This document shows, piece after piece, positions 1-64,000 of a stretch of 64,000 nt of DNA. The notes below the pieces were generated by a model that saw only the letters and a list, made by a program, of their open reading frames with translations, did not search any database and had not been told where the DNA came from. Position 1 is the stretch's first letter, and each line of letters begins with the position of its first letter. The stretch covers positions 5,642,001-5,706,000 of the forward strand of contig NZ_CP108046.1 in NCBI RefSeq assembly GCF_041435115.1. Direction: 5' to 3'. This DNA comes from Streptomyces sp. NBC_00289. GTDB taxonomy: Bacteria; Actinomycetota; Actinomycetes; Streptomycetales; Streptomycetaceae. A program made the position numbers and the translations under genes.

Positions 1-2
1 AG

Positions 3-662
3 CTGCGGGAGGGCCTGCACTACGTCGCCGGCCGCCCCGACCTGATCTGGACCATCGTCCTGGTCGGGTTCATCGGCACCTTCGGCTTCAACTTCCCCGT
101 CTACCTGTCCGCCTTCGCGAACGACGTCTTCCGGGCCGGCGCGGGCTCCTACAGCCTGTTCAACACGCTGATGGCGATCGGCTCCCTCGTGGGCGCCCTG
201 CTGGCGGCCCGACGCGGCACCACCCGGATGCGGGTGCTGATCGCGGCGGCGGTGGCCTTCGGCGCGATGGAGCTGGTGGCCGCGACCGCCCCCTCGCTGT
301 GGCTGTTCGCCCTGCTCATGGCCCCGATCGGGATGTTCGGCATGACCGTCAACGTCACCGCGAACACCAGCATCCAGATGACCACCGACCCGGCCATGCG
401 GGGCCGCGTCATGGCCCTGTACATGATGGTCTTCCTCGGCGGTTCACCGGTGGGCGCGCCGATCGCCGGCTGGATCACGGACGCGTACGGCGTCCGGGCG
501 GGCCTGGCGGTGGGCGGCGCCATCGCCGCCGTCGCGGCCGTCACGATCGGCCTGGTCCTGGCCCGGGTGGGCAACCTGCGGCTGTCGGTGGGCTGGAACC
601 ACGGTCACCCACGCGTCACGTTCGTGCCGCGCGAGCGGGAGGAGATGGCGGCGGTGGCGTAG
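3..662 (+). CDS. MFS transporter, C-terminal part (cut by window edge)
   Basis: The reading frame is open from the first bases of the window, so the start lies outside it; 219 residues are visible. They hold about six hydrophobic helices with the charged inter-helix loops and Gly-rich turns of the major facilitator superfamily, for example the segment after LFNTLMAIGSLVGALLAAR and the pair around GGSPVGAPIAGW. The MTTDPAMRGRVMALYMMVF stretch resembles the conserved loop of EntS/MFS_3-type exporters. The tail is short and basic, then acidic. Substrate cannot be told from the sequence. Family assignment is fairly safe; drug or siderophore export is only a family-level guess. Confidence 0.85.
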   Translation: MREGLHYVAGRPDLIWTIVLVGFIGTFGFNFPVYLSAFANDVFRAGAGSYSLFNTLMAIGSLVGALLAARRGTTRMRVLIAAAVAFGAMELVAATAPSLWLFALLMAPIGMFGMTVNVTANTSIQMTTDPAMRGRVMALYMMVFLGGSPVGAPIAGWITDAYGVRAGLAVGGAIAAVAAVTIGLVLARVGNLRLSVGWNHGHPRVTFVPREREEMAAVA

Positions 663-674
663 GCCTCCGGGGTC

Positions 675-812
675 TCAGTCGCTTGGAAACCCGCCGGTTC
701 TGAGGGTGAGGCCGACCACGGTGTCGGTGAGGTCCACGTCGTCTCCGAACGAGACCTTCGTCTGCTGCACTGGGGCGAGTGGGGTGCGCGGTGCAACGGT
801 ACGCACGGTGAC
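675..812 (-). pseudogene. possible remnant or small unrecognised CDS
   Basis: On the minus strand a frame ending in TGA at 675 reads VRTVAPRTPLAPVQQTKVSF, then GDDVDLTDTVVGLTLRTGG and FPSD. Its amino-acid make-up is balanced and its third-position GC is high, unlike the Arg-rich shadow frames around it. No good start with a ribosome-binding site is visible; a GTG at 812 is the nearest in-frame candidate. It may be the 3' end of a decayed gene or a very small gene divergent from thpR. I recognise no family. It may also be chance. Confidence 0.25.
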
Positions 813-820
813 CAGGTCAC
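808..820. promoter_or_regulatory. 13-bp palindrome upstream of thpR
   Basis: GTGACC-A-GGTCAC is a perfect inverted repeat 37 bp upstream of the thpR start. Its GTGA...TCAC outline resembles the loose BldD consensus (AGTGA-Nm-TCACC, from memory), but the motif is short and the match could be accidental. It also lies inside the possible minus-strand remnant at 675-812. Confidence 0.3.
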
Positions 821-856
821 GTCCGGGCGTGCGGACCGGGCGGGCAGACTGACCCC

Positions 857-1429
857 ATGAGACTCTTCGCCGCCGTGCTGCCACCCGAGGACGTGACCAG
901 CGAACTCGCCGCTCTGGTGGCCGAGTTGCGGAAGCTGCCCGGTGCCGGGGAGCTGCGCTGGACCGGCCGCCCCGGCTGGCACTACACCCTCGCCTTCTAC
1001 GGCGAGGTCGACGACGCCCTCGTACCCGATCTGTCGGCACGCCTGGAGCGGGCCGCGCACCGGACCGCGCCCTTTCCGCTCGCCGTGCGCGGCGGCGGCC
1101 AGTTCGGCCACGGGAAGGCGTTGTGGGCGGGTGCCGAGGGGGACGTAGCGGCCCTGCGGCTGCTGGCCGACCGTGCCGAGGCGGCGGCGCGCAGGGCGGG
1201 TGTGCCGATGGGGGAGCACCGGCGGTACAAGGCCCACCTGACGGTGGCCCGCAGCAGGGAGGCGGTCGACGTACGTCCTTACGTCGAGGCCCTCGACGCG
1301 TTCACGGGCCGGACCTGGACGGTGGCGGACCTGGCGCTGGTGCGCAGCAACCTGCCGAAGTCGGGGGTGCCGGGGGAGCAGCCCCGCTACGAGGTGGTCG
1401 CCCGCCGGCCGCTCGGCGCCGCCGGTTAG
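857..1429 (+). CDS. thpR: RNA 2',3'-cyclic phosphodiesterase (2H phosphoesterase family)
   Basis: This 190-residue protein has the two HxTx signatures of the 2H phosphoesterases: H42-Y-T44-L and H127-L-T129-V, spaced as in ThpR/LigT proteins, where they form the catalytic pair. The family hydrolyses 2',3'-cyclic phosphate ends of RNA or related cyclic nucleotides in the cytosol, and some members ligate tRNA halves in vitro. The start MRLFAAVLPP is the family's usual N terminus. It stands alone between an MFS gene and a tiny membrane-peptide ORF. A palindrome lies about 40 bp upstream at 808-820. Confidence 0.9.
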   Translation: MRLFAAVLPPEDVTSELAALVAELRKLPGAGELRWTGRPGWHYTLAFYGEVDDALVPDLSARLERAAHRTAPFPLAVRGGGQFGHGKALWAGAEGDVAALRLLADRAEAAARRAGVPMGEHRRYKAHLTVARSREAVDVRPYVEALDAFTGRTWTVADLALVRSNLPKSGVPGEQPRYEVVARRPLGAAG

Positions 1430-1439
1430 TCTCGGGTAC

Positions 1440-1529
1440 GTGGACCCGAAAACCCGGAACCGGATCATGGCCGGTGCGCTTGTGCTGTTGTTCGTCGTGG
1501 TGGCCGTGGCGGCGGCGGTCGGAAGGTAA
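1440..1529 (+). CDS. 29-residue single-pass membrane peptide
   Basis: Ten bases after the thpR stop, a GTG opens a 29-codon frame: a basic N terminus (VDPKTRNRIM), a hydrophobic stretch of about 17 residues (AGALVLLFVVVAVAAAV) and a short GR tail before TAA. That is the layout of a small single-span membrane protein with a cytosolic basic end. From memory, similar 28-30 residue proteins are annotated in other streptomycetes. No clear ribosome-binding site precedes the GTG, so it may be translated by coupling to thpR. Function unknown. Confidence 0.5.
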   Translation: MDPKTRNRIMAGALVLLFVVVAVAAAVGR

Positions 1530-1572
1530 CCGCCACCGCCCCGCCCCCGGGCACCCTGGGGCGCCCTGCGCG

Positions 1573-2562
1573 CTACCAGGCGAAGGCCTCCGGCGAGGGC
1601 CCCGGGCCCGGGAAGATCTCGTCCAGCCCGCTCAGCAGGTCCTCGCCCAGTTCCAGTTCGACCGCGCGCAGCGCGGAGTCCAGCTGTCCGGCGGTGCGCG
1701 GGCCGACGATCGGGCCGGTCACGCCGGGCCGGGTGAGCAGCCAGGCCAGCGCCGCCTCGCCGGGCTCCAGACCGTGCTTCTCCAGCAGGTCCTCGTACGC
1801 CTGGATCTGGGCGCGCGAGGAGGGGTTGGCCAGCGTGTCGGCGGCCCGGCCGGAAGCGCGGCGACCGCCCTCGACCTCCTTCTTGATCACGCCGCCGAGC
1901 AGCCCGCCCTGGAGCGGTGACCAGGGGATGACCCCGAGGCCGTACTCCTGCGCGGCCGGGATGACCTCCATCTCGGCGCGGCGCTCGGCGAGGTTGTACA
2001 GGCACTGCTCGCTGACGAGGCCGACGGTGCCGCGCCTGGCCGCGATCTCGTTGGCCTGGGCGATCTTGTAGCCGGGGAAGTTCGAGGACCCGACGTAGAG
2101 GATCTTCCCCTGCTGGACGAGGGTGTCGATCGCCTGCCAGATCTCCTCGAACGGCGTGGCGCGGTCGACGTGGTGGAACTGGTAGACGTCGATGTAGTCG
2201 GTCCGCAGCCGCTTCAGGCTCGCCTCGACCGCCCGCCGGATGTTGAGCGCGGAGAGCTTGTCGTGGTTGGGCCAGGCCTCGCCGTCCGCGGCCATGTTGC
2301 CGTAGACCTTGGTGGCGAGCACGACCTTGTCGCGCCGCTCGCCGCCCTTCGCGAACCAGTTGCCGATGATCTCCTCGGTGCGGCCCTTGTTCTCGCCCCA
2401 CCCGTAGACGTTGGCTGTGTCGAAGAAGTTGATGCCCGCGCCCAACGCCGCGTCCATGATCGCGTGGCTGTCGGCTTCGTCGGTCTGCGGGCCGAAGTTC
2501 ATGGTGCCGAGGACGAGTCGGCTGACCTTGAGTCCGGTACGTCCGAGCTGCGTGTACTTCAT
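1573..2562 (-). CDS. aldo/keto reductase
   Basis: This NADPH-dependent oxidoreductase has 329 residues and a TIM-barrel layout. The catalytic tetrad is visible as D48 and Y53 (FFDTANVYGWGENKG), K85 (LATKVYG) and H130 (YQFHHVD). The C-terminal GPRTAGQLDSAL motif binds the cofactor phosphate. The closest groups are the YajO/Kv-beta-like reductases, which reduce a broad range of aldehydes and ketones. ATG at 2562 was chosen over an upstream in-frame TTG because GGGGA precedes it. The gene lies 64 bp downstream of the SGNH hydrolase on the same strand, but shared function is not evident. Confidence 0.92.
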   Translation of the reverse strand: MKYTQLGRTGLKVSRLVLGTMNFGPQTDEADSHAIMDAALGAGINFFDTANVYGWGENKGRTEEIIGNWFAKGGERRDKVVLATKVYGNMAADGEAWPNHDKLSALNIRRAVEASLKRLRTDYIDVYQFHHVDRATPFEEIWQAIDTLVQQGKILYVGSSNFPGYKIAQANEIAARRGTVGLVSEQCLYNLAERRAEMEVIPAAQEYGLGVIPWSPLQGGLLGGVIKKEVEGGRRASGRAADTLANPSSRAQIQAYEDLLEKHGLEPGEAALAWLLTRPGVTGPIVGPRTAGQLDSALRAVELELGEDLLSGLDEIFPGPGPSPEAFAW

Positions 2563-2626
2563 GGTCCCCAAGCCAACGGCCTGGAGTGCGCTCTATGCAA
2601 GCACGTCGGCCACGGCCGGCCGTGCG

Positions 2627-3301
2627 CTAGTGGGCGTAGGGCTCGCCCAGATCCCACGCCTGGTGCAGGGTGTCCGCGAAGGTCGCCGCGATCCGGTGCT
2701 CACCGCTCGCGTTGGGGTGGGTGCCGTCGTAGGTGTGCGTGTGGAGGTCGTACGGCCGTGGTGGCGAGGCCAGCAGCAGCGGCGACCGGCGCTCGTCCAG
2801 GTCGGCGACCGCCTTCGCCAGCAGTTCGTTGAAGCGGGCCACCTGTGCGGCGAAGGCGGGCTCCGACTCGGCGCGTACGTTCGGGATCACCGGCAGCAGG
2901 ACCATCCGGACGCGCGGATTGGCGGTCCGTGCCTCGGCGACGAAGGCGCGGACGTTCTCCGCGGTCTGGTCGGCGTCCGTGTAGAAGCCCAGGTCGATGA
3001 GGCCCAGGGACACCAGGAGGACGTCCGCCTGATGGGTCCGCACCGCCTCGCCGATCAGCGGCGCCATGTGCCCCCAGCCCTCGCCCCAGCCCGCGAGGTG
3101 GGCACGCGGGAAGTCGGGGTCGGCGTACTCGTACGAGGTGGGGGCGTCCGTCGCCTTGTCGTGCAGGGTCTCGCGGGGGCCGACGAGGGCGAACGGGCCG
3201 CCGTAGGTCTCGCGCAGGTGCTGCCACAGCCGGTAACGCCATGTGTGTTCGCCTGCGCTACCGATCGTCATGGAGTCGCCGACGGGCATGAACCTGAGCA
3301 T
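2627..3301 (-). CDS. SGNH/GDSL-type hydrolase
   Basis: This protein of about 224 residues starts MLRFMPVGDSMTIG, placing the block I nucleophile Ser at residue 10. Block III and V features follow: VLLVSLGLIDLGF, and the C-terminal DGTHPNASGEHRIA with the Asp-x-x-His pair. The family hydrolyses esters, lipids or acetylated sugars. No signal peptide is visible with this start, so it is predicted cytosolic. The ribosome-binding site is weak; an upstream start inside the divergent promoter region is possible but would add non-conserved sequence. Substrate unknown. Confidence 0.85.
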   Translation of the reverse strand: MLRFMPVGDSMTIGSAGEHTWRYRLWQHLRETYGGPFALVGPRETLHDKATDAPTSYEYADPDFPRAHLAGWGEGWGHMAPLIGEAVRTHQADVLLVSLGLIDLGFYTDADQTAENVRAFVAEARTANPRVRMVLLPVIPNVRAESEPAFAAQVARFNELLAKAVADLDERRSPLLLASPPRPYDLHTHTYDGTHPNASGEHRIAATFADTLHQAWDLGEPYAH

Positions 3302-3389
3302 CCGCTCATGATGAACGATCAGCGGGAGGGGCGGGGTGTGAGGCCGGACACGCCCGCTGAACCACAGGCGGGGATGGCAGGCTTGGGCC

Positions 3390-4364
3390 ATGCGTCGCTC
3401 CCTTGCGTTCCTTGCCGCGGGTCTCCTCACCGGCGTGCTCGCCGTGCCCGCAGCCGCCGCCGACGGTGACGAGGGGTTCACCATCAAGGACCCGGACATC
3501 ACCGAGTCCAGCGGCCTCGCCGCCTCGCACCTGCACCCCGGGATCTACTGGACGCACAACGACAGCGACGACGGCCCGTACATCTACGCGGTCGACAGCG
3601 CCACCGGGAAGACCGTCGCCACGATCACGCTGAGCGGCATCGGCGCGCCGCGTGACGTCGAGGCCATCTCGATCGGGCCGGACAACCAGATCTACGTCGG
3701 TGACATCGGCGACAACCTCGGCGGCAGCTGGCCCTACGTGTGGGTGTACCGGCTGCCGGAGCCCAGAAAACTCCGTGACCAGACGGTCAAGGCCACGCAG
3801 TACATCGTGAAGTACTCCGACGGCGCCCGCAACGCGGAGTCCCTCGTGGTCGACCCCAGGTCCGGACGCGTCTACATCATCGACAAGAACGAGGACGGCG
3901 GGCACCTCTACCGGGGCCCGGCGACCCTCTCCGCCTCCGGCGCGAACATCTTCAGGCCCGTCGCCGCCGTCGACCTGTGGGCCACCGACGCCGCCGTCTC
4001 GCCCGACGGGAAGCAACTCGCCGTACGCGGCTACTTCGGCGGGATCTGGTACGACTGGAACAGCGGGAAGATCAAGCGCGAGGGGCGGCTCGACGTGCCC
4101 CTCCAGGGGCAGGGGGAGTCCGTCACGTACTCCGCCGACGGCACGAAGCTGATGTACGGCACCGAGGGCACCGACAGCTCGGTGGGGGCCGAGGACGCGC
4201 CGGGCGGCGGAAGCTCCAAGTCGCCGTCGGGCGGGGGGAGTTCGTCCGCCGCCGGCGGGCGGGACGGGGGCGGTACGAGCGGCAACGTCAAGGTCGGCGC
4301 GTTCGCCGTGGCCGTGGCGGCGGTCGTGATCTTCGGCTTCCGCCGGCTGACGCGGCGGCGGTGA
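3390..4364 (+). CDS. secreted, membrane-anchored beta-propeller-like protein
   Basis: The 324-residue protein has a signal peptide (MRRSLAFLAAGLLTGVLAVP, then AAAADG). An extracellular part of about 230 residues contains repeated strand-turn units (YIYAVDSATGKTVATITL, IYVGDIGDN, VYIIDKNEDGG, AVSPDGKQLAVRGY) typical of propeller folds. A Ser/Gly-rich linker follows, then one C-terminal membrane helix (VKVGAFAVAVAAVVIFGF) and a basic RRLTRRR tail. There is no LPxTG motif, so anchoring is by the helix. It is divergent from the SGNH gene. Function unknown; a surface binding or esterase-like role is only a guess. A 37-bp tandem repeat begins at its stop codon. Confidence 0.8.
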   Translation: MRRSLAFLAAGLLTGVLAVPAAAADGDEGFTIKDPDITESSGLAASHLHPGIYWTHNDSDDGPYIYAVDSATGKTVATITLSGIGAPRDVEAISIGPDNQIYVGDIGDNLGGSWPYVWVYRLPEPRKLRDQTVKATQYIVKYSDGARNAESLVVDPRSGRVYIIDKNEDGGHLYRGPATLSASGANIFRPVAAVDLWATDAAVSPDGKQLAVRGYFGGIWYDWNSGKIKREGRLDVPLQGQGESVTYSADGTKLMYGTEGTDSSVGAEDAPGGGSSKSPSGGGSSSAAGGRDGGGTSGNVKVGAFAVAVAAVVIFGFRRLTRRR

Positions 4365-4467
4365 TCCGGGCGGGTCGGGCGGGAGATTCGCGTCGAGGTG
4401 ATCCGGTTGGGTCGGGCGGGAGTTTCGCGTCGCGGTGATCCGGGCGGCGCGGGCGGGAGTCGCGGCG
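4361..4467. repeat. 37-bp tandem repeat, about three copies
   Basis: Copies run 4361-4397, 4398-4434 and a degenerate third to about 4467. Each begins GTGATCCGG and contains GGGTCGGGCGGGAG followed by a TTCGCGTCG-like end. The first copy starts on the stop codon of the upstream gene, so the array marks its 3' end. The rest of the gap to the cellulase start (4468-4698) is plain GC-rich sequence apart from the CebR box. Confidence 0.8.
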
Positions 4468-4592
4468 GTGGTCTTCGGCCGGGGGTCGCCCCTGCCGGCC
4501 GTTTCCGCCGCCCGCCGTCGCCGCTCGTCCTCGCCGCTCCTCCTCGCGCCCGTCCCTGCCGACGGCGGTCGGAACCGTGCCTGCCGGATGTC

Positions 4593-6234
<1,642 letters not shown>

Positions 6235-6239
6235 GACAC

Positions 6240-6276
6240 GGCGAGGGGGCCCGTGACCGTCACGGGCCCCCTCGCC
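6240..6276. terminator. bidirectional hairpin terminator
   Basis: An 18-bp perfect stem (arms 6240-6257 and 6259-6276, GGCGAGGGGGCCCGTGAC and its complement) lies between the convergent cellulase and serC genes. It can stop transcription from both sides. Confidence 0.85.
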
Positions 6277-6303
6277 GGCGCGGGTGCGCGGTGGTACTCG
6301 GTG

Positions 6304-10695
<4,392 letters not shown>

Positions 10696-10710
10696 TCACA
10701 CACCTGACGA

Positions 10711-10728
10711 AGTCCATTACCGTGGACT
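10711..10728. promoter_or_regulatory. inverted repeat upstream of the EamA transporter
   Basis: AGTCCA-N6-TGGACT is a perfect 6-6-6 inverted repeat about 50 bp before the likely GTG start of the transporter gene. It may be an operator in its promoter; no regulator can be named. Confidence 0.35.
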
Positions 10729-10779
10729 GAGTCGTACAGTGAGATGGACGAACCCGTACCGAGTCACCCGGAAGGCCCC

Positions 10780-11721
10780 GTGAGTACCCCCAGCACCACC
10801 CCCATGGCCGCCCCCGCGACGGACCTCGCACCGACCCCGTCCGGGGCGCCGCCGCGCCGGGGACCCCTCGGCCCGGTGGGACTGGTCCTCGCCGGAGGCG
10901 TCTCGGTGCAGTTCGGCGGCGCGCTCGCGGTGACGCTGATGCCGCGGGCCGGCGCGCTGGGCGTGGTGACCCTGCGACTGCTGGCGGCGGCGATCGTGCT
11001 GATGCTGGTCTGCCGCCCCCGCCTGCGTGGCCACACCCGCGCCGACTGGGGGACCGTCGTCGTCTTCGGCGTCACGATGGCCGCGATGAACGGCCTCTTC
11101 TACCAGTCGATCGCCCGCATTCCGCTCGGCGCAGCCGTCACCCTGGAGGTGCTCGGCCCCCTGGCGCTCTCGGTCCTGGCCTCCCGCCGGGCGGTCAACG
11201 CGGTGTGGGCCGGGCTGGCGCTCGCCGGTGTCTTCCTCCTCGGCGGCGGAGGCTTCAGCGGCCTCGACCCCATCGGTGTCGCCTTCGCCCTGGGCGCCGG
11301 CGCCATGTGGGCGACGTACATCGTCTTCAGTGCGCGCACGGGCCGCCGCTTCCCGCAGGCCGACGGCCTCGCGCTGGCCATGGCGGTGGCGGCGCTGCTC
11401 TTCCTGCCGCTGGGCTTCGTGGAGTCGGGCACCAAGCTCCTCAACCCGACGACACTGGCACTGGGCTCGGCGGTGGCACTGCTGTCCTCCGTCCTGCCCT
11501 ACACCCTGGAGCTCCTCGCCCTGCGCCGCCTCCCCGCCTCCACCTTCGCCATCCTCATGAGCCTGGAACCGGCGATCGCCGCGACCGCCGGCTTCCTCAT
11601 CCTGGACCAGGCCCTCACCACCCTCCAGGCTCTCGCGATCGCCCTGGTCATCGCGGCCAGCATGGGCGCGGTACGAACCCAGGTGGGCCGGGGCAGGGCG
11701 AAGGCGACGGAGGACCACTGA
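10780..11721 (+). CDS. EamA-family (RhtA-like) exporter
   Basis: This inner-membrane protein of about 313 residues has ten predicted helices in two EamA repeats. It starts after a Pro/Thr-rich cytosolic leader and includes GALGVVTLRLLAAAIVLML and LALRRLPASTFAILMSLEPA, the latter being the family's conserved last-but-one helix region. RhtA-like members export threonine, homoserine or other metabolites. GTG at 10780 is preferred because GGAAGG precedes it; an ATG at 10744 in the same frame would add 12 residues and has a weaker site. It is transcribed away from the repeat array. Confidence 0.85.
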   Translation: MSTPSTTPMAAPATDLAPTPSGAPPRRGPLGPVGLVLAGGVSVQFGGALAVTLMPRAGALGVVTLRLLAAAIVLMLVCRPRLRGHTRADWGTVVVFGVTMAAMNGLFYQSIARIPLGAAVTLEVLGPLALSVLASRRAVNAVWAGLALAGVFLLGGGGFSGLDPIGVAFALGAGAMWATYIVFSARTGRRFPQADGLALAMAVAALLFLPLGFVESGTKLLNPTTLALGSAVALLSSVLPYTLELLALRRLPASTFAILMSLEPAIAATAGFLILDQALTTLQALAIALVIAASMGAVRTQVGRGRAKATEDH

Positions 11722-11852
11722 CGGTCCCGGCCGGTCCCGTCGCAAGGCCGACCCGCGGCCGACCGCCGAGCCGCCTCCGCCCTCCGCCCGGCGAGGGCCG
11801 GCGCCTCCTGGCTCACGAGGCCAACCCCGGCCGACCGGCGGCCAAATTCATG

Positions 11853-11890
11853 CAAGCACGCTTGATTGTTTCTGGCTTCGCTGCCATGCT
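11853..11890 (+). promoter_or_regulatory. promoter and operator of the acyl-CoA carboxylase operon
   Basis: A -35 box TTGATT (11862-11867) and -10 box CATGCT (11885-11890) are 17 bp apart, 45 bp before the first gene. An inverted repeat CAAGC-AC-GCTTG (11853-11864) overlaps the -35 box, a typical repressor position. The likely ligand is the TetR protein encoded at the end of the same operon, giving autoregulation. That pairing is inference. Confidence 0.6.
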
Positions 11891-11934
11891 CCCCCCATCG
11901 CCCCGCACACCGCCGTGCCCTTAGGGAGCGCACC

Positions 11935-12729
11935 GTGTCCGATCCGACGCCCGTGTTCGACGACCTGCGCGAGGAGAGCGAGGAACTCGACTCGCTCGTT
12001 GCCGGACTGAGCTCCGGGCAGTGGTCGCTCGCGACCCCCGCGCCCCGCTGGAGCATCGCCCACCAGATCGCCCATCTCGCCTGGACCGACCGCTCCGCGC
12101 TGCTCGCCGTCACCGACGAGGACGGGTTCCGCGCGCTGGTCGAGAAGGCGCTCGCCGCGCCGGAGTCGTTCGTCGACGAGGGGGCCGAGGAGGGTGCCCG
12201 GCTCTCGCCCGCCGAACTGCTGGTGCGCTGGCGGGCCGGCCGTACCGCGCTGGACGAGGCCCTGCGCGCGGCCCCGCCCGGTGCCCGTTTTCCCTGGTAC
12301 GGCCCACCCATGTCGGCCGCCTCCATGGCCACCGGCCGTCTTATGGAGACCTGGGCCCACGGCCAGGACATCGCGGACACGCTGAACGTGGTCCGCACCC
12401 ATGGTGACCGCCTGCGCCATGTGGTCCGCATCGGGGTGCGGGCCCGGGACTTCGCGTTCCTCGTGCACGGGCTCACCGCACCCGCCGAGGCGTTCCGTGT
12501 CGAGCTGGCCGGCCCCTCGGGGGACGTGTGGGCGTACGGCCCCGAGGACGCCGCCCAGCGCGTCACCGGCCCCGCCCTCGACTTCTGTCTCCTGGTCACC
12601 CAGCGGGCCCACCGCGCCGACCTCGCCCTGCGCGCCACGGGCGACGACGCCGACCGCTGGCTGGACATCGCCCAGGCCTTCGCGGGCCCGCCCGGCGCCG
12701 GCCGCCCGCCGAAGGGAGCCGACCGGTGA
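11935..12729 (+). CDS. TIGR03084-type metal-binding / mycothiol-dependent isomerase-like protein
   Basis: The 264-residue protein has the DinB-like four-helix domain of the maleylpyruvate isomerase superfamily. Metal-ligand histidines are seen in [13 protein letters not shown] and [11 protein letters not shown]. In actinobacteria, TIGR03084 proteins often travel with acyl-CoA catabolic operons, and mycothiol- or CoA-linked chemistry is suspected. The GTG start follows GGGAG; neither possible start carries a signal peptide. It is first in an operon, and its stop overlaps the next GTG. Reaction unknown. Confidence 0.75.
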
Positions 12730-14411
12730 CCCTCCGCATCGGCAACGCCTCCGGGTTCTACGGCGACCGCTTCGACGCGATGCGCGAGATGCTCACCGGC
12801 GGCGAGCTGGACGTCCTGACCGGCGACTACCTCGCCGAGCTGACCATGCTCATCCTGGGCCGCGACCGGCTGAAGGACCCCGGCGCCGGTTACGCCCGCA
12901 CCTTCCTGCGGCAGCTGGAGGAGTGCCTGGGCCTGGCGCACGACAGGGGCGTACGGATCGTCACCAACGCCGGCGGCCTCAACCCCGCCGGACTCGCCGA
13001 CGCCGTCCGGGACCTGGCGGCCAGGCTCGGCGTTCCCGTCCGCGTCGCCCACGTCGAGGGCGACGACCTGACCCGGGCCCACCCCGGCAGCCTCGCCGCG
13101 CACGCCTATCTCGGCGGGTTCGGCATCGCGGCCTGTCTGCGGGCGGGCGCCGAGGTGGTGATCACCGGGCGCGTCACCGATGCCGCCCTGGTCAGCGGCC
13201 CGGCGGCGGCCCACTTCGGGTGGCAGCCCGACGCGTACGACCGGCTCGCGGGCGCCGTCGTCGCCGGGCATGTCCTGGAGTGCGGGGCCCAGGCCACCGG
13301 CGGCAACTACGCGTTCTTCGGCGACCTCGAACCGCGCCGGCTCCGCCGCCCCGGCTTCCCGCTCGCCGAGCTCCACGAGGACGGCACCGCCGTCATCACC
13401 AAGCACCCCGGCACGGGCGGAGTCGTCGACGTCGGCACGGTGACGGCCCAGCTCCTCTACGAGACCGGCGGCGCCCGTTACGCGGGCCCCGACGTCACCG
13501 CCCGCCTCGACACCGTGCGCCTCACCCAGGACGGGCCCGACCGGGTACGGATCGAGGGCGTACGGGGGGAAGCCCCGCCGCCGGAGCTGAAGGTCGGCCG
13601 CAACCGGCTCGGCGGCTTCCGCAACGAGGTCACCTTCGTCCTGACCGGGCTCGACATCGAGGACAAGGCCGCACTCGTGCGCGCCCAGATGACGGACGCG
13701 CTGGCCAAGTCGCCGCCGGCGGACACCCGTTGGGACCTCGTCCGCACCGACCGGCCCGACGCCCCGACCGAGGAGACCGCGAGCGCCCTGCTGCGGCTCG
13801 TCGTGCGGGACCAGGACCCGGAGGCGGTGGGGCGGACGCTCAGCGGGGCCGCCGTCGAACTCGCGCTGGCCAGCTACCCCGGCTTCCATGTGCTGGCGCC
13901 ACCTGGAAAGGGCGCACCCTACGGGGTCTTCGAGGATGTGTACGTCCCCCATGGTGCCGTCGACCATGTGGCCGTCCTCCACGACGGGCGCCGGGTTCCC
14001 GTGCCCCCGGCCCACGACACCCTCGTACTGGACGAAGCACCGCAACCGCCCCTGCCCGAGCCGCTCGCGCCGACGGGTCCGACCCGCAGGGCCCCGCTCG
14101 GGCGGGTGGCCGGGGCCCGCAGCGGTGACAAGGGCGGGAACGCCAATGTGGGCGTCTGGGCCCGGACGGACGACGTCTGGCAGTGGCTCGCCCCCACCCT
14201 GACGGTCGGCCTGTTCCGCGAACTCCTGCCGGAAACAGCCGAGTTGCCCGTCACCCGGCACGTCCTGCCGAATCTCCGCGCCCTCAACTTCGTCGTCGAG
14301 GGCATCCTCGGCGAGGGCGTCGCCGCCCAGCACCGCTTCGATCCGCAGGCCAAGGCCCTCGGCGAATGGCTGCGCTCCCGCCACCTGGACATTCCGGAGG
14401 CTCTCCTGTGA
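12726..14411 (+). CDS. AtuA-like DUF1446 protein of the acyl-CoA carboxylase operon
   Basis: This 561-residue protein matches the acyclic terpene utilisation AtuA / DUF1446 family. Hallmarks are an N-terminal [48 protein letters not shown], and a C-terminal [20 protein letters not shown], where a second domain of unknown function begins. In Pseudomonas, atuA lies in the citronellol/geranyl-CoA pathway with a geranyl-CoA carboxylase. Here it precedes an acyl-CoA carboxylase. The exact reaction is not known to me. GTG start overlaps the upstream TGA, and its own TGA overlaps the next GTG, so translation is coupled. Confidence 0.85.
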
Positions 14412-16006
14412 CGGTCATCGCGTCCGCCCTCGACGCGGACAGCCCCGCCCACCGCGCGAACCGCGAGACGATGCTCGCCCGGCTCGCCGACCTCGACACC
14501 GAACACGCGAAGGCCCTCGCGGGCGGTGGCGAGAAGTACGTCGCCCGGCACCGCGAGCGGGGCAAGCTGCTCGCCCGCGAGCGCATCGAGCTGCTCCTCG
14601 ACCCCGACACACCGTTCCTGGAGCTGTCCCCGCTGGCGGCCTACGGCAGCGACTACGCGGTGGGCGCCTCGCTCGTCACCGGTATCGGGGTCGTCGAGGG
14701 CGTCGAGTGCCTGATCACCGCCAACGACCCGACCGTGCGTGGCGGCGCCAGCAATCCGTGGAGCCTGAAGAAGGCCCTGCGCGCCAACGACATCGCGCTC
14801 GCCAACCGGCTGCCCTGCATCAGCCTGGTCGAGTCGGGCGGGGCGGACCTGCCGTCCCAGAAGGAGATCTTCATCCCCGGCGGCGCCATCTTCCGCGACC
14901 TGACCCGGCTGTCCGCCGCGGGGATCCCGACCGTGGCCGTCGTCTTCGGGAACTCGACCGCGGGCGGCGCCTACGTGCCCGGCATGTCCGACCACGTGAT
15001 CATGGTCAAGGAGCGGGCGAAGGTGTTCCTCGGCGGGCCGCCGCTGGTGAAGATGGCCACCGGGGAGGAGAGCGACGACGAGTCGCTCGGCGGTGCCGAG
15101 ATGCACGCGCGCGTGTCGGGCCTCGCGGACCACTTCGCCGTCGACGAGCCGGACGCGCTGCGGCAGGCCCGGCGGGTGGTCGCCCGCCTCAACCACCGCA
15201 AGGCGTACCGCGATCCCGGCCCGGCGGCACCTCCCAAGTACGACGCGGAGGAGCTGCTCGGCATCGTCCCCGGCGACTTGAGGACGCCCTTCGACCCGCG
15301 CGAGGTCGTCGCCCGGATCGTCGACGCCTCCGACTTCGACGAGTTCAAGCCGCTCTACGGCAGCAGCCTCGCCACCGGCTGGGCGACCCTCCACGGCTAC
15401 CCGGTCGGCATCCTGGCGAACGCCCAGGGCGTGCTGTTCAGCCAGGAGTCCCAGAAGGCCGCCCAGTTCATCCAGCTCGCCAACCAGCGCGACATCCCGC
15501 TGCTGTTCCTGCACAACACCACCGGCTACATGGTCGGCAAGGAGTACGAGCAGGGCGGCATCATCAAACACGGCGCGATGATGATCAACGCCGTGTCGAA
15601 CTCGAAGGTGCCCCACCTGTCCGTCCTCATGGGCGCCTCCTACGGGGCCGGGCACTACGGCATGTGCGGCCGCGCCTACGACCCGCGCTTCCTCTTCGCC
15701 TGGCCGAGCGCCAAGTCCGCCGTCATGGGCCCGCAGCAGCTCGCCGGCGTCCTGTCCATCGTGGCCCGGCAGTCGGCGTCCGCGAAGGGCCGGCCGTACG
15801 ACGAGGACGCGGACGCCGCGCTGCGGGCCGTGGTGGAGCAGCAGATCGAGTCCGAGTCGCTGCCGATGTTCCTGTCCGGGCGGCTGTACGACGACGGCGT
15901 CATCGACCCGCGCGACACCCGTACCGTCCTCGGCCTGTGCCTGTCCGCCATCCACACGGCGCCCTACGAGGGTGCGCGCGGTGGCTTCGGCGTCTTCCGG
16001 ATGTGA
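14408..16006 (+). CDS. acyl-CoA carboxylase beta chain (carboxyltransferase)
   Basis: The 532-residue carboxyltransferase moves CO2 from carboxybiotin to an acyl-CoA. Both crotonase-like halves are present: DYAVGASLVTGIGVVEGVEC and GGADLPSQKEIF in the first, LFLHNTTGYMVGKEYE and GASYGAGHYGMCGRAYDPRF in the second. The latter motifs are typical of methylcrotonyl-/geranyl-CoA type chains rather than propionyl-CoA chains. It pairs with the biotin chain encoded next. It is fused by GTGA overlap to the AtuA-like gene. Substrate is inferred as a branched or 3-methyl-2-enoyl-CoA. Confidence 0.92.
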   Translation: MTVIASALDADSPAHRANRETMLARLADLDTEHAKALAGGGEKYVARHRERGKLLARERIELLLDPDTPFLELSPLAAYGSDYAVGASLVTGIGVVEGVECLITANDPTVRGGASNPWSLKKALRANDIALANRLPCISLVESGGADLPSQKEIFIPGGAIFRDLTRLSAAGIPTVAVVFGNSTAGGAYVPGMSDHVIMVKERAKVFLGGPPLVKMATGEESDDESLGGAEMHARVSGLADHFAVDEPDALRQARRVVARLNHRKAYRDPGPAAPPKYDAEELLGIVPGDLRTPFDPREVVARIVDASDFDEFKPLYGSSLATGWATLHGYPVGILANAQGVLFSQESQKAAQFIQLANQRDIPLLFLHNTTGYMVGKEYEQGGIIKHGAMMINAVSNSKVPHLSVLMGASYGAGHYGMCGRAYDPRFLFAWPSAKSAVMGPQQLAGVLSIVARQSASAKGRPYDEDADAALRAVVEQQIESESLPMFLSGRLYDDGVIDPRDTRTVLGLCLSAIHTAPYEGARGGFGVFRM

Positions 16007-16016
16007 GGGGCTCACG

Positions 16017-17864
16017 TTGATCAGCACTGTCCTCGTCGCCAACCGTGGCGAGATCGCCTGCCGGATCTTCCGCACCTGCCGCGAGCTGGGCATCCGGACG
16101 GTCGCCGTGCACTCCGACGCCGACGAGAACGCCCTCCACGCGCGCGTGGCCGACGCGACGGTACGGCTGCCGGGAGCGACGCCCGCCGAGACGTACCTGC
16201 GCGCCGACCTGATCGTGAAGGCGGCCGTCGCCTCCGGCGCGGACGCGGTCCACCCCGGCTACGGCTTCCTCTCCGAGAACGCCGACTTCGCGCGTGCCGT
16301 CCGCGACGCCGGGCTGGTGTGGGTCGGGCCGCCCCCGGAGGCCATCGAGGCGATGGCGTCCAAGACCCGCGCCAAGGAACTGATGGGCCTGGCCCCCCTC
16401 ACCGAGGTGACCGAGGCCGACCTGCCGGTGCTGGTGAAGGCGGCGGCGGGCGGCGGTGGGCGGGGCATGCGCGTCGTACGCGAACTCGCCGCCCTGGACG
16501 GGGAACTGGCCGCCGCGCGCGCCGAGGCGACGAGCGCCTTCGGGGACGGCGAGGTCTTCGTCGAGCCCTACCTGGAGGGCGGCCGGCACGTCGAGGTGCA
16601 GATCCTCGCCGACACGCACGGCACGGTCTGGGCCCTCGGCACCCGCGACTGCTCCCTCCAGCGACGCCACCAGAAGGTGATCGAGGAGGCCCCCGCCCCC
16701 GGTCTGACGCCGGAACTCACCGAAGACCTGCTCAGGATGGCCGTACGAGCCGCCGGCGCCGTGGACTACGAGGGCGCGGGCACCGTCGAGTTCCTCGTCT
16801 CCGCCGACGGCAGGGCCCACTTCCTGGAGATGAACACCCGCCTCCAGGTCGAACACCCCGTCACGGAGGCCGTGTACGGCCTCGACCTGGTCGCCCTGCA
16901 GATCCGTGTCGCCGAAGGCCACGCCCTGGAGAGCGACCCCCCACGCGCGCGTGGCCACGCCGTCGAGGCCCGCCTCTACGCCGAGGACCCGGCGAGCGGG
17001 TGGACCCCGCAGACCGGCACCCTGCACCGTCTCGCCGTCCCGGACGTCCGCCTGGACACCGGCTACGCCGACGGCGACACCATCGGCGTCCACTACGACC
17101 CCATGCTCGCCAAGGCCGTCGCCCACGCCCCCACGCGCGCGGAGGCCGTCCGCAGGCTCGCGACCGCCCTGGACCGGGCCGCCGTGCACGGCCCGCCCAC
17201 CAACCGGGACCTCCTCGTCCGCTCCCTGCGGCACGAGGAGTTCAGCGCCGCCCGTATGGACACCGGCTTCTACGACCGTCACCTGAGCGAACTGACCGCT
17301 CCCGCACCCGACCGGCACGCCCCCCTGGCGGCAGCCCTCGCCGACGCCCACACCCGCGCCTCCCGCTTCGGCGGCTTCCGCAACCTGCCCTCCCGGCCGC
17401 AGACCAAGCGGTACGAGACGGCGGGCGAGGAACACGAGGTCCACTACCGGCACACGCGCGCGGGACTGGAGGCGGACGGCGTGCGGGTCGTGCACGCGGA
17501 CGCCGATCTCGTCGTCCTCGAAGTGGAGGGCGTCCGGCGGAAGTTCGAGGTGGCGCGGTACGGCGACGACCGGGTGTACGTCAACGCCACCACCCTGACC
17601 GCCCTGCCCCGCTTCCCCGACCCGACGGACCGGCACGCCCCGGGCTCCCTGCTGGCCCCCATGCCGGGCACGGTGGTCCGGATCGCCGACGGCCTGGCCG
17701 TGGGAGCCGCCGTGACCGCCGGAGAGCCCCTCCTGTGGCTGGAGGCGATGAAGATGGAACACAGGATCACAGCCCCCCACACGGGAACGCTGACCGCCCT
17801 GCACGCCACGCCCGGCCAGCAGATCGAGGTCGCCACCCTGCTGGCGGTGGTACAGGCCACCTAG
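16017..17864 (+). CDS. acyl-CoA carboxylase alpha chain (biotin carboxylase plus BCCP)
   Basis: The 615-residue chain carboxylates its own biotin at the expense of ATP. An N-terminal biotin carboxylase domain (VLVANRGEIACRIFRTC, KAAAGGGGRGMRVV, EMNTRLQVEHPVTE) is followed by a linker and a C-terminal biotinyl domain with EAMKMEH, where Lys579 carries biotin. The start is an inferred TTG at 16017 with GAGGGG nine bases upstream, 10 bp after the beta-chain stop; no ATG or GTG fits the family N terminus. Oddly, the visible central ATP-grasp segment is a little shorter than in propionyl-CoA carboxylases. Confidence 0.92.
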   Translation: MISTVLVANRGEIACRIFRTCRELGIRTVAVHSDADENALHARVADATVRLPGATPAETYLRADLIVKAAVASGADAVHPGYGFLSENADFARAVRDAGLVWVGPPPEAIEAMASKTRAKELMGLAPLTEVTEADLPVLVKAAAGGGGRGMRVVRELAALDGELAAARAEATSAFGDGEVFVEPYLEGGRHVEVQILADTHGTVWALGTRDCSLQRRHQKVIEEAPAPGLTPELTEDLLRMAVRAAGAVDYEGAGTVEFLVSADGRAHFLEMNTRLQVEHPVTEAVYGLDLVALQIRVAEGHALESDPPRARGHAVEARLYAEDPASGWTPQTGTLHRLAVPDVRLDTGYADGDTIGVHYDPMLAKAVAHAPTRAEAVRRLATALDRAAVHGPPTNRDLLVRSLRHEEFSAARMDTGFYDRHLSELTAPAPDRHAPLAAALADAHTRASRFGGFRNLPSRPQTKRYETAGEEHEVHYRHTRAGLEADGVRVVHADADLVVLEVEGVRRKFEVARYGDDRVYVNATTLTALPRFPDPTDRHAPGSLLAPMPGTVVRIADGLAVGAAVTAGEPLLWLEAMKMEHRITAPHTGTLTALHATPGQQIEVATLLAVVQAT

Positions 17865-17959
17865 GGCCGTTTCCGAAGCGCGGCCCACCGCGTGAGCGCG
17901 TACCGGCCACGACGAACTCGCACACTCCAGACGGCAGAAGACCCTTCCCGAGGAGCCAC

Positions 17960-19126
17960 ATGACCACCCTCATCGAGTCCGAGGAACACAAGGCCCTCCG
18001 TGCCGCCGTGTCCGCCCTCGGCAACCGCTACGGCCGCGACTACATCACCAAGGTCATCGCCGACGGCCGCCACCCCGACGAACTCTGGTCGGAGGCGGCC
18101 AAGCTCGGCTACCTGGGCGTCAACCTCCCCGAGGACTACGGCGGTGGCGGCGGCGGCATCGCCGAACTCTCCATCGTCCTGGAGGAGCTCGGCGCGGCCG
18201 GCTGCCCGCTGCTGATGATGGTCGTCTCACCCGCCATCTGCGGCACGGTCATCGCCCGCTTCGGCACCGACGCCCAGAAGCGGGAGTGGCTCCCCGCCCT
18301 CGCGGACGGCACCCGCACCATGGCCTTCGGCATCACCGAACCCGACGCCGGTTCCAACAGCCACCGCATCACCACCACGGCCCGCCGCGACCCGGACAGC
18401 GGGGACTGGCTGCTCACCGGCCGCAAGGTGTTCATCTCCGGCGTCGACATCGCCGACGCGACCCTGATCGTCGGCCGCACGGAGGACGCCCGCACCGGCC
18501 GTCTCAAGCCCTGCCTGTTCATCGTCCCGCGCGACGCCGAGGGCTTCGTCAGGCGTCCCATCGACATGGAGCTGCACGGCGCGGAGAAACAGTTCGAGCT
18601 GACCCTCGACGACGTACGGCTGCCCGCCGACGCCCTCGTCGGCGACGAGGACGCGGGCCTGCTGCAACTCTTCGCCGGCCTCAACCCCGAGCGCGTCATG
18701 ACGGCCGCCTTCGCGATCGGCATGGGACGGTTCGCGCTGTCCAGGGCCGTCGAGTACGCCCGTGACCGCACCGTCTGGAACGCCCCCATCGGCGCCCACC
18801 AGGCCGTCGCCCACCCGCTCGCCCAGGCGCACATCGACCTCGAACTCGCCCGCCTGATGATGCAGAAGGCGGCCCACCTGTACGACGCCGGCGACGACGT
18901 GGGGGCCGGCGAGGCCGCCAACATGGCCAAGTACGCGGCCGGGGAGGCCTGCGTGAAGGCCGTCGACCAGGCCGTGCACACCCTCGGCGGAAACGGGCTC
19001 ACCCGGGAATTCGGGCTCGCCTCGTTGATAACCGCCGCCCGCGTGGCTCGTATTGCTCCGGTGAGCCGGGAGATGATTCTCAACTACGTCTCCCATCAGA
19101 CCCTCGGCCTGCCCAAGTCGTACTGA
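17960..19126 (+). CDS. acyl-CoA dehydrogenase
   Basis: This 388-residue FAD enzyme introduces the alpha,beta double bond into an acyl-CoA. The N-terminal helical domain, the beta domain with FGITEPDAGSNSHRI and KVFISGVDIAD, and the C-terminal helices with HTLGGNGLTREFGL are all present. The Glu in GLNPERV is at the usual catalytic-base position of many family members. ATG at 17960 follows AGGAG. It is the fourth gene of the carboxylase operon after a 95-bp gap, and would feed an enoyl-CoA to the carboxylase or hydratase. Confidence 0.93.
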   Translation: MTTLIESEEHKALRAAVSALGNRYGRDYITKVIADGRHPDELWSEAAKLGYLGVNLPEDYGGGGGGIAELSIVLEELGAAGCPLLMMVVSPAICGTVIARFGTDAQKREWLPALADGTRTMAFGITEPDAGSNSHRITTTARRDPDSGDWLLTGRKVFISGVDIADATLIVGRTEDARTGRLKPCLFIVPRDAEGFVRRPIDMELHGAEKQFELTLDDVRLPADALVGDEDAGLLQLFAGLNPERVMTAAFAIGMGRFALSRAVEYARDRTVWNAPIGAHQAVAHPLAQAHIDLELARLMMQKAAHLYDAGDDVGAGEAANMAKYAAGEACVKAVDQAVHTLGGNGLTREFGLASLITAARVARIAPVSREMILNYVSHQTLGLPKSY

Positions 19127-19163
19127 ACAGCACACCGCCGTGCCAGTCGCGCCAGGAGGAACC

Positions 19164-20741
19164 GTGTTCCGCAGCGAGTACGCAGACGTCACGCCCGTCG
19201 AACTGCCCATCCACGAGGCGGTGCTCGGCCGGGCCGCCGAGTTCGGTGACGCGCCGGCCCTGGTCGACGGCACCGACGGCACCACCCTCACGTACGAGCA
19301 ACTGGACCGCTTCCACCGGCGCATCGCGGCCGCGCTCGCCGAGGCGGGCGTCCGCAAGGGGGACGTCCTCGCCCTGCACAGCCCCAACACGGTCGCCTTC
19401 CCCACCGCCTTCTACGCGGCCACGCGCGCGGGTGCCTCGGTCACCACCGTGCACCCGCTCGCCACGGCGGAGGAGTTCGCCAAGCAGCTCGGCGACTCGG
19501 CGGCCCGCTGGATCGTCACCGTGTCACCGCTGCTGGAGACCGCGCGCCGGGCCGCCGAGATCGCCGGCGGAGTCCAGGAGATCTTCGTCTGCGACAGCGC
19601 CCCCGGACACCGCTCGCTCATCGACATGCTGGCCTCGACGGCCCCCGAACCGCAGGTCGCCATCGACCCCGCCGAGGACGTGGCCGCCCTGCCGTACTCC
19701 TCGGGCACCACCGGCACCGCCAAGGGCGTGATGCTCACGCACCGGCAGATCGCCACCAACCTCGCGCAGCTCGAACACGTCATGAAGGCCGGCCCCGGCG
19801 ACCGCATCCTCGCGGTGCTGCCCTTCTTCCACATCTACGGCCTCACCGCGCTGATGAACGCGCCCCTGCGCCTGGGCGCCACGGTCGTCGTGCTGCCGCG
19901 CTTCGAGCTGGAGACGTTCCTCGCGGCGATCCAGAACCACCGCATCACCGGCCTGTACGTGGCCCCGCCGATCGTCCTGGCCCTGGCCAAACATCCGGCG
20001 GTCGCCCAGTACGACCTGTCGTCCCTGAAGTACGTCATCAGCGCCGCCGCCCCCCTGGACGCCGAACTGGCGGCGGCCTGTTCGCGGCGGCTCGGCCTGC
20101 CGCCGGTCGGGCAGGCGTACGGCATGACGGAACTGTCGCCGGGCACCCACGTGGTCCCCCTCGACGCCATGCACGAGGCGCCCCCGGGCACGGTCGGCAA
20201 GCTCATACCGGGCACCGAGATGCGGATCGTGTCCCTCGACGACCCCGACAAGGACCTCGGCGCCGGAGAACCCGGGGAGATCCTCTTCCGCGGCCCCCAG
20301 GTCATGAAGGGCTACCTCGGACAGGCCGACGCCACCGCCGCGATGATCGACCCGGACGGCTGGCTGCACACCGGGGACGTGGGCCATGTGGATGCCGCGG
20401 GCTGGCTGTTCGTCGTGGACCGCGTCAAGGAGCTCATCAAGTACAAGGGCTTCCAGGTGGCCCCCGCCGAACTGGAGGCCCTCCTGCTCACCCACCCCGG
20501 CATCGCCGACGCCGCCGTCATCGGCACGTACAACGACCAGGGCAACGAGGTCCCGCACGCGTACGTGGTCCGCCAGCCCACCGCCACCGGCCTCTCCGAG
20601 GGCGAGGTCATGATGTACGTCGCCGAACGTGTCGCCCCCTACAAACGCGTCCGGCAGGTCACCTTCATCGCCGGCGTGCCGCGCGCCGCCTCCGGCAAGA
20701 TCCTTCGCCGGCAGCTCAGGGAACCCCAGGAGGGCTCGTGA
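19164..20741 (+). CDS. ccl: cinnamate/4-coumarate:CoA ligase
   Basis: The 525-residue adenylate-forming enzyme makes aryl-CoA from cinnamate or 4-coumarate, ATP and CoA. Its whole N terminus (VFRSEYADV...PIHEAVLG) and the motifs LPYSSGTTG, QAYGMTELSPGTH, GWLHTGDVGHVD and VDRVKELIKYKGFQ closely match, from memory, the characterised S. coelicolor enzyme ScCCL. One oddity is that motif I reads TGTAKG with Ala186, where nearly all relatives have TGTPKG. The GTG start has AGGAGGA in front. The stop overlaps the next gene's GTG. Confidence 0.92.
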   Translation: MFRSEYADVTPVELPIHEAVLGRAAEFGDAPALVDGTDGTTLTYEQLDRFHRRIAAALAEAGVRKGDVLALHSPNTVAFPTAFYAATRAGASVTTVHPLATAEEFAKQLGDSAARWIVTVSPLLETARRAAEIAGGVQEIFVCDSAPGHRSLIDMLASTAPEPQVAIDPAEDVAALPYSSGTTGTAKGVMLTHRQIATNLAQLEHVMKAGPGDRILAVLPFFHIYGLTALMNAPLRLGATVVVLPRFELETFLAAIQNHRITGLYVAPPIVLALAKHPAVAQYDLSSLKYVISAAAPLDAELAAACSRRLGLPPVGQAYGMTELSPGTHVVPLDAMHEAPPGTVGKLIPGTEMRIVSLDDPDKDLGAGEPGEILFRGPQVMKGYLGQADATAAMIDPDGWLHTGDVGHVDAAGWLFVVDRVKELIKYKGFQVAPAELEALLLTHPGIADAAVIGTYNDQGNEVPHAYVVRQPTATGLSEGEVMMYVAERVAPYKRVRQVTFIAGVPRAASGKILRRQLREPQEGS

Positions 20742-21472
20742 CGTTGATCGGACGTACCCGCGCGCGTGCCGTCGAGACGCTCAGCCTCGACTCGCCGAGC
20801 AACCGCAACGCCCTGTCGGCCGCCCTCGTCGGCGAACTGGCGGACGCGCTGGCCGACGCCGCGAAGGACGACGCCGTACGCGCGATCGTCCTCACCCACA
20901 CCGGCAACACCTTCTGCGCGGGCGCCGACCTGCGCGACCCCCCGCCCGCGGACGCGCTGGTCGGTCTGCTGCGGCAGATCGTCGAGCTGCCCAAACCGGT
21001 CGTCGCCCGGGTCACCGGACACGTCCGCGCGGGCGGGCTCGGCCTGCTGGGCGCCTGCGACATCGCGGCCGGGTCGGCGGAGGCCGGTTTCGCCTTCACC
21101 GAGGTTCGGATCGGGGTGGCCCCCGCGGTGATCTCGCTGCCCCTCCTGCCGCGCACCGACCCGCGCGCGCTCGCCCGCTACTACCTCACCGGCGAGCGCT
21201 TCGACGCGGCCGAGGCGGTCCGCATCGGCCTGCTGACGGCGGCCGGCGAGGATGTGGACGCCGTACTGGCCCCCGTCCTGGACGGCCTGCGCCGGTCCTC
21301 GCCGCAGGCCCTGGCGGAGACGAAGGCGCTGCTCACGGCTAAGGTGCTGGAGGGCTTCGAGCAGGACGCGGGTGAACTGGCCGGGCTCTCGGCCCGCCTC
21401 TTCGCCTCCGCCGACGCCCGTGCGGGCATGACGGCCTTCCTCGAACGACGGGACCCTCCATGGGTGGTGTGA
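20738..21472 (+). CDS. enoyl-CoA hydratase/isomerase (crotonase family)
   Basis: The 244-residue protein has the crotonase fold: SPSNRNALSAALVGELADAL near the N terminus, the oxyanion strand NTFCAGADLRDP, and a second Gly-rich turn at VTGHVRAGGLGLLGACDIA. The catalytic Glu pair of classic hydratases is only partly evident, so isomerase or another crotonase activity is possible. The GTG start overlaps the ligase TGA, with AGGAGG upstream. It is the sixth gene of the operon and is directly coupled to the TetR gene that follows. Confidence 0.9.
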   Translation: MTLIGRTRARAVETLSLDSPSNRNALSAALVGELADALADAAKDDAVRAIVLTHTGNTFCAGADLRDPPPADALVGLLRQIVELPKPVVARVTGHVRAGGLGLLGACDIAAGSAEAGFAFTEVRIGVAPAVISLPLLPRTDPRALARYYLTGERFDAAEAVRIGLLTAAGEDVDAVLAPVLDGLRRSSPQALAETKALLTAKVLEGFEQDAGELAGLSARLFASADARAGMTAFLERRDPPWVV

Positions 21473-21473
21473 G

Positions 21474-22073
21474 CTGAGCACGGCCGAACGCGAACGCGTC
21501 CCCAAGCAGGACCGCAGCCGGGCCACCCGGCAGCGGCTCCTGGAAGCCGCCCTGGCCTGCCTCGCCGAACACGGCTGGGCGGGCTCCACCGTCTCCGTCG
21601 TCGCCGAACGCGCCGGTGTCTCCCGCGGCGCCGCCCAGCACCACTTCCCGACCCGCGAGGACCTCTTCACCGCCGCGGTCGAGTACGTCGCCGAGGAACG
21701 CTCCACGGCCCTGCGCGCCCTCTTCCCCGAGGGTGCGGCGGAAGACCGGCGCGCCGTCGTCACCGCCCTCGTCGACCTCTACACCGGCCCGCTCTTCCGC
21801 GCTGCCCTGCACCTGTGGGTCGCCGCCTCCAACGAGGAGCAGCTGCGCCCCCGGGTGACCGAACTGGAGGCGCGCGTGGGCCGCGAGACCCACCGCATCG
21901 CCGTCGACCTGCTCGGCGCCGACGAGTCCCGCCCCGGCGCGCGCGAAACCGTCCAGGGCTTCCTGGACATGGCCCGCGGGCTCGGCCTCGCCAACCTCCT
22001 CACCGACGACGCGGGCCGGCGGGAGCGGGTGGTGGCGCAGTGGGCCGTCCTGCTGGACGAGGTACTGGACTGA
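21474..22073 (+). CDS. TetR-family regulator with apparent CTG start
   Basis: The frame is closed by a TGA at 21429 and contains no ATG, GTG or TTG until 21855, well past the DNA-binding domain. The family N terminus reads LSTAERERVPKQDRSRATRQ from a CTG at 21474, one base after the hydratase TGA, giving 199 residues. The helix-turn-helix is clear (STVSVVAERAGVSRGAAQHH, then FPTREDLF). A GGTGGTGTGAG stretch lies just before the CTG. It is the last gene of the carboxylase operon and the probable repressor of its promoter at 11853-11890. Confidence 0.85.
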   Translation: MSTAERERVPKQDRSRATRQRLLEAALACLAEHGWAGSTVSVVAERAGVSRGAAQHHFPTREDLFTAAVEYVAEERSTALRALFPEGAAEDRRAVVTALVDLYTGPLFRAALHLWVAASNEEQLRPRVTELEARVGRETHRIAVDLLGADESRPGARETVQGFLDMARGLGLANLLTDDAGRRERVVAQWAVLLDEVLD

Positions 22074-22075
22074 AG

Positions 22076-22094
22076 GGGCGCGCGGACCGCGCCC
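22076..22094. terminator. short hairpin between convergent tetR and pdxH
   Basis: GGGCGCG-CGGAC-CGCGCCC gives a 7-bp GC stem in the 21-bp gap between the two convergent stop codons. It is probably a bidirectional terminator. Confidence 0.55.
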
Positions 22095-22760
22095 TCAGGG
22101 GCTGAGCCGCTCCACCCGCCAGCTACCGTCCGCCTCCGCCACGTAACGCAGCCGGTCGTGCAGGCGGTTCTCGCGGCCCTGCCAGAACTCGACCGCCCGG
22201 GGTGCCACCCGGAAGCCGCCCCAGTGCGGGGGTACCGGCACCTGCTCGCCCTCGGGATAGCGGGCGGCCAGCTCCGCGTAGGAGACGTCGAGATCGGCGC
22301 GGTCGGCGACGACCGAGGACTGGGCGCTGGCCCAGGCGCCCAGCTGGGAGCCGTGCGGGCGGGTGCGGAAGTACGCCGCCGTCTCCTCGCGGCCGGTACG
22401 GCGGGCGACGCCCGTCACGATCACCTGGCGGGCCATCGGGTGCCAGGGGAACAGCAGCGAGACGTACGGGTTCTCGGCGAGGTCGCGGGCCTTGCGGGAG
22501 TCGTAGTTGGTGTAGAAGACGAAGCCCTGCTCGTCGAACTGCTTCAGCAGCACCGTGCGGGAGCCGGGCCGGCCCTCCGCGTCCGCCGTGGAGACGATCA
22601 TGGCGTTCGGTTCGAAGAGGTGGCCCTCCGTCGCGGCCTGCTGGAACCAGCGCGCGAACTGTTCCACGGGGGTGGCGGCCAGGTCGGCCTCGGCGAGGCC
22701 CTCGGCCCGGTACTGCTTGCGCATCGTGGCGGGATCGAGGGGGGCGTCCGGTTCGGTCAC
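22095..22760 (-). CDS. pdxH: pyridoxamine/pyridoxine 5'-phosphate oxidase
   Basis: PdxH oxidises pyridoxine or pyridoxamine 5'-phosphate to pyridoxal 5'-phosphate with FMN and oxygen. The 221-residue product has the FMN-binding [20 protein letters not shown] and [14 protein letters not shown] stretches. The C-terminal signature ends in [20 protein letters not shown] at 22760 was chosen (AGGA seven bases upstream); an ATG at 22778 is the alternative. It is divergent from the citrate synthase gene across a 329-bp gap. Confidence 0.95.
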
Positions 22761-23089
22761 CCGGTCATCCTGCCGCATCGACGGGTGCCCCCGCGGCGGT
22801 GCCCCACAGCACGGAGGTGGCACTCAGTGCCGCGACCACTCCCCAAAGGTGACACCCGGGGATATGGTGCTGGTGCCACCCCGGTGGGGTGACCGCCGGG
22901 CACACCGGGCATCACCGGGGTGACCGCTCAGGACCGCGAGTCCTCGAACATCAGGGGTTCGGACGCGACCGCGGATCCGCCGAGCGGGCACACCGTCCGC
23001 CGCATCCACCACCCCGTCGGTCCCACCCGAAGCAGCCCCAGCACCTTCTGTCGCACACATCTGTCGCACACACCGTGAGGAGCCGCCTG
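22761..23089. promoter_or_regulatory. divergent pdxH / citrate synthase control region
   Basis: This 329-bp gap has no convincing gene. It holds an inverted repeat CACCCC-GGT-GGGGTG (22877-22891), a second GTTCG/CGAAC pair (22945-22961), and a direct repeat of CTGTCGCACACA (23048-23059 and 23061-23072) just before the citrate synthase ribosome-binding site. Any of these could be operators; none is assignable. Confidence 0.4.
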
Positions 23090-24190
23090 ATGTCCGACTT
23101 CGTACCCGGGCTCGAAGGAGTCGTCGCGTTCGAAACGGAGATCGCCGAACCGGACAAGGAGGGCGGCGCCCTCCGGTACCGGGGCGTCGACATCGAGGAC
23201 CTCGTCGGTCACGTCTCCTTCGGCAACGTCTGGGGACTGCTCGTCGACGGAGCCTTCAACCCCGGCCTGCCGCCCGCCGAACCGTTCCCGATCCCCGTGC
23301 ACTCCGGCGACATCCGCGTGGACGTCCAGTCGGCGCTCGCCATGCTCGCACCGGTGTGGGGCCTGAAACCCCTTCTCGACATCGACGCCGGGCAGGCCCG
23401 CGACGACCTGGCCCGCGCCGCCGTCATGGCCCTGTCGTACGTCGCCCAGTCCGCCCGCGGCCAGGGCCTGCCGATGGTGCCGCAGCGCGAGATCGACAAG
23501 GCGCAGTCCGTCGTCGAACGCTTCATGATCCGCTGGCGGGGCGAGCCCGACCCCAAGCACGTGGCCGCCGTCGACGCGTACTGGACGTCCGCCGCCGAGC
23601 ACGGCATGAACGCCTCCACCTTCACCGCCCGGGTGATCGCCTCCACGGGCGCGGACGTGGCGGCCGCCCTGTCCGGCGCCGTAGGGGCCATGTCCGGGCC
23701 GCTGCACGGCGGGGCTCCCTCCCGCGTCCTCGGCATGATCGAGGAGATCGAGCGGACGGGGGACGCGGAGGCGTACGTCAGGCAGGCCCTGGACCGGGGC
23801 GAGCGCCTGATGGGCTTCGGCCACCGCGTCTACCGCGCCGAGGACCCGCGTGCCCGCGTGCTGCGCCGTACGGCCCGCGAACTGGGCGCGCCCCGCTTCG
23901 AGATCGCCGAGGCCCTGGAGAAGGCCGCCCTGGAAGAGCTCCACAACCGCCGCCCGGACCGGGTCCTGGCGACCAACGTGGAGTTCTGGGCCGCCATCAT
24001 GCTGGACTTCGCCGAGGTGCCGGCCCACATGTTCACGTCGATGTTCAGCTGCGCCCGTACCGCGGGCTGGTCGGCCCACATCCTGGAGCAGAAGCGCACG
24101 GGCCGGCTCGTCCGCCCGTCCGCCCGCTACGTGGGTCCCGGGACGCGCGGGCCGCAGGAGGTCGAGGGGTACGGGGACATCTCCCGCTGA
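23090..24190 (+). CDS. citrate synthase-like protein (second citrate synthase, type 2)
   Basis: The 366-residue protein carries the citrate synthase landmarks: LRYRGVDIEDL, the catalytic His in EHGMNASTFTARVI, the second His in GPLHGGAPSRVL, and MGFGHRVYRAEDPRA. The acidic third catalytic residue would lie in the TNVEFWAAIMLDF region. The family condenses acetyl-CoA or propionyl-CoA with oxaloacetate. Streptomycetes usually carry this shorter paralogue besides the main enzyme, so a 2-methylcitrate or condition-specific role is possible. ATG follows GAGGAG. A large hairpin 40 bp after the stop terminates it. Confidence 0.9.
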   Translation: MSDFVPGLEGVVAFETEIAEPDKEGGALRYRGVDIEDLVGHVSFGNVWGLLVDGAFNPGLPPAEPFPIPVHSGDIRVDVQSALAMLAPVWGLKPLLDIDAGQARDDLARAAVMALSYVAQSARGQGLPMVPQREIDKAQSVVERFMIRWRGEPDPKHVAAVDAYWTSAAEHGMNASTFTARVIASTGADVAAALSGAVGAMSGPLHGGAPSRVLGMIEEIERTGDAEAYVRQALDRGERLMGFGHRVYRAEDPRARVLRRTARELGAPRFEIAEALEKAALEELHNRRPDRVLATNVEFWAAIMLDFAEVPAHMFTSMFSCARTAGWSAHILEQKRTGRLVRPSARYVGPGTRGPQEVEGYGDISR

Positions 24191-24230
24191 CGCCGAAGCA
24201 CGACGGGACGCGCGGGACGCGGAAAGCAGG

Positions 24231-24301
24231 CGACCCGCGAGCTCGGTCCTCCGCCGTGAGGCGGGGGAGCCGGCCGGACTCACCGGCGAGCTCGCGGGTC
24301 G
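24231..24301. terminator. large hairpin with 15-bp perfect stem, bidirectional
   Basis: Arms CGACCCGCGAGCTCG (24231-24245) and its exact complement (24287-24301) enclose 41 bases with a smaller stem (CCGCC-GTGA-GGCGG at 24251-24264). The hairpin can end the citrate synthase message on the plus strand and the small minus-strand transcript that starts near 24446. Confidence 0.8.
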
Positions 24302-24381
24302 GGTGACTGCGTTGGATTTAGGCCGGCTGCGTGTGACGCGCACACGCTGGCCTGACACCGCAATGGATGGATGACGGGCCG

Positions 24382-24420
24382 CTAGCCCGCAGCCACCTCA
24401 CGCGTCCGGGTTTCACTCAT
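24382..24420 (-). CDS. 12-residue ORF (MSETRTREVAAG) with near-perfect Shine-Dalgarno
   Basis: A minus-strand ATG at 24420 opens a 12-codon frame ending in TAG. It is preceded by AAAGGAGGTGATC (24427-24439), complementary over 13 bases to the 3' end of 16S rRNA, far better than any other site in this window. The peptide is Arg/Thr-rich with no runs of one amino acid, so classical attenuation by one tRNA is not obvious. It has its own promoter and a downstream hairpin. Function unknown; it may be a leader peptide, a small regulatory RNA with an ORF, or a ribosome-capturing element. Confidence 0.6.
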   Translation of the reverse strand: MSETRTREVAAG

Positions 24421-24452
24421 GTACCCGATCACCTCCTTTCAGCGTTGCAGCC

Positions 24453-24481
24453 ACCCTAAGAAGCGATCGGGCACCGATCAA
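24453..24481 (-). promoter_or_regulatory. vegetative promoter with internal palindrome for the small minus-strand unit
   Basis: Reading on the minus strand, -35 TTGATC (24476-24481) and -10 TAGGGT (24453-24458) are exactly 17 bp apart, close to the HrdB consensus. A perfect inverted repeat GATCGG-TGC-CCGATC (24465-24479) fills the spacer and overlaps the -35 box, a classic operator position. Confidence 0.7.
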
Positions 24482-24498
24482 CAGGTTTTTCCGAGATG

Positions 24499-24528
24499 TT
24501 GACCGCCGGACCGGCCGTGCGGTTTTCT
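24499..24528 (+). promoter_or_regulatory. promoter of the GNAT gene, probably leaderless
   Basis: TTGACC (24499-24504) and TTTTCT (24523-24528) are 18 bp apart, and a GTG start follows six bases after the -10. That predicts a message beginning at or near its start codon, as is common in Streptomyces. Confidence 0.5.
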
Positions 24529-24534
24529 GCTGCG

Positions 24535-24999
24535 GTGTCTGATCTTCGAACAGAGCCAGTTCTCCGCATGGAGCCGGTCGCGGGCGACGCCATGATCGAG
24601 GAGTGGCGGCACGTCCACAACGTCGTCGTGCCGCCCGCCGCCATGAACCTCGACGAGGCGCGGGAGCGCGCCGGACGCAACCACCTGGAGAACGCCTACC
24701 TCGGTGACGTCCTGGTGGGCTGCTCGACCGTACGGCCGCCCGTGGGCGAGGACGCGGTGGCCACCGTCATCGCGCGCGTACTGCCCGGATTCCGGCGCCA
24801 GGGCTTCGGGACGGCGCTCTACGACAAGGGCCTCGCGCACGCGCGCGTGCTCGGCGCCCGGGTGATCGAGACCTGCGTCCTGGCCGTCAACGAGGACGGG
24901 GTGCGGTTCGGGAGGGCGCGCGGCTTTGTGGAGACCGACCGGTATGTGCTGGACGGGGAGACCGCGGAGTGGCTGGACATGCGGCTGGAGCCGCGGTAG
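24535..24999 (+). CDS. GNAT-family N-acetyltransferase
   Basis: This single-domain acetyltransferase of about 154 residues has motif A (VIARVLPGFRRQGFGTALYD), where the Q/RxxGxG/A loop binds acetyl-CoA pyrophosphate, and the C-terminal NEDGVRFGRARGFVETDRY strand. The acceptor substrate is unknown. GTG at 24535 was chosen because a promoter sits directly before it; an ATG at 24496 in frame lies upstream of that promoter. It is divergent from the small minus-strand unit. The residues C-terminal to motif A look complete. Confidence 0.85.
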   Translation: MSDLRTEPVLRMEPVAGDAMIEEWRHVHNVVVPPAAMNLDEARERAGRNHLENAYLGDVLVGCSTVRPPVGEDAVATVIARVLPGFRRQGFGTALYDKGLAHARVLGARVIETCVLAVNEDGVRFGRARGFVETDRYVLDGETAEWLDMRLEPR

Positions 25000-25177
25000 G
25001 CGGCGTCCATGACCTGGGGCAGGACCCGCTGGTGACAGGCCGTAGCGTTTCCGGCGCACAACGATTCCCTCAATCTTGCGGGAACTCGGTGTGTGCTGCG
25101 TCACGTTCCAGTTAGATGATTGCAAGTGAGCGAACCGACGCGCCGTACGTGCGGACGCAGCTTGGCAGGGGGTCCAG

Positions 25178-26584
25178 GTGAGTGCTTCCCGGCGTAGTGG
25201 GACCACCGACGAGCTCGGTCCGGACGAACCCGGGCGCGAAGGTCCCGAGGGACCCGGTGGTTCGGATCTTCTTGCCGCCCTGCTGGACGGCATGGACGCG
25301 GCCCTGTGCGCCTTCGACGCGGACGGTGTGGTGACCCACTGGAACCGGGAGGCGGAGCGAATTCTGGGCTGGACCGCGGCCGAGGCCGTGGGGCGGCACG
25401 GGTTCGCCGGGTGGGCCGTACGCCGTGCGGACGCCGAGGAGGTCCAGGGGCGGCTGATGTCCTCCATGCACGCGCCCGGCCGCCAGGTGCACGAGTTCGC
25501 CCTGCTGACCAAGGACGGCGGGCGGGTGCTCGTGCGGACGCAGTCCGCGGCCGTCCGCGGGCCCGACGGGAAACCGGCCGGCGTCTACTGCGCCTTCAGC
25601 GAGGTGCACGCGCAGATCGACCTGGAGCGCTCCATCGCGTTGAGCGAGGCGCTCCTGGAGGACGCGAGCTGGGGTGTCGTGCTGGTCGACGTCGACCTGC
25701 GGCCCGCCGTGGTCAACGCGCACGCGGCCCAGGCCCTGGGCATCGGGCGGACCTCCGTGCTCGGCCGGCCGCTCGGGGACCTGCTCGCGCAGGGTGTGGA
25801 GGATCTGGAGAGCGCCCTCACCCACGTGCTGGCCGAGGGAGCGCCACCGGCGCCCGCCGAGATCTGGGTGAGCGTGCGCACGCCGGAGGGCGAGCAGCGG
25901 CGCTGCTGGCGCAGCGGCTTCCTGCGGCTGGCCTCGCCGCTCGCCGAGGAACCCGTGCCGCTCGGCGTCGGCTGGCTCTTCCAGGACGTGACGGAGAACA
26001 AGCAGAGCGAGCAGGAGGCCGCGCTGCTGAGGTTCAGAACCAACCAGCTGCACCGGGCCGCGCGGGCTGCCGCCGAGTGCGAGGACCCGCGCGAGGCGGC
26101 CACCGTCCACCTGGACTTCGCGCTCGCCGGGTTCGCCGACCACGCCGTGATCGACCGGGTCGCGGGCGGCGCGCTGTCCGACGCGGAGGCCGCGGCGCCG
26201 GTCCGGCTGGTACGGATCGCCGCCACGCCCTCCGGGGCACCGGGCCCGAGCCTGCTCACCGGGCAGGCCGGGCTGCCCGTGCGGTACGGGCAGGGACATC
26301 CGGCGTTGCAGTGCGTGGAGCGGGCCGGTTCGGTGCGGGCGAGCGTCGGCTCCGTACCCGCCGACCAGGCCCGCGAGTGGGCCCTCGCCCGGCAGTGGCC
26401 GGGCGACGCGGTGCACGCCCTGTGCGCGGTGCTGCGCAGTCGGGGCCGGACGCTGGGCGTCGTCACGTTCCTGCGCGGCGCCGGCCGCAGCCGGTTCGAG
26501 CGGACCGACGCGACCTACGCGGAGGACGTGGCGGCCCGCATCGCGGCGGCACTGGACCTGGCGGGCGCGGCGGAGGAGGAGTAG
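25178..26584 (+). CDS. PAS/GAF sensor protein without an output domain
   Basis: The 468-residue soluble protein has a PAS domain at about 30-140 (MDAALCAFDADGVVTHWNRE, AERILGWTAAEAVGR, LTKDGGRVLV) and a second PAS domain at about 155-285 (GVVLVDVDLRPAVVNAHAAQ, GVGWLFQDVTENKQSE). A C-terminal GAF-like region ends in SRFERTDATYAEDVAARIAA. Such modules usually precede a PP2C/SpoIIE phosphatase or a kinase, but here the chain stops after GAF. It may therefore act by partner binding. The GTG start is preceded by AGGGGGTCCAG. It is convergent with the SIS gene. Confidence 0.8.
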   Translation: MSASRRSGTTDELGPDEPGREGPEGPGGSDLLAALLDGMDAALCAFDADGVVTHWNREAERILGWTAAEAVGRHGFAGWAVRRADAEEVQGRLMSSMHAPGRQVHEFALLTKDGGRVLVRTQSAAVRGPDGKPAGVYCAFSEVHAQIDLERSIALSEALLEDASWGVVLVDVDLRPAVVNAHAAQALGIGRTSVLGRPLGDLLAQGVEDLESALTHVLAEGAPPAPAEIWVSVRTPEGEQRRCWRSGFLRLASPLAEEPVPLGVGWLFQDVTENKQSEQEAALLRFRTNQLHRAARAAAECEDPREAATVHLDFALAGFADHAVIDRVAGGALSDAEAAAPVRLVRIAATPSGAPGPSLLTGQAGLPVRYGQGHPALQCVERAGSVRASVGSVPADQAREWALARQWPGDAVHALCAVLRSRGRTLGVVTFLRGAGRSRFERTDATYAEDVAARIAAALDLAGAAEEE

Positions 26585-26664
26585 CGCAAGGGCCGTTCCG
26601 CGGGGCGCGCGGGACGGGTGCCTGAGTGCGTGGCCCCTGTTCGGCCGGTGGCAAGCCCCGTCGG

Positions 26665-27420
26665 TCAGTGGTGGTAGAAGATCCGGTCGCCGTACTCCTC
26701 CATCACCCGGTTGTTCCACGCGTGGCCGCCGTCCACGTTGCCGGAGCGCAGGAGCGGGGGTTCGACGCCGCGGTCGGCCAGGGAGCCGGCCGCCGTGGCC
26801 ATGACCGCCTGGAGGAGGGCCGAGGTGACGACGGTGGAGGCGGGGGCGAAGGGGGCCGGGACGGTGTCCACGGTGAGTTCCGCGTCGCCGATCGCGATCT
26901 TCGAGTCCAGAACGATGTCGCAGTGGTCCTTCAGGTACGTCCCGGAGACGTGCCGGGACCTCGTCTCGGTCGCGTACGCCACCGACGTCACGCCGATCAC
27001 CTTCACGCCCAGCGCGCGGGCCTTCACGGCCATTTCCACGGGGAGCGCGTTGCGGCCCGAGAGGGAGATGACCACGAGGGCGTCGCCCGCCCGGAGCGGT
27101 GAGCAGTCCAGGACGGCGCTCGCGAGGCCGTCCACCCGCTCCAGGGCCGAGCCGAGCGTGGCCGGCATGACGTCGACGCCGACGACGCCGGGGACGACGA
27201 GCAGGTTCATCAGGGCGAGCCCGCCGGCCCGGTAGACGACGTCCTGCGCGGCGAGCGAGGAGTGGCCGGCGCCGAAGGCGAAGAGGCGGCCGCCGGCGGC
27301 GACGGTGTCGGCGAGGAGGACGCCGGCGGCGTCGATGCTGTCGGCCTCCTCGTCGCGGACCCGCCGCAGCAGGCCGATCGCGGCGTCGAAGAACTGGCCG
27401 GCCAGCGTGTGGTCGCTCAT
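26665..27420 (-). CDS. SIS-domain phosphosugar-binding protein (UPF0309 type)
   Basis: The 251-residue protein has one SIS domain: LFAFGAGHSSLAAQDVVYRA and DALVVISLSGRNALPVEMAV are the two phosphosugar-binding loops, and VKVIGVTSVAYA follows. A C-terminal LLRSGNVDGGHAWNNRVMEE region is characteristic of the UPF0309 group. Relatives are sugar isomerases, MurQ-like etherases and sugar-responsive regulators. Here no kinase or transport partner is next door. It is divergent from desR over about 270 bp. Confidence 0.85.
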   Translation of the reverse strand: MSDHTLAGQFFDAAIGLLRRVRDEEADSIDAAGVLLADTVAAGGRLFAFGAGHSSLAAQDVVYRAGGLALMNLLVVPGVVGVDVMPATLGSALERVDGLASAVLDCSPLRAGDALVVISLSGRNALPVEMAVKARALGVKVIGVTSVAYATETRSRHVSGTYLKDHCDIVLDSKIAIGDAELTVDTVPAPFAPASTVVTSALLQAVMATAAGSLADRGVEPPLLRSGNVDGGHAWNNRVMEEYGDRIFYHH

Positions 27421-27688
27421 ACGGGGCCCTTCCGAGCGTCGGAGGTCTGTGTCGCGGATCACGGTGGATCACGGTGCGGTCTGGACCAGTGTGGTGTCAA
27501 TACGGCCGCGCGGGGCCGCCGGTCGTCCGGCGGCCGGGGCGGCCGGACACGTGTGTGTACGCGCCCGTAACTCCCCGGTTTCGACGGCGCGGCACGGTTG
27601 TCAGTGCTATGCGTCAGAATTGGGTCCAGGGCCAGCGCACGCGCCGCGGAGCCGTCGCGCTTCCGGCAGAGCTAATCGAGGGGCACGT

Positions 27689-28381
27689 ATGTCCGGACTG
27701 ATCGACACCACGGAGATGTATCTCCGCACCATCCTCGAGCTGGAGGAGGAAGGTGTGGTCCCCATGCGCGCCCGGATCGCCGAGCGGCTCGACCAGAGCG
27801 GGCCGACGGTCAGCCAGACGGTGGCGCGGATGGAGCGGGACGGCCTGGTGTCCGTCGCCAGCGACCGCCACCTGGAGCTCACGGACGAGGGCCGCCGCCT
27901 GGCCACGCGGGTGATGCGCAAGCACCGCCTCGCGGAGTGTCTGCTCGTCGACGTGATCGGCCTGGAGTGGGAGCAGGTGCACGCCGAGGCGTGTCGCTGG
28001 GAACACGTGATGAGCGAGGCGGTGGAGCGGCGCGTGCTGGAGCTGCTGAGGCACCCGACCGAGTCGCCATACGGGAACCCGATCCCGGGCCTGGAGGAGC
28101 TGGGCGAGAAGGACGGCGCGGACCCGTTCCTGGACGAGGGCATGGTGTCGCTGGCCGATCTCGACCCGGGCGTCGACGGCAAGACGGTCGTCGTGCGCCG
28201 TATCGGCGAGCCCATCCAGACGGACGCGCAACTGATGTACACGCTGCGCCGCGCGGGTGTGCAGCCGGGCTCGGTGGTGAGCGTGACGGAGTCGGCGGGC
28301 GGTGTCCTGGTGGGCAGTGGCGGTGAGGCGGCCGAGCTGGAGTCGGACGTCGCCTCGCACGTCTTCGTGGCCAAGCGCTGA
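27689..28381 (+). CDS. desR: iron-dependent repressor, DtxR/IdeR family
   Basis: This 230-residue repressor uses Fe2+ to shut off iron-uptake genes such as the desferrioxamine cluster. It keeps every metal ligand at DtxR numbering: M10, C102, E105 and H106 for the primary site, and H79, E83 and H98 for the ancillary site. The N-terminal winged helix (RIAERLDQSGPTVSQTVARM), dimerisation domain and C-terminal SH3-like domain (GSVVSVTESAGGVLVGSGG) are intact. ATG at 27689 follows GAGGGG. No iron box is visible in its own promoter region. Confidence 0.96.
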   Translation: MSGLIDTTEMYLRTILELEEEGVVPMRARIAERLDQSGPTVSQTVARMERDGLVSVASDRHLELTDEGRRLATRVMRKHRLAECLLVDVIGLEWEQVHAEACRWEHVMSEAVERRVLELLRHPTESPYGNPIPGLEELGEKDGADPFLDEGMVSLADLDPGVDGKTVVVRRIGEPIQTDAQLMYTLRRAGVQPGSVVSVTESAGGVLVGSGGEAAELESDVASHVFVAKR

Positions 28382-28959
28382 CCCGGGCGCCGACCGGCGC
28401 GAGAGCGGCCGTCGTCCCGGCCGTGGGTCGTCAACTGGCGGGGCGGGCGGGGCAGTTGTGATCCGCCGTCGGGTTCGACCCCGATGCCGTCGAAACCGAG
28501 ATTGAGTGTTCCGAAGCGCAGCGCTCGAACGCTTCGCGTGCGAGGCTGTCGCGTGAGGCATATGACCCGAGGGGCTCTGGGCCATGGCTCTGGGAGCGTG
28601 GTTCTCGGGCCGAGGAGGGGGCGGGAGGATGCGTCGCAGACGAACAGAGGGCCCCGGCGCCGTGTGGCGCCGGGGCCTGTCCTCCCCTGTGCTGACCCGG
28701 AGCCCCGAGCTCCCAGGGTCATTCCCCGCGGACCGGTTTCCCCGAGCGGTCCGCCTCCCGTTGGAGATCTCCCCGCGGCGGCGGCGATCATTCCTTGAGG
28801 GGGGTCACTCGAACGAGGGGTGTTGCTCGCAGAAAGAGCATTCTCGAATACCTATTCGATAGCCTGCGGGGTGACGGGTCAGGCGGGGCGTGCGCTACAA
28901 GGATGTGCACAGAACACCGGCAGGACAGCGGTACGCGAAGCTAGGGGGGTGCCAGGACC
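28382..28959. promoter_or_regulatory. 578-bp intergenic region with SOS-box-like palindrome
   Basis: No gene is convincing here. The notable site is TCGAATACCTATTCGA (28844-28859), a perfect palindrome of the form TCGAAT-N4-ATTCGA. It differs from the actinobacterial LexA box TCGAAC-N4-GTTCGA by one symmetric base pair per arm and lies about 100 bp before the hydrolase start. A CGAAGCG...CGCTTCG repeat lies at about 28512-28536, and a strong hairpin lies at 28650. Confidence 0.5.
28650..28677. terminator. strong hairpin terminator downstream of desR
   Basis: A 12-bp perfect GC stem (GGCCCCGGCGCC and complement) closes a GTGT loop. It lies 268 bp after the desR stop, so it ends either a long desR 3' UTR or an unrecognised transcript. 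Confidence 0.75.
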
Positions 28960-29913
28960 ATGGCGCGACGCATCGACGTGACCGGGGCGGGCGGCGTACG
29001 CCTGGCGGCCTGGGAGTTCGGGGACCCTCCCAAGGCCGACCCGGCGAACCTCGTACCGAACCAGCCGGGACCACCCGACGGGTCCGCGCCGCCCGACGGG
29101 TCCGCGCCCGCCGGCCGGGCCCTGCCGGGGGAGCCCCGGCACACCCCCGGCGTGCTGTTACTGCACGGCCTGATGGGCCGTGCCTCCCACTGGGCCTCCA
29201 CCGCCCGCTGGCTCTCCGAGCGGCACCGCGCCGTCGCCCTCGACCAGCGCGGACACGGCCAGAGCGACAAGCCGCCGCGGACGTCCTACACGCGTGAGGC
29301 GTACGTCGAGGACGCCGAGGCCGCGGTCGAGCAGCTCGGCCTCGGCCCCACCGTCCTCATCGGCCACGCCATGGGTGCCCTGACCGCCTGGCAGCTCGCC
29401 GCCAAACGCCCCGACCTGGTCCGCGGGGTGGTCATCTGCGACATGCGGGCCTCCGCCCTCGGCGCCGCCTCGCAGCGCGAGTGGGAGGACTGGTTCAGGG
29501 CCTGGCCCATGCCCTTCGCGACCCTCGCCGACGTGCGCAAGTGGTTCGGCGAGGACGACCCCTGGGTGGAACGCCCCAACCCGTCCCGTGGCGCGTTCTA
29601 CGCCGAGGTGATGCAGGAGTCCCCGGACGGCTGGCGTCCGGTCTTCGAGCCGCAGCAGATGCTCGAGTCCCGCGAGACCTGGGTGTTCGACGCGCACTGG
29701 GAAGAGCTCGCCCAGGTCCGGTGCCCCACCCTGGTCGTCCGCGGCCTCGACGGCGAACTCGGCCGGGCCGAGGCGCAGGAAATGGTCCGCGTCCTCCCCC
29801 GCGGGGAGTACGCGGAGGTCGCCGATGCCGGCCACCTCATCCACTACGACCAGCCGGAGGCCTGGCGCGCGGCCATCGAGCCCTTCCTCGACGGCGTGCT
29901 CACCTCGCCGTAG
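28960..29913 (+). CDS. alpha/beta-hydrolase-fold protein lacking the catalytic Ser
   Basis: The 317-residue protein has the fold's landmarks: VLLLHGLMGRASHW with the oxyanion HG, ALDQRGHGQSDKP, a late Asp in RGLDGELG, and the catalytic His in DAGHLIHYDQPEAW. The nucleophile elbow, however, reads GHAMG, with Ala137 where Ser (or Asp/Cys) is required. The base call GGC CAC GCC ATG GGT is unambiguous. Residues about 25-55 are a Pro/Gly-rich insertion with a short tandem repeat (PPDGSA). It is probably a binding or scaffold protein rather than a normal esterase. A LexA-like palindrome precedes it. Confidence 0.85.
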   Translation: MARRIDVTGAGGVRLAAWEFGDPPKADPANLVPNQPGPPDGSAPPDGSAPAGRALPGEPRHTPGVLLLHGLMGRASHWASTARWLSERHRAVALDQRGHGQSDKPPRTSYTREAYVEDAEAAVEQLGLGPTVLIGHAMGALTAWQLAAKRPDLVRGVVICDMRASALGAASQREWEDWFRAWPMPFATLADVRKWFGEDDPWVERPNPSRGAFYAEVMQESPDGWRPVFEPQQMLESRETWVFDAHWEELAQVRCPTLVVRGLDGELGRAEAQEMVRVLPRGEYAEVADAGHLIHYDQPEAWRAAIEPFLDGVLTSP

Positions 29914-29978
29914 GCCGGGCGGGCAGACCGCGCGGGCCGGACGGACCGGACACACCGGCAGGCGGGAAAGGGCGGCGG

Positions 29979-31568
29979 TCAGCCCTTGCTGACAGCCGCC
30001 AGGATCTCCGGCAGCCGCCGGGCCGTGCGCGGGGCGGCCAGCCGCAGGCCGAGCAGCGTGAGCGCCGCACCGTATCCCGCTCCCGCCGGCAGCAGCAGCC
30101 AGGCCCAGGTGTCGCCGACGGCGCTCACGTTCAGCCAGATCGCCGCCGCGATGAGGGGGGCGCACAGCAGTGCGGCCGCGACCATGCCGCCGAAGATCGC
30201 GATCCAGGCCAGCCCCGCCTGCCCGGGAGCGACGTTCTTGTAGCCCTCCTGCGGGATGGAGTACGGGAAGCGGGCCGACGTCCAGGCGCCGGTCGCCAGC
30301 ATCGCGCCGAGCAGCGCGAAGGACAGGCCGAGCGCCTCCGGCAGCTTCCGCCAGTCGCCGAGCAGTGCCGTCGTCAGCACGGTGACCAGCGTCGCGTACG
30401 GCAGGGTGACCGCCAGCAGGGCCAGCGCCCGGCCGCGCAGCTCCACGTAGGCGTCCCGGGCGGAGGAGATGGTCAGCGCGACCATCCAGAACGCGGAGGT
30501 GTCCTGCCCGAACTGGTTGTACATCTGGATGCCGAGCATTCCGGCGGCGAAGCAGGCGAAGTAGATCGAGCCGGTGCCCTGCAGCGCGTTGAACACCGGC
30601 ACGATCAGCCCGATGGCCAGGGACGTCACCCAGGCCGCCTTGGTCTTGGGGTCGCGCCAGATGTAGCGCAGGCTGCGTTCCATCACGGTGCCGGTGCGCC
30701 CGGCGGGCAACAGCCGGGCGAGACCGCTCGACGTCCGCTCGCGCGCGGGGGAGTCGGCGGACTGGAGGGTGGACCCGTCGGGCGCGGTCATCAGCCGGGT
30801 CAGATGCCGCGACCACACCGCGAGGAGCGCCACCAGCGCCCCGGCGCCGAGCGCGAGCTGCGCCACCGCGACGCCGTACGACCCCTCGCTCGCCGAGTCC
30901 ACGGCGCCGATCGCCGACGCGGGCGGCACCCAGCGCAGCACCTCGGCGGCCGGATCGAGCTGCGCGAGGCCGGAGGAGCCCAGCCGCTGCGCCCCAAAGT
31001 TGACCAACTGCGCCCCGACGGCGACGACCAGCCCGCTCAGCACCGCGAGGTCCCGGCCCCTGCGACTGGTCAGCAGCCGTACGTTGGCGGCGGCGACGGC
31101 CCGCGCGAGGGCCACGCAGACCAGCAGCGCCAGCACCACACCGACGACGCCGACGACGTAGGCGGCACCGCCGTGTGCGAGTGAGACCACGGAACCGGCC
31201 AGCAGGCACAGCGTGAACAGCGGCCCGATGCCGACCAGGGAGGCCACCAGCAGCGCCCGCACCAGCGGCCGGGGCCGCAGCGGCAGCATCACCAGGCGGG
31301 TGGGGTCCAGGGTCTCGTCGCCGCTGGGGAAGAACAGCGGCATCACCGCCCAGCCGAGCGCCAGCACCGCGACCAGCGGCACCACCACCGACTCGGCGTG
31401 CGCGTGCCCGCGCAGCGCGATCAGACCGAGCAGTTGCAGCGCGGCGACGAGCAGGGTCACGACGGCCGACGCGATGTACGCGGCCCGCCGTCCGCCGGAC
31501 TGCCTGAGCCCGTTGCGCAGGAGCGACAGCTTCAGCCGTACGACGACCGGGGTGACGTCGGCGCTCAT
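29979..31568 (-). CDS. ABC-2 type exporter permease
   Basis: The 529-residue membrane protein has about 12 hydrophobic segments with a cytosolic loop of charged residues near the middle (ERTSSGLARLLPAGRTGTVM), consistent with two fused six-helix ABC-2 halves. Its ATG overlaps the TGA of the ATPase gene upstream, so the two are co-translated as one transporter. The loop IWRDPKTKAAW is seen in Streptomyces ABC-2 transporters. Substrate unknown. It is convergent with the hydrolase gene across 65 bp. Confidence 0.85.
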   Translation of the reverse strand: MSADVTPVVVRLKLSLLRNGLRQSGGRRAAYIASAVVTLLVAALQLLGLIALRGHAHAESVVVPLVAVLALGWAVMPLFFPSGDETLDPTRLVMLPLRPRPLVRALLVASLVGIGPLFTLCLLAGSVVSLAHGGAAYVVGVVGVVLALLVCVALARAVAAANVRLLTSRRGRDLAVLSGLVVAVGAQLVNFGAQRLGSSGLAQLDPAAEVLRWVPPASAIGAVDSASEGSYGVAVAQLALGAGALVALLAVWSRHLTRLMTAPDGSTLQSADSPARERTSSGLARLLPAGRTGTVMERSLRYIWRDPKTKAAWVTSLAIGLIVPVFNALQGTGSIYFACFAAGMLGIQMYNQFGQDTSAFWMVALTISSARDAYVELRGRALALLAVTLPYATLVTVLTTALLGDWRKLPEALGLSFALLGAMLATGAWTSARFPYSIPQEGYKNVAPGQAGLAWIAIFGGMVAAALLCAPLIAAAIWLNVSAVGDTWAWLLLPAGAGYGAALTLLGLRLAAPRTARRLPEILAAVSKG

Positions 31569-32356
31569 CGCGCCCCGCCGCCCAGCCAGTCCAGATCGGA
31601 ACCGGCGGCGCGGCCGCTCGCCCCGACGAGTTCGAGGAACGCCTCCTGGAGCGAGGACGCGTCCCCGCGCACCTCGGCGAGGGTGCCCTGGGCGCGGATC
31701 CGGCCCGCCGCCATGACGGCCACCCAGTCGCACAGCGACTCGACGAGCTCCATCACGTGGGAGGAGAAGACGACGGTGGCCCCGGATGCCGTGTACCGCT
31801 CCAGCACGCCCCGGATGGTCTGCGCGGACACCGGGTCGACACCCTCGAAGGGCTCGTCGAGGAAGAGGACCTCGGGATTGTGGAGGAGAGCGGCCGCCAG
31901 CCCGATCTTCTTGCGCATGCCGGTCGAGTAGTCGACGACCAGCTTGTGCTGGGCTCCGGCCAGGTCGAGGACGTCGAGGAGCTGGGTGGCCCGCTTGTCG
32001 ACCTCGGCACCGGGCAGGCCGCGCAACCGGCCCGAGTAGACGAGCAGTTCACGCCCCGACAGGCGCTCGAAGAGCCGGAGCCCCTCCGGCAGCACCCCGA
32101 TCCGCGCCTTGACCTCGACGGGATCGCGCCAGACGTCGTGCCCGACGACCTCGACGCTCCCCTGATCGGGCCGCAGCAGTCCGGTCACCATCGACAGGGT
32201 GGTGGTCTTCCCGGCGCCGTTGGGACCCACCAGGCCGATGAACTTCCCCGCGGGCAGCTCCAGATCGATCCCGGCCACGGCGACCTGCTGCCCGAACCGT
32301 TTCCACAGCCCACGCACGCGTACGGCCGCTGCCCCCGCCACTGCTTCCGACGTCAT
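31565..32356 (-). CDS. ABC exporter ATPase subunit
   Basis: The 263-residue ATPase has Walker A GPNGAGKTTT, a Q-loop region, a signature loop read as YSTGMRKKIGLAAALLHNP (STGMRKK in place of LSGGQ, frequent in ABC-2 exporters), Walker B VLFLDEPFEGVDP and the switch His in VVFSSHVMELVE. It drives the permease encoded by the overlapping downstream gene. The short C-terminal tail GASGRAAGSDLDWLGG carries no known domain. Drug, lipid or polymer export are family-level options. Confidence 0.93.
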   Translation of the reverse strand: MTSEAVAGAAAVRVRGLWKRFGQQVAVAGIDLELPAGKFIGLVGPNGAGKTTTLSMVTGLLRPDQGSVEVVGHDVWRDPVEVKARIGVLPEGLRLFERLSGRELLVYSGRLRGLPGAEVDKRATQLLDVLDLAGAQHKLVVDYSTGMRKKIGLAAALLHNPEVLFLDEPFEGVDPVSAQTIRGVLERYTASGATVVFSSHVMELVESLCDWVAVMAAGRIRAQGTLAEVRGDASSLQEAFLELVGASGRAAGSDLDWLGGGAR

Positions 32357-32490
32357 GAAGGAACCCTACGGGGGACCCACACCACCGAGCGGCGCGGGGA
32401 ACGGCACGACAGGCGACGACGAACCCGCGGCCCCCGCGGGACCGCGACCGGGCGGACGCGTCCCCGCCACACGCGCGGGCGGCGAAGGGG

Positions 32491-33144
32491 CTACCGGTCC
32501 CTGCCGCACGCATAGGCGAGCGGCGAGATCAACTCCTCCGCGTCCGGCAGCCACCGGTTCGCCGGCGTGGGCCGGCACGCCCACTGCACGGCCCCCCGCG
32601 AGCCGAACCGCGTGGGGGGCCCGGCGACGTAGGAACCCTCCCCGAGCGCGACCAGGTCGAGGGAAGAGGGCGTCCAGCCGAGCTTCCGCACCAGCTCCGG
32701 CACCTTCGCCGACGCCCCCGGCAGCACGAAGAAGTGCATCCGGCGATCCGGGGCCAGCGTCACAGGACCGAGCGTCAACTCCATCCGCTCCATCCGGGCC
32801 AGCGCCAGGAATCCCGCGGTCTCCGGCACGGACAGGGCGTCGAACGTACGCCCCGTAGGCAGCAGGATCGACGCCTTGGGCTGCTTCGACCACATCCGGC
32901 GGGCGACGGTCGCGCTTCCCGTCGCCTGCGTCGCCCAGTCCTCGCGCGCCGGATGTGCGCCGGGGGCGGCGCACGCGGGGTCGCCGCACGAGCAGCGCTG
33001 CACCCCGTCGACGGCTTCCAGCCAGGTGCCGGGGAAGACGTCCCAGTGTCGCTCCTCGGCGTAGCGTACGGCTGTCTCCAGCAGCGATTCCCCGCGTTGC
33101 TTCGGAATCTGAGCGGCTTCGATACCCACGATCGTCTTTTCCAC
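32491..33144 (-). CDS. primase-polymerase (AEP)-like protein, possibly inactive
   Basis: The roughly 217-residue protein resembles the N-terminal domain of bifunctional DNA primase/polymerases. It has an ETAVRYAEERHWDVFPGTW start, a Cys cluster CSCGDPACAAPGAHP followed by DWATQATGSATVARRMW (the Prim-Pol pattern), and a LLPTGRTFDALSVPE region. The usual acidic catalytic triad DxD...D is not evident. No helicase domain follows. It may be a regulatory or vestigial relative conserved in streptomycetes. GTG at 33144 (VEKTIVGIEAAQ) was chosen; a GTG at 33168 is possible. Confidence 0.7.
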   Translation of the reverse strand: MEKTIVGIEAAQIPKQRGESLLETAVRYAEERHWDVFPGTWLEAVDGVQRCSCGDPACAAPGAHPAREDWATQATGSATVARRMWSKQPKASILLPTGRTFDALSVPETAGFLALARMERMELTLGPVTLAPDRRMHFFVLPGASAKVPELVRKLGWTPSSLDLVALGEGSYVAGPPTRFGSRGAVQWACRPTPANRWLPDAEELISPLAYACGRDR

Positions 33145-33496
33145 GCTGAGCTCAACTCCCGCACCCACCTGGAGTTACGGGGGTGGGCCCTGCCGTCGCG
33201 CGCCGGGGAGGAGCATCGGTTCCGCATCCGGGGCGCATGGATGCATGGGCGGGGGCGCGCAGGAGGATCCGCGACGGGAGCTGGGTAACCAGGTGGGGGG
33301 TCGAGGTCGGGAGTCGGACTTCCGTCTTCACTCCGGCAATCCTCACAAGCCTCGCATTTTCGGTATGTCCGTGGGGCATTGATCTTCAAGGCCGGATCTT
33401 TTCGGTGCACGAGCCGGTGCACCGTGAGGCTCGTGGCTCTGGAAGACACGTCAACTCGGTGCGTGGGCAGGCACCGTAGCCACAGGGGGTACGCCA
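33145..33496. promoter_or_regulatory. divergent control region with 7-6-7 inverted repeat
   Basis: This 352-bp gap lies between the divergent primase-like and HTH/TPR genes and contains no clear gene. GGTGCAC-N6-GTGCACC (33404-33423) is a perfect inverted repeat 73 bp before the regulator's ATG and may be its operator. The 33230 region has a smaller CATGGATGCATG palindrome. Confidence 0.45.
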
Positions 33497-34882
33497 ATGG
33501 CCGCAAGGCCGCTCGTCGCGCGGCAGCCGAACGAACGACTGCAGGCGCTCATCCAGGAAGCCGGCTGCTCGAACGCCGGGCTGGCCCGCCGGGTCAACAT
33601 GTGCGGTGCCGAGCACGGCCTCGACCTGCGCTACGACAAGACGTCCGTGGCCCGCTGGCTGCGTGGACAGCAGCCGCGCGGGCGCGCCCCGGCCGTCATC
33701 GCCGAGGCGCTGGGCCGCAAGCTGGGCCGGACGGTCACGATCGACGAGATCGGCATGGCCAACGGCAAGAACCTCGCCTCGGGGGTGGGTCTCCAGTTCT
33801 CGCCGACGGTGCTGGGGGCCATCGAGCAGGTCTGTGAGCTGTGGCGGAGCGATGTCGGGCGCCGTGACTTCCTGTCCGGCTCCTCGGTCGCCGCGTCCGC
33901 GCTCGTCGAGCCGAGCCGCGACTGGCTGATCTCCTCGCCGGACTCGCAGGTGGCGCGTGCGGCGGGACCGCGGGTGGGGCAGTCCGACGTGGCGGCCGTG
34001 CGCGCGATGACACAGGCGCTCACGGATTTGGACCACCAGTACGGCAGCGGGCACGTGCGCCCGGTCGTCGTGCACTACCTCAACAGCGTGGTCTCCGGGC
34101 TGCTCGCCGGCTCCTACCGCGAGGCCGTCGGCCGCGACCTCTTCGCGGCCGTGGCCCGACTCACCGAACTCGCGGGCTACATGGCCGTCGACACAGGCCA
34201 ACCGGGCCTCGCACAGCGGTACTACATCCAGGCGCTGCGCCTCGCCCAGGCGGCGGGGGACCGTGGCTACGGCGGCTATGTGCTCGCCGCCTCCATGAGC
34301 CACCTCGCCGCACAGCTCGGAAACCCGCGCGAGATCGCCCAGTTGGCGCGGGCAGCGCAGGAGGGGGCGCGCGGTCGCGTGACACCGCGGGCCGAGGCGA
34401 TGTTCCACGCGGCGGAGGCGCGCGGGCACGCCCTGCTGGGCGACGCGCGGGCGGCCCAGGCGGCGTCCGGGCGGGCGATCCACGCACTGGAGTCGGCGGA
34501 CGCCGCGTCCGGGGACGACGCCGCGTGGATCGCGCACTTCGACGAGGCCTACCTCGCCGACGAGTTGGCGCACTGCCACCGTGACCTCGGGCAGGCGGAC
34601 GCGGCGGCGCGGTGCGCGCAGGAGTCCCTGGACGGCCATCCGGAGACGCGGGCGCGACGGCGGGCCATCGGCTATGTGCTTCTCGCCACGGCGCAGGTGC
34701 AGCAGCGCGAGGTGGAACAGGCCTGCAACACCGGCCTGAAAGCGGTCGAGTTGCTGGAATCCCTCCGCTCCAACCGGGGTGCCGAGTACCTGGAGGACTT
34801 CCAGCAGCGACTGGAGCCGTACCGGGAGGAGCCGGTGGTCAGGGAGTTCGGGGCGCGGATGGAGCTCCAGGCCGCGGCGTGA
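33497..34882 (+). CDS. HTH/TPR regulatory protein (NsdA-like)
   Basis: The 461-residue protein starts with an HTH-like domain (LARRVNMCGAEHGLDLRYDK, SVARWLRGQQPRGRAPAV) and continues with about eight helical TPR-type repeats (GLAQRYYIQALRLAQAAGDR, YLADELAHCHRDLGQADAAA). This is the architecture of NsdA-like Streptomyces regulators that restrain sporulation and antibiotic synthesis. From memory this is a paralogue, not nsdA itself. A 7-6-7 palindrome lies in its promoter. ATG follows AGGGGG. The partner of the TPR domain is unknown. Confidence 0.8.
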   Translation: MAARPLVARQPNERLQALIQEAGCSNAGLARRVNMCGAEHGLDLRYDKTSVARWLRGQQPRGRAPAVIAEALGRKLGRTVTIDEIGMANGKNLASGVGLQFSPTVLGAIEQVCELWRSDVGRRDFLSGSSVAASALVEPSRDWLISSPDSQVARAAGPRVGQSDVAAVRAMTQALTDLDHQYGSGHVRPVVVHYLNSVVSGLLAGSYREAVGRDLFAAVARLTELAGYMAVDTGQPGLAQRYYIQALRLAQAAGDRGYGGYVLAASMSHLAAQLGNPREIAQLARAAQEGARGRVTPRAEAMFHAAEARGHALLGDARAAQAASGRAIHALESADAASGDDAAWIAHFDEAYLADELAHCHRDLGQADAAARCAQESLDGHPETRARRRAIGYVLLATAQVQQREVEQACNTGLKAVELLESLRSNRGAEYLEDFQQRLEPYREEPVVREFGARMELQAAA

Positions 34883-35083
34883 ACACGGGGTCCGCGGACA
34901 GATGAACGTGCGGGTAACGGCGGGTTGACGCGCACGGGGTGACATGTACAGCGGTCCGCGGGCCGGTTTTGTTACCGCGGTCACAGGGAAGGAGGTCCCG
35001 TCCTGAGCTGCGTGGCATCGGACTCCGGGGACCCGGTAGCGTGAGCCGACGATTCCGAAGGTCCCCCATTAGTAGGAGTCCCG

Positions 35084-36925
35084 GTGACGCAGAGTGGACA
35101 GGGCGAGGAGCCCTCGGCGCGCCCCGCGCGCGAAGGCATCGTGCTGCCCTCCGACGGCGGGGAACCCCTGCTGCCGGGCATGACAGGCGGATACACGGGC
35201 GCGTACGGCGGCCGACAGGACAGCCCACAGGGCGGTCAGCAGGACAGTCGGCAGAGCAGTGGTCAGTACGGCGGCCAGCAGGACGGCCGTCAGGACAGTG
35301 GTCAGTACGGCGGTCAGCAGGCCGGTCCGTACGGCGGTCACGGGGCCGTCCCGCAGGGCGGGCAGCAGAGCGGTCAGTACGGCGAGGGCGCGGCCGCGCC
35401 GCAGGGCGGGCAGCAGCCCCCCGCCGTGGCGCCGACCGGCGGCCAGGCCTGGGGCACGCCCTGGGGCCCGGAACAGCAGCAGGCCCCTGCCCAGCCGCCG
35501 GGGCAGGGCTGGAGCGCCCCGCCCGCGCAGGCGGCGCAGCAGCCCACGCACGCGGCGCAGCCCGCGCCCTGGGGCGCGCCGGAGGCGTCCGGCTCCATAC
35601 CCTCCCAGCCGTCCCAGCCGCTGCCTCCGGAGGGGACGCAGACCCCGCAGTCGTACGGGCCGGCCGGAGGCTTCGGTCCGCCCGCCACGGGCGGATACGC
35701 GAACGAGGGCGCCACCCAGTACCTTCCCCCCGTCCAGGCGGGCCCCGCCCCCGCCTCCCTGGCGGAGGGCGCCACCCAGTACCTGCCACCCGTCGTCGCG
35801 CCCGCGAACGAGGGGGCCACGCAGTACCTTCCGCCGGTGGGGCCCGGGGCGCTGCCGCCCGAGATGCCCGCGGAGTCGGCCGCCGAGTCGACGCACTTCC
35901 TGGGCCGTGCCCCGCAGGGCGGTCGGGGCGGCGCGGGTCCGCTGCCCGCCGCCGGCCCGCTGCCGCCTGCCGGCCATCCCGACGCGGAGGCCACGCAGTT
36001 CATCGCGCCCGTGCCCGGGCAGCCGGCCGGGGCGTCGTACGGCGCGGGGCCGGGCGGGGAGCAGGACCGGCAGCCGCCCGCCGAGTTCGACAACCTCTTC
36101 CGCGGCGGGCCGGGTGGCGACGGCCCGGCCGGGGCCACCCAGCAAATGCCACGCTTCGCCCAGCCGGATGCCCAGCGGCCCGCCCCGGCCGCCTACTCCG
36201 CGCAGCCCGCGTACACCCCGCCAGGCCCGGGCGGCGGCCGGCACGGCGGGTACGACGACGGTGACGACGGCGGCCGGGGAGGCCGGGGCGGTCGTAGGGG
36301 CTCACGCGTGCCGGTGATCGCCGCCGTGGGTATCGGCATCGTCGTGCTCGGCATCGGCGCGGGTGCGCTGCTCGCCGGCGGCGGGGGCGACGACCGGAGC
36401 GACGACAAGAACCAGCCCGTGTCCGCCACGGCGCCCACGACCGAGGGCTCCTCCTCGCCGTCCGCCGACCCGGCCGAGCAGCAGGCCACCGCGCTGGACA
36501 AGCTGCTCGCCGACAGCGGTGACAGCCGGGCCTCCGTGATCAGCGCGGTGGCCGACGTGAGAGCCTGCGACAACCTCGGCCAGGCGGCCAAGGACCTGCG
36601 TGCCGCGGCCGCCCAGCGCGGTCAGCTCGTCACGCGTCTGTCCGGCCTCACGGTCGACAAGCTCCCGAGCCACGCCGAGCTGACCACCGCCCTCACCAAG
36701 GCGTGGCAGGCGTCCGCGTCGGCCGACCAGCACTACGCGGCCTGGGCCGACCAGGTCGCCGGCAAGAAGGGCTGCAAGAAGGGCCAGGCCCGCACCACCG
36801 GCCAGACCGTGGCCGGCAACCGGGCGAGCGGCACGGCGAGCACCGAGAAGGCCAGGGCGTCCCAGCTGTGGAACGCCATCGCGAAGCCGTACGGCCTGAC
36901 CCAGCGCACGCCGACCCAGCTGTGA
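35084..36925 (+). CDS. Pro/Gln/Gly-rich single-pass membrane protein with repeated ATQ[YF] motifs
   Basis: This 613-residue protein has a long disordered N-terminal part, one membrane helix (about 409-431, VPVIAAVGIGIVVLGIGAG) and an extracellular helical tail of about 180 residues with two Cys. The cytosolic part holds QYGGQQ repeats (about 45-95). It also holds six spaced Thr motifs: T211, T231 and T246 in ATQYLPP, T270 in STHFLG, T304 in ATQFIAP and T352 in ATQQMP. Such pThr-Q sites could be Ser/Thr-kinase targets or FHA ligands. GTG at 35084 follows AGGAG. Function unknown. Confidence 0.75.
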   Translation: MTQSGQGEEPSARPAREGIVLPSDGGEPLLPGMTGGYTGAYGGRQDSPQGGQQDSRQSSGQYGGQQDGRQDSGQYGGQQAGPYGGHGAVPQGGQQSGQYGEGAAAPQGGQQPPAVAPTGGQAWGTPWGPEQQQAPAQPPGQGWSAPPAQAAQQPTHAAQPAPWGAPEASGSIPSQPSQPLPPEGTQTPQSYGPAGGFGPPATGGYANEGATQYLPPVQAGPAPASLAEGATQYLPPVVAPANEGATQYLPPVGPGALPPEMPAESAAESTHFLGRAPQGGRGGAGPLPAAGPLPPAGHPDAEATQFIAPVPGQPAGASYGAGPGGEQDRQPPAEFDNLFRGGPGGDGPAGATQQMPRFAQPDAQRPAPAAYSAQPAYTPPGPGGGRHGGYDDGDDGGRGGRGGRRGSRVPVIAAVGIGIVVLGIGAGALLAGGGGDDRSDDKNQPVSATAPTTEGSSSPSADPAEQQATALDKLLADSGDSRASVISAVADVRACDNLGQAAKDLRAAAAQRGQLVTRLSGLTVDKLPSHAELTTALTKAWQASASADQHYAAWADQVAGKKGCKKGQARTTGQTVAGNRASGTASTEKARASQLWNAIAKPYGLTQRTPTQL

Positions 36926-36932
36926 CGCGGAC

Positions 36933-36962
36933 GTCCGGGCCGGTGTCGCCACCGGCCCGGAC
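36933..36962. terminator. perfect 13-bp stem hairpin between convergent genes
   Basis: GTCCGGGCCGGTG-TCGC-CACCGGCCCGGAC lies in the gap between the membrane protein and the solute-binding lipoprotein, about 10 bp after the first stop. It is a clear bidirectional terminator. Confidence 0.85.
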
Positions 36963-36990
36963 GGTCCTGGTCCGACGCGTCGTGGTCCCG

Positions 36991-38298
36991 TCAGTCCAGC
37001 TGGGCGTTCGCCAGTGTCTTCGTGACGTCGGTGAAGCCCTTGCCCGCCGCGGCCAGCCGGCCCTGTCGGACGACCTGGAGGGTCACGTCCGCGTTGACCA
37101 GGCGGGGGAAGCCGACCGTGGCGAGCCTGCTCTGGAAGGTCCAGCGGAGGGTGGGCGTGAGGCCGCCGGTGCCGACCTCGAGCCCTTCGTCGAGGGCGTG
37201 CGTCACGGTGTCGCCCGTCACCTCGCCGTCGCCCAGTGACTCCACGACCTGCCGGAACACGGTGTAGGCGATCCACGTGGTCTGCACGCCGGCGTCCGCC
37301 GGGTCGATCCGGTTGTCGTCGAAGGCCTGCTCGCGGATGACGTCCTTCATGCCGTCCCAGCGCTTGTCACTGGCCACCGGGTACCAGCCGGTGATGTACG
37401 CCCCCTCGTACGGACCCGACCGCCCGCCGGACGCGTTGATCACCGTCTGGTCGACGCTGCCGAGCGTCATGGCGGTGCGCACCGCGGGGAAGTCCTCTCG
37501 GGCCCGCCGGAAGGAGTCCATGAAGGTGCCGGTGCGGTCACCGAGGGCGGGCACCACACAGCCCTTCTTCGCCGGGTTCGTGGTGATGGACCGCAGGACG
37601 CGGTCCGACTGCCCCGAGTACTCGGTCGCGTCCTCCTGCGCCAGCTGGTCGGCGGAGGCCGGGTGGCCGCCCGTCGCCAGTCCGGAGTCCAGCAGCCCGG
37701 GCAGCTCGTCGCCCGCGATGGAGTCGGGGCGGACGAGCGCCACCGGGCCGCAGCTCGTGGCGAGTTCCTTGCCGAGACCGGCCAGCAGGGTGGGCTGGCC
37801 GCCGTTGACGGGGTAGGACAGCGGGCTGGTGAACTCCGCGCTGGTGACGCCGTAGCCGCCGATGTACGGGATGCCCGCGCCCTCCAGCGGAGGGAGGAAG
37901 GAGTCGCTGTACTGGCTGTAGGAGCCGATGACGGCGACGACGTTCTCCTCCACCGCCCGCCGGGCGCACTTCGCCGCGGTCACGCTGTCGTTGTGGTCGT
38001 TGCAGGTCAGAACCCTGAGCTTGCGCCCGTTGAGGCCGCCCTTGCCGTTGATCCAACGGGCGTAGGCCTGCGCGAAGGCGGGCATTCCGGGCTTGTTGGT
38101 CGCCTCGGTGTCGCCGGGCGCCCAGGTCATGACGGTGATCGGGCCGTCCCCGGAGCCCCCCGTGACACCGGGGACGGCCCCGCAGCCGGCCGTCAGCGAC
38201 ACACACGCCACCAGCGCCCCCGCCGCGAGGGCGGTGGCTCTGACGGGCCGGGTGATCGTGGGGAGGAAGGTGCTGCGGAAGCGTCGCCTGCCGGTCAT
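36991..38298 (-). CDS. orphan solute-binding lipoprotein, branched-chain amino-acid (Peripla_BP_6) type
   Basis: The 435-residue protein has a basic leader, a hydrophobic stretch and the lipobox LTAGC, so it is anchored to the membrane by lipid. The mature part shows the Leu/Ile/Val-binding fold (AYARWINGKGGLNGRKLRVL, AVIGSYSQYSD, GIPYIGGYGVTSAEF, GAYITGWYPVASDKR). No permease or ATPase is adjacent, so its transport partner is elsewhere. The start is ATG 38298 or GTG 38304; the latter has GGAAG closer by. It is divergent from the SCO4402-like gene across a region with a long inverted repeat. Confidence 0.85.
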   Translation of the reverse strand: MTGRRRFRSTFLPTITRPVRATALAAGALVACVSLTAGCGAVPGVTGGSGDGPITVMTWAPGDTEATNKPGMPAFAQAYARWINGKGGLNGRKLRVLTCNDHNDSVTAAKCARRAVEENVVAVIGSYSQYSDSFLPPLEGAGIPYIGGYGVTSAEFTSPLSYPVNGGQPTLLAGLGKELATSCGPVALVRPDSIAGDELPGLLDSGLATGGHPASADQLAQEDATEYSGQSDRVLRSITTNPAKKGCVVPALGDRTGTFMDSFRRAREDFPAVRTAMTLGSVDQTVINASGGRSGPYEGAYITGWYPVASDKRWDGMKDVIREQAFDDNRIDPADAGVQTTWIAYTVFRQVVESLGDGEVTGDTVTHALDEGLEVGTGGLTPTLRWTFQSRLATVGFPRLVNADVTLQVVRQGRLAAAGKGFTDVTKTLANAQLD

Positions 38299-38320
38299 GG
38301 GCACACACGCTTCCGCCACA

Positions 38321-38352
38321 TCACTAACCTGGGGGTGACCGTCGGTTAGTGA
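38321..38352. promoter_or_regulatory. 9-14-9 inverted repeat in divergent promoter
   Basis: TCACTAACC (38321-38329) and its exact complement GGTTAGTGA (38344-38352) flank 14 bp in the 117-bp divergent gap. Long AT-containing arms stand out in this GC-rich DNA. It is probably an operator controlling the lipoprotein, its divergent neighbour, or both. Confidence 0.55.
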
Positions 38353-38415
38353 GAGGTGACACCGAGGTGAATTGCGGGGGTCGGCGAGACGCCCGTGAGG
38401 GGGAACGTACGATCG

Positions 38416-38916
38416 ATGACCGTGCAAGGTTCGGAGAACTCTTCCCGTCGCGGCCGTCGCTCCTCCACCATGGGCGACATGCCACAGAACGACATGCCCT
38501 GGTGGCGCTGGCGCAGCAATGTGCGTTCCGCGCTGCACATGCTCTCCGACCAGGCGTTCCAGCGGGACGTCTGGCTGGCCGGCGTGGACGGATACGGTGA
38601 CGTCACCGACGCCGTGTACCGCCTCGTCGAGGACACCTGGCTGGACAACTGGTCCGCCGAGAAGTACGTCGGCACGATCTTCCGGGACTCGCAGGAGGCG
38701 GCGCTCGTGGACACCGCCGTCCTGCGCGTGCTGCGGATCATGCACCAGGTCGGGCCCGACGCGCCGGTCTCCGCGTACGTCGACCACCACGCGTGGCCGG
38801 AGGCGGTGCGGGCGGCACGGGACGCGCACGTGCGGATGGCGGCGGCCGACGGGGACGACCCGGACACCCCGCCACGCACCCTCGAGGTGCTGCGCATCAT
38901 GACGCGGTCCGCGTAG
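38416..38916 (+). CDS. SCO4402-family hypothetical protein
   Basis: The protein of about 166 residues is largely helical, with a short basic tail (MTVQGSENSSRRGRRSSTMG) followed by WWRWRSNVRSALHMLSDQAF and AVLRVLRIMHQVGPDAPVSA. From memory it belongs to the SCO4402 family found next to purU in streptomycetes. No catalytic motif is visible and no signal peptide. ATG 38416 was chosen because GAGGGGGA precedes it; an in-frame ATG at 38470 is less likely. Role unknown. Confidence 0.7.
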   Translation: MTVQGSENSSRRGRRSSTMGDMPQNDMPWWRWRSNVRSALHMLSDQAFQRDVWLAGVDGYGDVTDAVYRLVEDTWLDNWSAEKYVGTIFRDSQEAALVDTAVLRVLRIMHQVGPDAPVSAYVDHHAWPEAVRAARDAHVRMAAADGDDPDTPPRTLEVLRIMTRSA

Positions 38917-38962
38917 CGGACGGCAGCCCGCCCGTGCGGCTGGATATGAAAGCCTGTGGTGC

Positions 38963-39844
38963 ATGAACGAGCAGTCCAGCCGAGCCGTTGCCCCCGCCGA
39001 CCAGTACGTCCTCACCCTGTCGTGCCCGGACAAGAAGGGCATCGTGCACGCCGTGTCGAGCTACCTCTTCATGACCGGCTGCAACATCGAGGACAGCCAG
39101 CAGTTCGGCGACCACGACACGGGACTGTTCTTCATGCGCGTCCACTTCTCCGCGGACGCGCCGGTGACCCTGGACAAGCTGCGGGCCAGCTTCACGGCGA
39201 TCGGTGACGCCTTCCACATGGACTGGCAGCTCAACCGGGTCGAGGACCGGATGCGGGTCGTGCTGATGGTCAGCAAGTTCGGGCACTGCCTGAACGACCT
39301 GTTGTTCCGCGCCAGCATCGGCGCGCTTCCGGTGGAGATCGCGGCCGTGGTGTCCAACCACACCGACTTCGCCGAGCTCGTGGGGTCGTACGACATCCCC
39401 TTCCACCACATCCCGGTGACGAAGGACACGAAGGCGGAGGCCGAGGCGCGGCTCGTCGATCTCGTGCGCGAGGAGAACGTGGAGCTGGTCGTGCTGGCCC
39501 GCTACATGCAGGTGCTCTCCGACGACCTGTGCAAGCAGCTCAGCGGGCGGATCATCAACATCCACCACTCGTTCCTGCCGAGCTTCAAGGGCGCGAAGCC
39601 GTACCACCAGGCGCACGCGCGGGGCGTGAAGCTGATCGGCGCGACCGCGCACTACGTGACCGCCGACCTCGACGAGGGCCCGATCATCGAGCAGGAGGTC
39701 GAGCGCGTCGGCCACGGCGTGACGCCGGACCAGCTCGTCGCGATCGGCCGGGACGTGGAGTGCCAGGCGCTGGCGCGGGCCGTGAAGTGGCATGCGGAGC
39801 GACGGATTCTGCTGAACGGGCGACGGACGGTCGTCTTCGCCTAG
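38963..39844 (+). CDS. purU: formyltetrahydrofolate deformylase
   Basis: PurU splits 10-formyltetrahydrofolate into formate and tetrahydrofolate, balancing one-carbon units. The 293-residue protein has an N-terminal ACT domain (about 14-90, VLTLSCPDKKGIVHAVSSYL) and a C-terminal formyltransferase-fold domain with INIHHSFLPSFKGAKPYHQA and HYVTADLDEGPIIEQEV. There the Asn/His/Asp catalytic residues are kept. The ACT domain suggests feedback control by methionine or glycine in relatives. Length and motifs are standard. Confidence 0.96.
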   Translation: MNEQSSRAVAPADQYVLTLSCPDKKGIVHAVSSYLFMTGCNIEDSQQFGDHDTGLFFMRVHFSADAPVTLDKLRASFTAIGDAFHMDWQLNRVEDRMRVVLMVSKFGHCLNDLLFRASIGALPVEIAAVVSNHTDFAELVGSYDIPFHHIPVTKDTKAEAEARLVDLVREENVELVVLARYMQVLSDDLCKQLSGRIINIHHSFLPSFKGAKPYHQAHARGVKLIGATAHYVTADLDEGPIIEQEVERVGHGVTPDQLVAIGRDVECQALARAVKWHAERRILLNGRRTVVFA

Positions 39845-39894
39845 TGGCGATGGCCGTTCGGTTGTCGGGCGGCCGCGGGTGGTGGGGGGCGTTC

Positions 39895-39922
39895 GCGCGG
39901 TTCCCCGCGCCCCTGGGCGCGA
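39895..39922. repeat. fragment of a dispersed Streptomyces GC-rich intergenic element
   Basis: CGGTTCCCCGCGCCCCTGGG in the gap after purU resembles, from memory, the GGTTCCCCGCGCCCCT-type palindromic element scattered through Streptomyces intergenic regions. Only one arm plus a short counterpart (GGGCGCG) is evident here. It may aid termination between purU and the convergent anti-sigma gene. Confidence 0.4.
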
Positions 39923-39949
39923 CCACCGCACGTACGGAAAGCCCCGCCC

Positions 39950-41416
39950 CTACATCCGGCTCAGGGACGCCGCCGCGAACAGCACGTCCCTGATCGCCTC
40001 CCGGTCGCCCAACTGCCCCGCCGCCGCCTCCGCGGGAGACACGTGGCCCGCCGCCAGGCGGCAGAACTCCACGCCGTCGAGCGCCACATGGGCCACCTCG
40101 CGGTCCGCGGAGCCCAGCGCCGCCGGGGAGTCCAGCGGGATCAGCCACTCGCCGCCGCCGGAGCCCTCGATCTCCAGCCGCAGGCTGCGGCCCGGCTCGC
40201 CCGCCGGGACGAGATGCCTGCCCTGGCCGGGCGCGGAGAGTCCGCCCCGCCGGCGTGCGGCCAGTACCAGGGGCAGCATGCGGGCCGCGAGATCGATCAT
40301 GCGGTGCAGGTGGCGCGCCGAGGGCGGCTCGTACGGGTAGTCCACCGCCTCGGCGATGTCCTCCGCGTGCACCCAGCACTCGAACGCGCGGTCCAGCATC
40401 GCGTCGTGCAGCGGCAGCTCGAAGTCGCCGTAGGCGACCGGCAGTTTCCCGGCGCCCCCGCCGGTGAAGGAGACCGTGCGCACGATGTCGTGGCTCTGTT
40501 CCCGCCAGGGCGCCCGCACGGAACGGGTGGGCGGGAAGTGGGAGGCGCGCCAGTACGCCTCGGTGCGGGCGGCCGGGGTCGGCGCGTCCGCCGGTACCTC
40601 GCCCAGCGGGTCGTCGAGGCCCAGCGTGACGGCGACCAGGCCGTCGACCGTGAGCAGGTGCGCGATGACCCCGGCGACGGTCGTACGGCGGCTCGTCGCG
40701 GTGTCCGCCTCGAACCAGCGCAGCCGTACCGGGGCGTGCCACTCGGCGTCCCCTATGTCCTGGAGCAGCGCGTCGAGGCGCGCGGTCTCGGCGTCGTAGG
40801 GGCCGGCCCAGTCGGGCACCGGGATGCGGGGCGGGCGCCGGTCGAGGCAGCCCTGGAGGACGCGGGTGCGCAGGGCGGGGTCCAGGTCGAGGCTCTCGGG
40901 CGGGTGCAGCAGCCCGACCGCCTCGCGCAGCCGCAGCGCCTCGTCGGCGCAGGGGCCGCAGCCGCCGAGGTGCTCCTCGACGGCCGCCGTCTCCTCCGGC
41001 GCGCAGGCGGCCAGCGCCCATGCCCCGAGGAGCGACTTCAGGACATGATGCTCCAGGACGAGCGGGGCGGACCGCGGCGTCAGGTCCGCCGGTCCACGCA
41101 GGTTCCCCAGCCCACCCAGGTCGCCCAGCGACCCCGAGTCCTCCGGCGCGGACAGCGCGGGCAGCGCCCGTCCGCCGTCCTCGACCGAGGCGCGGGGCAT
41201 GGGGATGCGCGGAGACCGGCCGGGATCCCGGCCACCACCGACCGGACCGTCGTGATCTCCCGGGCCACCGGGGGCGTCGGGCCCGGCGGGACCGTCGTGC
41301 GGCTCGTCCGGCACCTCGTACGAGGCGCTGTGACGTTCGTCGTCCTTGTCGTCCTTGTCGTCGCGGTCGAATCCCTCGTGATCGTCGTCCGACGCGAACG
41401 GGCTGGTGTCGCTCAC
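39950..41416 (-). CDS. zinc-finger anti-sigma factor fused to a mycothiol maleylpyruvate isomerase-like domain
   Basis: The 488-residue protein has a long acidic, disordered N terminus. A ZAS zinc finger at about 135-155 (CAPEETAAVEEHLGGCGPC, the H-x3-C-x2-C pattern) is the anti-sigma signature. A DinB/MDMPI-type domain follows at about 200-390 (TTVAGVIAHLLTVDGLVAVT, ECWVHAEDIAEAVD) with likely metal-binding His. Its GTG overlaps the TGA of the sigma gene, so the two are made together. The zinc finger presumably holds the sigma factor; the second domain could sense thiol or mycothiol state. No membrane helix. Confidence 0.8.
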   Translation of the reverse strand: MSDTSPFASDDDHEGFDRDDKDDKDDERHSASYEVPDEPHDGPAGPDAPGGPGDHDGPVGGGRDPGRSPRIPMPRASVEDGGRALPALSAPEDSGSLGDLGGLGNLRGPADLTPRSAPLVLEHHVLKSLLGAWALAACAPEETAAVEEHLGGCGPCADEALRLREAVGLLHPPESLDLDPALRTRVLQGCLDRRPPRIPVPDWAGPYDAETARLDALLQDIGDAEWHAPVRLRWFEADTATSRRTTVAGVIAHLLTVDGLVAVTLGLDDPLGEVPADAPTPAARTEAYWRASHFPPTRSVRAPWREQSHDIVRTVSFTGGGAGKLPVAYGDFELPLHDAMLDRAFECWVHAEDIAEAVDYPYEPPSARHLHRMIDLAARMLPLVLAARRRGGLSAPGQGRHLVPAGEPGRSLRLEIEGSGGGEWLIPLDSPAALGSADREVAHVALDGVEFCRLAAGHVSPAEAAAGQLGDREAIRDVLFAAASLSRM

Positions 41417-41994
41417 GCCGCACCTCCGTATCCGGGCGGTGTTCCTGGCGCTCCGGCGTCGTGGGCGGTGGACAGCAGCTGGAGACCCAGGCGCAGGCGG
41501 CGGCGGGCCTCGTCCTCGGTGACGCCGAGGTCGGCGGCGGTCTGGCGGTAGTCGCGCCGCTGGAAGTAGGCCAGCTCGAGGGCGGCGCGCAACGGCGCGG
41601 GCATGGACTGGACGATGTAGTCGGCGCGGGCGGCGACCGAGGCGTGACGCACCTTGCGCTCCAGTTCCTCGGTGGAGTCGTGTCCCGCCTGGGCCAGCGC
41701 GGCGGTCTCGGTGGCGCGCAGCCGCTGCACCGCCAGCCGGTGGGTCAGCGTGGCGACCCAGGAGCGCAGGGGGCCCTGCCTGGGGTCGTAGGCGTCGGGG
41801 TGTTCCCAGACGTGGATGAAGACGTCACGGGTGATGCCGTCGGCGGCCCGCTCGTCGCCGAGCACGCGGTGGGCGAGGCCGTGCACCAGGGAGGCGAAAC
41901 GGTCGTAGAGCTCGCCCAGGGCGGCCGCCTCACCGCGTGCGAGCCGCTGCTGCATCTTGCGGTCCCAGCGGGGCGGTGCGTCCCTCTTCGCCAT
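41413..41994 (-). CDS. ECF-type sigma factor
   Basis: The 193-residue protein has sigma region 2 (ALGELYDRFASLVHGLAHRV, ADGITRDVFIHVWEHPDAYD) and region 4 (MPAPLRAALELAYFQRRDYR, QTAADLGVTEDEARRRLRLG), and no region 3, as in ECF factors. GAGGGGGCCGC before the ATG is a good ribosome-binding site. Its partner anti-sigma gene overlaps by four bases downstream. It is divergent from the STAS gene. Target promoters are unknown. Confidence 0.93.
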   Translation of the reverse strand: MAKRDAPPRWDRKMQQRLARGEAAALGELYDRFASLVHGLAHRVLGDERAADGITRDVFIHVWEHPDAYDPRQGPLRSWVATLTHRLAVQRLRATETAALAQAGHDSTEELERKVRHASVAARADYIVQSMPAPLRAALELAYFQRRDYRQTAADLGVTEDEARRRLRLGLQLLSTAHDAGAPGTPPGYGGAA

Positions 41995-42313
41995 GCGGCC
42001 CCCTCACCCTGCCTGCGTCCCAGCCAAGACTGCGTCCACGGTCTCCTCGAATGTAGTCGGCACGTCCGAGGTCGCACGCCCCTTTGTGGCAATGCGCGCC
42101 CCCTGCGCGGCCGAGGGTGATAGTGGGCCCTCGCCTCGGCGCCTACCCCTCTCCCTGGGGCTCAGACCCGATCGAACAGGATCGAAGGTGACTAGAACAA
42201 GCCCCTTTTGTTCGGTCGCCGTTTTTTCTGCCGTGTTTCCGGGAACGGCCGCTGGGCAGCCGCGCTGCAAGGAAGCGTAGGGACTGCTTCCGTTTTTTCC
42301 GGCGACGAAGGGC
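41995..42313. promoter_or_regulatory. divergent sigma / STAS control region
   Basis: This 319-bp gap is unusually T/A-rich near its centre. It holds an inverted repeat GAACAA-N7-TTGTTC (42195-42213) and a nearby direct repeat of GATCGAA. No gene is visible. It probably carries both promoters, possibly autoregulated by the ECF factor. Confidence 0.4.
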
Positions 42314-42694
42314 ATGGTGGTGGCGTTCAATGTGACGGACGGTGAGCAGGGCGACTGGGTCGTGCTGCGGGTGTCGGGCGAGCTGGATCTGGTGACGTCG
42401 CCGGTGCTGCGTCAGCGGGTGCACGACGCGGTGGCCGAGGGCCGCCACAGCCTCGTCCTCGATCTTTCCGAGGTGTTCTTCTGCGACTCCAGCGGCGTCG
42501 GCGTCCTCATCGCCGTCCGCCGCCTGATGCGCTCCTGCCAGGGCCGGCTGCGGCTGATCCTGCCCGCTCAGGGGGCGGTCGACGGCTCGCACGTCAACCG
42601 GGTGCTGGGCGCGCTGGGTGTCCGCCGGCTGTTCGACGTGTACGCCGATGTCGACGACGCCCTGCAGGAGGAGGCGGACCCCCTGTCGGCGTGA
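42314..42694 (+). CDS. STAS-domain anti-sigma factor antagonist
   Basis: The 126-residue STAS protein has GDWVVLRVSGELDLVTSPVL and the phospho-site loop VFFCDSSGVGVLI (Ser59/Ser60). This loop is phosphorylated by partner HATPase kinases and dephosphorylated by PP2C phosphatases to free a sigma factor. The product is cytosolic. A HATPase gene of the matching kind lies 6 kb away (49117). Pairing between them is only a possibility. Confidence 0.93.
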   Translation: MVVAFNVTDGEQGDWVVLRVSGELDLVTSPVLRQRVHDAVAEGRHSLVLDLSEVFFCDSSGVGVLIAVRRLMRSCQGRLRLILPAQGAVDGSHVNRVLGALGVRRLFDVYADVDDALQEEADPLSA

Positions 42695-42871
42695 GGCCGG
42701 TGCGCGGGGCATGCGTGGCGGGAGTGGTGTGAGCACGGTCGCTCCGCCACGCCGTTGTCCCGAAATTCCCCCGGTCTTGGCACAAGCGTCGTTTTCCGCT
42801 CCCGGACAGCCGTCGGCGTCGTACGCTCCGTGCCAGACGCACCCCACGTGACGTAAGGCGGCACGAAAGAC

Positions 42872-43384
42872 ATGGTCAGCAGCGAGTACGAGCGCAAGAT
42901 CGCCGCCCGGTTCGCCACCTTCGACCAGGACGGCAACGGCTACATCGACCGCGCCGACTTCAGCGTGGCGGCCAAGGCGCTGCTCGCGGAGTTCGGTACG
43001 GCGGCCCGGTCCGACAAGGGACAGGCCCTGTATGTCGGCGCGGAGGCGTTCTGGCAGGGCATGGCGGGAATAGCGGACCGGGACGGCGACCAGCGGATCA
43101 CCCGGGAGGAGTTCGTGAACGGCGCGGTCAAGCGCCTGCGCGACAACACGGACCGGTTCGCCGAGATCGCCCGCCCCTTCCTGCACGCGGCGCTCGCCGT
43201 CGCGGACGCGGACGGGGACGGCCGGGCCACCGTCGCGGACACCGTACGGGTGCTCACGGCCCTCGGCGCGAGTGAGGAGACCGCGCGGGAGGCGGCCGCC
43301 GTCCTCGACACGGACGCGGACGGCAAGGTCGGCGAGACGGAGGTCGTGACGGCGTTCGCCCGCTACTTCACGGTTCCCGAGTAG
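42872..43384 (+). CDS. EF-hand calcium-binding protein (calerythrin-like)
   Basis: The 170-residue cytosolic protein has four EF-hand loops: DQDGNGYID, DRDGDQRIT, DADGDGRAT and DTDADGKVG, spaced in two pairs. The third and fourth have Ala or Val at hydrophobic positions but keep the acidic ligands. This is the calerythrin/Cab family of actinomycetes, which buffer or sense Ca2+, sometimes linked to aerial growth. Its 3' end overlaps the convergent ligase gene by 17 bp. Confidence 0.93.
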   Translation: MVSSEYERKIAARFATFDQDGNGYIDRADFSVAAKALLAEFGTAARSDKGQALYVGAEAFWQGMAGIADRDGDQRITREEFVNGAVKRLRDNTDRFAEIARPFLHAALAVADADGDGRATVADTVRVLTALGASEETAREAAAVLDTDADGKVGETEVVTAFARYFTVPE

Positions 43385-44921
43385 CGGTTCGCGAGTCGGT
43401 TGCTGAGCCGGTCCCCGGGCCGGTCCCCGAATAGCGTTCGCGCAGCTTGTACTTGAGTACCTTCCGCAGGGTGTCGCCCCGCGGAAGGGCGTCCACCACC
43501 TCCAGCCGCTCCGGCAGCTTGTGCACGGCCAGCCCCGCGGCGCGCAGATACGAGGTCATCCCGTCCCGCGTCAGCTCCGCCGCCCCCGGCTCCCGTTCCA
43601 CCACCGCGCAGACCAGTTCCCCGCGCTCGGTGTCCGGCAGCCCGACGACGGCCACGTCGGCGACGGCGGGATGGCCGTGCAGCAGGTCCTCGATCTCCTT
43701 CGCCGAGATGTTCTCTCCCTTGCGGATGATCACGTCCTTGAGCCGGCCGGTCAGCACCAGGTGCCCGCTGTCGGTGAGGTGTCCGAGGTCGCCGGTGCGC
43801 AGGAACCCGTCCCCGTCGAAGGCCTCCGCGGTCTGCGCCGGGTCCAGGTAGCCCTGGCAGACGGCCTCTCCGCGCAGCCGCACCTCGCCGTCCACGATCC
43901 GTATCTCCATTCCCTCCGGCGGCCGTCCCTCGGTCGTCGCCAGGTTCTCGGCGCTGTCGTCCGGCGCGCCCATCGTGATCATCGGCACCTCGGTCATGCC
44001 GTATCCGTGGGTGAGCCGTACGCCCATCTCCCGTTCGACGCAGTGGTGGAGCTCCGGCGGCTTGGGTGCCCCGCCGCCCGCGAGCAGCCGGAGGGTCGGG
44101 ATCACCTTCGACTCCGGCCGTCTGCGCTGCTCGGCCAGGAACATCGAGTAGAACGCCGTCGACCCGCCCGCCACGGTGACTCCGTGCCTGCGGTAGCCGT
44201 CCAGCGAGGCAGGCAGCGAGAACTGCTCGAACAGCACCGCGGGAAAGCCGTACAGCAGCAGCATCACCGTGTAGTCGGGGCCGCCGATGTGGGCGTAGGG
44301 GAAGGCGATCGAGCCGACGTCGGCGGCCGTGGGGCGCAGTGCGTGCGCGAGGCAGGAGCCGCCCGCGATCAGTGAACGGTCCGTGTGCAGGACTCCCTTG
44401 GGGTCGGAGGTCGTGCCCGAGGTCCAGTAGATCCAGCGGACGGACGTGCCCTCGTCGGGCGGGGCGGGCAGCACCCGCGGATCTCCCTCGGGCAGCACGT
44501 CGTACGCCTCGAAGACGCCCTTCGCGCCCAGTCGCCGCGCCATCTCCGTGTGGTCGAAGCCCCGCCACAGGCCCGGCACCGCGAAGAACTCCGCCTTCGA
44601 CTCGCGCAGTACGAACCCGACCTCGCGGTCCCGGTGGAAGGGGATGACCGGGGTCTGGACGGCGCCGAGGCGGGCCAGCGCGAAGGACAGCAGCACCGTT
44701 TCGACGCGGGTGGGCAGCTGCCAGGCGACGACCGTGCCGGGGCGTACGCCCATGTCGTACAGCCCGGCCGCGACCCGCTCGGAGCGGTCGCGCAGCTCGC
44801 CGAAGCTCAGCGTGCGCTCGTCCTGGTGGAAGACGGGGTGGTCGGGGGTGAGGCCGGCGCGGCGGGTGACCAGTTCCCAGAGGGTGCGGGAGGAATCCAG
44901 GGCGTGAGCGGTGTCGTTCAT
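43368..44921 (-). CDS. acyl-CoA ligase (cyclohexanecarboxylate/benzoate-type AMP-forming)
   Basis: This 517-residue enzyme activates a carboxylic acid to its CoA thioester. Motifs are IYWTSGTTSDPKGVLHTD for the phosphate loop, THGYGMTEVPMI, FLRTGDLGHLTDSGHLVLTG, and the C-terminal Lys in LPRGDTLRKVLKYKL. The sequence is closest to cyclohexanecarboxylate-CoA ligases (AliA-like). ATG 44921 follows GAAGG. It is divergent from the amidohydrolase operon. A CTGACG-N3-CGTCAG operator lies 40 bp upstream of its start. The last 17 bp overlap the EF-hand gene. Confidence 0.9.
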   Translation of the reverse strand: MNDTAHALDSSRTLWELVTRRAGLTPDHPVFHQDERTLSFGELRDRSERVAAGLYDMGVRPGTVVAWQLPTRVETVLLSFALARLGAVQTPVIPFHRDREVGFVLRESKAEFFAVPGLWRGFDHTEMARRLGAKGVFEAYDVLPEGDPRVLPAPPDEGTSVRWIYWTSGTTSDPKGVLHTDRSLIAGGSCLAHALRPTAADVGSIAFPYAHIGGPDYTVMLLLYGFPAVLFEQFSLPASLDGYRRHGVTVAGGSTAFYSMFLAEQRRRPESKVIPTLRLLAGGGAPKPPELHHCVEREMGVRLTHGYGMTEVPMITMGAPDDSAENLATTEGRPPEGMEIRIVDGEVRLRGEAVCQGYLDPAQTAEAFDGDGFLRTGDLGHLTDSGHLVLTGRLKDVIIRKGENISAKEIEDLLHGHPAVADVAVVGLPDTERGELVCAVVEREPGAAELTRDGMTSYLRAAGLAVHKLPERLEVVDALPRGDTLRKVLKYKLRERYSGTGPGTGSATDSRTATREP

Positions 44922-44960
44922 GACGGGCACCTTCTTCTGCGGCTCGACTCGCTCGCTGAC

Positions 44961-44975
44961 CTGACGACACGTCAG
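44961..44975. promoter_or_regulatory. operator site 1, CTGACGACACGTCAG
   Basis: A perfect CTGACG-N3-CGTCAG palindrome, 40 bp upstream of the acyl-CoA ligase start. It is one of six related sites in the 44.9-60.8 kb region and would block ligase transcription when bound. Confidence 0.8.
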
Positions 44976-45049
44976 ATCGTGCCGAGAGCGTAGGGCTCGC
45001 CGCCTTGTCGGTCCAGGGGTCCGGGAGTAGCGTCCCTGTGGCGCGGTAT

Positions 45050-45064
45050 CTGACGGGCCATCAG
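45050..45064. promoter_or_regulatory. operator site 2, CTGACGGGCCATCAG
   Basis: The palindrome has one base changed in the right arm, but its outer flanks extend the symmetry (TATCTGA and TCAGATA, 45047-45067). It lies 26 bp upstream of the amidohydrolase ATG and 89 bp from site 1, so each divergent gene has its own copy. Confidence 0.75.
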
Positions 45065-45090
45065 ATATGTATCTCCGGCGGAGGGGACCC

Positions 45091-46284
45091 ATGACCGAAC
45101 TGCCCCGCATCATCAGCGTCGACGACCACGTGATCGAGCCCGCGCACCTCTTCGAGACGTGGCTGCCGAGGAAGTACCGGGAGCGCGGACCGCAACCCCT
45201 CACCGCGGGCATCGGCGAACTCGCCTACGTCGCGGGCAAGTACCAGATCACGATGGACCCGGACGGTCCGCCCACGGACTGGTGGATCTACGAGGACCTG
45301 AAGTTCCCGTACAAGCGCAACATCGCCGCCGTCGGCTTCGACCGCGACGAGATGACCCTGGAGGGGATCACGCGCGCCGAGATGCGGCGCGGCTGCTGGG
45401 ACCCGAAGGAACGCCTGGCCGACATGGACCTCAACCACGTCGAGGCCTCCCTGTGCTTCCCGACCTTCCCCCGCTTCTGCGGACAGACCTTCGCCGAGGC
45501 GCACGACAAGGAGGTCGCGCTGGCCTGCGTGCGCGCCTACAACGACTGGATGGTCGACGAGTGGTGCGGTGACAGTGGCGGGCGGCTGATCCCGCTGTGC
45601 CTGATCCCGCTGTGGGACGTGGAGCTCGCGGTCGCGGAGATCCGGCGCAACGCCGCGCGCGGGGTGAAGGCGGTGACCTTCTCCGAGATCCCCACCTACC
45701 TCGGCCTGCCCTCCATCCACTCGGGCTACTGGGACCCCTTCTTCGCGGTCTGCCAGGAGACCGGGACCGTGGTGAACATGCACATCGGGTCGTCCTCGCA
45801 GATGCCGGCCGCCTCCCCGGACGCGCCGCCCGCCGTCCAGGCCTCGCTCTCCTTCAACAACGCGATGGCCTCGATGATGGACTTCCTCTTCAGCGGCGTC
45901 CTCGTGAAGTTCCCGCGCCTCAAACTGGCCTACTCCGAGGGGCAGATGGGCTGGATCCCGTACGCCCTGGAGCGCGCCGACGACGTGTGGGAGGAGCACC
46001 GGGCGTGGGGCGGGGTCCGAGACACGATCCCTGAGCCGCCCTCCACGTACTACTACCGGCAGATGTTCTGCTGCTTCTTCCGCGACAAGCACGGCGTGGC
46101 CTCGCTGGACGTCGTCGGGCGCGACAACGCCACCTTCGAGACCGACTACCCGCACGTCGACTCGACCTTCCCGCACACCAAGGAGGTCGCCCTCGACCAT
46201 GTGAAGGGCCTCGACGACGAGACGGTCCACAAGCTGATGCGCGGCAACGCCATCCGCATGCTGGAACTCGACCTGGACGACTAG
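45091..46284 (+). CDS. amidohydrolase-family protein (ACMSD-like)
   Basis: The 397-residue protein belongs to the amidohydrolase-2 / ACMSD group of metal-dependent hydrolases and decarboxylases. It shows the N-terminal SVDDHVIEPAH, the DMDLNHVEASLCFPTFPRFC segment, the metal-ligand His in VVNMHIGSSS and the C-terminal Asp in FETDYPHVDSTFP. Such enzymes often sit in actinobacterial acyl-CoA gene sets. ATG 45091 follows CGGAGGGG. Its stop shares a base with the next gene's GTG, forming an operon with two acyl-CoA dehydrogenases. Substrate unknown. Confidence 0.87.
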   Translation: MTELPRIISVDDHVIEPAHLFETWLPRKYRERGPQPLTAGIGELAYVAGKYQITMDPDGPPTDWWIYEDLKFPYKRNIAAVGFDRDEMTLEGITRAEMRRGCWDPKERLADMDLNHVEASLCFPTFPRFCGQTFAEAHDKEVALACVRAYNDWMVDEWCGDSGGRLIPLCLIPLWDVELAVAEIRRNAARGVKAVTFSEIPTYLGLPSIHSGYWDPFFAVCQETGTVVNMHIGSSSQMPAASPDAPPAVQASLSFNNAMASMMDFLFSGVLVKFPRLKLAYSEGQMGWIPYALERADDVWEEHRAWGGVRDTIPEPPSTYYYRQMFCCFFRDKHGVASLDVVGRDNATFETDYPHVDSTFPHTKEVALDHVKGLDDETVHKLMRGNAIRMLELDLDD

Positions 46285-47456
46285 TGGACCTCGCCCACAC
46301 GCCCGAGGAGGAGGAGTTCCGCGTCCGGTTGCGGGAGTGGCTGGCCAAGGTGCTGCCCGCGCTCCCGCCGAAACCGTCCCCCGACGACTGGCCCGCGCGC
46401 CGGGCCTACGACCTCGGCTGGCAGAGGATGCTCCACGACGCGGGGTACGCCGGTCTGCACTGGCCCGTCGACGCGGGCGGCCGGGGAGCGACCCCCACCC
46501 AGCACCTGATCTTTCTCGAGGAGACCGAGAAGGCGGGCGCGCCCTACGTCGGGGCCAACTTCGTCGGACTGCTGCACGCCGGCCCGACCATCGCGGCCGA
46601 GGGCACCGCCGCGCAACGGGCCCGCTGGCTGCCGCCCGTCCTGCGCGGCGAGGAGGTCTGGTGCCAGGGCTTCAGTGAACCGGACGCCGGGAGCGACCTC
46701 GCGGCGCTGCGCACCCGCGCGCGCAGGGACGGCGACCACTACGTGGTCAACGGGTCCAAGATCTGGACCTCGCACGCCGAAGTCGCCGACTGGTGCGAAC
46801 TGCTGGTGCGCACCGATCCCGACGCCCCCAGACACCGCGGGATCACCTGGCTGGCCATGCCGATGGACGCGCCCGGCATCACCGTACGGCCGCTCAGGAC
46901 CCTGGCCGGCTCGGCGGAGTTCGCCGAGGTGTTCCTCGACGACGTCCGGGTGCCGGTGGCGAACCGGGTCGGGGACGAGAACGACGGCTGGCGCGTCACG
47001 ATGGTGACGCTCTCCTTCGAGCGCGGCACGGCCTTCGTGGGCGAGGTCGTGGCGTGCCGCCGGGTGCTGGCCGAACTCGCGGTCGCCGCACGGCAGAACG
47101 GCCACTGGGACGATCCGGTGCTCCGGCGGCGACTGGGCAGGCTGAACGCCGAGTTCCGGGCGCTGTGGCGGCTGACGCAGTGGAACGTGAGCGAGGCGGA
47201 GGCGAGCGGCGGAGGGACGGGCGGCGGAGGCGTGCCCGGGGTGGGCGGCTCGGTCTTCAAGCTGAGGTACTCGCACGCCCGGCAGGAGCTGTACGACGCC
47301 GCCGCCGACGTGCTCGGACCCGACTCCCTCGACCTCGACCGGCCGTGGGTGCTCGACCGGCTGTCCGCACTGTCGTACACCATCGCGGCCGGCACCTCGC
47401 AGATCCAGCGGAACATCGTGGCCGAGCGCATCCTCGGCCTGCCGAAGGGACGGTGA
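46284..47456 (+). CDS. acyl-CoA dehydrogenase, first of an adjacent pair
   Basis: The 390-residue FAD enzyme starts at a GTG that shares a base with the upstream TAG. The beta-domain motif WCQGFSEPDAGSDLA, the KIWTSHAEVADWCE strand and the C-terminal AAGTSQIQRNIVAERILGLP are complete. Residues about 300-315 hold a Gly-rich loop (GGGTGGGGVPGVGGS) that looks like local repeat expansion. It forms a pair with the next gene, as in heterodimeric FadE complexes of steroid and terpenoid catabolism in actinobacteria. Confidence 0.9.
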   Translation: MDLAHTPEEEEFRVRLREWLAKVLPALPPKPSPDDWPARRAYDLGWQRMLHDAGYAGLHWPVDAGGRGATPTQHLIFLEETEKAGAPYVGANFVGLLHAGPTIAAEGTAAQRARWLPPVLRGEEVWCQGFSEPDAGSDLAALRTRARRDGDHYVVNGSKIWTSHAEVADWCELLVRTDPDAPRHRGITWLAMPMDAPGITVRPLRTLAGSAEFAEVFLDDVRVPVANRVGDENDGWRVTMVTLSFERGTAFVGEVVACRRVLAELAVAARQNGHWDDPVLRRRLGRLNAEFRALWRLTQWNVSEAEASGGGTGGGGVPGVGGSVFKLRYSHARQELYDAAADVLGPDSLDLDRPWVLDRLSALSYTIAAGTSQIQRNIVAERILGLPKGR

Positions 47457-48613
47457 CGGCGAGGATGAGATTCCGGCTCACCGACGACCAGCGGGCACTG
47501 CGGGACGGCGTACGGGGACTGCTGGCCCGCCGTTTCGACGGCGCGGCGCTGCGGACCGCGGCCGACGCTCCCGGCCTGGACCGGTCACTGTGGCGGGAGC
47601 TCGGCGCGGCCGGGTTCTTCGCGCTGCGGCTGCCGGAGCGGGACGGCGGGGTCGGACTCGGACTGCCGGAGACGGTGTTGGCCTTCGAGGAGGCGGGACG
47701 GGTCCTGCTGCCCGGACCGCTGGTGGCCACACACCTCGCGGCGGGGAAGGTGGCGGGCGCGGCCGGCGGGGAGACGGTCGTGACGGCCGTCCTCGGCGGG
47801 CTGGTGGAGTGGCTGGCGGGGGCGGACGTCGTCCAGGGGGACGCGGAGGGAGCCGTACCACTGCGGTCGGTGGATCCGCTGACTCCGGTGCATCGGGTTC
47901 CTCGGGTTCCCAAGTTTTCGCGAAGGGTTGCCGAGGCGGCGGGGGTGCCGGTGCCGCCCGCGGTGGCCGATGGGGCGGACGCGGTGTCCCGAGCCGGGGC
48001 GGCGGCGACTGATGCCGGCGGGGTGTCCGGAGCCGGGGCGGCGGCGACTGATGCCGGCGGGGTGTCCGGAGCCTGGGCGGTGACCGGTGCCGACGGGGTG
48101 TCCGGAGCCGGGGCGGCGGTGACCGGTGCCGGCGGGGTGTCCGGTGCCGGCGGGGTGTCCGGAGCCGGCGGGGTGTCCGAAGTCGACGTGGTGACCGGTG
48201 TCGACCCCGTCGCCGTGCTCCTCACCGCCGCCGAGCAGTTGGGCACGGCCGGCCGCACCTGTGAGCTGGCGGTGCAACACGCCCGGACCCGGGAACAGTT
48301 CGGGCGGCCGATCGGGGCGTTCCAGGCCGTCAAGCACCTGTGCGCCGGGATGCTCGTACGGACGGAGGTGGCCCGTGCCGCCGTCTACGCGGCAGCCGTC
48401 ACCGTGGAGCCGGCGGACATCGCGGCGGCCCGGCTGCTGGCCGACGAGGCCGCCGTGCGCGGCGCCCGTGACTGCCTCCAGGTGCACGGCGGAATGGGGT
48501 TCACCTGGGAGTCCGAAGTGCATCTGCATCTGAAGCGGGCCTGGGTCCGGGCACGGCGTTGCGGTGCGGTCACGGAGAGTGAAGAGCTGCTCGCGGCCGA
48601 TCTGCTGGCGTGA
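47453..48613 (+). CDS. acyl-CoA dehydrogenase with coding minisatellite, second of pair
   Basis: The 386-residue protein begins MRFRLTDDQRALRDGVRGLL after a GTG or ATG start (47453 or 47465) and ends with the C-terminal domain VQHARTREQFGRPIGAFQAV and LQVHGGMGFTWESEVHLHLK. The middle is abnormal: residues about 179-241 are tandem 13-residue units such as SGAGAAATDAGGV, from 39-bp and 18-bp DNA repeats (47987-48175). They lie where the short beta domain of this subfamily joins the C-terminal helices. The paired gene upstream likely supplies the intact active site. Confidence 0.88.
   Translation: MTARMRFRLTDDQRALRDGVRGLLARRFDGAALRTAADAPGLDRSLWRELGAAGFFALRLPERDGGVGLGLPETVLAFEEAGRVLLPGPLVATHLAAGKVAGAAGGETVVTAVLGGLVEWLAGADVVQGDAEGAVPLRSVDPLTPVHRVPRVPKFSRRVAEAAGVPVPPAVADGADAVSRAGAAATDAGGVSGAGAAATDAGGVSGAWAVTGADGVSGAGAAVTGAGGVSGAGGVSGAGGVSEVDVVTGVDPVAVLLTAAEQLGTAGRTCELAVQHARTREQFGRPIGAFQAVKHLCAGMLVRTEVARAAVYAAAVTVEPADIAAARLLADEAAVRGARDCLQVHGGMGFTWESEVHLHLKRAWVRARRCGAVTESEELLAADLLA
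47987..48175 (+). repeat. in-frame 39-bp/18-bp tandem repeat inside acyl-CoA dehydrogenase
   Basis: Units of 39, 39, 36, 39, 18 and 18 bp, all starting TCC(G/C)G and ending GGGGTG. They encode SRAGAAATDAGGV, SGAGAAATDAGGV, SGAWAVTGADGV, SGAGAAVTGAGGV, SGAGGV and SGAGGV. All unit lengths are multiples of three, so copy changes keep the frame. Confidence 0.9.
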
Positions 48614-49116
48614 GGAGCGCGGGGCCCGCCTGGTCTGCGGTGTCGGGGATCCGGCGGGAACGAATGTTGCGGATTGTGGCGTACCGGAATGACGGAGCGT
48701 CGATATCGGGTTGTGTCCTAGGCGTGACTCGTCACGTCCTGGAGTCGGCGGCGTGCTCCGGTACCTTGTGTGGGATGCGAGTGGTTCCGAGCACGAGCCA
48801 TGCCGGTGTCGCCTCCGAGGCGCCTCCGGATCCGGCGGTGCGCGCCGCTCCTCGCCCGGTGGGAGGGCCTGTGGCCCCCGCCTGTTCGACTCCCCGCAAC
48901 GAGCGTCGCACAGTATCCCGCACGGGTACTCCTTCGCGCTGGAATATGCCCGAAGCGCTTGTTGGGGTGACTGTACGTCAACCATGCTGTCTCGTAAGGG
49001 ACTCACGTTCAGTGACCCTGGCTCTGGCCGTTGTTCTGGTCATGCAAAAAATGGCTACGATCGTGGCCCTCGTGAGGCGCGAGGCTATGTGTCCGCCGGT
49101 TCGGATGGTGTGAGCG
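48614..49116. promoter_or_regulatory. 503-bp control region of the HATPase gene
   Basis: No gene is convincing; an open plus-strand frame runs through it, but its peptide looks like shadow sequence. CGTGAC-TC-GTCACG (48723-48736) is a perfect palindrome with GTGA-N4-TCAC outline, near the BldD consensus. A likely promoter near the gene is TTGTTC (49031-49036) and TACGAT (49056-49061), spaced 19 bp. Confidence 0.45.
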
Positions 49117-49626
49117 GTGCAGGTGCTCCAAGTGCAGCTGGAAGTCCGGCCCGACCCCGCTGAGGTGGGGCGAGCGCGGCGGTGGGCCCGCTCCCGGCTC
49201 GCCGGGTCCGGAATAGAGGCCGACGAACCACTCGCCGAGACCCTGATCCTGCTCGTCTCCGAACTGGTCACCAACGCCGTGGTGCACACCGGCTGTCCGG
49301 CCGTACTGCGTCTGTCCCTGCCCGGCGGGACGGAGGGACCGGCCACCGTACGCCTCGAAGTGGCCGACACCAGCGGCCGGGCCCCGGTGCCCCGGTGCGC
49401 GGACGGCGAGGAGACCGGCGGCCGTGGCCTCGCCCTCGTCGACGGCCTCGCCGACCGCTGGGGCTGGAGCCCCGAAGGGGCGGGCAAGCGCATCTGGTGC
49501 GAACTCGACCGCTGTACGCGGCCGCAGGACCCGGCCGCCGCCTACGGAAGCGGAGCGACGGCCTCGGCGACTTCGACCGCCTCGGCGGCTTCGGCGTACG
49601 AGGGGCTGGCGTTCGAGGCCGTCTAG
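49117..49626 (+). CDS. HATPase_c anti-sigma/regulatory kinase
   Basis: The 169-residue protein is a lone Bergerat-fold ATPase: N box LVSELVTNAVVHTG, G1 box LEVADTSGRAP and G2 box GGRGLALVDGLADRWGW. Streptomyces has many such RsbW/SpoIIAB-like proteins that bind a sigma factor or phosphorylate STAS antagonists. The last 35 residues are an Ala/Ser-rich tail with TASATSTASAASA. GTG 49117 was chosen. It sits inside the acyl-CoA gene region but is not obviously part of that pathway. Confidence 0.9.
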   Translation: MQVLQVQLEVRPDPAEVGRARRWARSRLAGSGIEADEPLAETLILLVSELVTNAVVHTGCPAVLRLSLPGGTEGPATVRLEVADTSGRAPVPRCADGEETGGRGLALVDGLADRWGWSPEGAGKRIWCELDRCTRPQDPAAAYGSGATASATSTASAASAYEGLAFEAV

Positions 49627-50214
49627 GGGCCGCAGCCGGCTGCCGCCTGCTGCCTGCCCTCGCGGTCCGTCGTCCGCCTCCGCCGTCCGTTCGTCCGTTG
49701 CCCGCGGTCCGTCGCCCGCGCAGGGTAGGTGCGGCGTGTACGGCGTGCGGTACGGCACGGACAAGCTTCGTGCGCGGTGGCGCGGCGTGGTTGGGGCACG
49801 GATGCGGTGGGCCGGAGAATCCTGTGCCGGGCGAGCAGCGATGCGCCGGGACGTGCTTCTGTGCGCGCCCATGGCAAATAGGGCATAAGTGATAAATCTC
49901 CGAGCAGGTGTTGACGTGACCTGTCCGTTTGATCACGCTTGTGGTCAGCGATTCGCCGCGAGGGGACGGCGAGGGTTCCGGTGACGGGAACCCTCGGCGA
50001 GCGTGGGTCGTGATTCGGCGTCGACTCCCTCGGGGCCAGGCGGAGGTGACGGGGAGGGTGCGCCGGAGTCGGATGGCGGTGCGCGATGCCGTGCTCGGGG
50101 CGGGTGGGGGGCACTTGCCGGCCGGGCGCGGACGGGAGTGGGGGTGGCGCACCGCCGCCCGACGCATGGTGCGGGCGGGGAGGGTTCCCGGCGCGGACAG
50201 GGCCGGGTGCCACT
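49627..50214. other. 588-bp convergent intergenic region
   Basis: Between convergent HATPase and cyclase genes no gene is supported. One clear hairpin is CGAGGGTTCC-N7-GGAACCCTCG (49970-49996), a possible terminator. The remainder includes a CGTCCG-rich low-complexity stretch near 49660-49720. A short minus-strand frame from about 49891 lacks good evidence. Confidence 0.5.
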
Positions 50215-51150
50215 TCACAGAACGGCGACGGGTGCCACCGGGGTTCCGGTCGCGCCGACGAAGGGTTCGGGCATCGCCGACAGCAGGAACGCGTACCGGC
50301 CCTCTTGTCCACAGGCTGTGGACAACTTTTCGAGATTCCAGTTCTGGCCCTGTAGCATCCCCATCTCCACGAGGTCGAGCGCGTGCACGGGCAGCCACAA
50401 GTCGTCTATCTCGGGCGGAAATATCTCAAAGGTGAGCGTGTCGTTCGCGACCGCCGCGACGTCACGCGCGTGGAACCACTCCGGGGTGCCGATCGACAGC
50501 CCCGGTGACGGATAGCCGTACGCGTCCCTGTCGCCCGCGAGGTAGACCTGGATCTGCCCGGTCCGTACGAGCACGATGTCGCCGGCACGCACCCGTGTTC
50601 CGGCGAGTTCCTCGGCCGCCTCCAGGTCCTCCGTGGTGACGGCGTGGCCGCCGGTGAGCCGGTCCACGCCTCGCGCGCGTGCCACGTCGAGCAGCACCCC
50701 GCGCGAGACGATGTGCCGCGCCTTGTCGATGCCGCTGAACTCGGCGCCGCCGTGCGGGGTGATGGTGTCGGCCGGGCGGCCGTTGTAGAGCCGGCCCGAG
50801 TGCGAGACGTGGGTGAGCGCGTCCCAGTGGGTGGCGGCCTGCAGTCCCATGGTCACGGCGTCGTCGCTGCACGCCACGGTGCCGGGGCCGAAGATCTCCT
50901 GGTTGATCTGCACCATCGCGTGCAGGGGGTTGATCCGCCCCGGGATCATCCCGGTCTGCACGCCGTCCTGGCGGAGCGGGAGGGCGAGGGGGACGCGGCG
51001 GCCCGTCCGGACGCACGCGGCGGCCTCGCGGACGACCTCGTCGGTGATCAGGTTGAGGGTGCCGATCTCGTCGTCCGCCCCCCAACGCCCCCAGTTGTTG
51101 ACGCGCTTGGCGATGTCCTGGAACGCGGGATGGAGCGCTGGCGGCGACAT
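50215..51150 (-). CDS. cyclase-family / kynurenine formamidase-like hydrolase
   Basis: The 311-residue protein has the metal-binding signature HWDALTHVSHSG (variant of HxGTHxDxPxH) and the DIVLVRTGQ and WFHARDVAAVAND strands of the cyclase superfamily (PF04199). Relatives hydrolyse formamides, cyclic esters or related ring substrates, which fits an alicyclic or aromatic catabolic pathway. ATG 51150 is chosen because GGGGAGGACAG precedes it. It is divergent from the SDR gene with operator site 3 between them. Confidence 0.87.
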   Translation of the reverse strand: MSPPALHPAFQDIAKRVNNWGRWGADDEIGTLNLITDEVVREAAACVRTGRRVPLALPLRQDGVQTGMIPGRINPLHAMVQINQEIFGPGTVACSDDAVTMGLQAATHWDALTHVSHSGRLYNGRPADTITPHGGAEFSGIDKARHIVSRGVLLDVARARGVDRLTGGHAVTTEDLEAAEELAGTRVRAGDIVLVRTGQIQVYLAGDRDAYGYPSPGLSIGTPEWFHARDVAAVANDTLTFEIFPPEIDDLWLPVHALDLVEMGMLQGQNWNLEKLSTACGQEGRYAFLLSAMPEPFVGATGTPVAPVAVL

Positions 51151-51197
51151 CTGTCCTCCCCGGGGCTTGTCTCCGGCCGTCTGCCGGGACATAAAAT

Positions 51198-51212
51198 CTA
51201 ACGGTCCGTCAG
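51198..51212. promoter_or_regulatory. operator site 3, CTAACGGTCCGTCAG
   Basis: The fifteen-base site has one mismatch to CTGACG-N3-CGTCAG and TC...GA flanks (51197-51213). It lies 22 bp upstream of the SDR start and 48 bp from the cyclase ATG, so it can control both divergent genes. Confidence 0.75.
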
Positions 51213-51233
51213 AAACCGCGGGAAGGGGCCGGC

Positions 51234-52145
51234 GTGGGGAACTTCTTGGCAGGCAGGGTCGTCGCCGTGACCGGCGCCGGGCGGGGCATCGGCCGCGCGG
51301 TCGCGCTGGCCGCGGCGGCCGAGGGCGCGCGGGTCGTCGTCAACGACTACGGGGTGGCGGTGGACGGCGCGTCACCGACCAGCGAGGTCGCCGAGGCCGT
51401 CGTCAAGGAGATCGTGGCGGCGGGCGGGGACGCCGTCGCGGTCGCCGACGACGTCTCCACGATGGCGGGCGGGCAGCGCGTCGTGGACGTGGCGCTGTCG
51501 TCGTACGGACGGCTCGACGGAGTCGTGTGCGTGGCCGGGATCCTGCGCGAGCGGATGCTGTTCAACATGGCCGAGGAGGAGTGGGACCCGGTCGTGGCGA
51601 CGCACCTCAAGGGCACGTTCACCGTGTTCCGGGCCGCGTCGGCGGTGATGCGCACGCAGCGCGCGGGCACGTTGATCGGCTTCACCAGCGGCAACCACCA
51701 GGGGTCGGTGTCGCAGGCCAACTACAGCGCCGCGAAGGGCGGGATCATCTCGCTGGTGCGCAGTGCGGCGCTCGGCCTGCACAAGTACGGGGTCACCGCC
51801 AACGCGGTCGCGCCGGTCGCGCGGACCCGGATGTCGGCGAACGTTCCCATGGAACTCACCGAGATCGGGGAGCCGGAGGACGTGGCCGCGCTGGTCGTCT
51901 ACCTGCTGTCGGACCGGGCGCGGGAGGAGCGGATCACCGGCCAGGTGTACACGATCGCGGGTCCGAAGCTCGCGGTGTGGGCCCAGCCGAGGGAACTGCG
52001 CGCCGCGTACGCGGAGGGCCCCTGGACCCCGGAGCGGATCGCCGACTTCCTGCCGGGGACCGTGGGCGCGGATCCGATGCCGCTGCTGGAACGGGTGGAG
52101 GCGATGGAGCGGGCGGCACGCGAGGGGACGCGGCCGAACACCTAG
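51234..52145 (+). CDS. short-chain dehydrogenase/reductase
   Basis: The 303-residue SDR has the cofactor motif TGAGRGIGRAVAL, the catalytic Tyr-x-x-x-Lys in NYSAAKGGI and the Ser in FTSGNHQGS one strand before. It oxidises or reduces an alcohol/ketone with NAD(P). The C-terminal extension (about 55 residues after VYTIAGPKL) is longer than minimal SDRs and suits the 3-hydroxyacyl-CoA-type group. The GTG start is preceded by GGGAAGGGG. It is first in an operon with an acyl-CoA dehydrogenase and a zinc alcohol dehydrogenase. Confidence 0.93.
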   Translation: MGNFLAGRVVAVTGAGRGIGRAVALAAAAEGARVVVNDYGVAVDGASPTSEVAEAVVKEIVAAGGDAVAVADDVSTMAGGQRVVDVALSSYGRLDGVVCVAGILRERMLFNMAEEEWDPVVATHLKGTFTVFRAASAVMRTQRAGTLIGFTSGNHQGSVSQANYSAAKGGIISLVRSAALGLHKYGVTANAVAPVARTRMSANVPMELTEIGEPEDVAALVVYLLSDRAREERITGQVYTIAGPKLAVWAQPRELRAAYAEGPWTPERIADFLPGTVGADPMPLLERVEAMERAAREGTRPNT

Positions 52146-52217
52146 GCCTGTCGTCCGACGGGTTCGACCCCCGGCGGTGGGGCCCGGGCACCTTTCAGTC
52201 AACGTGAGGCGGCAACC

Positions 52218-53357
52218 GTGGACTTCGGATTCACTCATGAGGACGAGACCTTCCGTGCGGAGGCGAGGACGTGGCTGGCCGCACACGCCGACCCCGACCA
52301 GGACCGCCGCACCTGGGAACGCACCCTCGGCAAGGCCGGCTGGATCGGCCTCGGCTGGCCGCGGGACGGCTACGGCAACCGCACCGCCACCCTCACCCAG
52401 CAGGTCGCCTGGGCCGAGGAGTACGCCCGCTCGCCCGCACCCCCACGCTCCGGCCACATCGGCGAGAACCTCCTCGCCCCGACCCTCCTCGCGCACGGCA
52501 CGGACGACCAACGGGCCCGCTTCCTGCCGCCGGTCGCCGCCGGCGAGGAACTCTGGTGCCAGGGCTACAGCGAACCGGGCGCCGGCTCCGACCTGGCCGG
52601 CGTGCGCACCACCGCCGTACGCGAACCGCAGGGGACCTGGCGCGTCACCGGGCAGAAGATCTGGACGTCGCTCGCCCACGAGGCGGACTGGTGCTTCGTG
52701 CTCGCCAGGACGGAACCCGGGTCGAGCCGCCACCACGGGCTCAGCTTCCTGCTCGTCCCCATGGACCAGCCCGGGCTCATTGACGTGCGGCCCATCCGGC
52801 AGCTGACGGGCACCAGCGACTTCAACGAGGTCTTCTTCGACGGCGCCCGCGCGGAGCATGTCGTGGGCGGCGAGGGTGCCGGCTGGCAGGTCGCGATGAG
52901 CCTGCTCGGCTTCGAACGCGGGGTCTCCACACTCGCCCAGCAGATCGGCTTCGCGCAGGAACTCGGACGGGTGGTGCGCACGGCCGTCGCGACGGGCGCG
53001 GTGCACGATCCCGTCGTACGGGACCGCATCGTCCGCCAGTGGGCCGAACTGCGCACGATGCGGTGGAACTCCCTGCGCACCCTGGGCGGTTCCGGCGACG
53101 CGGGCGCGCCCAGCGTGGCCAAGCTGTTGTGGGCCGGCTGGCACCAGCGGCTCGGTGAACTGGCGATGCAGGTGCGGGGGGCGACGGCGGGCGTCGGGCC
53201 GGTGGACTGGACGCCCTCGGCGCCGTACGAACTCGACACGTCGCAGCACCTGTTCCTCTTCTCCCGGGCCGACACGATCTACGGCGGCTCGGACCAGATC
53301 CAGCGCACGATCATCGCCGAGCGCGTGCTCGGCCTGCCGAGAGAACCCAGGGTCTGA
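52218..53357 (+). CDS. acyl-CoA dehydrogenase
   Basis: The 379-residue FAD enzyme has LWCQGYSEPGAGSDLAGVRT, KIWTSLAHEADWCFVLARTE, and the C-terminal FSRADTIYGGSDQIQRTIIA. It belongs to the same FadE-like subfamily as the genes at 46284 and 47453. It lies 72 bp after the SDR and is followed after 12 bp by the alcohol dehydrogenase. The GTG start is at 52218. Presumably it acts on an intermediate of the same CoA-thioester pathway. Confidence 0.93.
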   Translation: MDFGFTHEDETFRAEARTWLAAHADPDQDRRTWERTLGKAGWIGLGWPRDGYGNRTATLTQQVAWAEEYARSPAPPRSGHIGENLLAPTLLAHGTDDQRARFLPPVAAGEELWCQGYSEPGAGSDLAGVRTTAVREPQGTWRVTGQKIWTSLAHEADWCFVLARTEPGSSRHHGLSFLLVPMDQPGLIDVRPIRQLTGTSDFNEVFFDGARAEHVVGGEGAGWQVAMSLLGFERGVSTLAQQIGFAQELGRVVRTAVATGAVHDPVVRDRIVRQWAELRTMRWNSLRTLGGSGDAGAPSVAKLLWAGWHQRLGELAMQVRGATAGVGPVDWTPSAPYELDTSQHLFLFSRADTIYGGSDQIQRTIIAERVLGLPREPRV

Positions 53358-53369
53358 GGGGGCCGTGTG

Positions 53370-54419
53370 ATGCGAGGCGTGCTGTACGACGGGAAGCGGA
53401 TCGACGTCGTGGACGATCTGGAGGTGCGGGACCCGGGACCCGGTGAGGTGCAGGTCGCCATCGCGGCGGCCGGACTGTGCCACAGCGACCTGTCCGTGGT
53501 GGACGGCACCATACCTTTCCCGGTTCCCGTGGTGCTGGGCCATGAGGGTGCGGGTGTCGTCGAAGCAGTGGGTGTGGGCGTCACCCATGTGTCACCCGGC
53601 GACCACGTCGCCCTGTCCACGCTCGCGAGCTGCGGCACCTGCGCCGAGTGCGACCGTGGCCGGCCCACGATGTGCCGGAGGGCGATCGGGCGGCCGGGAC
53701 AGCCCTTCACCCGGGCCGGGCACCCGGTGTACCAGTTCGCCTCCAACTCGGCCTTCGCGGAACGCACGGTGGTCAAGGCGGTCCAGGCGGTGCGCATCGC
53801 GAAGGACATCCCGATGCCCTCCGCCGCGCTCATCGGCTGCGGAGTGCTGACCGGGGTGGGCGCCGTGCTCAACCGGGCGAAGGTGGACCGCGGGGACAGC
53901 GTGCTGGTGATCGGCACGGGCGGCATCGGGCTCAACGTCCTGCAGGGCGCGCGGATCGCGGGCGCGCTGCGGATCGTCGCCGTGGACGCGAATCCGGCGA
54001 AGGAGGCGGCGGCCCGGCAGTTCGGCGCGACCGACTTCCTGACCTCCGCCGAGGGCGTGCGGGACCTCCTGCCCACGGGCGTGGATCACGCCTTCGAGTG
54101 CGTCGGCCGCGTCGAGCTGATCCGCCAGGCGATCGACCTGCTTGACCGGCACGGCCAGGCGATCCTCCTCGGCGTCCCCCCGGCGACGGCCGAGGCCTCG
54201 TTCCTCGTCTCGTCCATGTACCTGGACAAGTCGATCCTGGGCTGCCGCTACGGCTCCTCCCGCCCCCAGCGCGACATCGCCCTGTACGCAGACCTGTACC
54301 GGCAGGGCCGCCTCCTCCTCGACGAGCTGGTCACCAGGACGTACCCGGTGGAGGACTTCGAGAAGGCGACAGCGGACGCGGAGGCGGGCCGGGTGGCCCG
54401 GGGGGTGCTGACGTTCTAG
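53370..54419 (+). CDS. zinc-dependent alcohol dehydrogenase
   Basis: The 349-residue medium-chain dehydrogenase has catalytic zinc ligands in GLCHSD, GHEGAG and GCGVLTG, and the structural zinc site CGTCAECDRGRPTMC. The NAD-binding loop is VIGTGGIGLNVLQGA. The arrangement is that of the class III-like mycobacterial/actinobacterial ADHs. It is the third gene of the operon, with GAGGGGG before ATG. A long hairpin overlapping its stop ends the operon. Confidence 0.93.
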   Translation: MRGVLYDGKRIDVVDDLEVRDPGPGEVQVAIAAAGLCHSDLSVVDGTIPFPVPVVLGHEGAGVVEAVGVGVTHVSPGDHVALSTLASCGTCAECDRGRPTMCRRAIGRPGQPFTRAGHPVYQFASNSAFAERTVVKAVQAVRIAKDIPMPSAALIGCGVLTGVGAVLNRAKVDRGDSVLVIGTGGIGLNVLQGARIAGALRIVAVDANPAKEAAARQFGATDFLTSAEGVRDLLPTGVDHAFECVGRVELIRQAIDLLDRHGQAILLGVPPATAEASFLVSSMYLDKSILGCRYGSSRPQRDIALYADLYRQGRLLLDELVTRTYPVEDFEKATADAEAGRVARGVLTF

Positions 54420-54473
54420 TGCCGCGGCAGGCGACGTTTGCGCGGCGGGGCGCACGTTGCCTGCCGGGGCACT
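54418..54473. terminator. imperfect long hairpin overlapping two convergent stop codons
   Basis: Arms of about 20 bp (left 54418-54437, right 54454-54473) hold AGTGCC and GGCAGGC pairing with GCCTGCC and GGCACT. The stem begins inside the alcohol dehydrogenase stop and ends in the AraC-type gene's stop, so it terminates both. Its right arm recurs at 58483-58503. Confidence 0.7.
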
Positions 54474-55527
54474 AGCCGTGCCGGGCGGCTCCGAGGCGCT
54501 GTGGGGTCCCGACGACCCCCGGTCCGCTGTCGCCGGTCCGGAAGGTGCGGCGGTAGGCGGTCGGGGTGACCCCGAGTGCCGTCTGCAGGTGCTGGCGCAT
54601 CGACTGGGCCGTGCCGAAGCCGGCGTCGCGGGCGATCTGGTCCACCGACAGGTCGGTGGATTCCAGCAGGTGGCGGGCCCGTTCCACGCGCTGCTGGGTG
54701 AGCCACTGGCCGGGGCTGACGCCGGTCTCCTCGCGGAAGCGGCGGGTGAAGGTGCGGACCGACATGGCCTCCTGCTCGGCCATGTCCCGCAGCTGGATCG
54801 GCTCGTGCAGACGGCCCAGCGCCCAGGCGCGGGCGGTCGTCGTGGTGGCCAGTTGCGGTTCGGGCAGCGGGCGGTGGATGTACTGCGCCTGCCCGCCGTC
54901 GCGGTGCGGCGGTACGACGGTGCGGCGGGCCACCTCGTTGGCGACGGCCGTGCCGTGGTCGCGGCGCACCATGTGCAGACACAGGTCGATCCCGGCCGCG
55001 ACGCCCGCCGAGGTCAGTACGTCGCCGTCGTCGATGAACAGGACGTCCGGATCGACCCTGATCCGTGGGAACAGCCGCTGGAAACGGTCGGCGTCGGCCC
55101 AGTGCGTGGCCGCGGGGCGGCCGTCGAGGTGCCCGGCGGCGGCCAGCACGTACCCGCCGGTGCAGATGGCGGTGAGCCGGGTGCCGGGCCGGATCCGGGC
55201 GAGGGCGGCGGCCAGTTCGGGGGTGAGGACTCCCTCCTCGTAGACCGGGCCGAGTTCGTACGAGGCCGGGACGACGACGGTGTCCGCGGTGGCCAGGGCC
55301 TCCGGCCCGTACCGGACGTCGATCGCGAAGTCGGCGTCCGTCTCGACCGAGCCCGGCGGGCGGATCGAGCAGGTGACGACCTCGTACAGGTGCCGACCCC
55401 GGGCGTCCTTGGGACGGCCGAAGATGCGGTGCGGGATGCCCAGTTCGAAGGGGAGGAGTCCGTCGAGGGCGAGGACGACGACGCGGTGCGGGCGGAAGCC
55501 GGTGGCCGGTTCGGATGCCGATTGCAT
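54472..55527 (-). CDS. GlxA-type AraC-family regulator
   Basis: The 351-residue protein joins an N-terminal DJ-1/PfpI-like domain (about 15-200, VVVLALDGLLPFELGIPHRI; CTGGYVLAAAG holds the nucleophile-elbow Cys) to a C-terminal double helix-turn-helix AraC domain (MSVRTFTRRFREETGVSPGQ, IARDAGFGTAQSMRQHLQTA). Such proteins activate catabolic genes. It is divergent from an MFS gene, its most likely target. Whether it also affects the acyl-CoA regulon is not visible. Confidence 0.9.
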   Translation of the reverse strand: MQSASEPATGFRPHRVVVLALDGLLPFELGIPHRIFGRPKDARGRHLYEVVTCSIRPPGSVETDADFAIDVRYGPEALATADTVVVPASYELGPVYEEGVLTPELAAALARIRPGTRLTAICTGGYVLAAAGHLDGRPAATHWADADRFQRLFPRIRVDPDVLFIDDGDVLTSAGVAAGIDLCLHMVRRDHGTAVANEVARRTVVPPHRDGGQAQYIHRPLPEPQLATTTTARAWALGRLHEPIQLRDMAEQEAMSVRTFTRRFREETGVSPGQWLTQQRVERARHLLESTDLSVDQIARDAGFGTAQSMRQHLQTALGVTPTAYRRTFRTGDSGPGVVGTPQRLGAARHG

Positions 55528-55567
55528 GGCCCGATCCTAACGAATGCTGTCCTTCGGGCCACTCGCT

Positions 55568-55580
55568 CGGACGGCGTCCG
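55568..55580. promoter_or_regulatory. CGGAC-GGC-GTCCG inverted repeat between AraC-type and MFS genes
   Basis: A perfect 5-3-5 inverted repeat in the 71-bp divergent gap, just before the MFS ribosome-binding site. It is a candidate binding site for the adjacent GlxA-type regulator. Confidence 0.35.
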
Positions 55581-55598
55581 AAAAGGAAGCTCTATGGC

Positions 55599-56915
55599 GT
55601 GACCCAGACAACCGACGCCGCGGCCGCCGCGACGGCACCCGAGCCGACCCGATCCCGTCGTATCCACCGCGCCTGGTTCGTCGCCGCCGTCACCTTCGTG
55701 ACGATCATCGGCGCCGCCGCCTTCCGTTCCCTGCCCGGGCTGCTCATCGACCCGCTGCACGAGGAGTTCGGCTGGTCGCACGGCACGATCGGGGCCGCGG
55801 TCTCCATCAACCTCGCGCTGTACGGACTCACCGCTCCCTTCGCGGCCGCGCTCATGGACCGCTTCGGCATCCGGCGGATCGTCGCCGGCGCCCTCACCGT
55901 GATCGCGATCGGTTCCGGCCTGACGGTCTGGATGACGGCGGCCTGGCAGCTGCTGCTGTGCTGGGGCCTGCTGGTCGGCCTCGGTTCCGGCTCGATGGCG
56001 CTCGCCTTCGCCGCGACGGTCACCAACCGCTGGTTCACCACGCGGCGCGGCCTGGTCACCGGCATCCTCACCGCCGCCTCCGCCTCCGGCCAGCTGATCT
56101 TCCTGCCGCTGCTGTCCTGGATGGTGGAGGCGCACGACTGGCGCCCGGCGGCCGTCACGGTGGCCCTCGCCGCCCTCGCGGTCGTCCCCTTCGTGTGGCT
56201 GCTGCTGCGCGACCATCCGGCCGACGTGGGCCTCGCGCCGTACGGTGCCGAGGAGTTCGTGCCCAAGCCCGAGCCGGTCACCGGTGCCGCCCGCCGCGCG
56301 GTCACCGTCCTGTTCAAGGCCGCCCGCACCGGCCCGTTCTGGCTGCTGGCGGGCACCTTCGCGATCTGCGGCGCCTCCACCAACGGCCTGGTCCAGACCC
56401 ACTTCGTGCCCGCCGCCCACGACCACGGGATGCCCGTCACCGCGGCGGCCTCGCTGCTCGCGGTCATCGGTGTGTTCGACGTGGTCGGCACGGTGGCCTC
56501 GGGCTGGTTCACCGACCGCTACGAACCGCGCCGGCTGCTCGCCGTCTACTACGCGCTGCGCGGCATCTCCCTGCTCTTCCTGCCGATGCTGCTCGCGCCG
56601 AGCGTGCGCCCGCCGATGCTCTTCTTCATCGTCTTCTACGGCCTCGACTGGGTCGCCACCGTCCCGCCGACCGTGGCGCTGTGCCGTGAGCAGTACGGCG
56701 AGGACAGCGCGATCGTCTTCGGCTGGGTCCTCGCCTCGCACCAGGTCGGCGCCGCGCTCGTGGCCTTCCTCGGCGGCGTGGTACGGGACGTCTTCGGGAC
56801 GTACGACATGATCTGGTACGCCTCCGGGGCGCTGTGCGCGGCGGCGGCACTGATGGCGCTGGTGATCCGGCGGCGCACGGTCCCGCCCGTGGGGCGACTC
56901 GCGGTGGCGGGCTGA
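55599..56915 (+). CDS. MFS transporter (monocarboxylate/oxalate-type)
   Basis: The 438-residue protein has 12 predicted helices, beginning with WFVAAVTFVTIIGAAAFRS. It carries the loop 2-3 motif MDRFGIRRIVAG and ATVTNRWFTTRRGLVTGILT, which is typical of the MCT/OFA-type carboxylate transporters. Import of an organic acid fits the catabolic neighbours. GTG 55599 follows AAAAGGAAG. It is divergent from the AraC-type regulator. Confidence 0.87.
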   Translation: MTQTTDAAAAATAPEPTRSRRIHRAWFVAAVTFVTIIGAAAFRSLPGLLIDPLHEEFGWSHGTIGAAVSINLALYGLTAPFAAALMDRFGIRRIVAGALTVIAIGSGLTVWMTAAWQLLLCWGLLVGLGSGSMALAFAATVTNRWFTTRRGLVTGILTAASASGQLIFLPLLSWMVEAHDWRPAAVTVALAALAVVPFVWLLLRDHPADVGLAPYGAEEFVPKPEPVTGAARRAVTVLFKAARTGPFWLLAGTFAICGASTNGLVQTHFVPAAHDHGMPVTAAASLLAVIGVFDVVGTVASGWFTDRYEPRRLLAVYYALRGISLLFLPMLLAPSVRPPMLFFIVFYGLDWVATVPPTVALCREQYGEDSAIVFGWVLASHQVGAALVAFLGGVVRDVFGTYDMIWYASGALCAAAALMALVIRRRTVPPVGRLAVAG

Positions 56916-56940
56916 GCAGACGGGCCGGTCGACGGGCCGG

Positions 56941-57549
56941 TCAGATGAAACGGCCCCTGTGGAACAGCAGGGGCCTCGCGTCCCCGGTGCCCGTGCCCAG
57001 CGCGTCCACCCGTCCCACCACGATCAGGTGGTCGCCGCCCGTGTGCACCGCGTGGATCGTGCAGTCGATCCACGCGAGCGCGCCCGAGAGGCGCGGGGAG
57101 CCCGACACGGGCGCCGCGTCGTAGGCGACGCCGGCGAACTTGTCGGTGCCGCTGACCGCGAAACCGCGGCACAGCTCGCCCTGGTGGGCGCCCAGGACGT
57201 TCACGCAGAAGGCGCCCGCGCGCGCGATGCGGGGCCAGGTCGCCGACGTACGGCCGACCATGAAGGCGACCAGGGGCGGATCGAGGGACAGGGAGGAGAA
57301 CGACTGGCAGGCGAAGCCGGCGGGACCCGCGGCGGCGTCCTCGCCGTCGGCGGCGGGTGCCGTGACCACGGTGACGCCGGTCGCGAAGGTTCCCAGTACC
57401 CGTCGGAACTCGGCCGGGGCGAGCGGCGCACGCTCGTCCGCGCGGACGCACCGCAGGTCCGGGCGCGGCAGCGGCTCCACCGGAGCGGGTGTGACCCCGG
57501 CCGACCTGAGGTAGCGGACGGCGGCTTCCGCTGTCCCTGCTTGTCCCAT
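56941..57549 (-). CDS. flavin reductase-like FMN-binding protein
   Basis: The 202-residue protein has the flavin reductase fold: RVLGTFATGVTVVTAPA, FACQSFSSLSLDPPLVAFMV, FCVNVLGAHQGELCRGFAVS and the terminal DHLIIVV-type strand DHLIVVGRVDALG. Such proteins supply reduced FMN to a monooxygenase. No monooxygenase is adjacent except the distant one at 62675. ATG 57549 has GGGGGA nearby; another ATG is at 57561. Operator site 4 lies just upstream. Confidence 0.88.
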   Translation of the reverse strand: MGQAGTAEAAVRYLRSAGVTPAPVEPLPRPDLRCVRADERAPLAPAEFRRVLGTFATGVTVVTAPAADGEDAAAGPAGFACQSFSSLSLDPPLVAFMVGRTSATWPRIARAGAFCVNVLGAHQGELCRGFAVSGTDKFAGVAYDAAPVSGSPRLSGALAWIDCTIHAVHTGGDHLIVVGRVDALGTGTGDARPLLFHRGRFI

Positions 57550-57566
57550 CACGTCCCCCATTGAAG

Positions 57567-57581
57567 CTGACGGGGCGTCAG
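57567..57581. promoter_or_regulatory. operator site 4, CTGACGGGGCGTCAG
   Basis: A perfect CTGACG-N3-CGTCAG palindrome between the hydratase stop and the flavin reductase start (18 bp upstream of the chosen ATG). It suggests the flavin reductase has its own controlled promoter inside the gene string. Confidence 0.8.
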
Positions 57582-57591
57582 ATGGGAAGGG

Positions 57592-58422
57592 TCAGCGGCC
57601 CCTGTACTCCGGGCTCCGGCGCTCCACGAAGCTCGCCACTCCCTCCCGCGCGTCCGCCGTCGTCATGTTGATCTCCTGCGCGGCCGCTTCGGCGGCGAAG
57701 GCGGCGGTGCGGTCGGTGTCGAGGGAGGCGTTGACGAGCTGCTTGGTCAGGGCGAGGGCCCGGGTCGGGCCGGCGGCCAGCCGCTCGGCCCAGGCACGTG
57801 CCGTCTTGTCCAGCTCCCCGTCCGCGAGGACGCGGTTGACGAGGCCGAGGCGTTCGGCGTCCGAGGCGGTGAGCGCGTCCCCGAAGAACATCAGCTCCTT
57901 CGCCCGCCGCGGGCCGATCAGCCGGGGCAGGAGGTAGGCGCCGCCGCCGTCCGGGACCAGTCCACGGCGCACGAACACCTCGATGAACCGCGCGGACTCC
58001 GCCGCGAGTACGAGGTCGCAGGCGAACGCGAGATGGGCACCGAGGCCCGCCGCCGTGCCGTTCACGGCGGCCACCACCGGCTTCTCGCAGTCGAGCACGG
58101 CGGCGATCAGGCGCTGGGCGCCGAGGCGGATGGTGCGGGCCACGTCACCGGGCGCCCCTTCCCCGACCCCGGAGGCACCACGCAGGTCCGCGCCCGCGCA
58201 GAAGCCGCGACCGCGTCCGGTGAGGACGACGGCCCGTACGTCCGGGTCGGCGGAGGCCTGCGAAAGCAGCAGGACGAGACGTTCACGCAGGTCGGGGGTG
58301 AGGGCGTTGAGGGCCTCGGGCCGGTTGAGAGTGATACGGGAGACGTGATTGTCAGTGGCCTGCTGTACCAATGAATCGACGGATTTTTCCGTCGCGACGG
58401 ACTTTTCGGGGGAGGAAGTCAT
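57592..58422 (-). CDS. enoyl-CoA hydratase/isomerase
   Basis: The 276-residue crotonase has the substrate strand RITLNRPEALNALTPDLRER, the oxyanion motif GRGFCAGADLRGA and the second loop AAVNGTAAGLGAHLAFACDL, followed by the Glu-containing EVFVRRGLVPDGGGAYLLPR. ATG 58422 has GGAG seven bases before it. The N-terminal 20 residues contain a small internal repeat (EKSVATEKSV). It lies downstream of the NDP-forming CoA ligase (76-bp gap) and upstream of the flavin reductase. Confidence 0.93.
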   Translation of the reverse strand: MTSSPEKSVATEKSVDSLVQQATDNHVSRITLNRPEALNALTPDLRERLVLLLSQASADPDVRAVVLTGRGRGFCAGADLRGASGVGEGAPGDVARTIRLGAQRLIAAVLDCEKPVVAAVNGTAAGLGAHLAFACDLVLAAESARFIEVFVRRGLVPDGGGAYLLPRLIGPRRAKELMFFGDALTASDAERLGLVNRVLADGELDKTARAWAERLAAGPTRALALTKQLVNASLDTDRTAAFAAEAAAQEINMTTADAREGVASFVERRSPEYRGR

Positions 58423-58482
58423 GGGGGTACTCCGCTTCTTGGCGCCACTGGTCATGACCTGGCCGTCGGCTGTGCTGGCACT

Positions 58483-58503
58483 GTTGCCTGTCGGGGCACT
58501 AGC
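58483..58503. repeat. 21-bp copy of the 54456-54476 element
   Basis: GTTGCCTGTCGGGGCACTAG plus C matches 54456-54476 at 20 of 21 bases. Both copies contain the TAG stop codon of a minus-strand gene. Here a full hairpin partner is not seen. Confidence 0.75.
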
Positions 58504-60742
58504 GCTGTTCGGGGCCCGGTCGGCACACCGCCAGCGCGTCCAGCGCCACCGCTCCCTGCCCTCTGGGCAGGACCATCAGCGGATTGATGTCGAGCTCCGC
58601 GAGGTCCTCGCCGAGTTCAAGGGCCATCCGCTCCACCCGCAGGACCACTTCGACGAGCGCGTCGAGATCCGCAGGGGGGCGTCCTCGCACCCCGTCGAGG
58701 AGCGCCCGCCCGCGCAGTTCGGCCAGCATGTCCCGCGCCTGCTCCTCACCGAAGGGCGGCACCCGCACGGCCGCGTCCCGCAGCACCTCCACGAGCACCC
58801 CGCCGAGGCCGACGGTCACGGTGGGCCCGAACAGCTCGTCATGGGTGACGCCGACGACCATCTCGACCCCCCGCTCCACCATCTGGCACACCAGGACGCC
58901 GTCCAGCGCGACACCCTCGTAGCGCGCGATGTCGGTCAGCTCGCGGTAGGCGTCGCGGACCTGGCTGGCCGAGGTCAACCCGATCTTCACCAGGCCCAGT
59001 TCGGTCTTGTGGGCGATCTGCGCGCCGGACGCCTTCATCACCACGGGGTAGCCCACCAGACCGGCCGCCCGTACGGCCGCCGCCGCGCTCGTCACCAACT
59101 GCTCGCGCGGCACCCGTATGCCGTACGCCCGCAGCAACTGCTTGGCCGCGTGCTCGCTCAGCTGCTGCCCGGGCCGCATCAGCGCCTGCGCCTTGCGGAA
59201 GGAGGGCGAGAGGGCGCGGGCCGCCTCGTCGAAGGGGGAGCGGTAGCCGGTCACGAAGCGGTGATGGCCGAGGTAGGCGCGGACGGCGGTGACGCAGTTC
59301 GCCGCGGTGCGGAAGGTGGCCACCCGCGAGGAGCCGAGCAGCACCTCGCGGTACGCCGGCTCGGTGCCGACCGGCGACCCCCACACCACGCAGACCAGCT
59401 TGTCCGTCCGCTCGGCCGCGTCCACCAGGTCCTGGACGAGCTTGTCGCTCAGCGGCGGGAAGGGTCCGGTGATCGGGCAGATCAGCACGCCCACCTCGGG
59501 GTCGTCGAGGATGGCGTCGATGATCTTCCGGCCGCGCCAGTCGCCGACCGGATGGCCGCCGTTGTCGACGGGGTTGGCCACGCTCAGGTACTCGGGTATC
59601 CACTGGTGCAGCGCCGCCTGCCGGTCCTGCGACAGCACCGGCAGGTTCAGTCCCGCCCCGGTCGCCAGGTCCGCGAAGTGCGCGCCCGTGCCGCCCGAGA
59701 TCGAATAGACGACGACCCCGTCGGCGCGGGGCGGCTTCGCCCGGGCCAGCAGGGCGCTGGTGTCCTGGAGTTCGTCGAGCCCGTCGACGCGGATCACGCC
59801 GTACTGCCGCATCGCCGCGTCCACCACCGCGTCCGCGCCGGTCAGTTTGCCGGTGTGTGAGGCGGCGGTGCGGGCGCCGGTCTCGGTGCGGCCGACCTTG
59901 ACGGCGACGACCGGCACCCGGCGCCGGGCGGCGCGGTCGGCGGCGAGCAGGAAGGAGCGGCCGTCCTTCAGTCCCTCGACGTAGCAGGCGATGGCGCCGA
60001 CCTCCGGCTGCTCGGCGAAGTAGGAGATGAAGTCGGCGGTCTCCAGATCGGCCTCGTTGCCGGTGGGCGCCCAGTGGGAGAGGCGGATGCCGAGTTCCTG
60101 GAGGGCGAAGACGGGCCGCCCCTGGTGCCCGGACTGGGTGATCAGGGCGATCGCGGGCCCGTCGAGGTCGTCCCGGAACCGCTCGAAGGCGTTGAGGTTG
60201 GTGTTGGGCCCCAGCAGCCGGGTCCCGGACCGTTTCACGGCGGCGGCGAGCCGGGTCTGGGCGGCCGCGCCCTCCTCGCCCGTCTCGGCGAAGCCGGCGG
60301 CGAAGACCACCGCGAATTTCACCTTGGCCTCGCCGAGTTCCTCGATCAGCGGGAGCGGGTCGGCAACCAGCAGTACGGCGAGATCGACCTGCTCGGGCAG
60401 GTCGGCGACGGAAGGGAGGCAGGGGATGCCGAAGACGGACGGGCGGCTCGGATGCACGGGGTGCAGCCGGGCTCCGACCCGCTCGGCCCAGGCGATCAGC
60501 TGCCGGGTGACACCGGTGTTGGGCCGCCCCTCGGCGTCCGAGGCGCCGACGACGGCAACGGATTCGGGCCGGAAGAGGCGGTCCAGATCAGGGACGTCGC
60601 AGTACAGCGGCCGACCGCTGACGTCGAGGTCGTCGACGTCGGCAGGTCTGCCGTGGACGGCGGGCCCGGGTTGCTCGCCACAGGCGATGACCCGGGCCCG
60701 GCGGGAGTCGGTGGTGAGAGTGCCGTGGGTTGATCCAAGCAT
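58499..60742 (-). CDS. NDP-forming acyl-CoA synthetase (fused alpha and beta parts)
   Basis: The 747-residue enzyme makes acyl-CoA with formation of ADP or GDP. It has a CoA-binding Rossmann domain at the N terminus (SVAVVGASDAEGRPNTG), a succinyl-CoA-synthetase-like middle with the phosphohistidine-type loop ASHTGKLTGAD, and a C-terminal ATP-grasp part (VVMKASGAQIAHKTELGLVK). Some family members are protein acetyltransferases, but no GNAT domain is fused here. ATG 60742 follows GGGCGGACAG. Two operator copies lie upstream. Confidence 0.9.
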   Translation of the reverse strand: MLGSTHGTLTTDSRRARVIACGEQPGPAVHGRPADVDDLDVSGRPLYCDVPDLDRLFRPESVAVVGASDAEGRPNTGVTRQLIAWAERVGARLHPVHPSRPSVFGIPCLPSVADLPEQVDLAVLLVADPLPLIEELGEAKVKFAVVFAAGFAETGEEGAAAQTRLAAAVKRSGTRLLGPNTNLNAFERFRDDLDGPAIALITQSGHQGRPVFALQELGIRLSHWAPTGNEADLETADFISYFAEQPEVGAIACYVEGLKDGRSFLLAADRAARRRVPVVAVKVGRTETGARTAASHTGKLTGADAVVDAAMRQYGVIRVDGLDELQDTSALLARAKPPRADGVVVYSISGGTGAHFADLATGAGLNLPVLSQDRQAALHQWIPEYLSVANPVDNGGHPVGDWRGRKIIDAILDDPEVGVLICPITGPFPPLSDKLVQDLVDAAERTDKLVCVVWGSPVGTEPAYREVLLGSSRVATFRTAANCVTAVRAYLGHHRFVTGYRSPFDEAARALSPSFRKAQALMRPGQQLSEHAAKQLLRAYGIRVPREQLVTSAAAAVRAAGLVGYPVVMKASGAQIAHKTELGLVKIGLTSASQVRDAYRELTDIARYEGVALDGVLVCQMVERGVEMVVGVTHDELFGPTVTVGLGGVLVEVLRDAAVRVPPFGEEQARDMLAELRGRALLDGVRGRPPADLDALVEVVLRVERMALELGEDLAELDINPLMVLPRGQGAVALDALAVCRPGPEQR

Positions 60743-60775
60743 CTGTCCGCCCGCTTTTTGTGTGACAGCCGATAA

Positions 60776-60814
60776 CTGACGCTCTGTCAGATTAACGAAC
60801 TGACGCCGCGTCAG
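60776..60814. promoter_or_regulatory. operator sites 5 and 6
   Basis: CTGACGCTCTGTCAG (60776-60790, one mismatch) and CTGACGCCGCGTCAG (60800-60814, perfect) are 24 bp apart centre to centre, about 2.3 helical turns. They lie just upstream of the NDP-forming acyl-CoA synthetase. A tandem arrangement suggests cooperative binding. Confidence 0.8.
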
Positions 60815-60872
60815 GAACGGCTGTGCACGCAAAGTTGAAGACCGGGCGGCCCGTACGGCCCACGGCACCGGT

Positions 60873-62393
60873 TCACAGCGCCGCGAGTACCTCCTTGGCC
60901 ACCCGCTCGCCCGAGCGCACCGCCCCGTCCATGAACCCGTTCCAGTAGGTCGAGGTCTCGGTCCCGGCCCAGTGGATACCCCCGACCGGCTTGCGCAAAG
61001 CGGCCCCGTACTCCGTCAACACCCCGGGTGGCGCGAAAGCGACCGGTCCGCCCCGGGAGAACCCCTCGTTGTCCCAGCGCTGGAGCACGAAGGAGGTGGG
61101 CGACTTGGCCTTGTCGCCGAAGTACGTGGCGTAGTCCTTCAGGACCGCCGCCCTGACCTCGTCGGTGCTCGCCGCGTCGTACTCCCGCATCTCGTCGGCC
61201 TCGATGAAGCCCATCAGCGCGCCGTAGGAGGCGTCGGGCGGCGAGTTGTCGAACGTGGACCGGGCGAGGCCGGTGTCGCTGACGACCTGCCCGTTGAGTC
61301 CGTCGGCCCGCCAGAAGGGGGTGTCGTAGACGGCGATGGCCTTGCCGATCGACCCCATCGGCATCCGCTGGGTCAACTGGTCGCGCGCGGCCGGCAGCAG
61401 CGGGTTGTAGGAGATGCGCGCGGCCAGCGGCGGCGGCACGGCGACGATCGCCCGGCGGGCGGTCACGGTGATCCCGTCGGCGGTCACGGTGTACGTGCTG
61501 CCGGATTTGTCGATCGAGCGGACCGGCGCGTTCAGCACCACCCGGTCGCCGAGGGTGGCGGCCAGCTTGACCGGCACCCGCTGCGAGCCGCCGACGAAGC
61601 GGGACTCCTGGGCGCCGCCCGCGGTCTCGGTGAGCCGCTCCAGGGTGCCGGGGTTGGACTCGTTGCCGGCGGCGGCGATGTAGAAGAGGACGTAGAGGAG
61701 GGAGAGTTCACGCGGCTGCGCGGAGAAGATCGACGTACAGGCCACGTCGAGGAGGAACTTGGCCGAGGGGACGATCGCGTTGGCGTTCAGCCAGGACTCG
61801 AAGGTCTGCCGGTCCCACTCCGCGGCCTTGGCGGCCGTCCAGGGGGCGTCGAGGGGGACCTGCTTGGCCATGTCGTCCAGCGAGGACTGCACGATGGCGG
61901 CGTTGGCGAGCCCGGCCACGTCGACCGGCGGGACCGAGCCGAGCAGTCCGTCGGTGGCGTAGGGGGACTTCTTGCCGTCCTTGTAGAGGAGGTTCTTGCC
62001 GGTGTTGTAGGTCGTGAAGGTCGCCACGCCCAGGGAGTCGGCGAGTGCCTTGATGCGGTCCTGGGTGGGGCCGATGAACTCGCCGCCGCCCTCGGTGACA
62101 CCGCCGTTGGCCAGCGGAAGGTTCACGACCCGGCCGCCGACGCGGTCGCGGGCCTCCAGGACGACCACGGTCTTGCCGCCGGCCACCAGGTCGCGGGCCG
62201 CGACGAGTCCGGCGAGACCACCGCCGACGATCACGACGTCCGCGTCGCGGGTGGCCGCGGCTGCCGTGGTGGCGGTGGCGCCGGTGAGGGCGACCGCCCC
62301 GGCGGCCGCCGCGGCGCCGCCGAGCAGGGTGCGCCGGGACAGGGCGTCGGGCCGGCCGGATATGCGGGGGGAGAGCTGTCTTTCGCGTGCCAC
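60873..62393 (-). CDS. Tat-exported flavin amine oxidase
   Basis: The 506-residue FAD enzyme oxidises an amine to an aldehyde with oxygen. A twin-Arg leader (SRRTLLGGAAAAAGAVAL) is followed by the FAD motif VVIVGGGLAGLVAARDL, GGEFIGPTQDRI, and the C-terminal IHWAGTETSTYWNGFMDGAV of monoamine/putrescine oxidase relatives. GTG 62393 is chosen: GGAGG lies six bases before it, whereas the ATG at 62399 has none at correct distance. It lies upstream of the NDP-forming ligase on the same strand, with operators between, so co-regulation is uncertain. Confidence 0.9.
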   Translation of the reverse strand: MARERQLSPRISGRPDALSRRTLLGGAAAAAGAVALTGATATTAAAATRDADVVIVGGGLAGLVAARDLVAGGKTVVVLEARDRVGGRVVNLPLANGGVTEGGGEFIGPTQDRIKALADSLGVATFTTYNTGKNLLYKDGKKSPYATDGLLGSVPPVDVAGLANAAIVQSSLDDMAKQVPLDAPWTAAKAAEWDRQTFESWLNANAIVPSAKFLLDVACTSIFSAQPRELSLLYVLFYIAAAGNESNPGTLERLTETAGGAQESRFVGGSQRVPVKLAATLGDRVVLNAPVRSIDKSGSTYTVTADGITVTARRAIVAVPPPLAARISYNPLLPAARDQLTQRMPMGSIGKAIAVYDTPFWRADGLNGQVVSDTGLARSTFDNSPPDASYGALMGFIEADEMREYDAASTDEVRAAVLKDYATYFGDKAKSPTSFVLQRWDNEGFSRGGPVAFAPPGVLTEYGAALRKPVGGIHWAGTETSTYWNGFMDGAVRSGERVAKEVLAAL

Positions 62394-62582
62394 GTGCATC
62401 CTCCGTCGAGAGCGAGAGGTGGGGTGGAGCTAGAAAGGTGAGCAGTATTCACATTCTGGCCCCGTGCGGTGGCGCGGTACAACGCTCCTGCCACATCTGA
62501 CGCAGGAGTAACAAGAGCGATACTGAAGGGAGTTGAGGCTTTCTACGTCCGTTCGGGTCTTTCTGCGTCCGCCCGGTCCGCT

Positions 62583-62684
62583 CGGTCCGGTCGGCTCGGC
62601 CCGGGTATGGTCGGCTTGGCTCCGGTCCGGTCGGCTCAGCCCGGGTCCGTTCGGGTCTGCCCGGTCCGGTCGGCTCAGCCCGGC
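62583..62684. repeat. about 40-bp tandem repeat, three copies, at a gene's 3' end
   Basis: Cores CGGTCCGGTCGGCTC(G/A)GCCC at 62583, 62623 and 62662 recur every 39-40 bp, with the last running through the monooxygenase stop codon (62675-62677). The rest of the gap to the amine oxidase start (62394-62582) holds its promoter region; one CTGACG half-site lies near 62496. Confidence 0.75.
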
Positions 62685-63886
62685 AGACGGGACAGCTGCC
62701 CCGCGCCCGCCTTCACTCCGGCCCTGGTGACCGCCTTCGCGATCCTCTCGGCGTCGATCGCCAGCTCGCGGAGTGTGCCGCTGATGGGGGTGGTGAAGCC
62801 GGTGAAGTACAGGCCGGGCGCGTTCTTCGGGGCGCGGGCACCGTGGGCGACCGGCCTGCCGTGCTCGTCCAGCACGTCGAGGTGCCCGACGAGGCCCTCC
62901 AGGGCGCGGACGTAACCGGTGGCCGCGATGACCATGTCCGGTTCGACGCGGGCGCCGTCGGCGAGGACCACCTTGCCGTCCTCGAAGGCGTCCACGGCGG
63001 CCACGACCTCGACGCGGCCCTTGCGGACGGCGTCGATGAGCCCGACGTCCTGCACCGGGATGGCCCCCTCCTTGACCCGGCTGTAGAGGCCGGTGGCGGG
63101 GCGGGGCAGGCCCTGGGCGGACAGGTCGGGCACGGCGAGCCGGCACATCAGCCGGGCCAGCCGGTCGACGAGGCCGACCGGCAGCCGCCGTACGAGGACA
63201 CCCGTGTACTGGGCGGCCCAGCCGGCGGTCGAGCGGCGCACGATGTGCGGGACGGTGCGGACGGACAGCCGTACCCGGGAGGCCCCGCCCTCCACCAGGT
63301 CGACGGCGATCTCCGCGCCGGTGTTGCCGACGCCGACGACGAGGACGTCACGGCCGGCGTAGGGGTGGGGGTCGCGGTAGTCGCCGGCGTGCAGGAGCTC
63401 GCCGGTGTACGTGTCGCGGCCGGGCCAGTCCGGGAAGTGGGGGGTGTGGTTGTAGCCGGTGGCGACGACGACCGCGGCGCCGGTCAGTTCGCGGCCCCCG
63501 GTCGCGTGCAGCAGCCAGCCGGTGCCGTCGGGGGAGCGCTCGACGCGGGAGACCTCGACGCCGGTCACGATTTCCAGTTCGTGGACCTCGGCGTACTTCT
63601 CCAGGTACCGCACCACGTCGTCCCGGGACGCCCACCGTCCGAACCGGCGGGGCATCGGCAGTCCGGGCAGGGCCGACAGACGCCGGGTGGTGTGCAGGTG
63701 CAGCCGGTCGTAGTGGCGCCGCCAGGACGCTCCGACGCGGTCGGACCGCTCCAGTACGACGGCTCGTACGCCCCGGGCGCGCAACGCGTACGCGGTGGCG
63801 AGTCCGCCCGGCCCGCCGCCGATGACGTACACGGGGCGGTCTGCGTGGTGCGGGGACGCAGGAGGGGGCGTTGTGGAGTCGGCCAT
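62675..63886 (-). CDS. flavin-containing monooxygenase-like oxidoreductase
   Basis: The 403-residue protein has two Rossmann motifs: FAD VYVIGGGPGGLATAYAL and NADPH VLVVGVGNTGAEIAVDL. Between them are VVVATGYNHTPHF and the Baeyer-Villiger/FMO-like stretch FPDWPGRDTYTGELLHAGDY. It may hydroxylate or insert oxygen next to a ketone. ATG 63886 was chosen, giving a short Thr/Pro leader; no Shine-Dalgarno is visible, so the message may be leaderless. The tandem repeat runs through its stop codon. Confidence 0.88.
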   Translation of the reverse strand: MADSTTPPPASPHHADRPVYVIGGGPGGLATAYALRARGVRAVVLERSDRVGASWRRHYDRLHLHTTRRLSALPGLPMPRRFGRWASRDDVVRYLEKYAEVHELEIVTGVEVSRVERSPDGTGWLLHATGGRELTGAAVVVATGYNHTPHFPDWPGRDTYTGELLHAGDYRDPHPYAGRDVLVVGVGNTGAEIAVDLVEGGASRVRLSVRTVPHIVRRSTAGWAAQYTGVLVRRLPVGLVDRLARLMCRLAVPDLSAQGLPRPATGLYSRVKEGAIPVQDVGLIDAVRKGRVEVVAAVDAFEDGKVVLADGARVEPDMVIAATGYVRALEGLVGHLDVLDEHGRPVAHGARAPKNAPGLYFTGFTTPISGTLRELAIDAERIAKAVTRAGVKAGAGQLSRLPG

Positions 63887-64000
63887 GAGCGCGAGCGTAA
63901 TCACGCAGGTGGTTGATGGGTCTCGGTCAAGAGGGGATCTGGTTGCGGATCGATCACGCTTGGGGGAGACCGGGGTGGGACCGGTGACGTACCTCACCCG

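Follow-up and report, generated by a model that had tools for sequence, protein, structure and literature searches.

Palindromic sites and their genes in the window

The window, the whole stretch of 64,000 nt from Streptomyces sp. NBC_00289 that was analysed, contains six copies of the 15-base palindrome CTGACG-N3-CGTCAG, whose coordinates and mismatch counts, as listed in a first-pass annotation, were all confirmed. These putative operators, which as palindromes carry no strand, precede genes that we consider as candidate targets. A perfect copy (44961..44975) is located upstream of the gene for an AMP-binding acyl-CoA ligase (43368..44921, minus strand, Pfam PF00501) and a copy with one mismatch (45050..45064) upstream of a metal-dependent hydrolase of the Amidohydro_2 class (45091..46284, plus strand, PF04909), whose last base is the first base of an acyl-CoA dehydrogenase gene (46284..47456, plus strand) that is followed by a second acyl-CoA dehydrogenase (47453..48613, plus strand) in a probable operon. 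Another one-mismatch site (51198..51212) separates the divergent genes of a putative cyclase (50215..51150, minus strand, PF04199) and a short-chain dehydrogenase (SDR) assigned by Pfam scan (51234..52145, plus strand), with an acyl-CoA dehydrogenase (52218..53357, plus strand) and a zinc alcohol dehydrogenase (53370..54419, plus strand) encoded downstream of the latter. The second perfect site (57567..57581) is found upstream of a flavin reductase (56941..57561, minus strand, PF01613, scanned as 56941-57480), which scores 190.6 bits against the NCBIfam model of HsaB and thus under its 230-bit cut-off. Finally, a pair of sites placed 24 bp apart, the first with one mismatch (60776..60790) and the second perfect (60800..60814), precedes the gene of an NDP-forming acyl-CoA ligase (58499..60742, minus strand, PF13549/PF13607/PF13380).

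All six sites are intergenic, with 29-93 bp between the site centre and the called gene start, distances that may shift by one start codon as genes were called with a home-made codon-score procedure. For the flavin reductase, the site would be located about 13 bp from the start if the alternative ATG at 57561 is used. The initial claim that the number of sites is far beyond chance is valid at up to one mismatch, where six sites compare to 0.46 ± 0.59 expected from 100 dinucleotide shuffles (with a largest count of two and none of the 100 reaching six), but not at up to two mismatches, where nine sites are found and 8.38 expected. The signal is thus carried by near-perfect sites only, and window matches with two mismatches were rejected as sites.

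A site island surrounding a TetR gene

In the 464 kb around the window, the form with a spacer of three bases has 18 matches, of which 7 are perfect and 11 carry one mismatch, compared to 0-5 matches for spacers of 0-2 and 4-10, none of them perfect. Fifteen of these 18 sites are concentrated in an island of 73 kb (C1:5686961-5759718), where all are intergenic although 85% of the island is coding, with a Poisson probability of 6e-18 that refers to island bounds set after the fact. The combined evidence from shuffles, spacer comparison and island enrichment led us to reject chance as the source of the sites, and the island, with its sites outside coding sequence, largely bears out the predicted cluster of hits in front of acyl-CoA genes. 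On a genome-wide scale, 154 sites at up to one mismatch were detected versus 45 for a reversed control, and 12 perfect sites versus 3. When viewed in stretches of at least 14 kb, 10 of the 12 perfect sites fall between genes; those at 1111723 and 6695138, viewed only in loci of 3 kb, have no called gene over them but are crossed by long open frames. Most of the 142 one-mismatch sites in the genome are located outside the main stretches. The three of these that were examined all have no called gene start in the 300 bp that follow and one resides inside a gene, and many of this group are therefore probably background. Further sites of the regulon type are found in the genome beyond the island, and for a pattern with A/T flanks, one of 12 matches is placed inside a gene.

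The first-pass annotation had placed the regulator outside the window, in agreement with the presence of a TetR gene in the middle of the cluster that carries the motif upstream, with two mismatches in this genome and zero or one in other families. This gene (C1:5723240-5723875, minus strand, corresponding to 81240-81875 on the scale of the window) is located inside the island, 17 kb past the window end and about 20 kb from the sites. It encodes the only PF19352 protein of the genome (243.5 bits) and the sole TetR_N protein detected when 43 of the island's 60 called genes were subjected to a Pfam scan, the other 17 having been judged by their first residues only; Pfam was employed for the 43 genes because a residue pattern for TetR genes had failed on one or more apparent TetR genes beyond the island. 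Its predicted features are those of the TetR family, including the N-terminal helix-turn-helix (PF00440, TetR_N, 26.9 bits at a cut-off of 24), an all-helical ligand-binding domain of TetR fold in a model with a pLDDT of 91.2, and a palindrome in its own promoter, which in this genome is the two-mismatch form that covers the start codon. Its identity as SlmA (NCBIfam NF007015, 29.3 bits at a cut-off of 120) or FabR (a weak NCBIfam match far below cut-off) was rejected. The gene resides between acyl-CoA dehydrogenase/F420-oxidoreductase genes on one side and kbpA-afsK on the other, with the divergent neighbour classified as KbpA equivalog (440 bits, cut-off 250), followed by a Ser/Thr kinase and, about 9 kb beyond these, an AfsR-like protein.

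Conservation of sites and regulator

The relation between palindrome and regulator is reflected in 80 Streptomyces loci containing orthologues of the PF19352 TetR with 92-96% identity. In these, 284 spacer-3 sites at up to one mismatch were found, 51 of them perfect, compared to 1-11 sites for spacers of 0-2 and 4-7, none perfect. Although 82.5% of the loci is coding, 259 of the 284 sites are positioned between 60 bp inside and 300 bp before a gene start, with 4 located inside genes and 21 elsewhere. The flanking base at -2 is an A in 80-87% of Streptomyces half-sites, and the palindrome in its extended form reads ATCTGACGG-N-CCGTCAGAT. The TetR gene and kbpA are found within 2 kb of each other in 77 of the 80 loci, with afsK close by. 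For the promoter of the TetR gene itself, 108 sequences were compared, 28 of which had been chosen by the motif, and the 80 unselected ones were counted separately: the site CTGACGnCATGACAG is exact in 79 and contains one change in the last, with n being G, A or T, and it is absent in one (L142) of 29 further loci of the genus. Since this site overlaps with coding letters from an in-frame ATG, carries two mismatches and is surrounded by bases that are equally conserved, the fact that it is conserved carries little weight when taken alone.

In other families, the orthologues are 49-54% identical and the site is found upstream of the TetR gene at zero or one mismatch in 9/9 cases in f16, in all 4 fetched loci in f14 and in the single case in f12. 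Neighbouring genes with sites encode acyl-CoA dehydrogenases in f12 and f14 and LLM and aldehyde dehydrogenase proteins in f16. Across 296 actinomycete genomes (31 Streptomyces, 5 f13, and 15 and 245 others), perfect sites accompany the orthologue, though not in every case. All 31 Streptomyces genomes hold the TetR gene and together contain 338 perfect sites versus 14 for the control, yet 8 of them have only 0-5. The 15 other genomes with a PF19352 match at E <1e-40 contain 110 perfect sites (median 6), and the 245 remaining ones, which include weaker matches, 171 (maximum 5), a difference with a one-sided Mann-Whitney p of 1.7e-11 that is uncorrected for kinship and leaves aside the Streptomyces and f13 genomes. 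No site was found in two of the 245 genomes, which have middling matches (G019, E 5.6e-24; G027, E 8.8e-34, with an internal stop), and within f14 the genomes with the gene have 14, 14, 13, 14 and 7 perfect sites and those without 0, 0 and 1.

The same data bear on the possibility that the sites are bound by a different regulator, either a second TetR or a protein of FadR type, with the PF19352 TetR as a further target. A site in front of a regulator gene indicates that this gene is regulated, not that its product is the regulator, and the 171 sites in the 245 genomes exceed the 56 of their control, so another factor also favours the palindrome. We still regard this alternative as unlikely in light of the sites upstream of the TetR gene in four families, the site number that follows its presence, the recognition segment GTS-ATFYQYF, which is invariant in 20 aligned orthologues, and the lack of a second TetR_N protein among the 43 scanned island genes.

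It is highly improbable that the palindrome represents a dispersed short repeat or a terminator hairpin instead of an operator, a view suggested by f13, where all five genomes contain 109-218 perfect copies, which in the one sampled (G012) are often found over paired stop codons and within genes. In Streptomyces, in contrast, the sites precede gene starts, in many cases between two divergent genes, and their prevalent A at -2 compares to only 13 of 48 half-sites in 24 f13 sites. Among the f13 orthologues, whose recognition segment is kept but whose ligand domain has diverged and is somewhat shorter, three of four promoters lack a site at up to one mismatch and the fourth has one at -137. By analogy to SlmA, a chromosome-wide DNA-binding protein of enterobacteria, the operator might in f13 have multiplied into a chromosome-wide element and the metabolic repressor turned into a protein of that kind, which we consider very unlikely. 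The missing flanking A counts against such a role, and the GC skew of G012 was uninformative on origin and terminus. Least probable is control of the window genes by the AraC-type regulator encoded among them (54472-55527), as proteins of the AraC type usually recognize direct repeats of half-sites whereas the motif is an exact two-fold palindrome, and as the island spans 73 kb and the motif tracks the TetR gene across families.

Proposed regulon and its relation to known systems

Collectively, the link between the PF19352 TetR and the palindrome is strong, and the palindrome very probably marks the place where this conserved regulator, encoded about 20 kb away, docks. From the computed sites, their location, target classes and co-conservation, we infer binding, repression and ligand, and assign a probability of roughly 78% to a reading where the palindrome is the operator of an autoregulated repressor of a scattered regulon that is released by the CoA thioester of a cyclic acid. 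The protein would repress its own gene, whose start codon is covered by the putative operator, together with scattered acyl-CoA ligases, acyl-CoA dehydrogenases, ChsH2/Ltp-type proteins, SDRs, LLM/F420 and flavin oxidoreductases and amidohydrolases. The acyl-CoA or aryl-CoA nature of the effector, as proposed initially, is suggested by the target genes, and a steroid- or terpenoid-like thioester, made by one of the target ligases, would probably release the repressor. A FadD3-type ligase (NF005801, 784.7 bits, cut-off 657) is preceded by two one-mismatch sites that are 27 bp apart, and three of four tested targets have solved relatives that are steroid side-chain enzymes. In the genome of Streptomyces sp. 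NBC_00289, no operator was found near ipdA, and ipdAB was rejected as a Streptomyces target.

By its position next to kbpA and afsK, here represented by the KbpA equivalog and the kinase, the PF19352 TetR is assigned as orthologue of SCO4421 of S. coelicolor, which is also based on the 92% identity of the copy from S. violaceoruber, a species that we take to be close to S. coelicolor and that served as comparator in place of SCO4421 itself. SCO4421 was described as a TetR family regulator close to afsK that is expressed in spores, at lower levels in a whiA mutant, and whose deletion caused no detected phenotype, leaving its function unclear, and the available parts of this paper contain neither an operator site nor a regulon (PMC3878966). 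Our work thus offers a first testable set of target genes for a conserved TetR whose role is left unclear in the one paper found to name SCO4421 in a search of 5.39 million open papers. It points to cyclic acids, steroids and terpenoids as feeds for the deletion strain and to acyl-CoA and F420-type genes as places to look, it offers a sensor/operator pair for acyl-CoA intermediates, and it raises the possibility that catabolism and sporulation are connected.

A search of the literature for the letters of the palindrome returned nothing relevant by title. Another Streptomyces TetR, Sco4385, is encoded beside 4-coumarate-CoA ligase and enoyl-CoA hydratase genes, and, in the parts of the report at hand, its 23-bp consensus was derived from foreign gene clusters and matched the genome at only six places with two mismatches, all coding (PMC12093943). 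By description, it shares with the PF19352 TetR the proximity to acyl-CoA genes. SAV3818, a TetR that reportedly raises antibiotic yield, may, as we presume, be the orthologue in S. avermitilis. EthR of M. tuberculosis is the best PDB sequence match among those listed, confined to the helix-turn-helix part (E 6e-6), and the closest solved fold to the predicted model (TM about 0.8, 18% identity). However, EthR governs an adjacent monooxygenase gene, whereas the PF19352 TetR would control a scattered acyl-CoA regulon.

A functional parallel may be KstR2 of mycobacteria and rhodococci, which, in the parts of the paper at hand, controls a regulon for steroid-ring acids including FadD3, IpdAB and EchA20 in response to HIP-CoA (PMC5380842). 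In contrast to this regulon, ipdA of Streptomyces is not under the palindrome operator, and KstR2 is not named among the PDB sequence matches listed for the PF19352 TetR (60 of 75). The operators also differ, that of KstR2 being a CAAG/CTTG palindrome. KstR (5cw8) shows no full-length relation to the PF19352 TetR, with a match of residues 13-59 only (E 0.19). In one f14 genome (L226), the TetR gene is located within 3 kb of homologues of chains A and B of 6CO6 (E 3e-95 and 7e-73), which we take to be IpdAB, with the same type of neighbours recognized by eye in f12. In three of four fetched f14 loci, the putative operator is placed 18-42 bp before a similar enoyl-CoA hydratase gene, which in L226 heads the ipdAB homologues.

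Palindromes in the window and the surrounding island

The six CTGACG-N3-CGTCAG palindromes described in the first-pass annotation are found in the window, and its claim that their number is far beyond chance holds at up to one mismatch in the arms (6 against 0.46 expected) but not at two mismatches (9 against 8.38). In the 464 kb surrounding the window (C1:5642001-5706000 in a genome of 11.0 Mb, which relatives of the regulator discussed below assign to Streptomyces), the palindrome with this three-base spacer occurs 18 times at up to one mismatch, with seven perfect copies, compared to 0-5 matches and no perfect copy for each of ten other spacers. Fifteen of these 18 sites cluster in a 73-kb island (C1:5686961-5759718), all of them intergenic although 85% of the sequence is coding, which has a probability of 2.7e-13 by position alone, and the Poisson chance of at least 15 sites within a stretch of this length is 6e-18 with island bounds chosen post hoc. 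The extended consensus of the putative operator is ATCTGACGG-N-CCGTCAGAT, where A at -2 is found in 87% of island half-sites and 80% of all Streptomyces half-sites, and five promoter regions contain paired sites at spacings of 24, 27, 63, 73 and 89 bp. The island also harbors a DDE_Tnp_ISAZ013 transposase gene and a PemK-like toxin-family gene (L024:4865-6713), and an AraC-type regulator with a DJ-1/PfpI domain is located within the acyl-CoA cluster (window 54472-55527, minus strand).

A PF19352 TetR protein and its co-conservation with the sites

Across the island, where Pfam covered 43 of the 60 called genes, a single TetR protein was identified, encoded at C1:5723240-5723875 and carrying TetR_N and PF19352 domains; it is also the single PF19352 protein in the whole genome. 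Its gene is flanked by an acyl-CoA dehydrogenase/F420-type oxidoreductase pair on one side and by a KbpA equivalog on the other, followed by a Ser/Thr kinase and, about 9 kb further, an AfsR-like protein; this neighborhood is the place of SCO4421. The TetR and kbpA genes are divergent (L024:17240-18741), with a putative operator at the TetR start that may also act on kbpA and thereby on AfsK signaling. One report places SCO4421 close to afsK (SCO4423), with expression that increases in development and is lower in a whiA mutant, and describes its deletion as being without phenotype (PMC3878966). A literature search, with most subscription journals outside its reach, found no published site or regulon for the PF19352 TetR. 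Its own operator contains two mismatches and overlaps an in-frame ATG twelve bases upstream of the GTG, and since the GTG position reads GTA or GTT in 10 of 28 other loci of the genus, the ATG is the likelier start.

Among 80 Streptomyces loci, 284 sites have the three-base spacer compared to 1-11 for other spacers, with 259 near gene starts, 4 within genes and 21 elsewhere. TetR orthologues in other families share 49-54% identity, and no residue of the recognition segment varies among the 20 aligned orthologues. A site is located 13 to 50 bp ahead of the conserved region of TetR in families f12 and f14, and the nearest one 231 to 285 bp ahead in f16, where the open frame begins further upstream. 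Two of the most divergent copies of the genus (G213 and G254) have kept the TetR-promoter form in genomes with 1 and 0 perfect sites, respectively. Site counts track the TetR gene across 296 genomes and within f14, with exceptions. The 245 actinomycete genomes that lack a strong PF19352 match contain 171 perfect palindromes against 56 for the reversed control, a threefold excess, and thus another factor may use or favor the palindrome in these organisms.

Genomes of family f13 contain 109, 113, 119, 135 and 218 perfect palindromes against 0-1 for the control. The 135 copies in G012 (L192-L211, L248-L287) reside on a 5.5-Mb chromosome, 18 of them within one 250-kb bin and 0-9 in each of the others. 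Of 58 perfect copies in 1.185 Mb of this genome, sampled partly around sites, 26 are coding, 15 extend over one stop codon, 6 over two and 11 are found elsewhere, and some hold the stop codons of converging genes in both arms. The flanking A typical of Streptomyces operators is not characteristic of 24 sampled f13 copies.

Predicted targets within and beyond the island

Counted within 10 kb of TetR in the 80 Streptomyces loci, where short contigs lower the numbers, the retained predicted targets include an acyl-CoA dehydrogenase (g0205, 65 loci), a thiolase (g0204, 63), an Ltp-like thiolase (g0212, 51), a FadD3-type ligase (g0213, 48) and a DoxX-like gene (g0193, 45). Across the genome, WCTGACN5GTCAGW has 12 matches against none for the control, 4 in the island and 8 outside, and six of the latter are no more than 100 bp away from a called start. 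The predicted targets of these six encompass a ChsH2/dehydratase-type fusion with a MaoC gene downstream, a ChsH2-like protein, an LLM oxidoreductase, a PNPOx-like protein, an enoyl-CoA hydratase whose gene lies opposite that of a ligase identified by visual inspection alone, and a ferredoxin-type reductase. The match at 8666753 is within a gene, and no called gene was found within 250 bp of the match on contig C2, which is one of five perfect sites outside the island. Two of these five, 8331846 and 3424046, resemble regulon targets, the latter being ahead of a second LLM gene, and for 1111723 and 6695138 the distance to a gene start is 269 and 160 bp, respectively. In S. violaceoruber, the motif has 13 matches against 2 for the control; of eight inspected, six are located 30-87 bp upstream of starts, one is within a gene and one near no start. 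Among the six, the SDR, LLM, DoxX-like, reductase and PNPOx-like genes correspond by eye to targets in the genome studied here.

Candidate substrates and effector

Relatives of core targets with known structures include the Ltp/ChsH2 complex (6OK1; E 7e-98 and 2e-18) and the acyl-CoA dehydrogenase Tcur3481 (6WY8, E 1.5e-30), both of which are steroid side-chain enzymes. In one f14 genome, TetR is found near homologues of IpdA and IpdB. Together with the targets, this context suggests that the substrates are cyclic acids of a steroid- or terpenoid-like type. No palindrome operator was found at the IpdA homologue of the Streptomyces genome studied here (C1:7496610-7497428, L288), which is 62% identical to the f14 copy and whose neighbors resemble IpdB and an enoyl-CoA hydratase. 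One target ligase exceeds the FadD3-family cut-off; since its best PDB relatives include a fatty-acyl-CoA synthase/feruloyl-CoA synthetase and 4-coumarate ligases, an aryl-CoA could still act as effector. By analogy to KstR2, whose effector is HIP-CoA (PMC5380842), the ligand of TetR is probably a CoA thioester.
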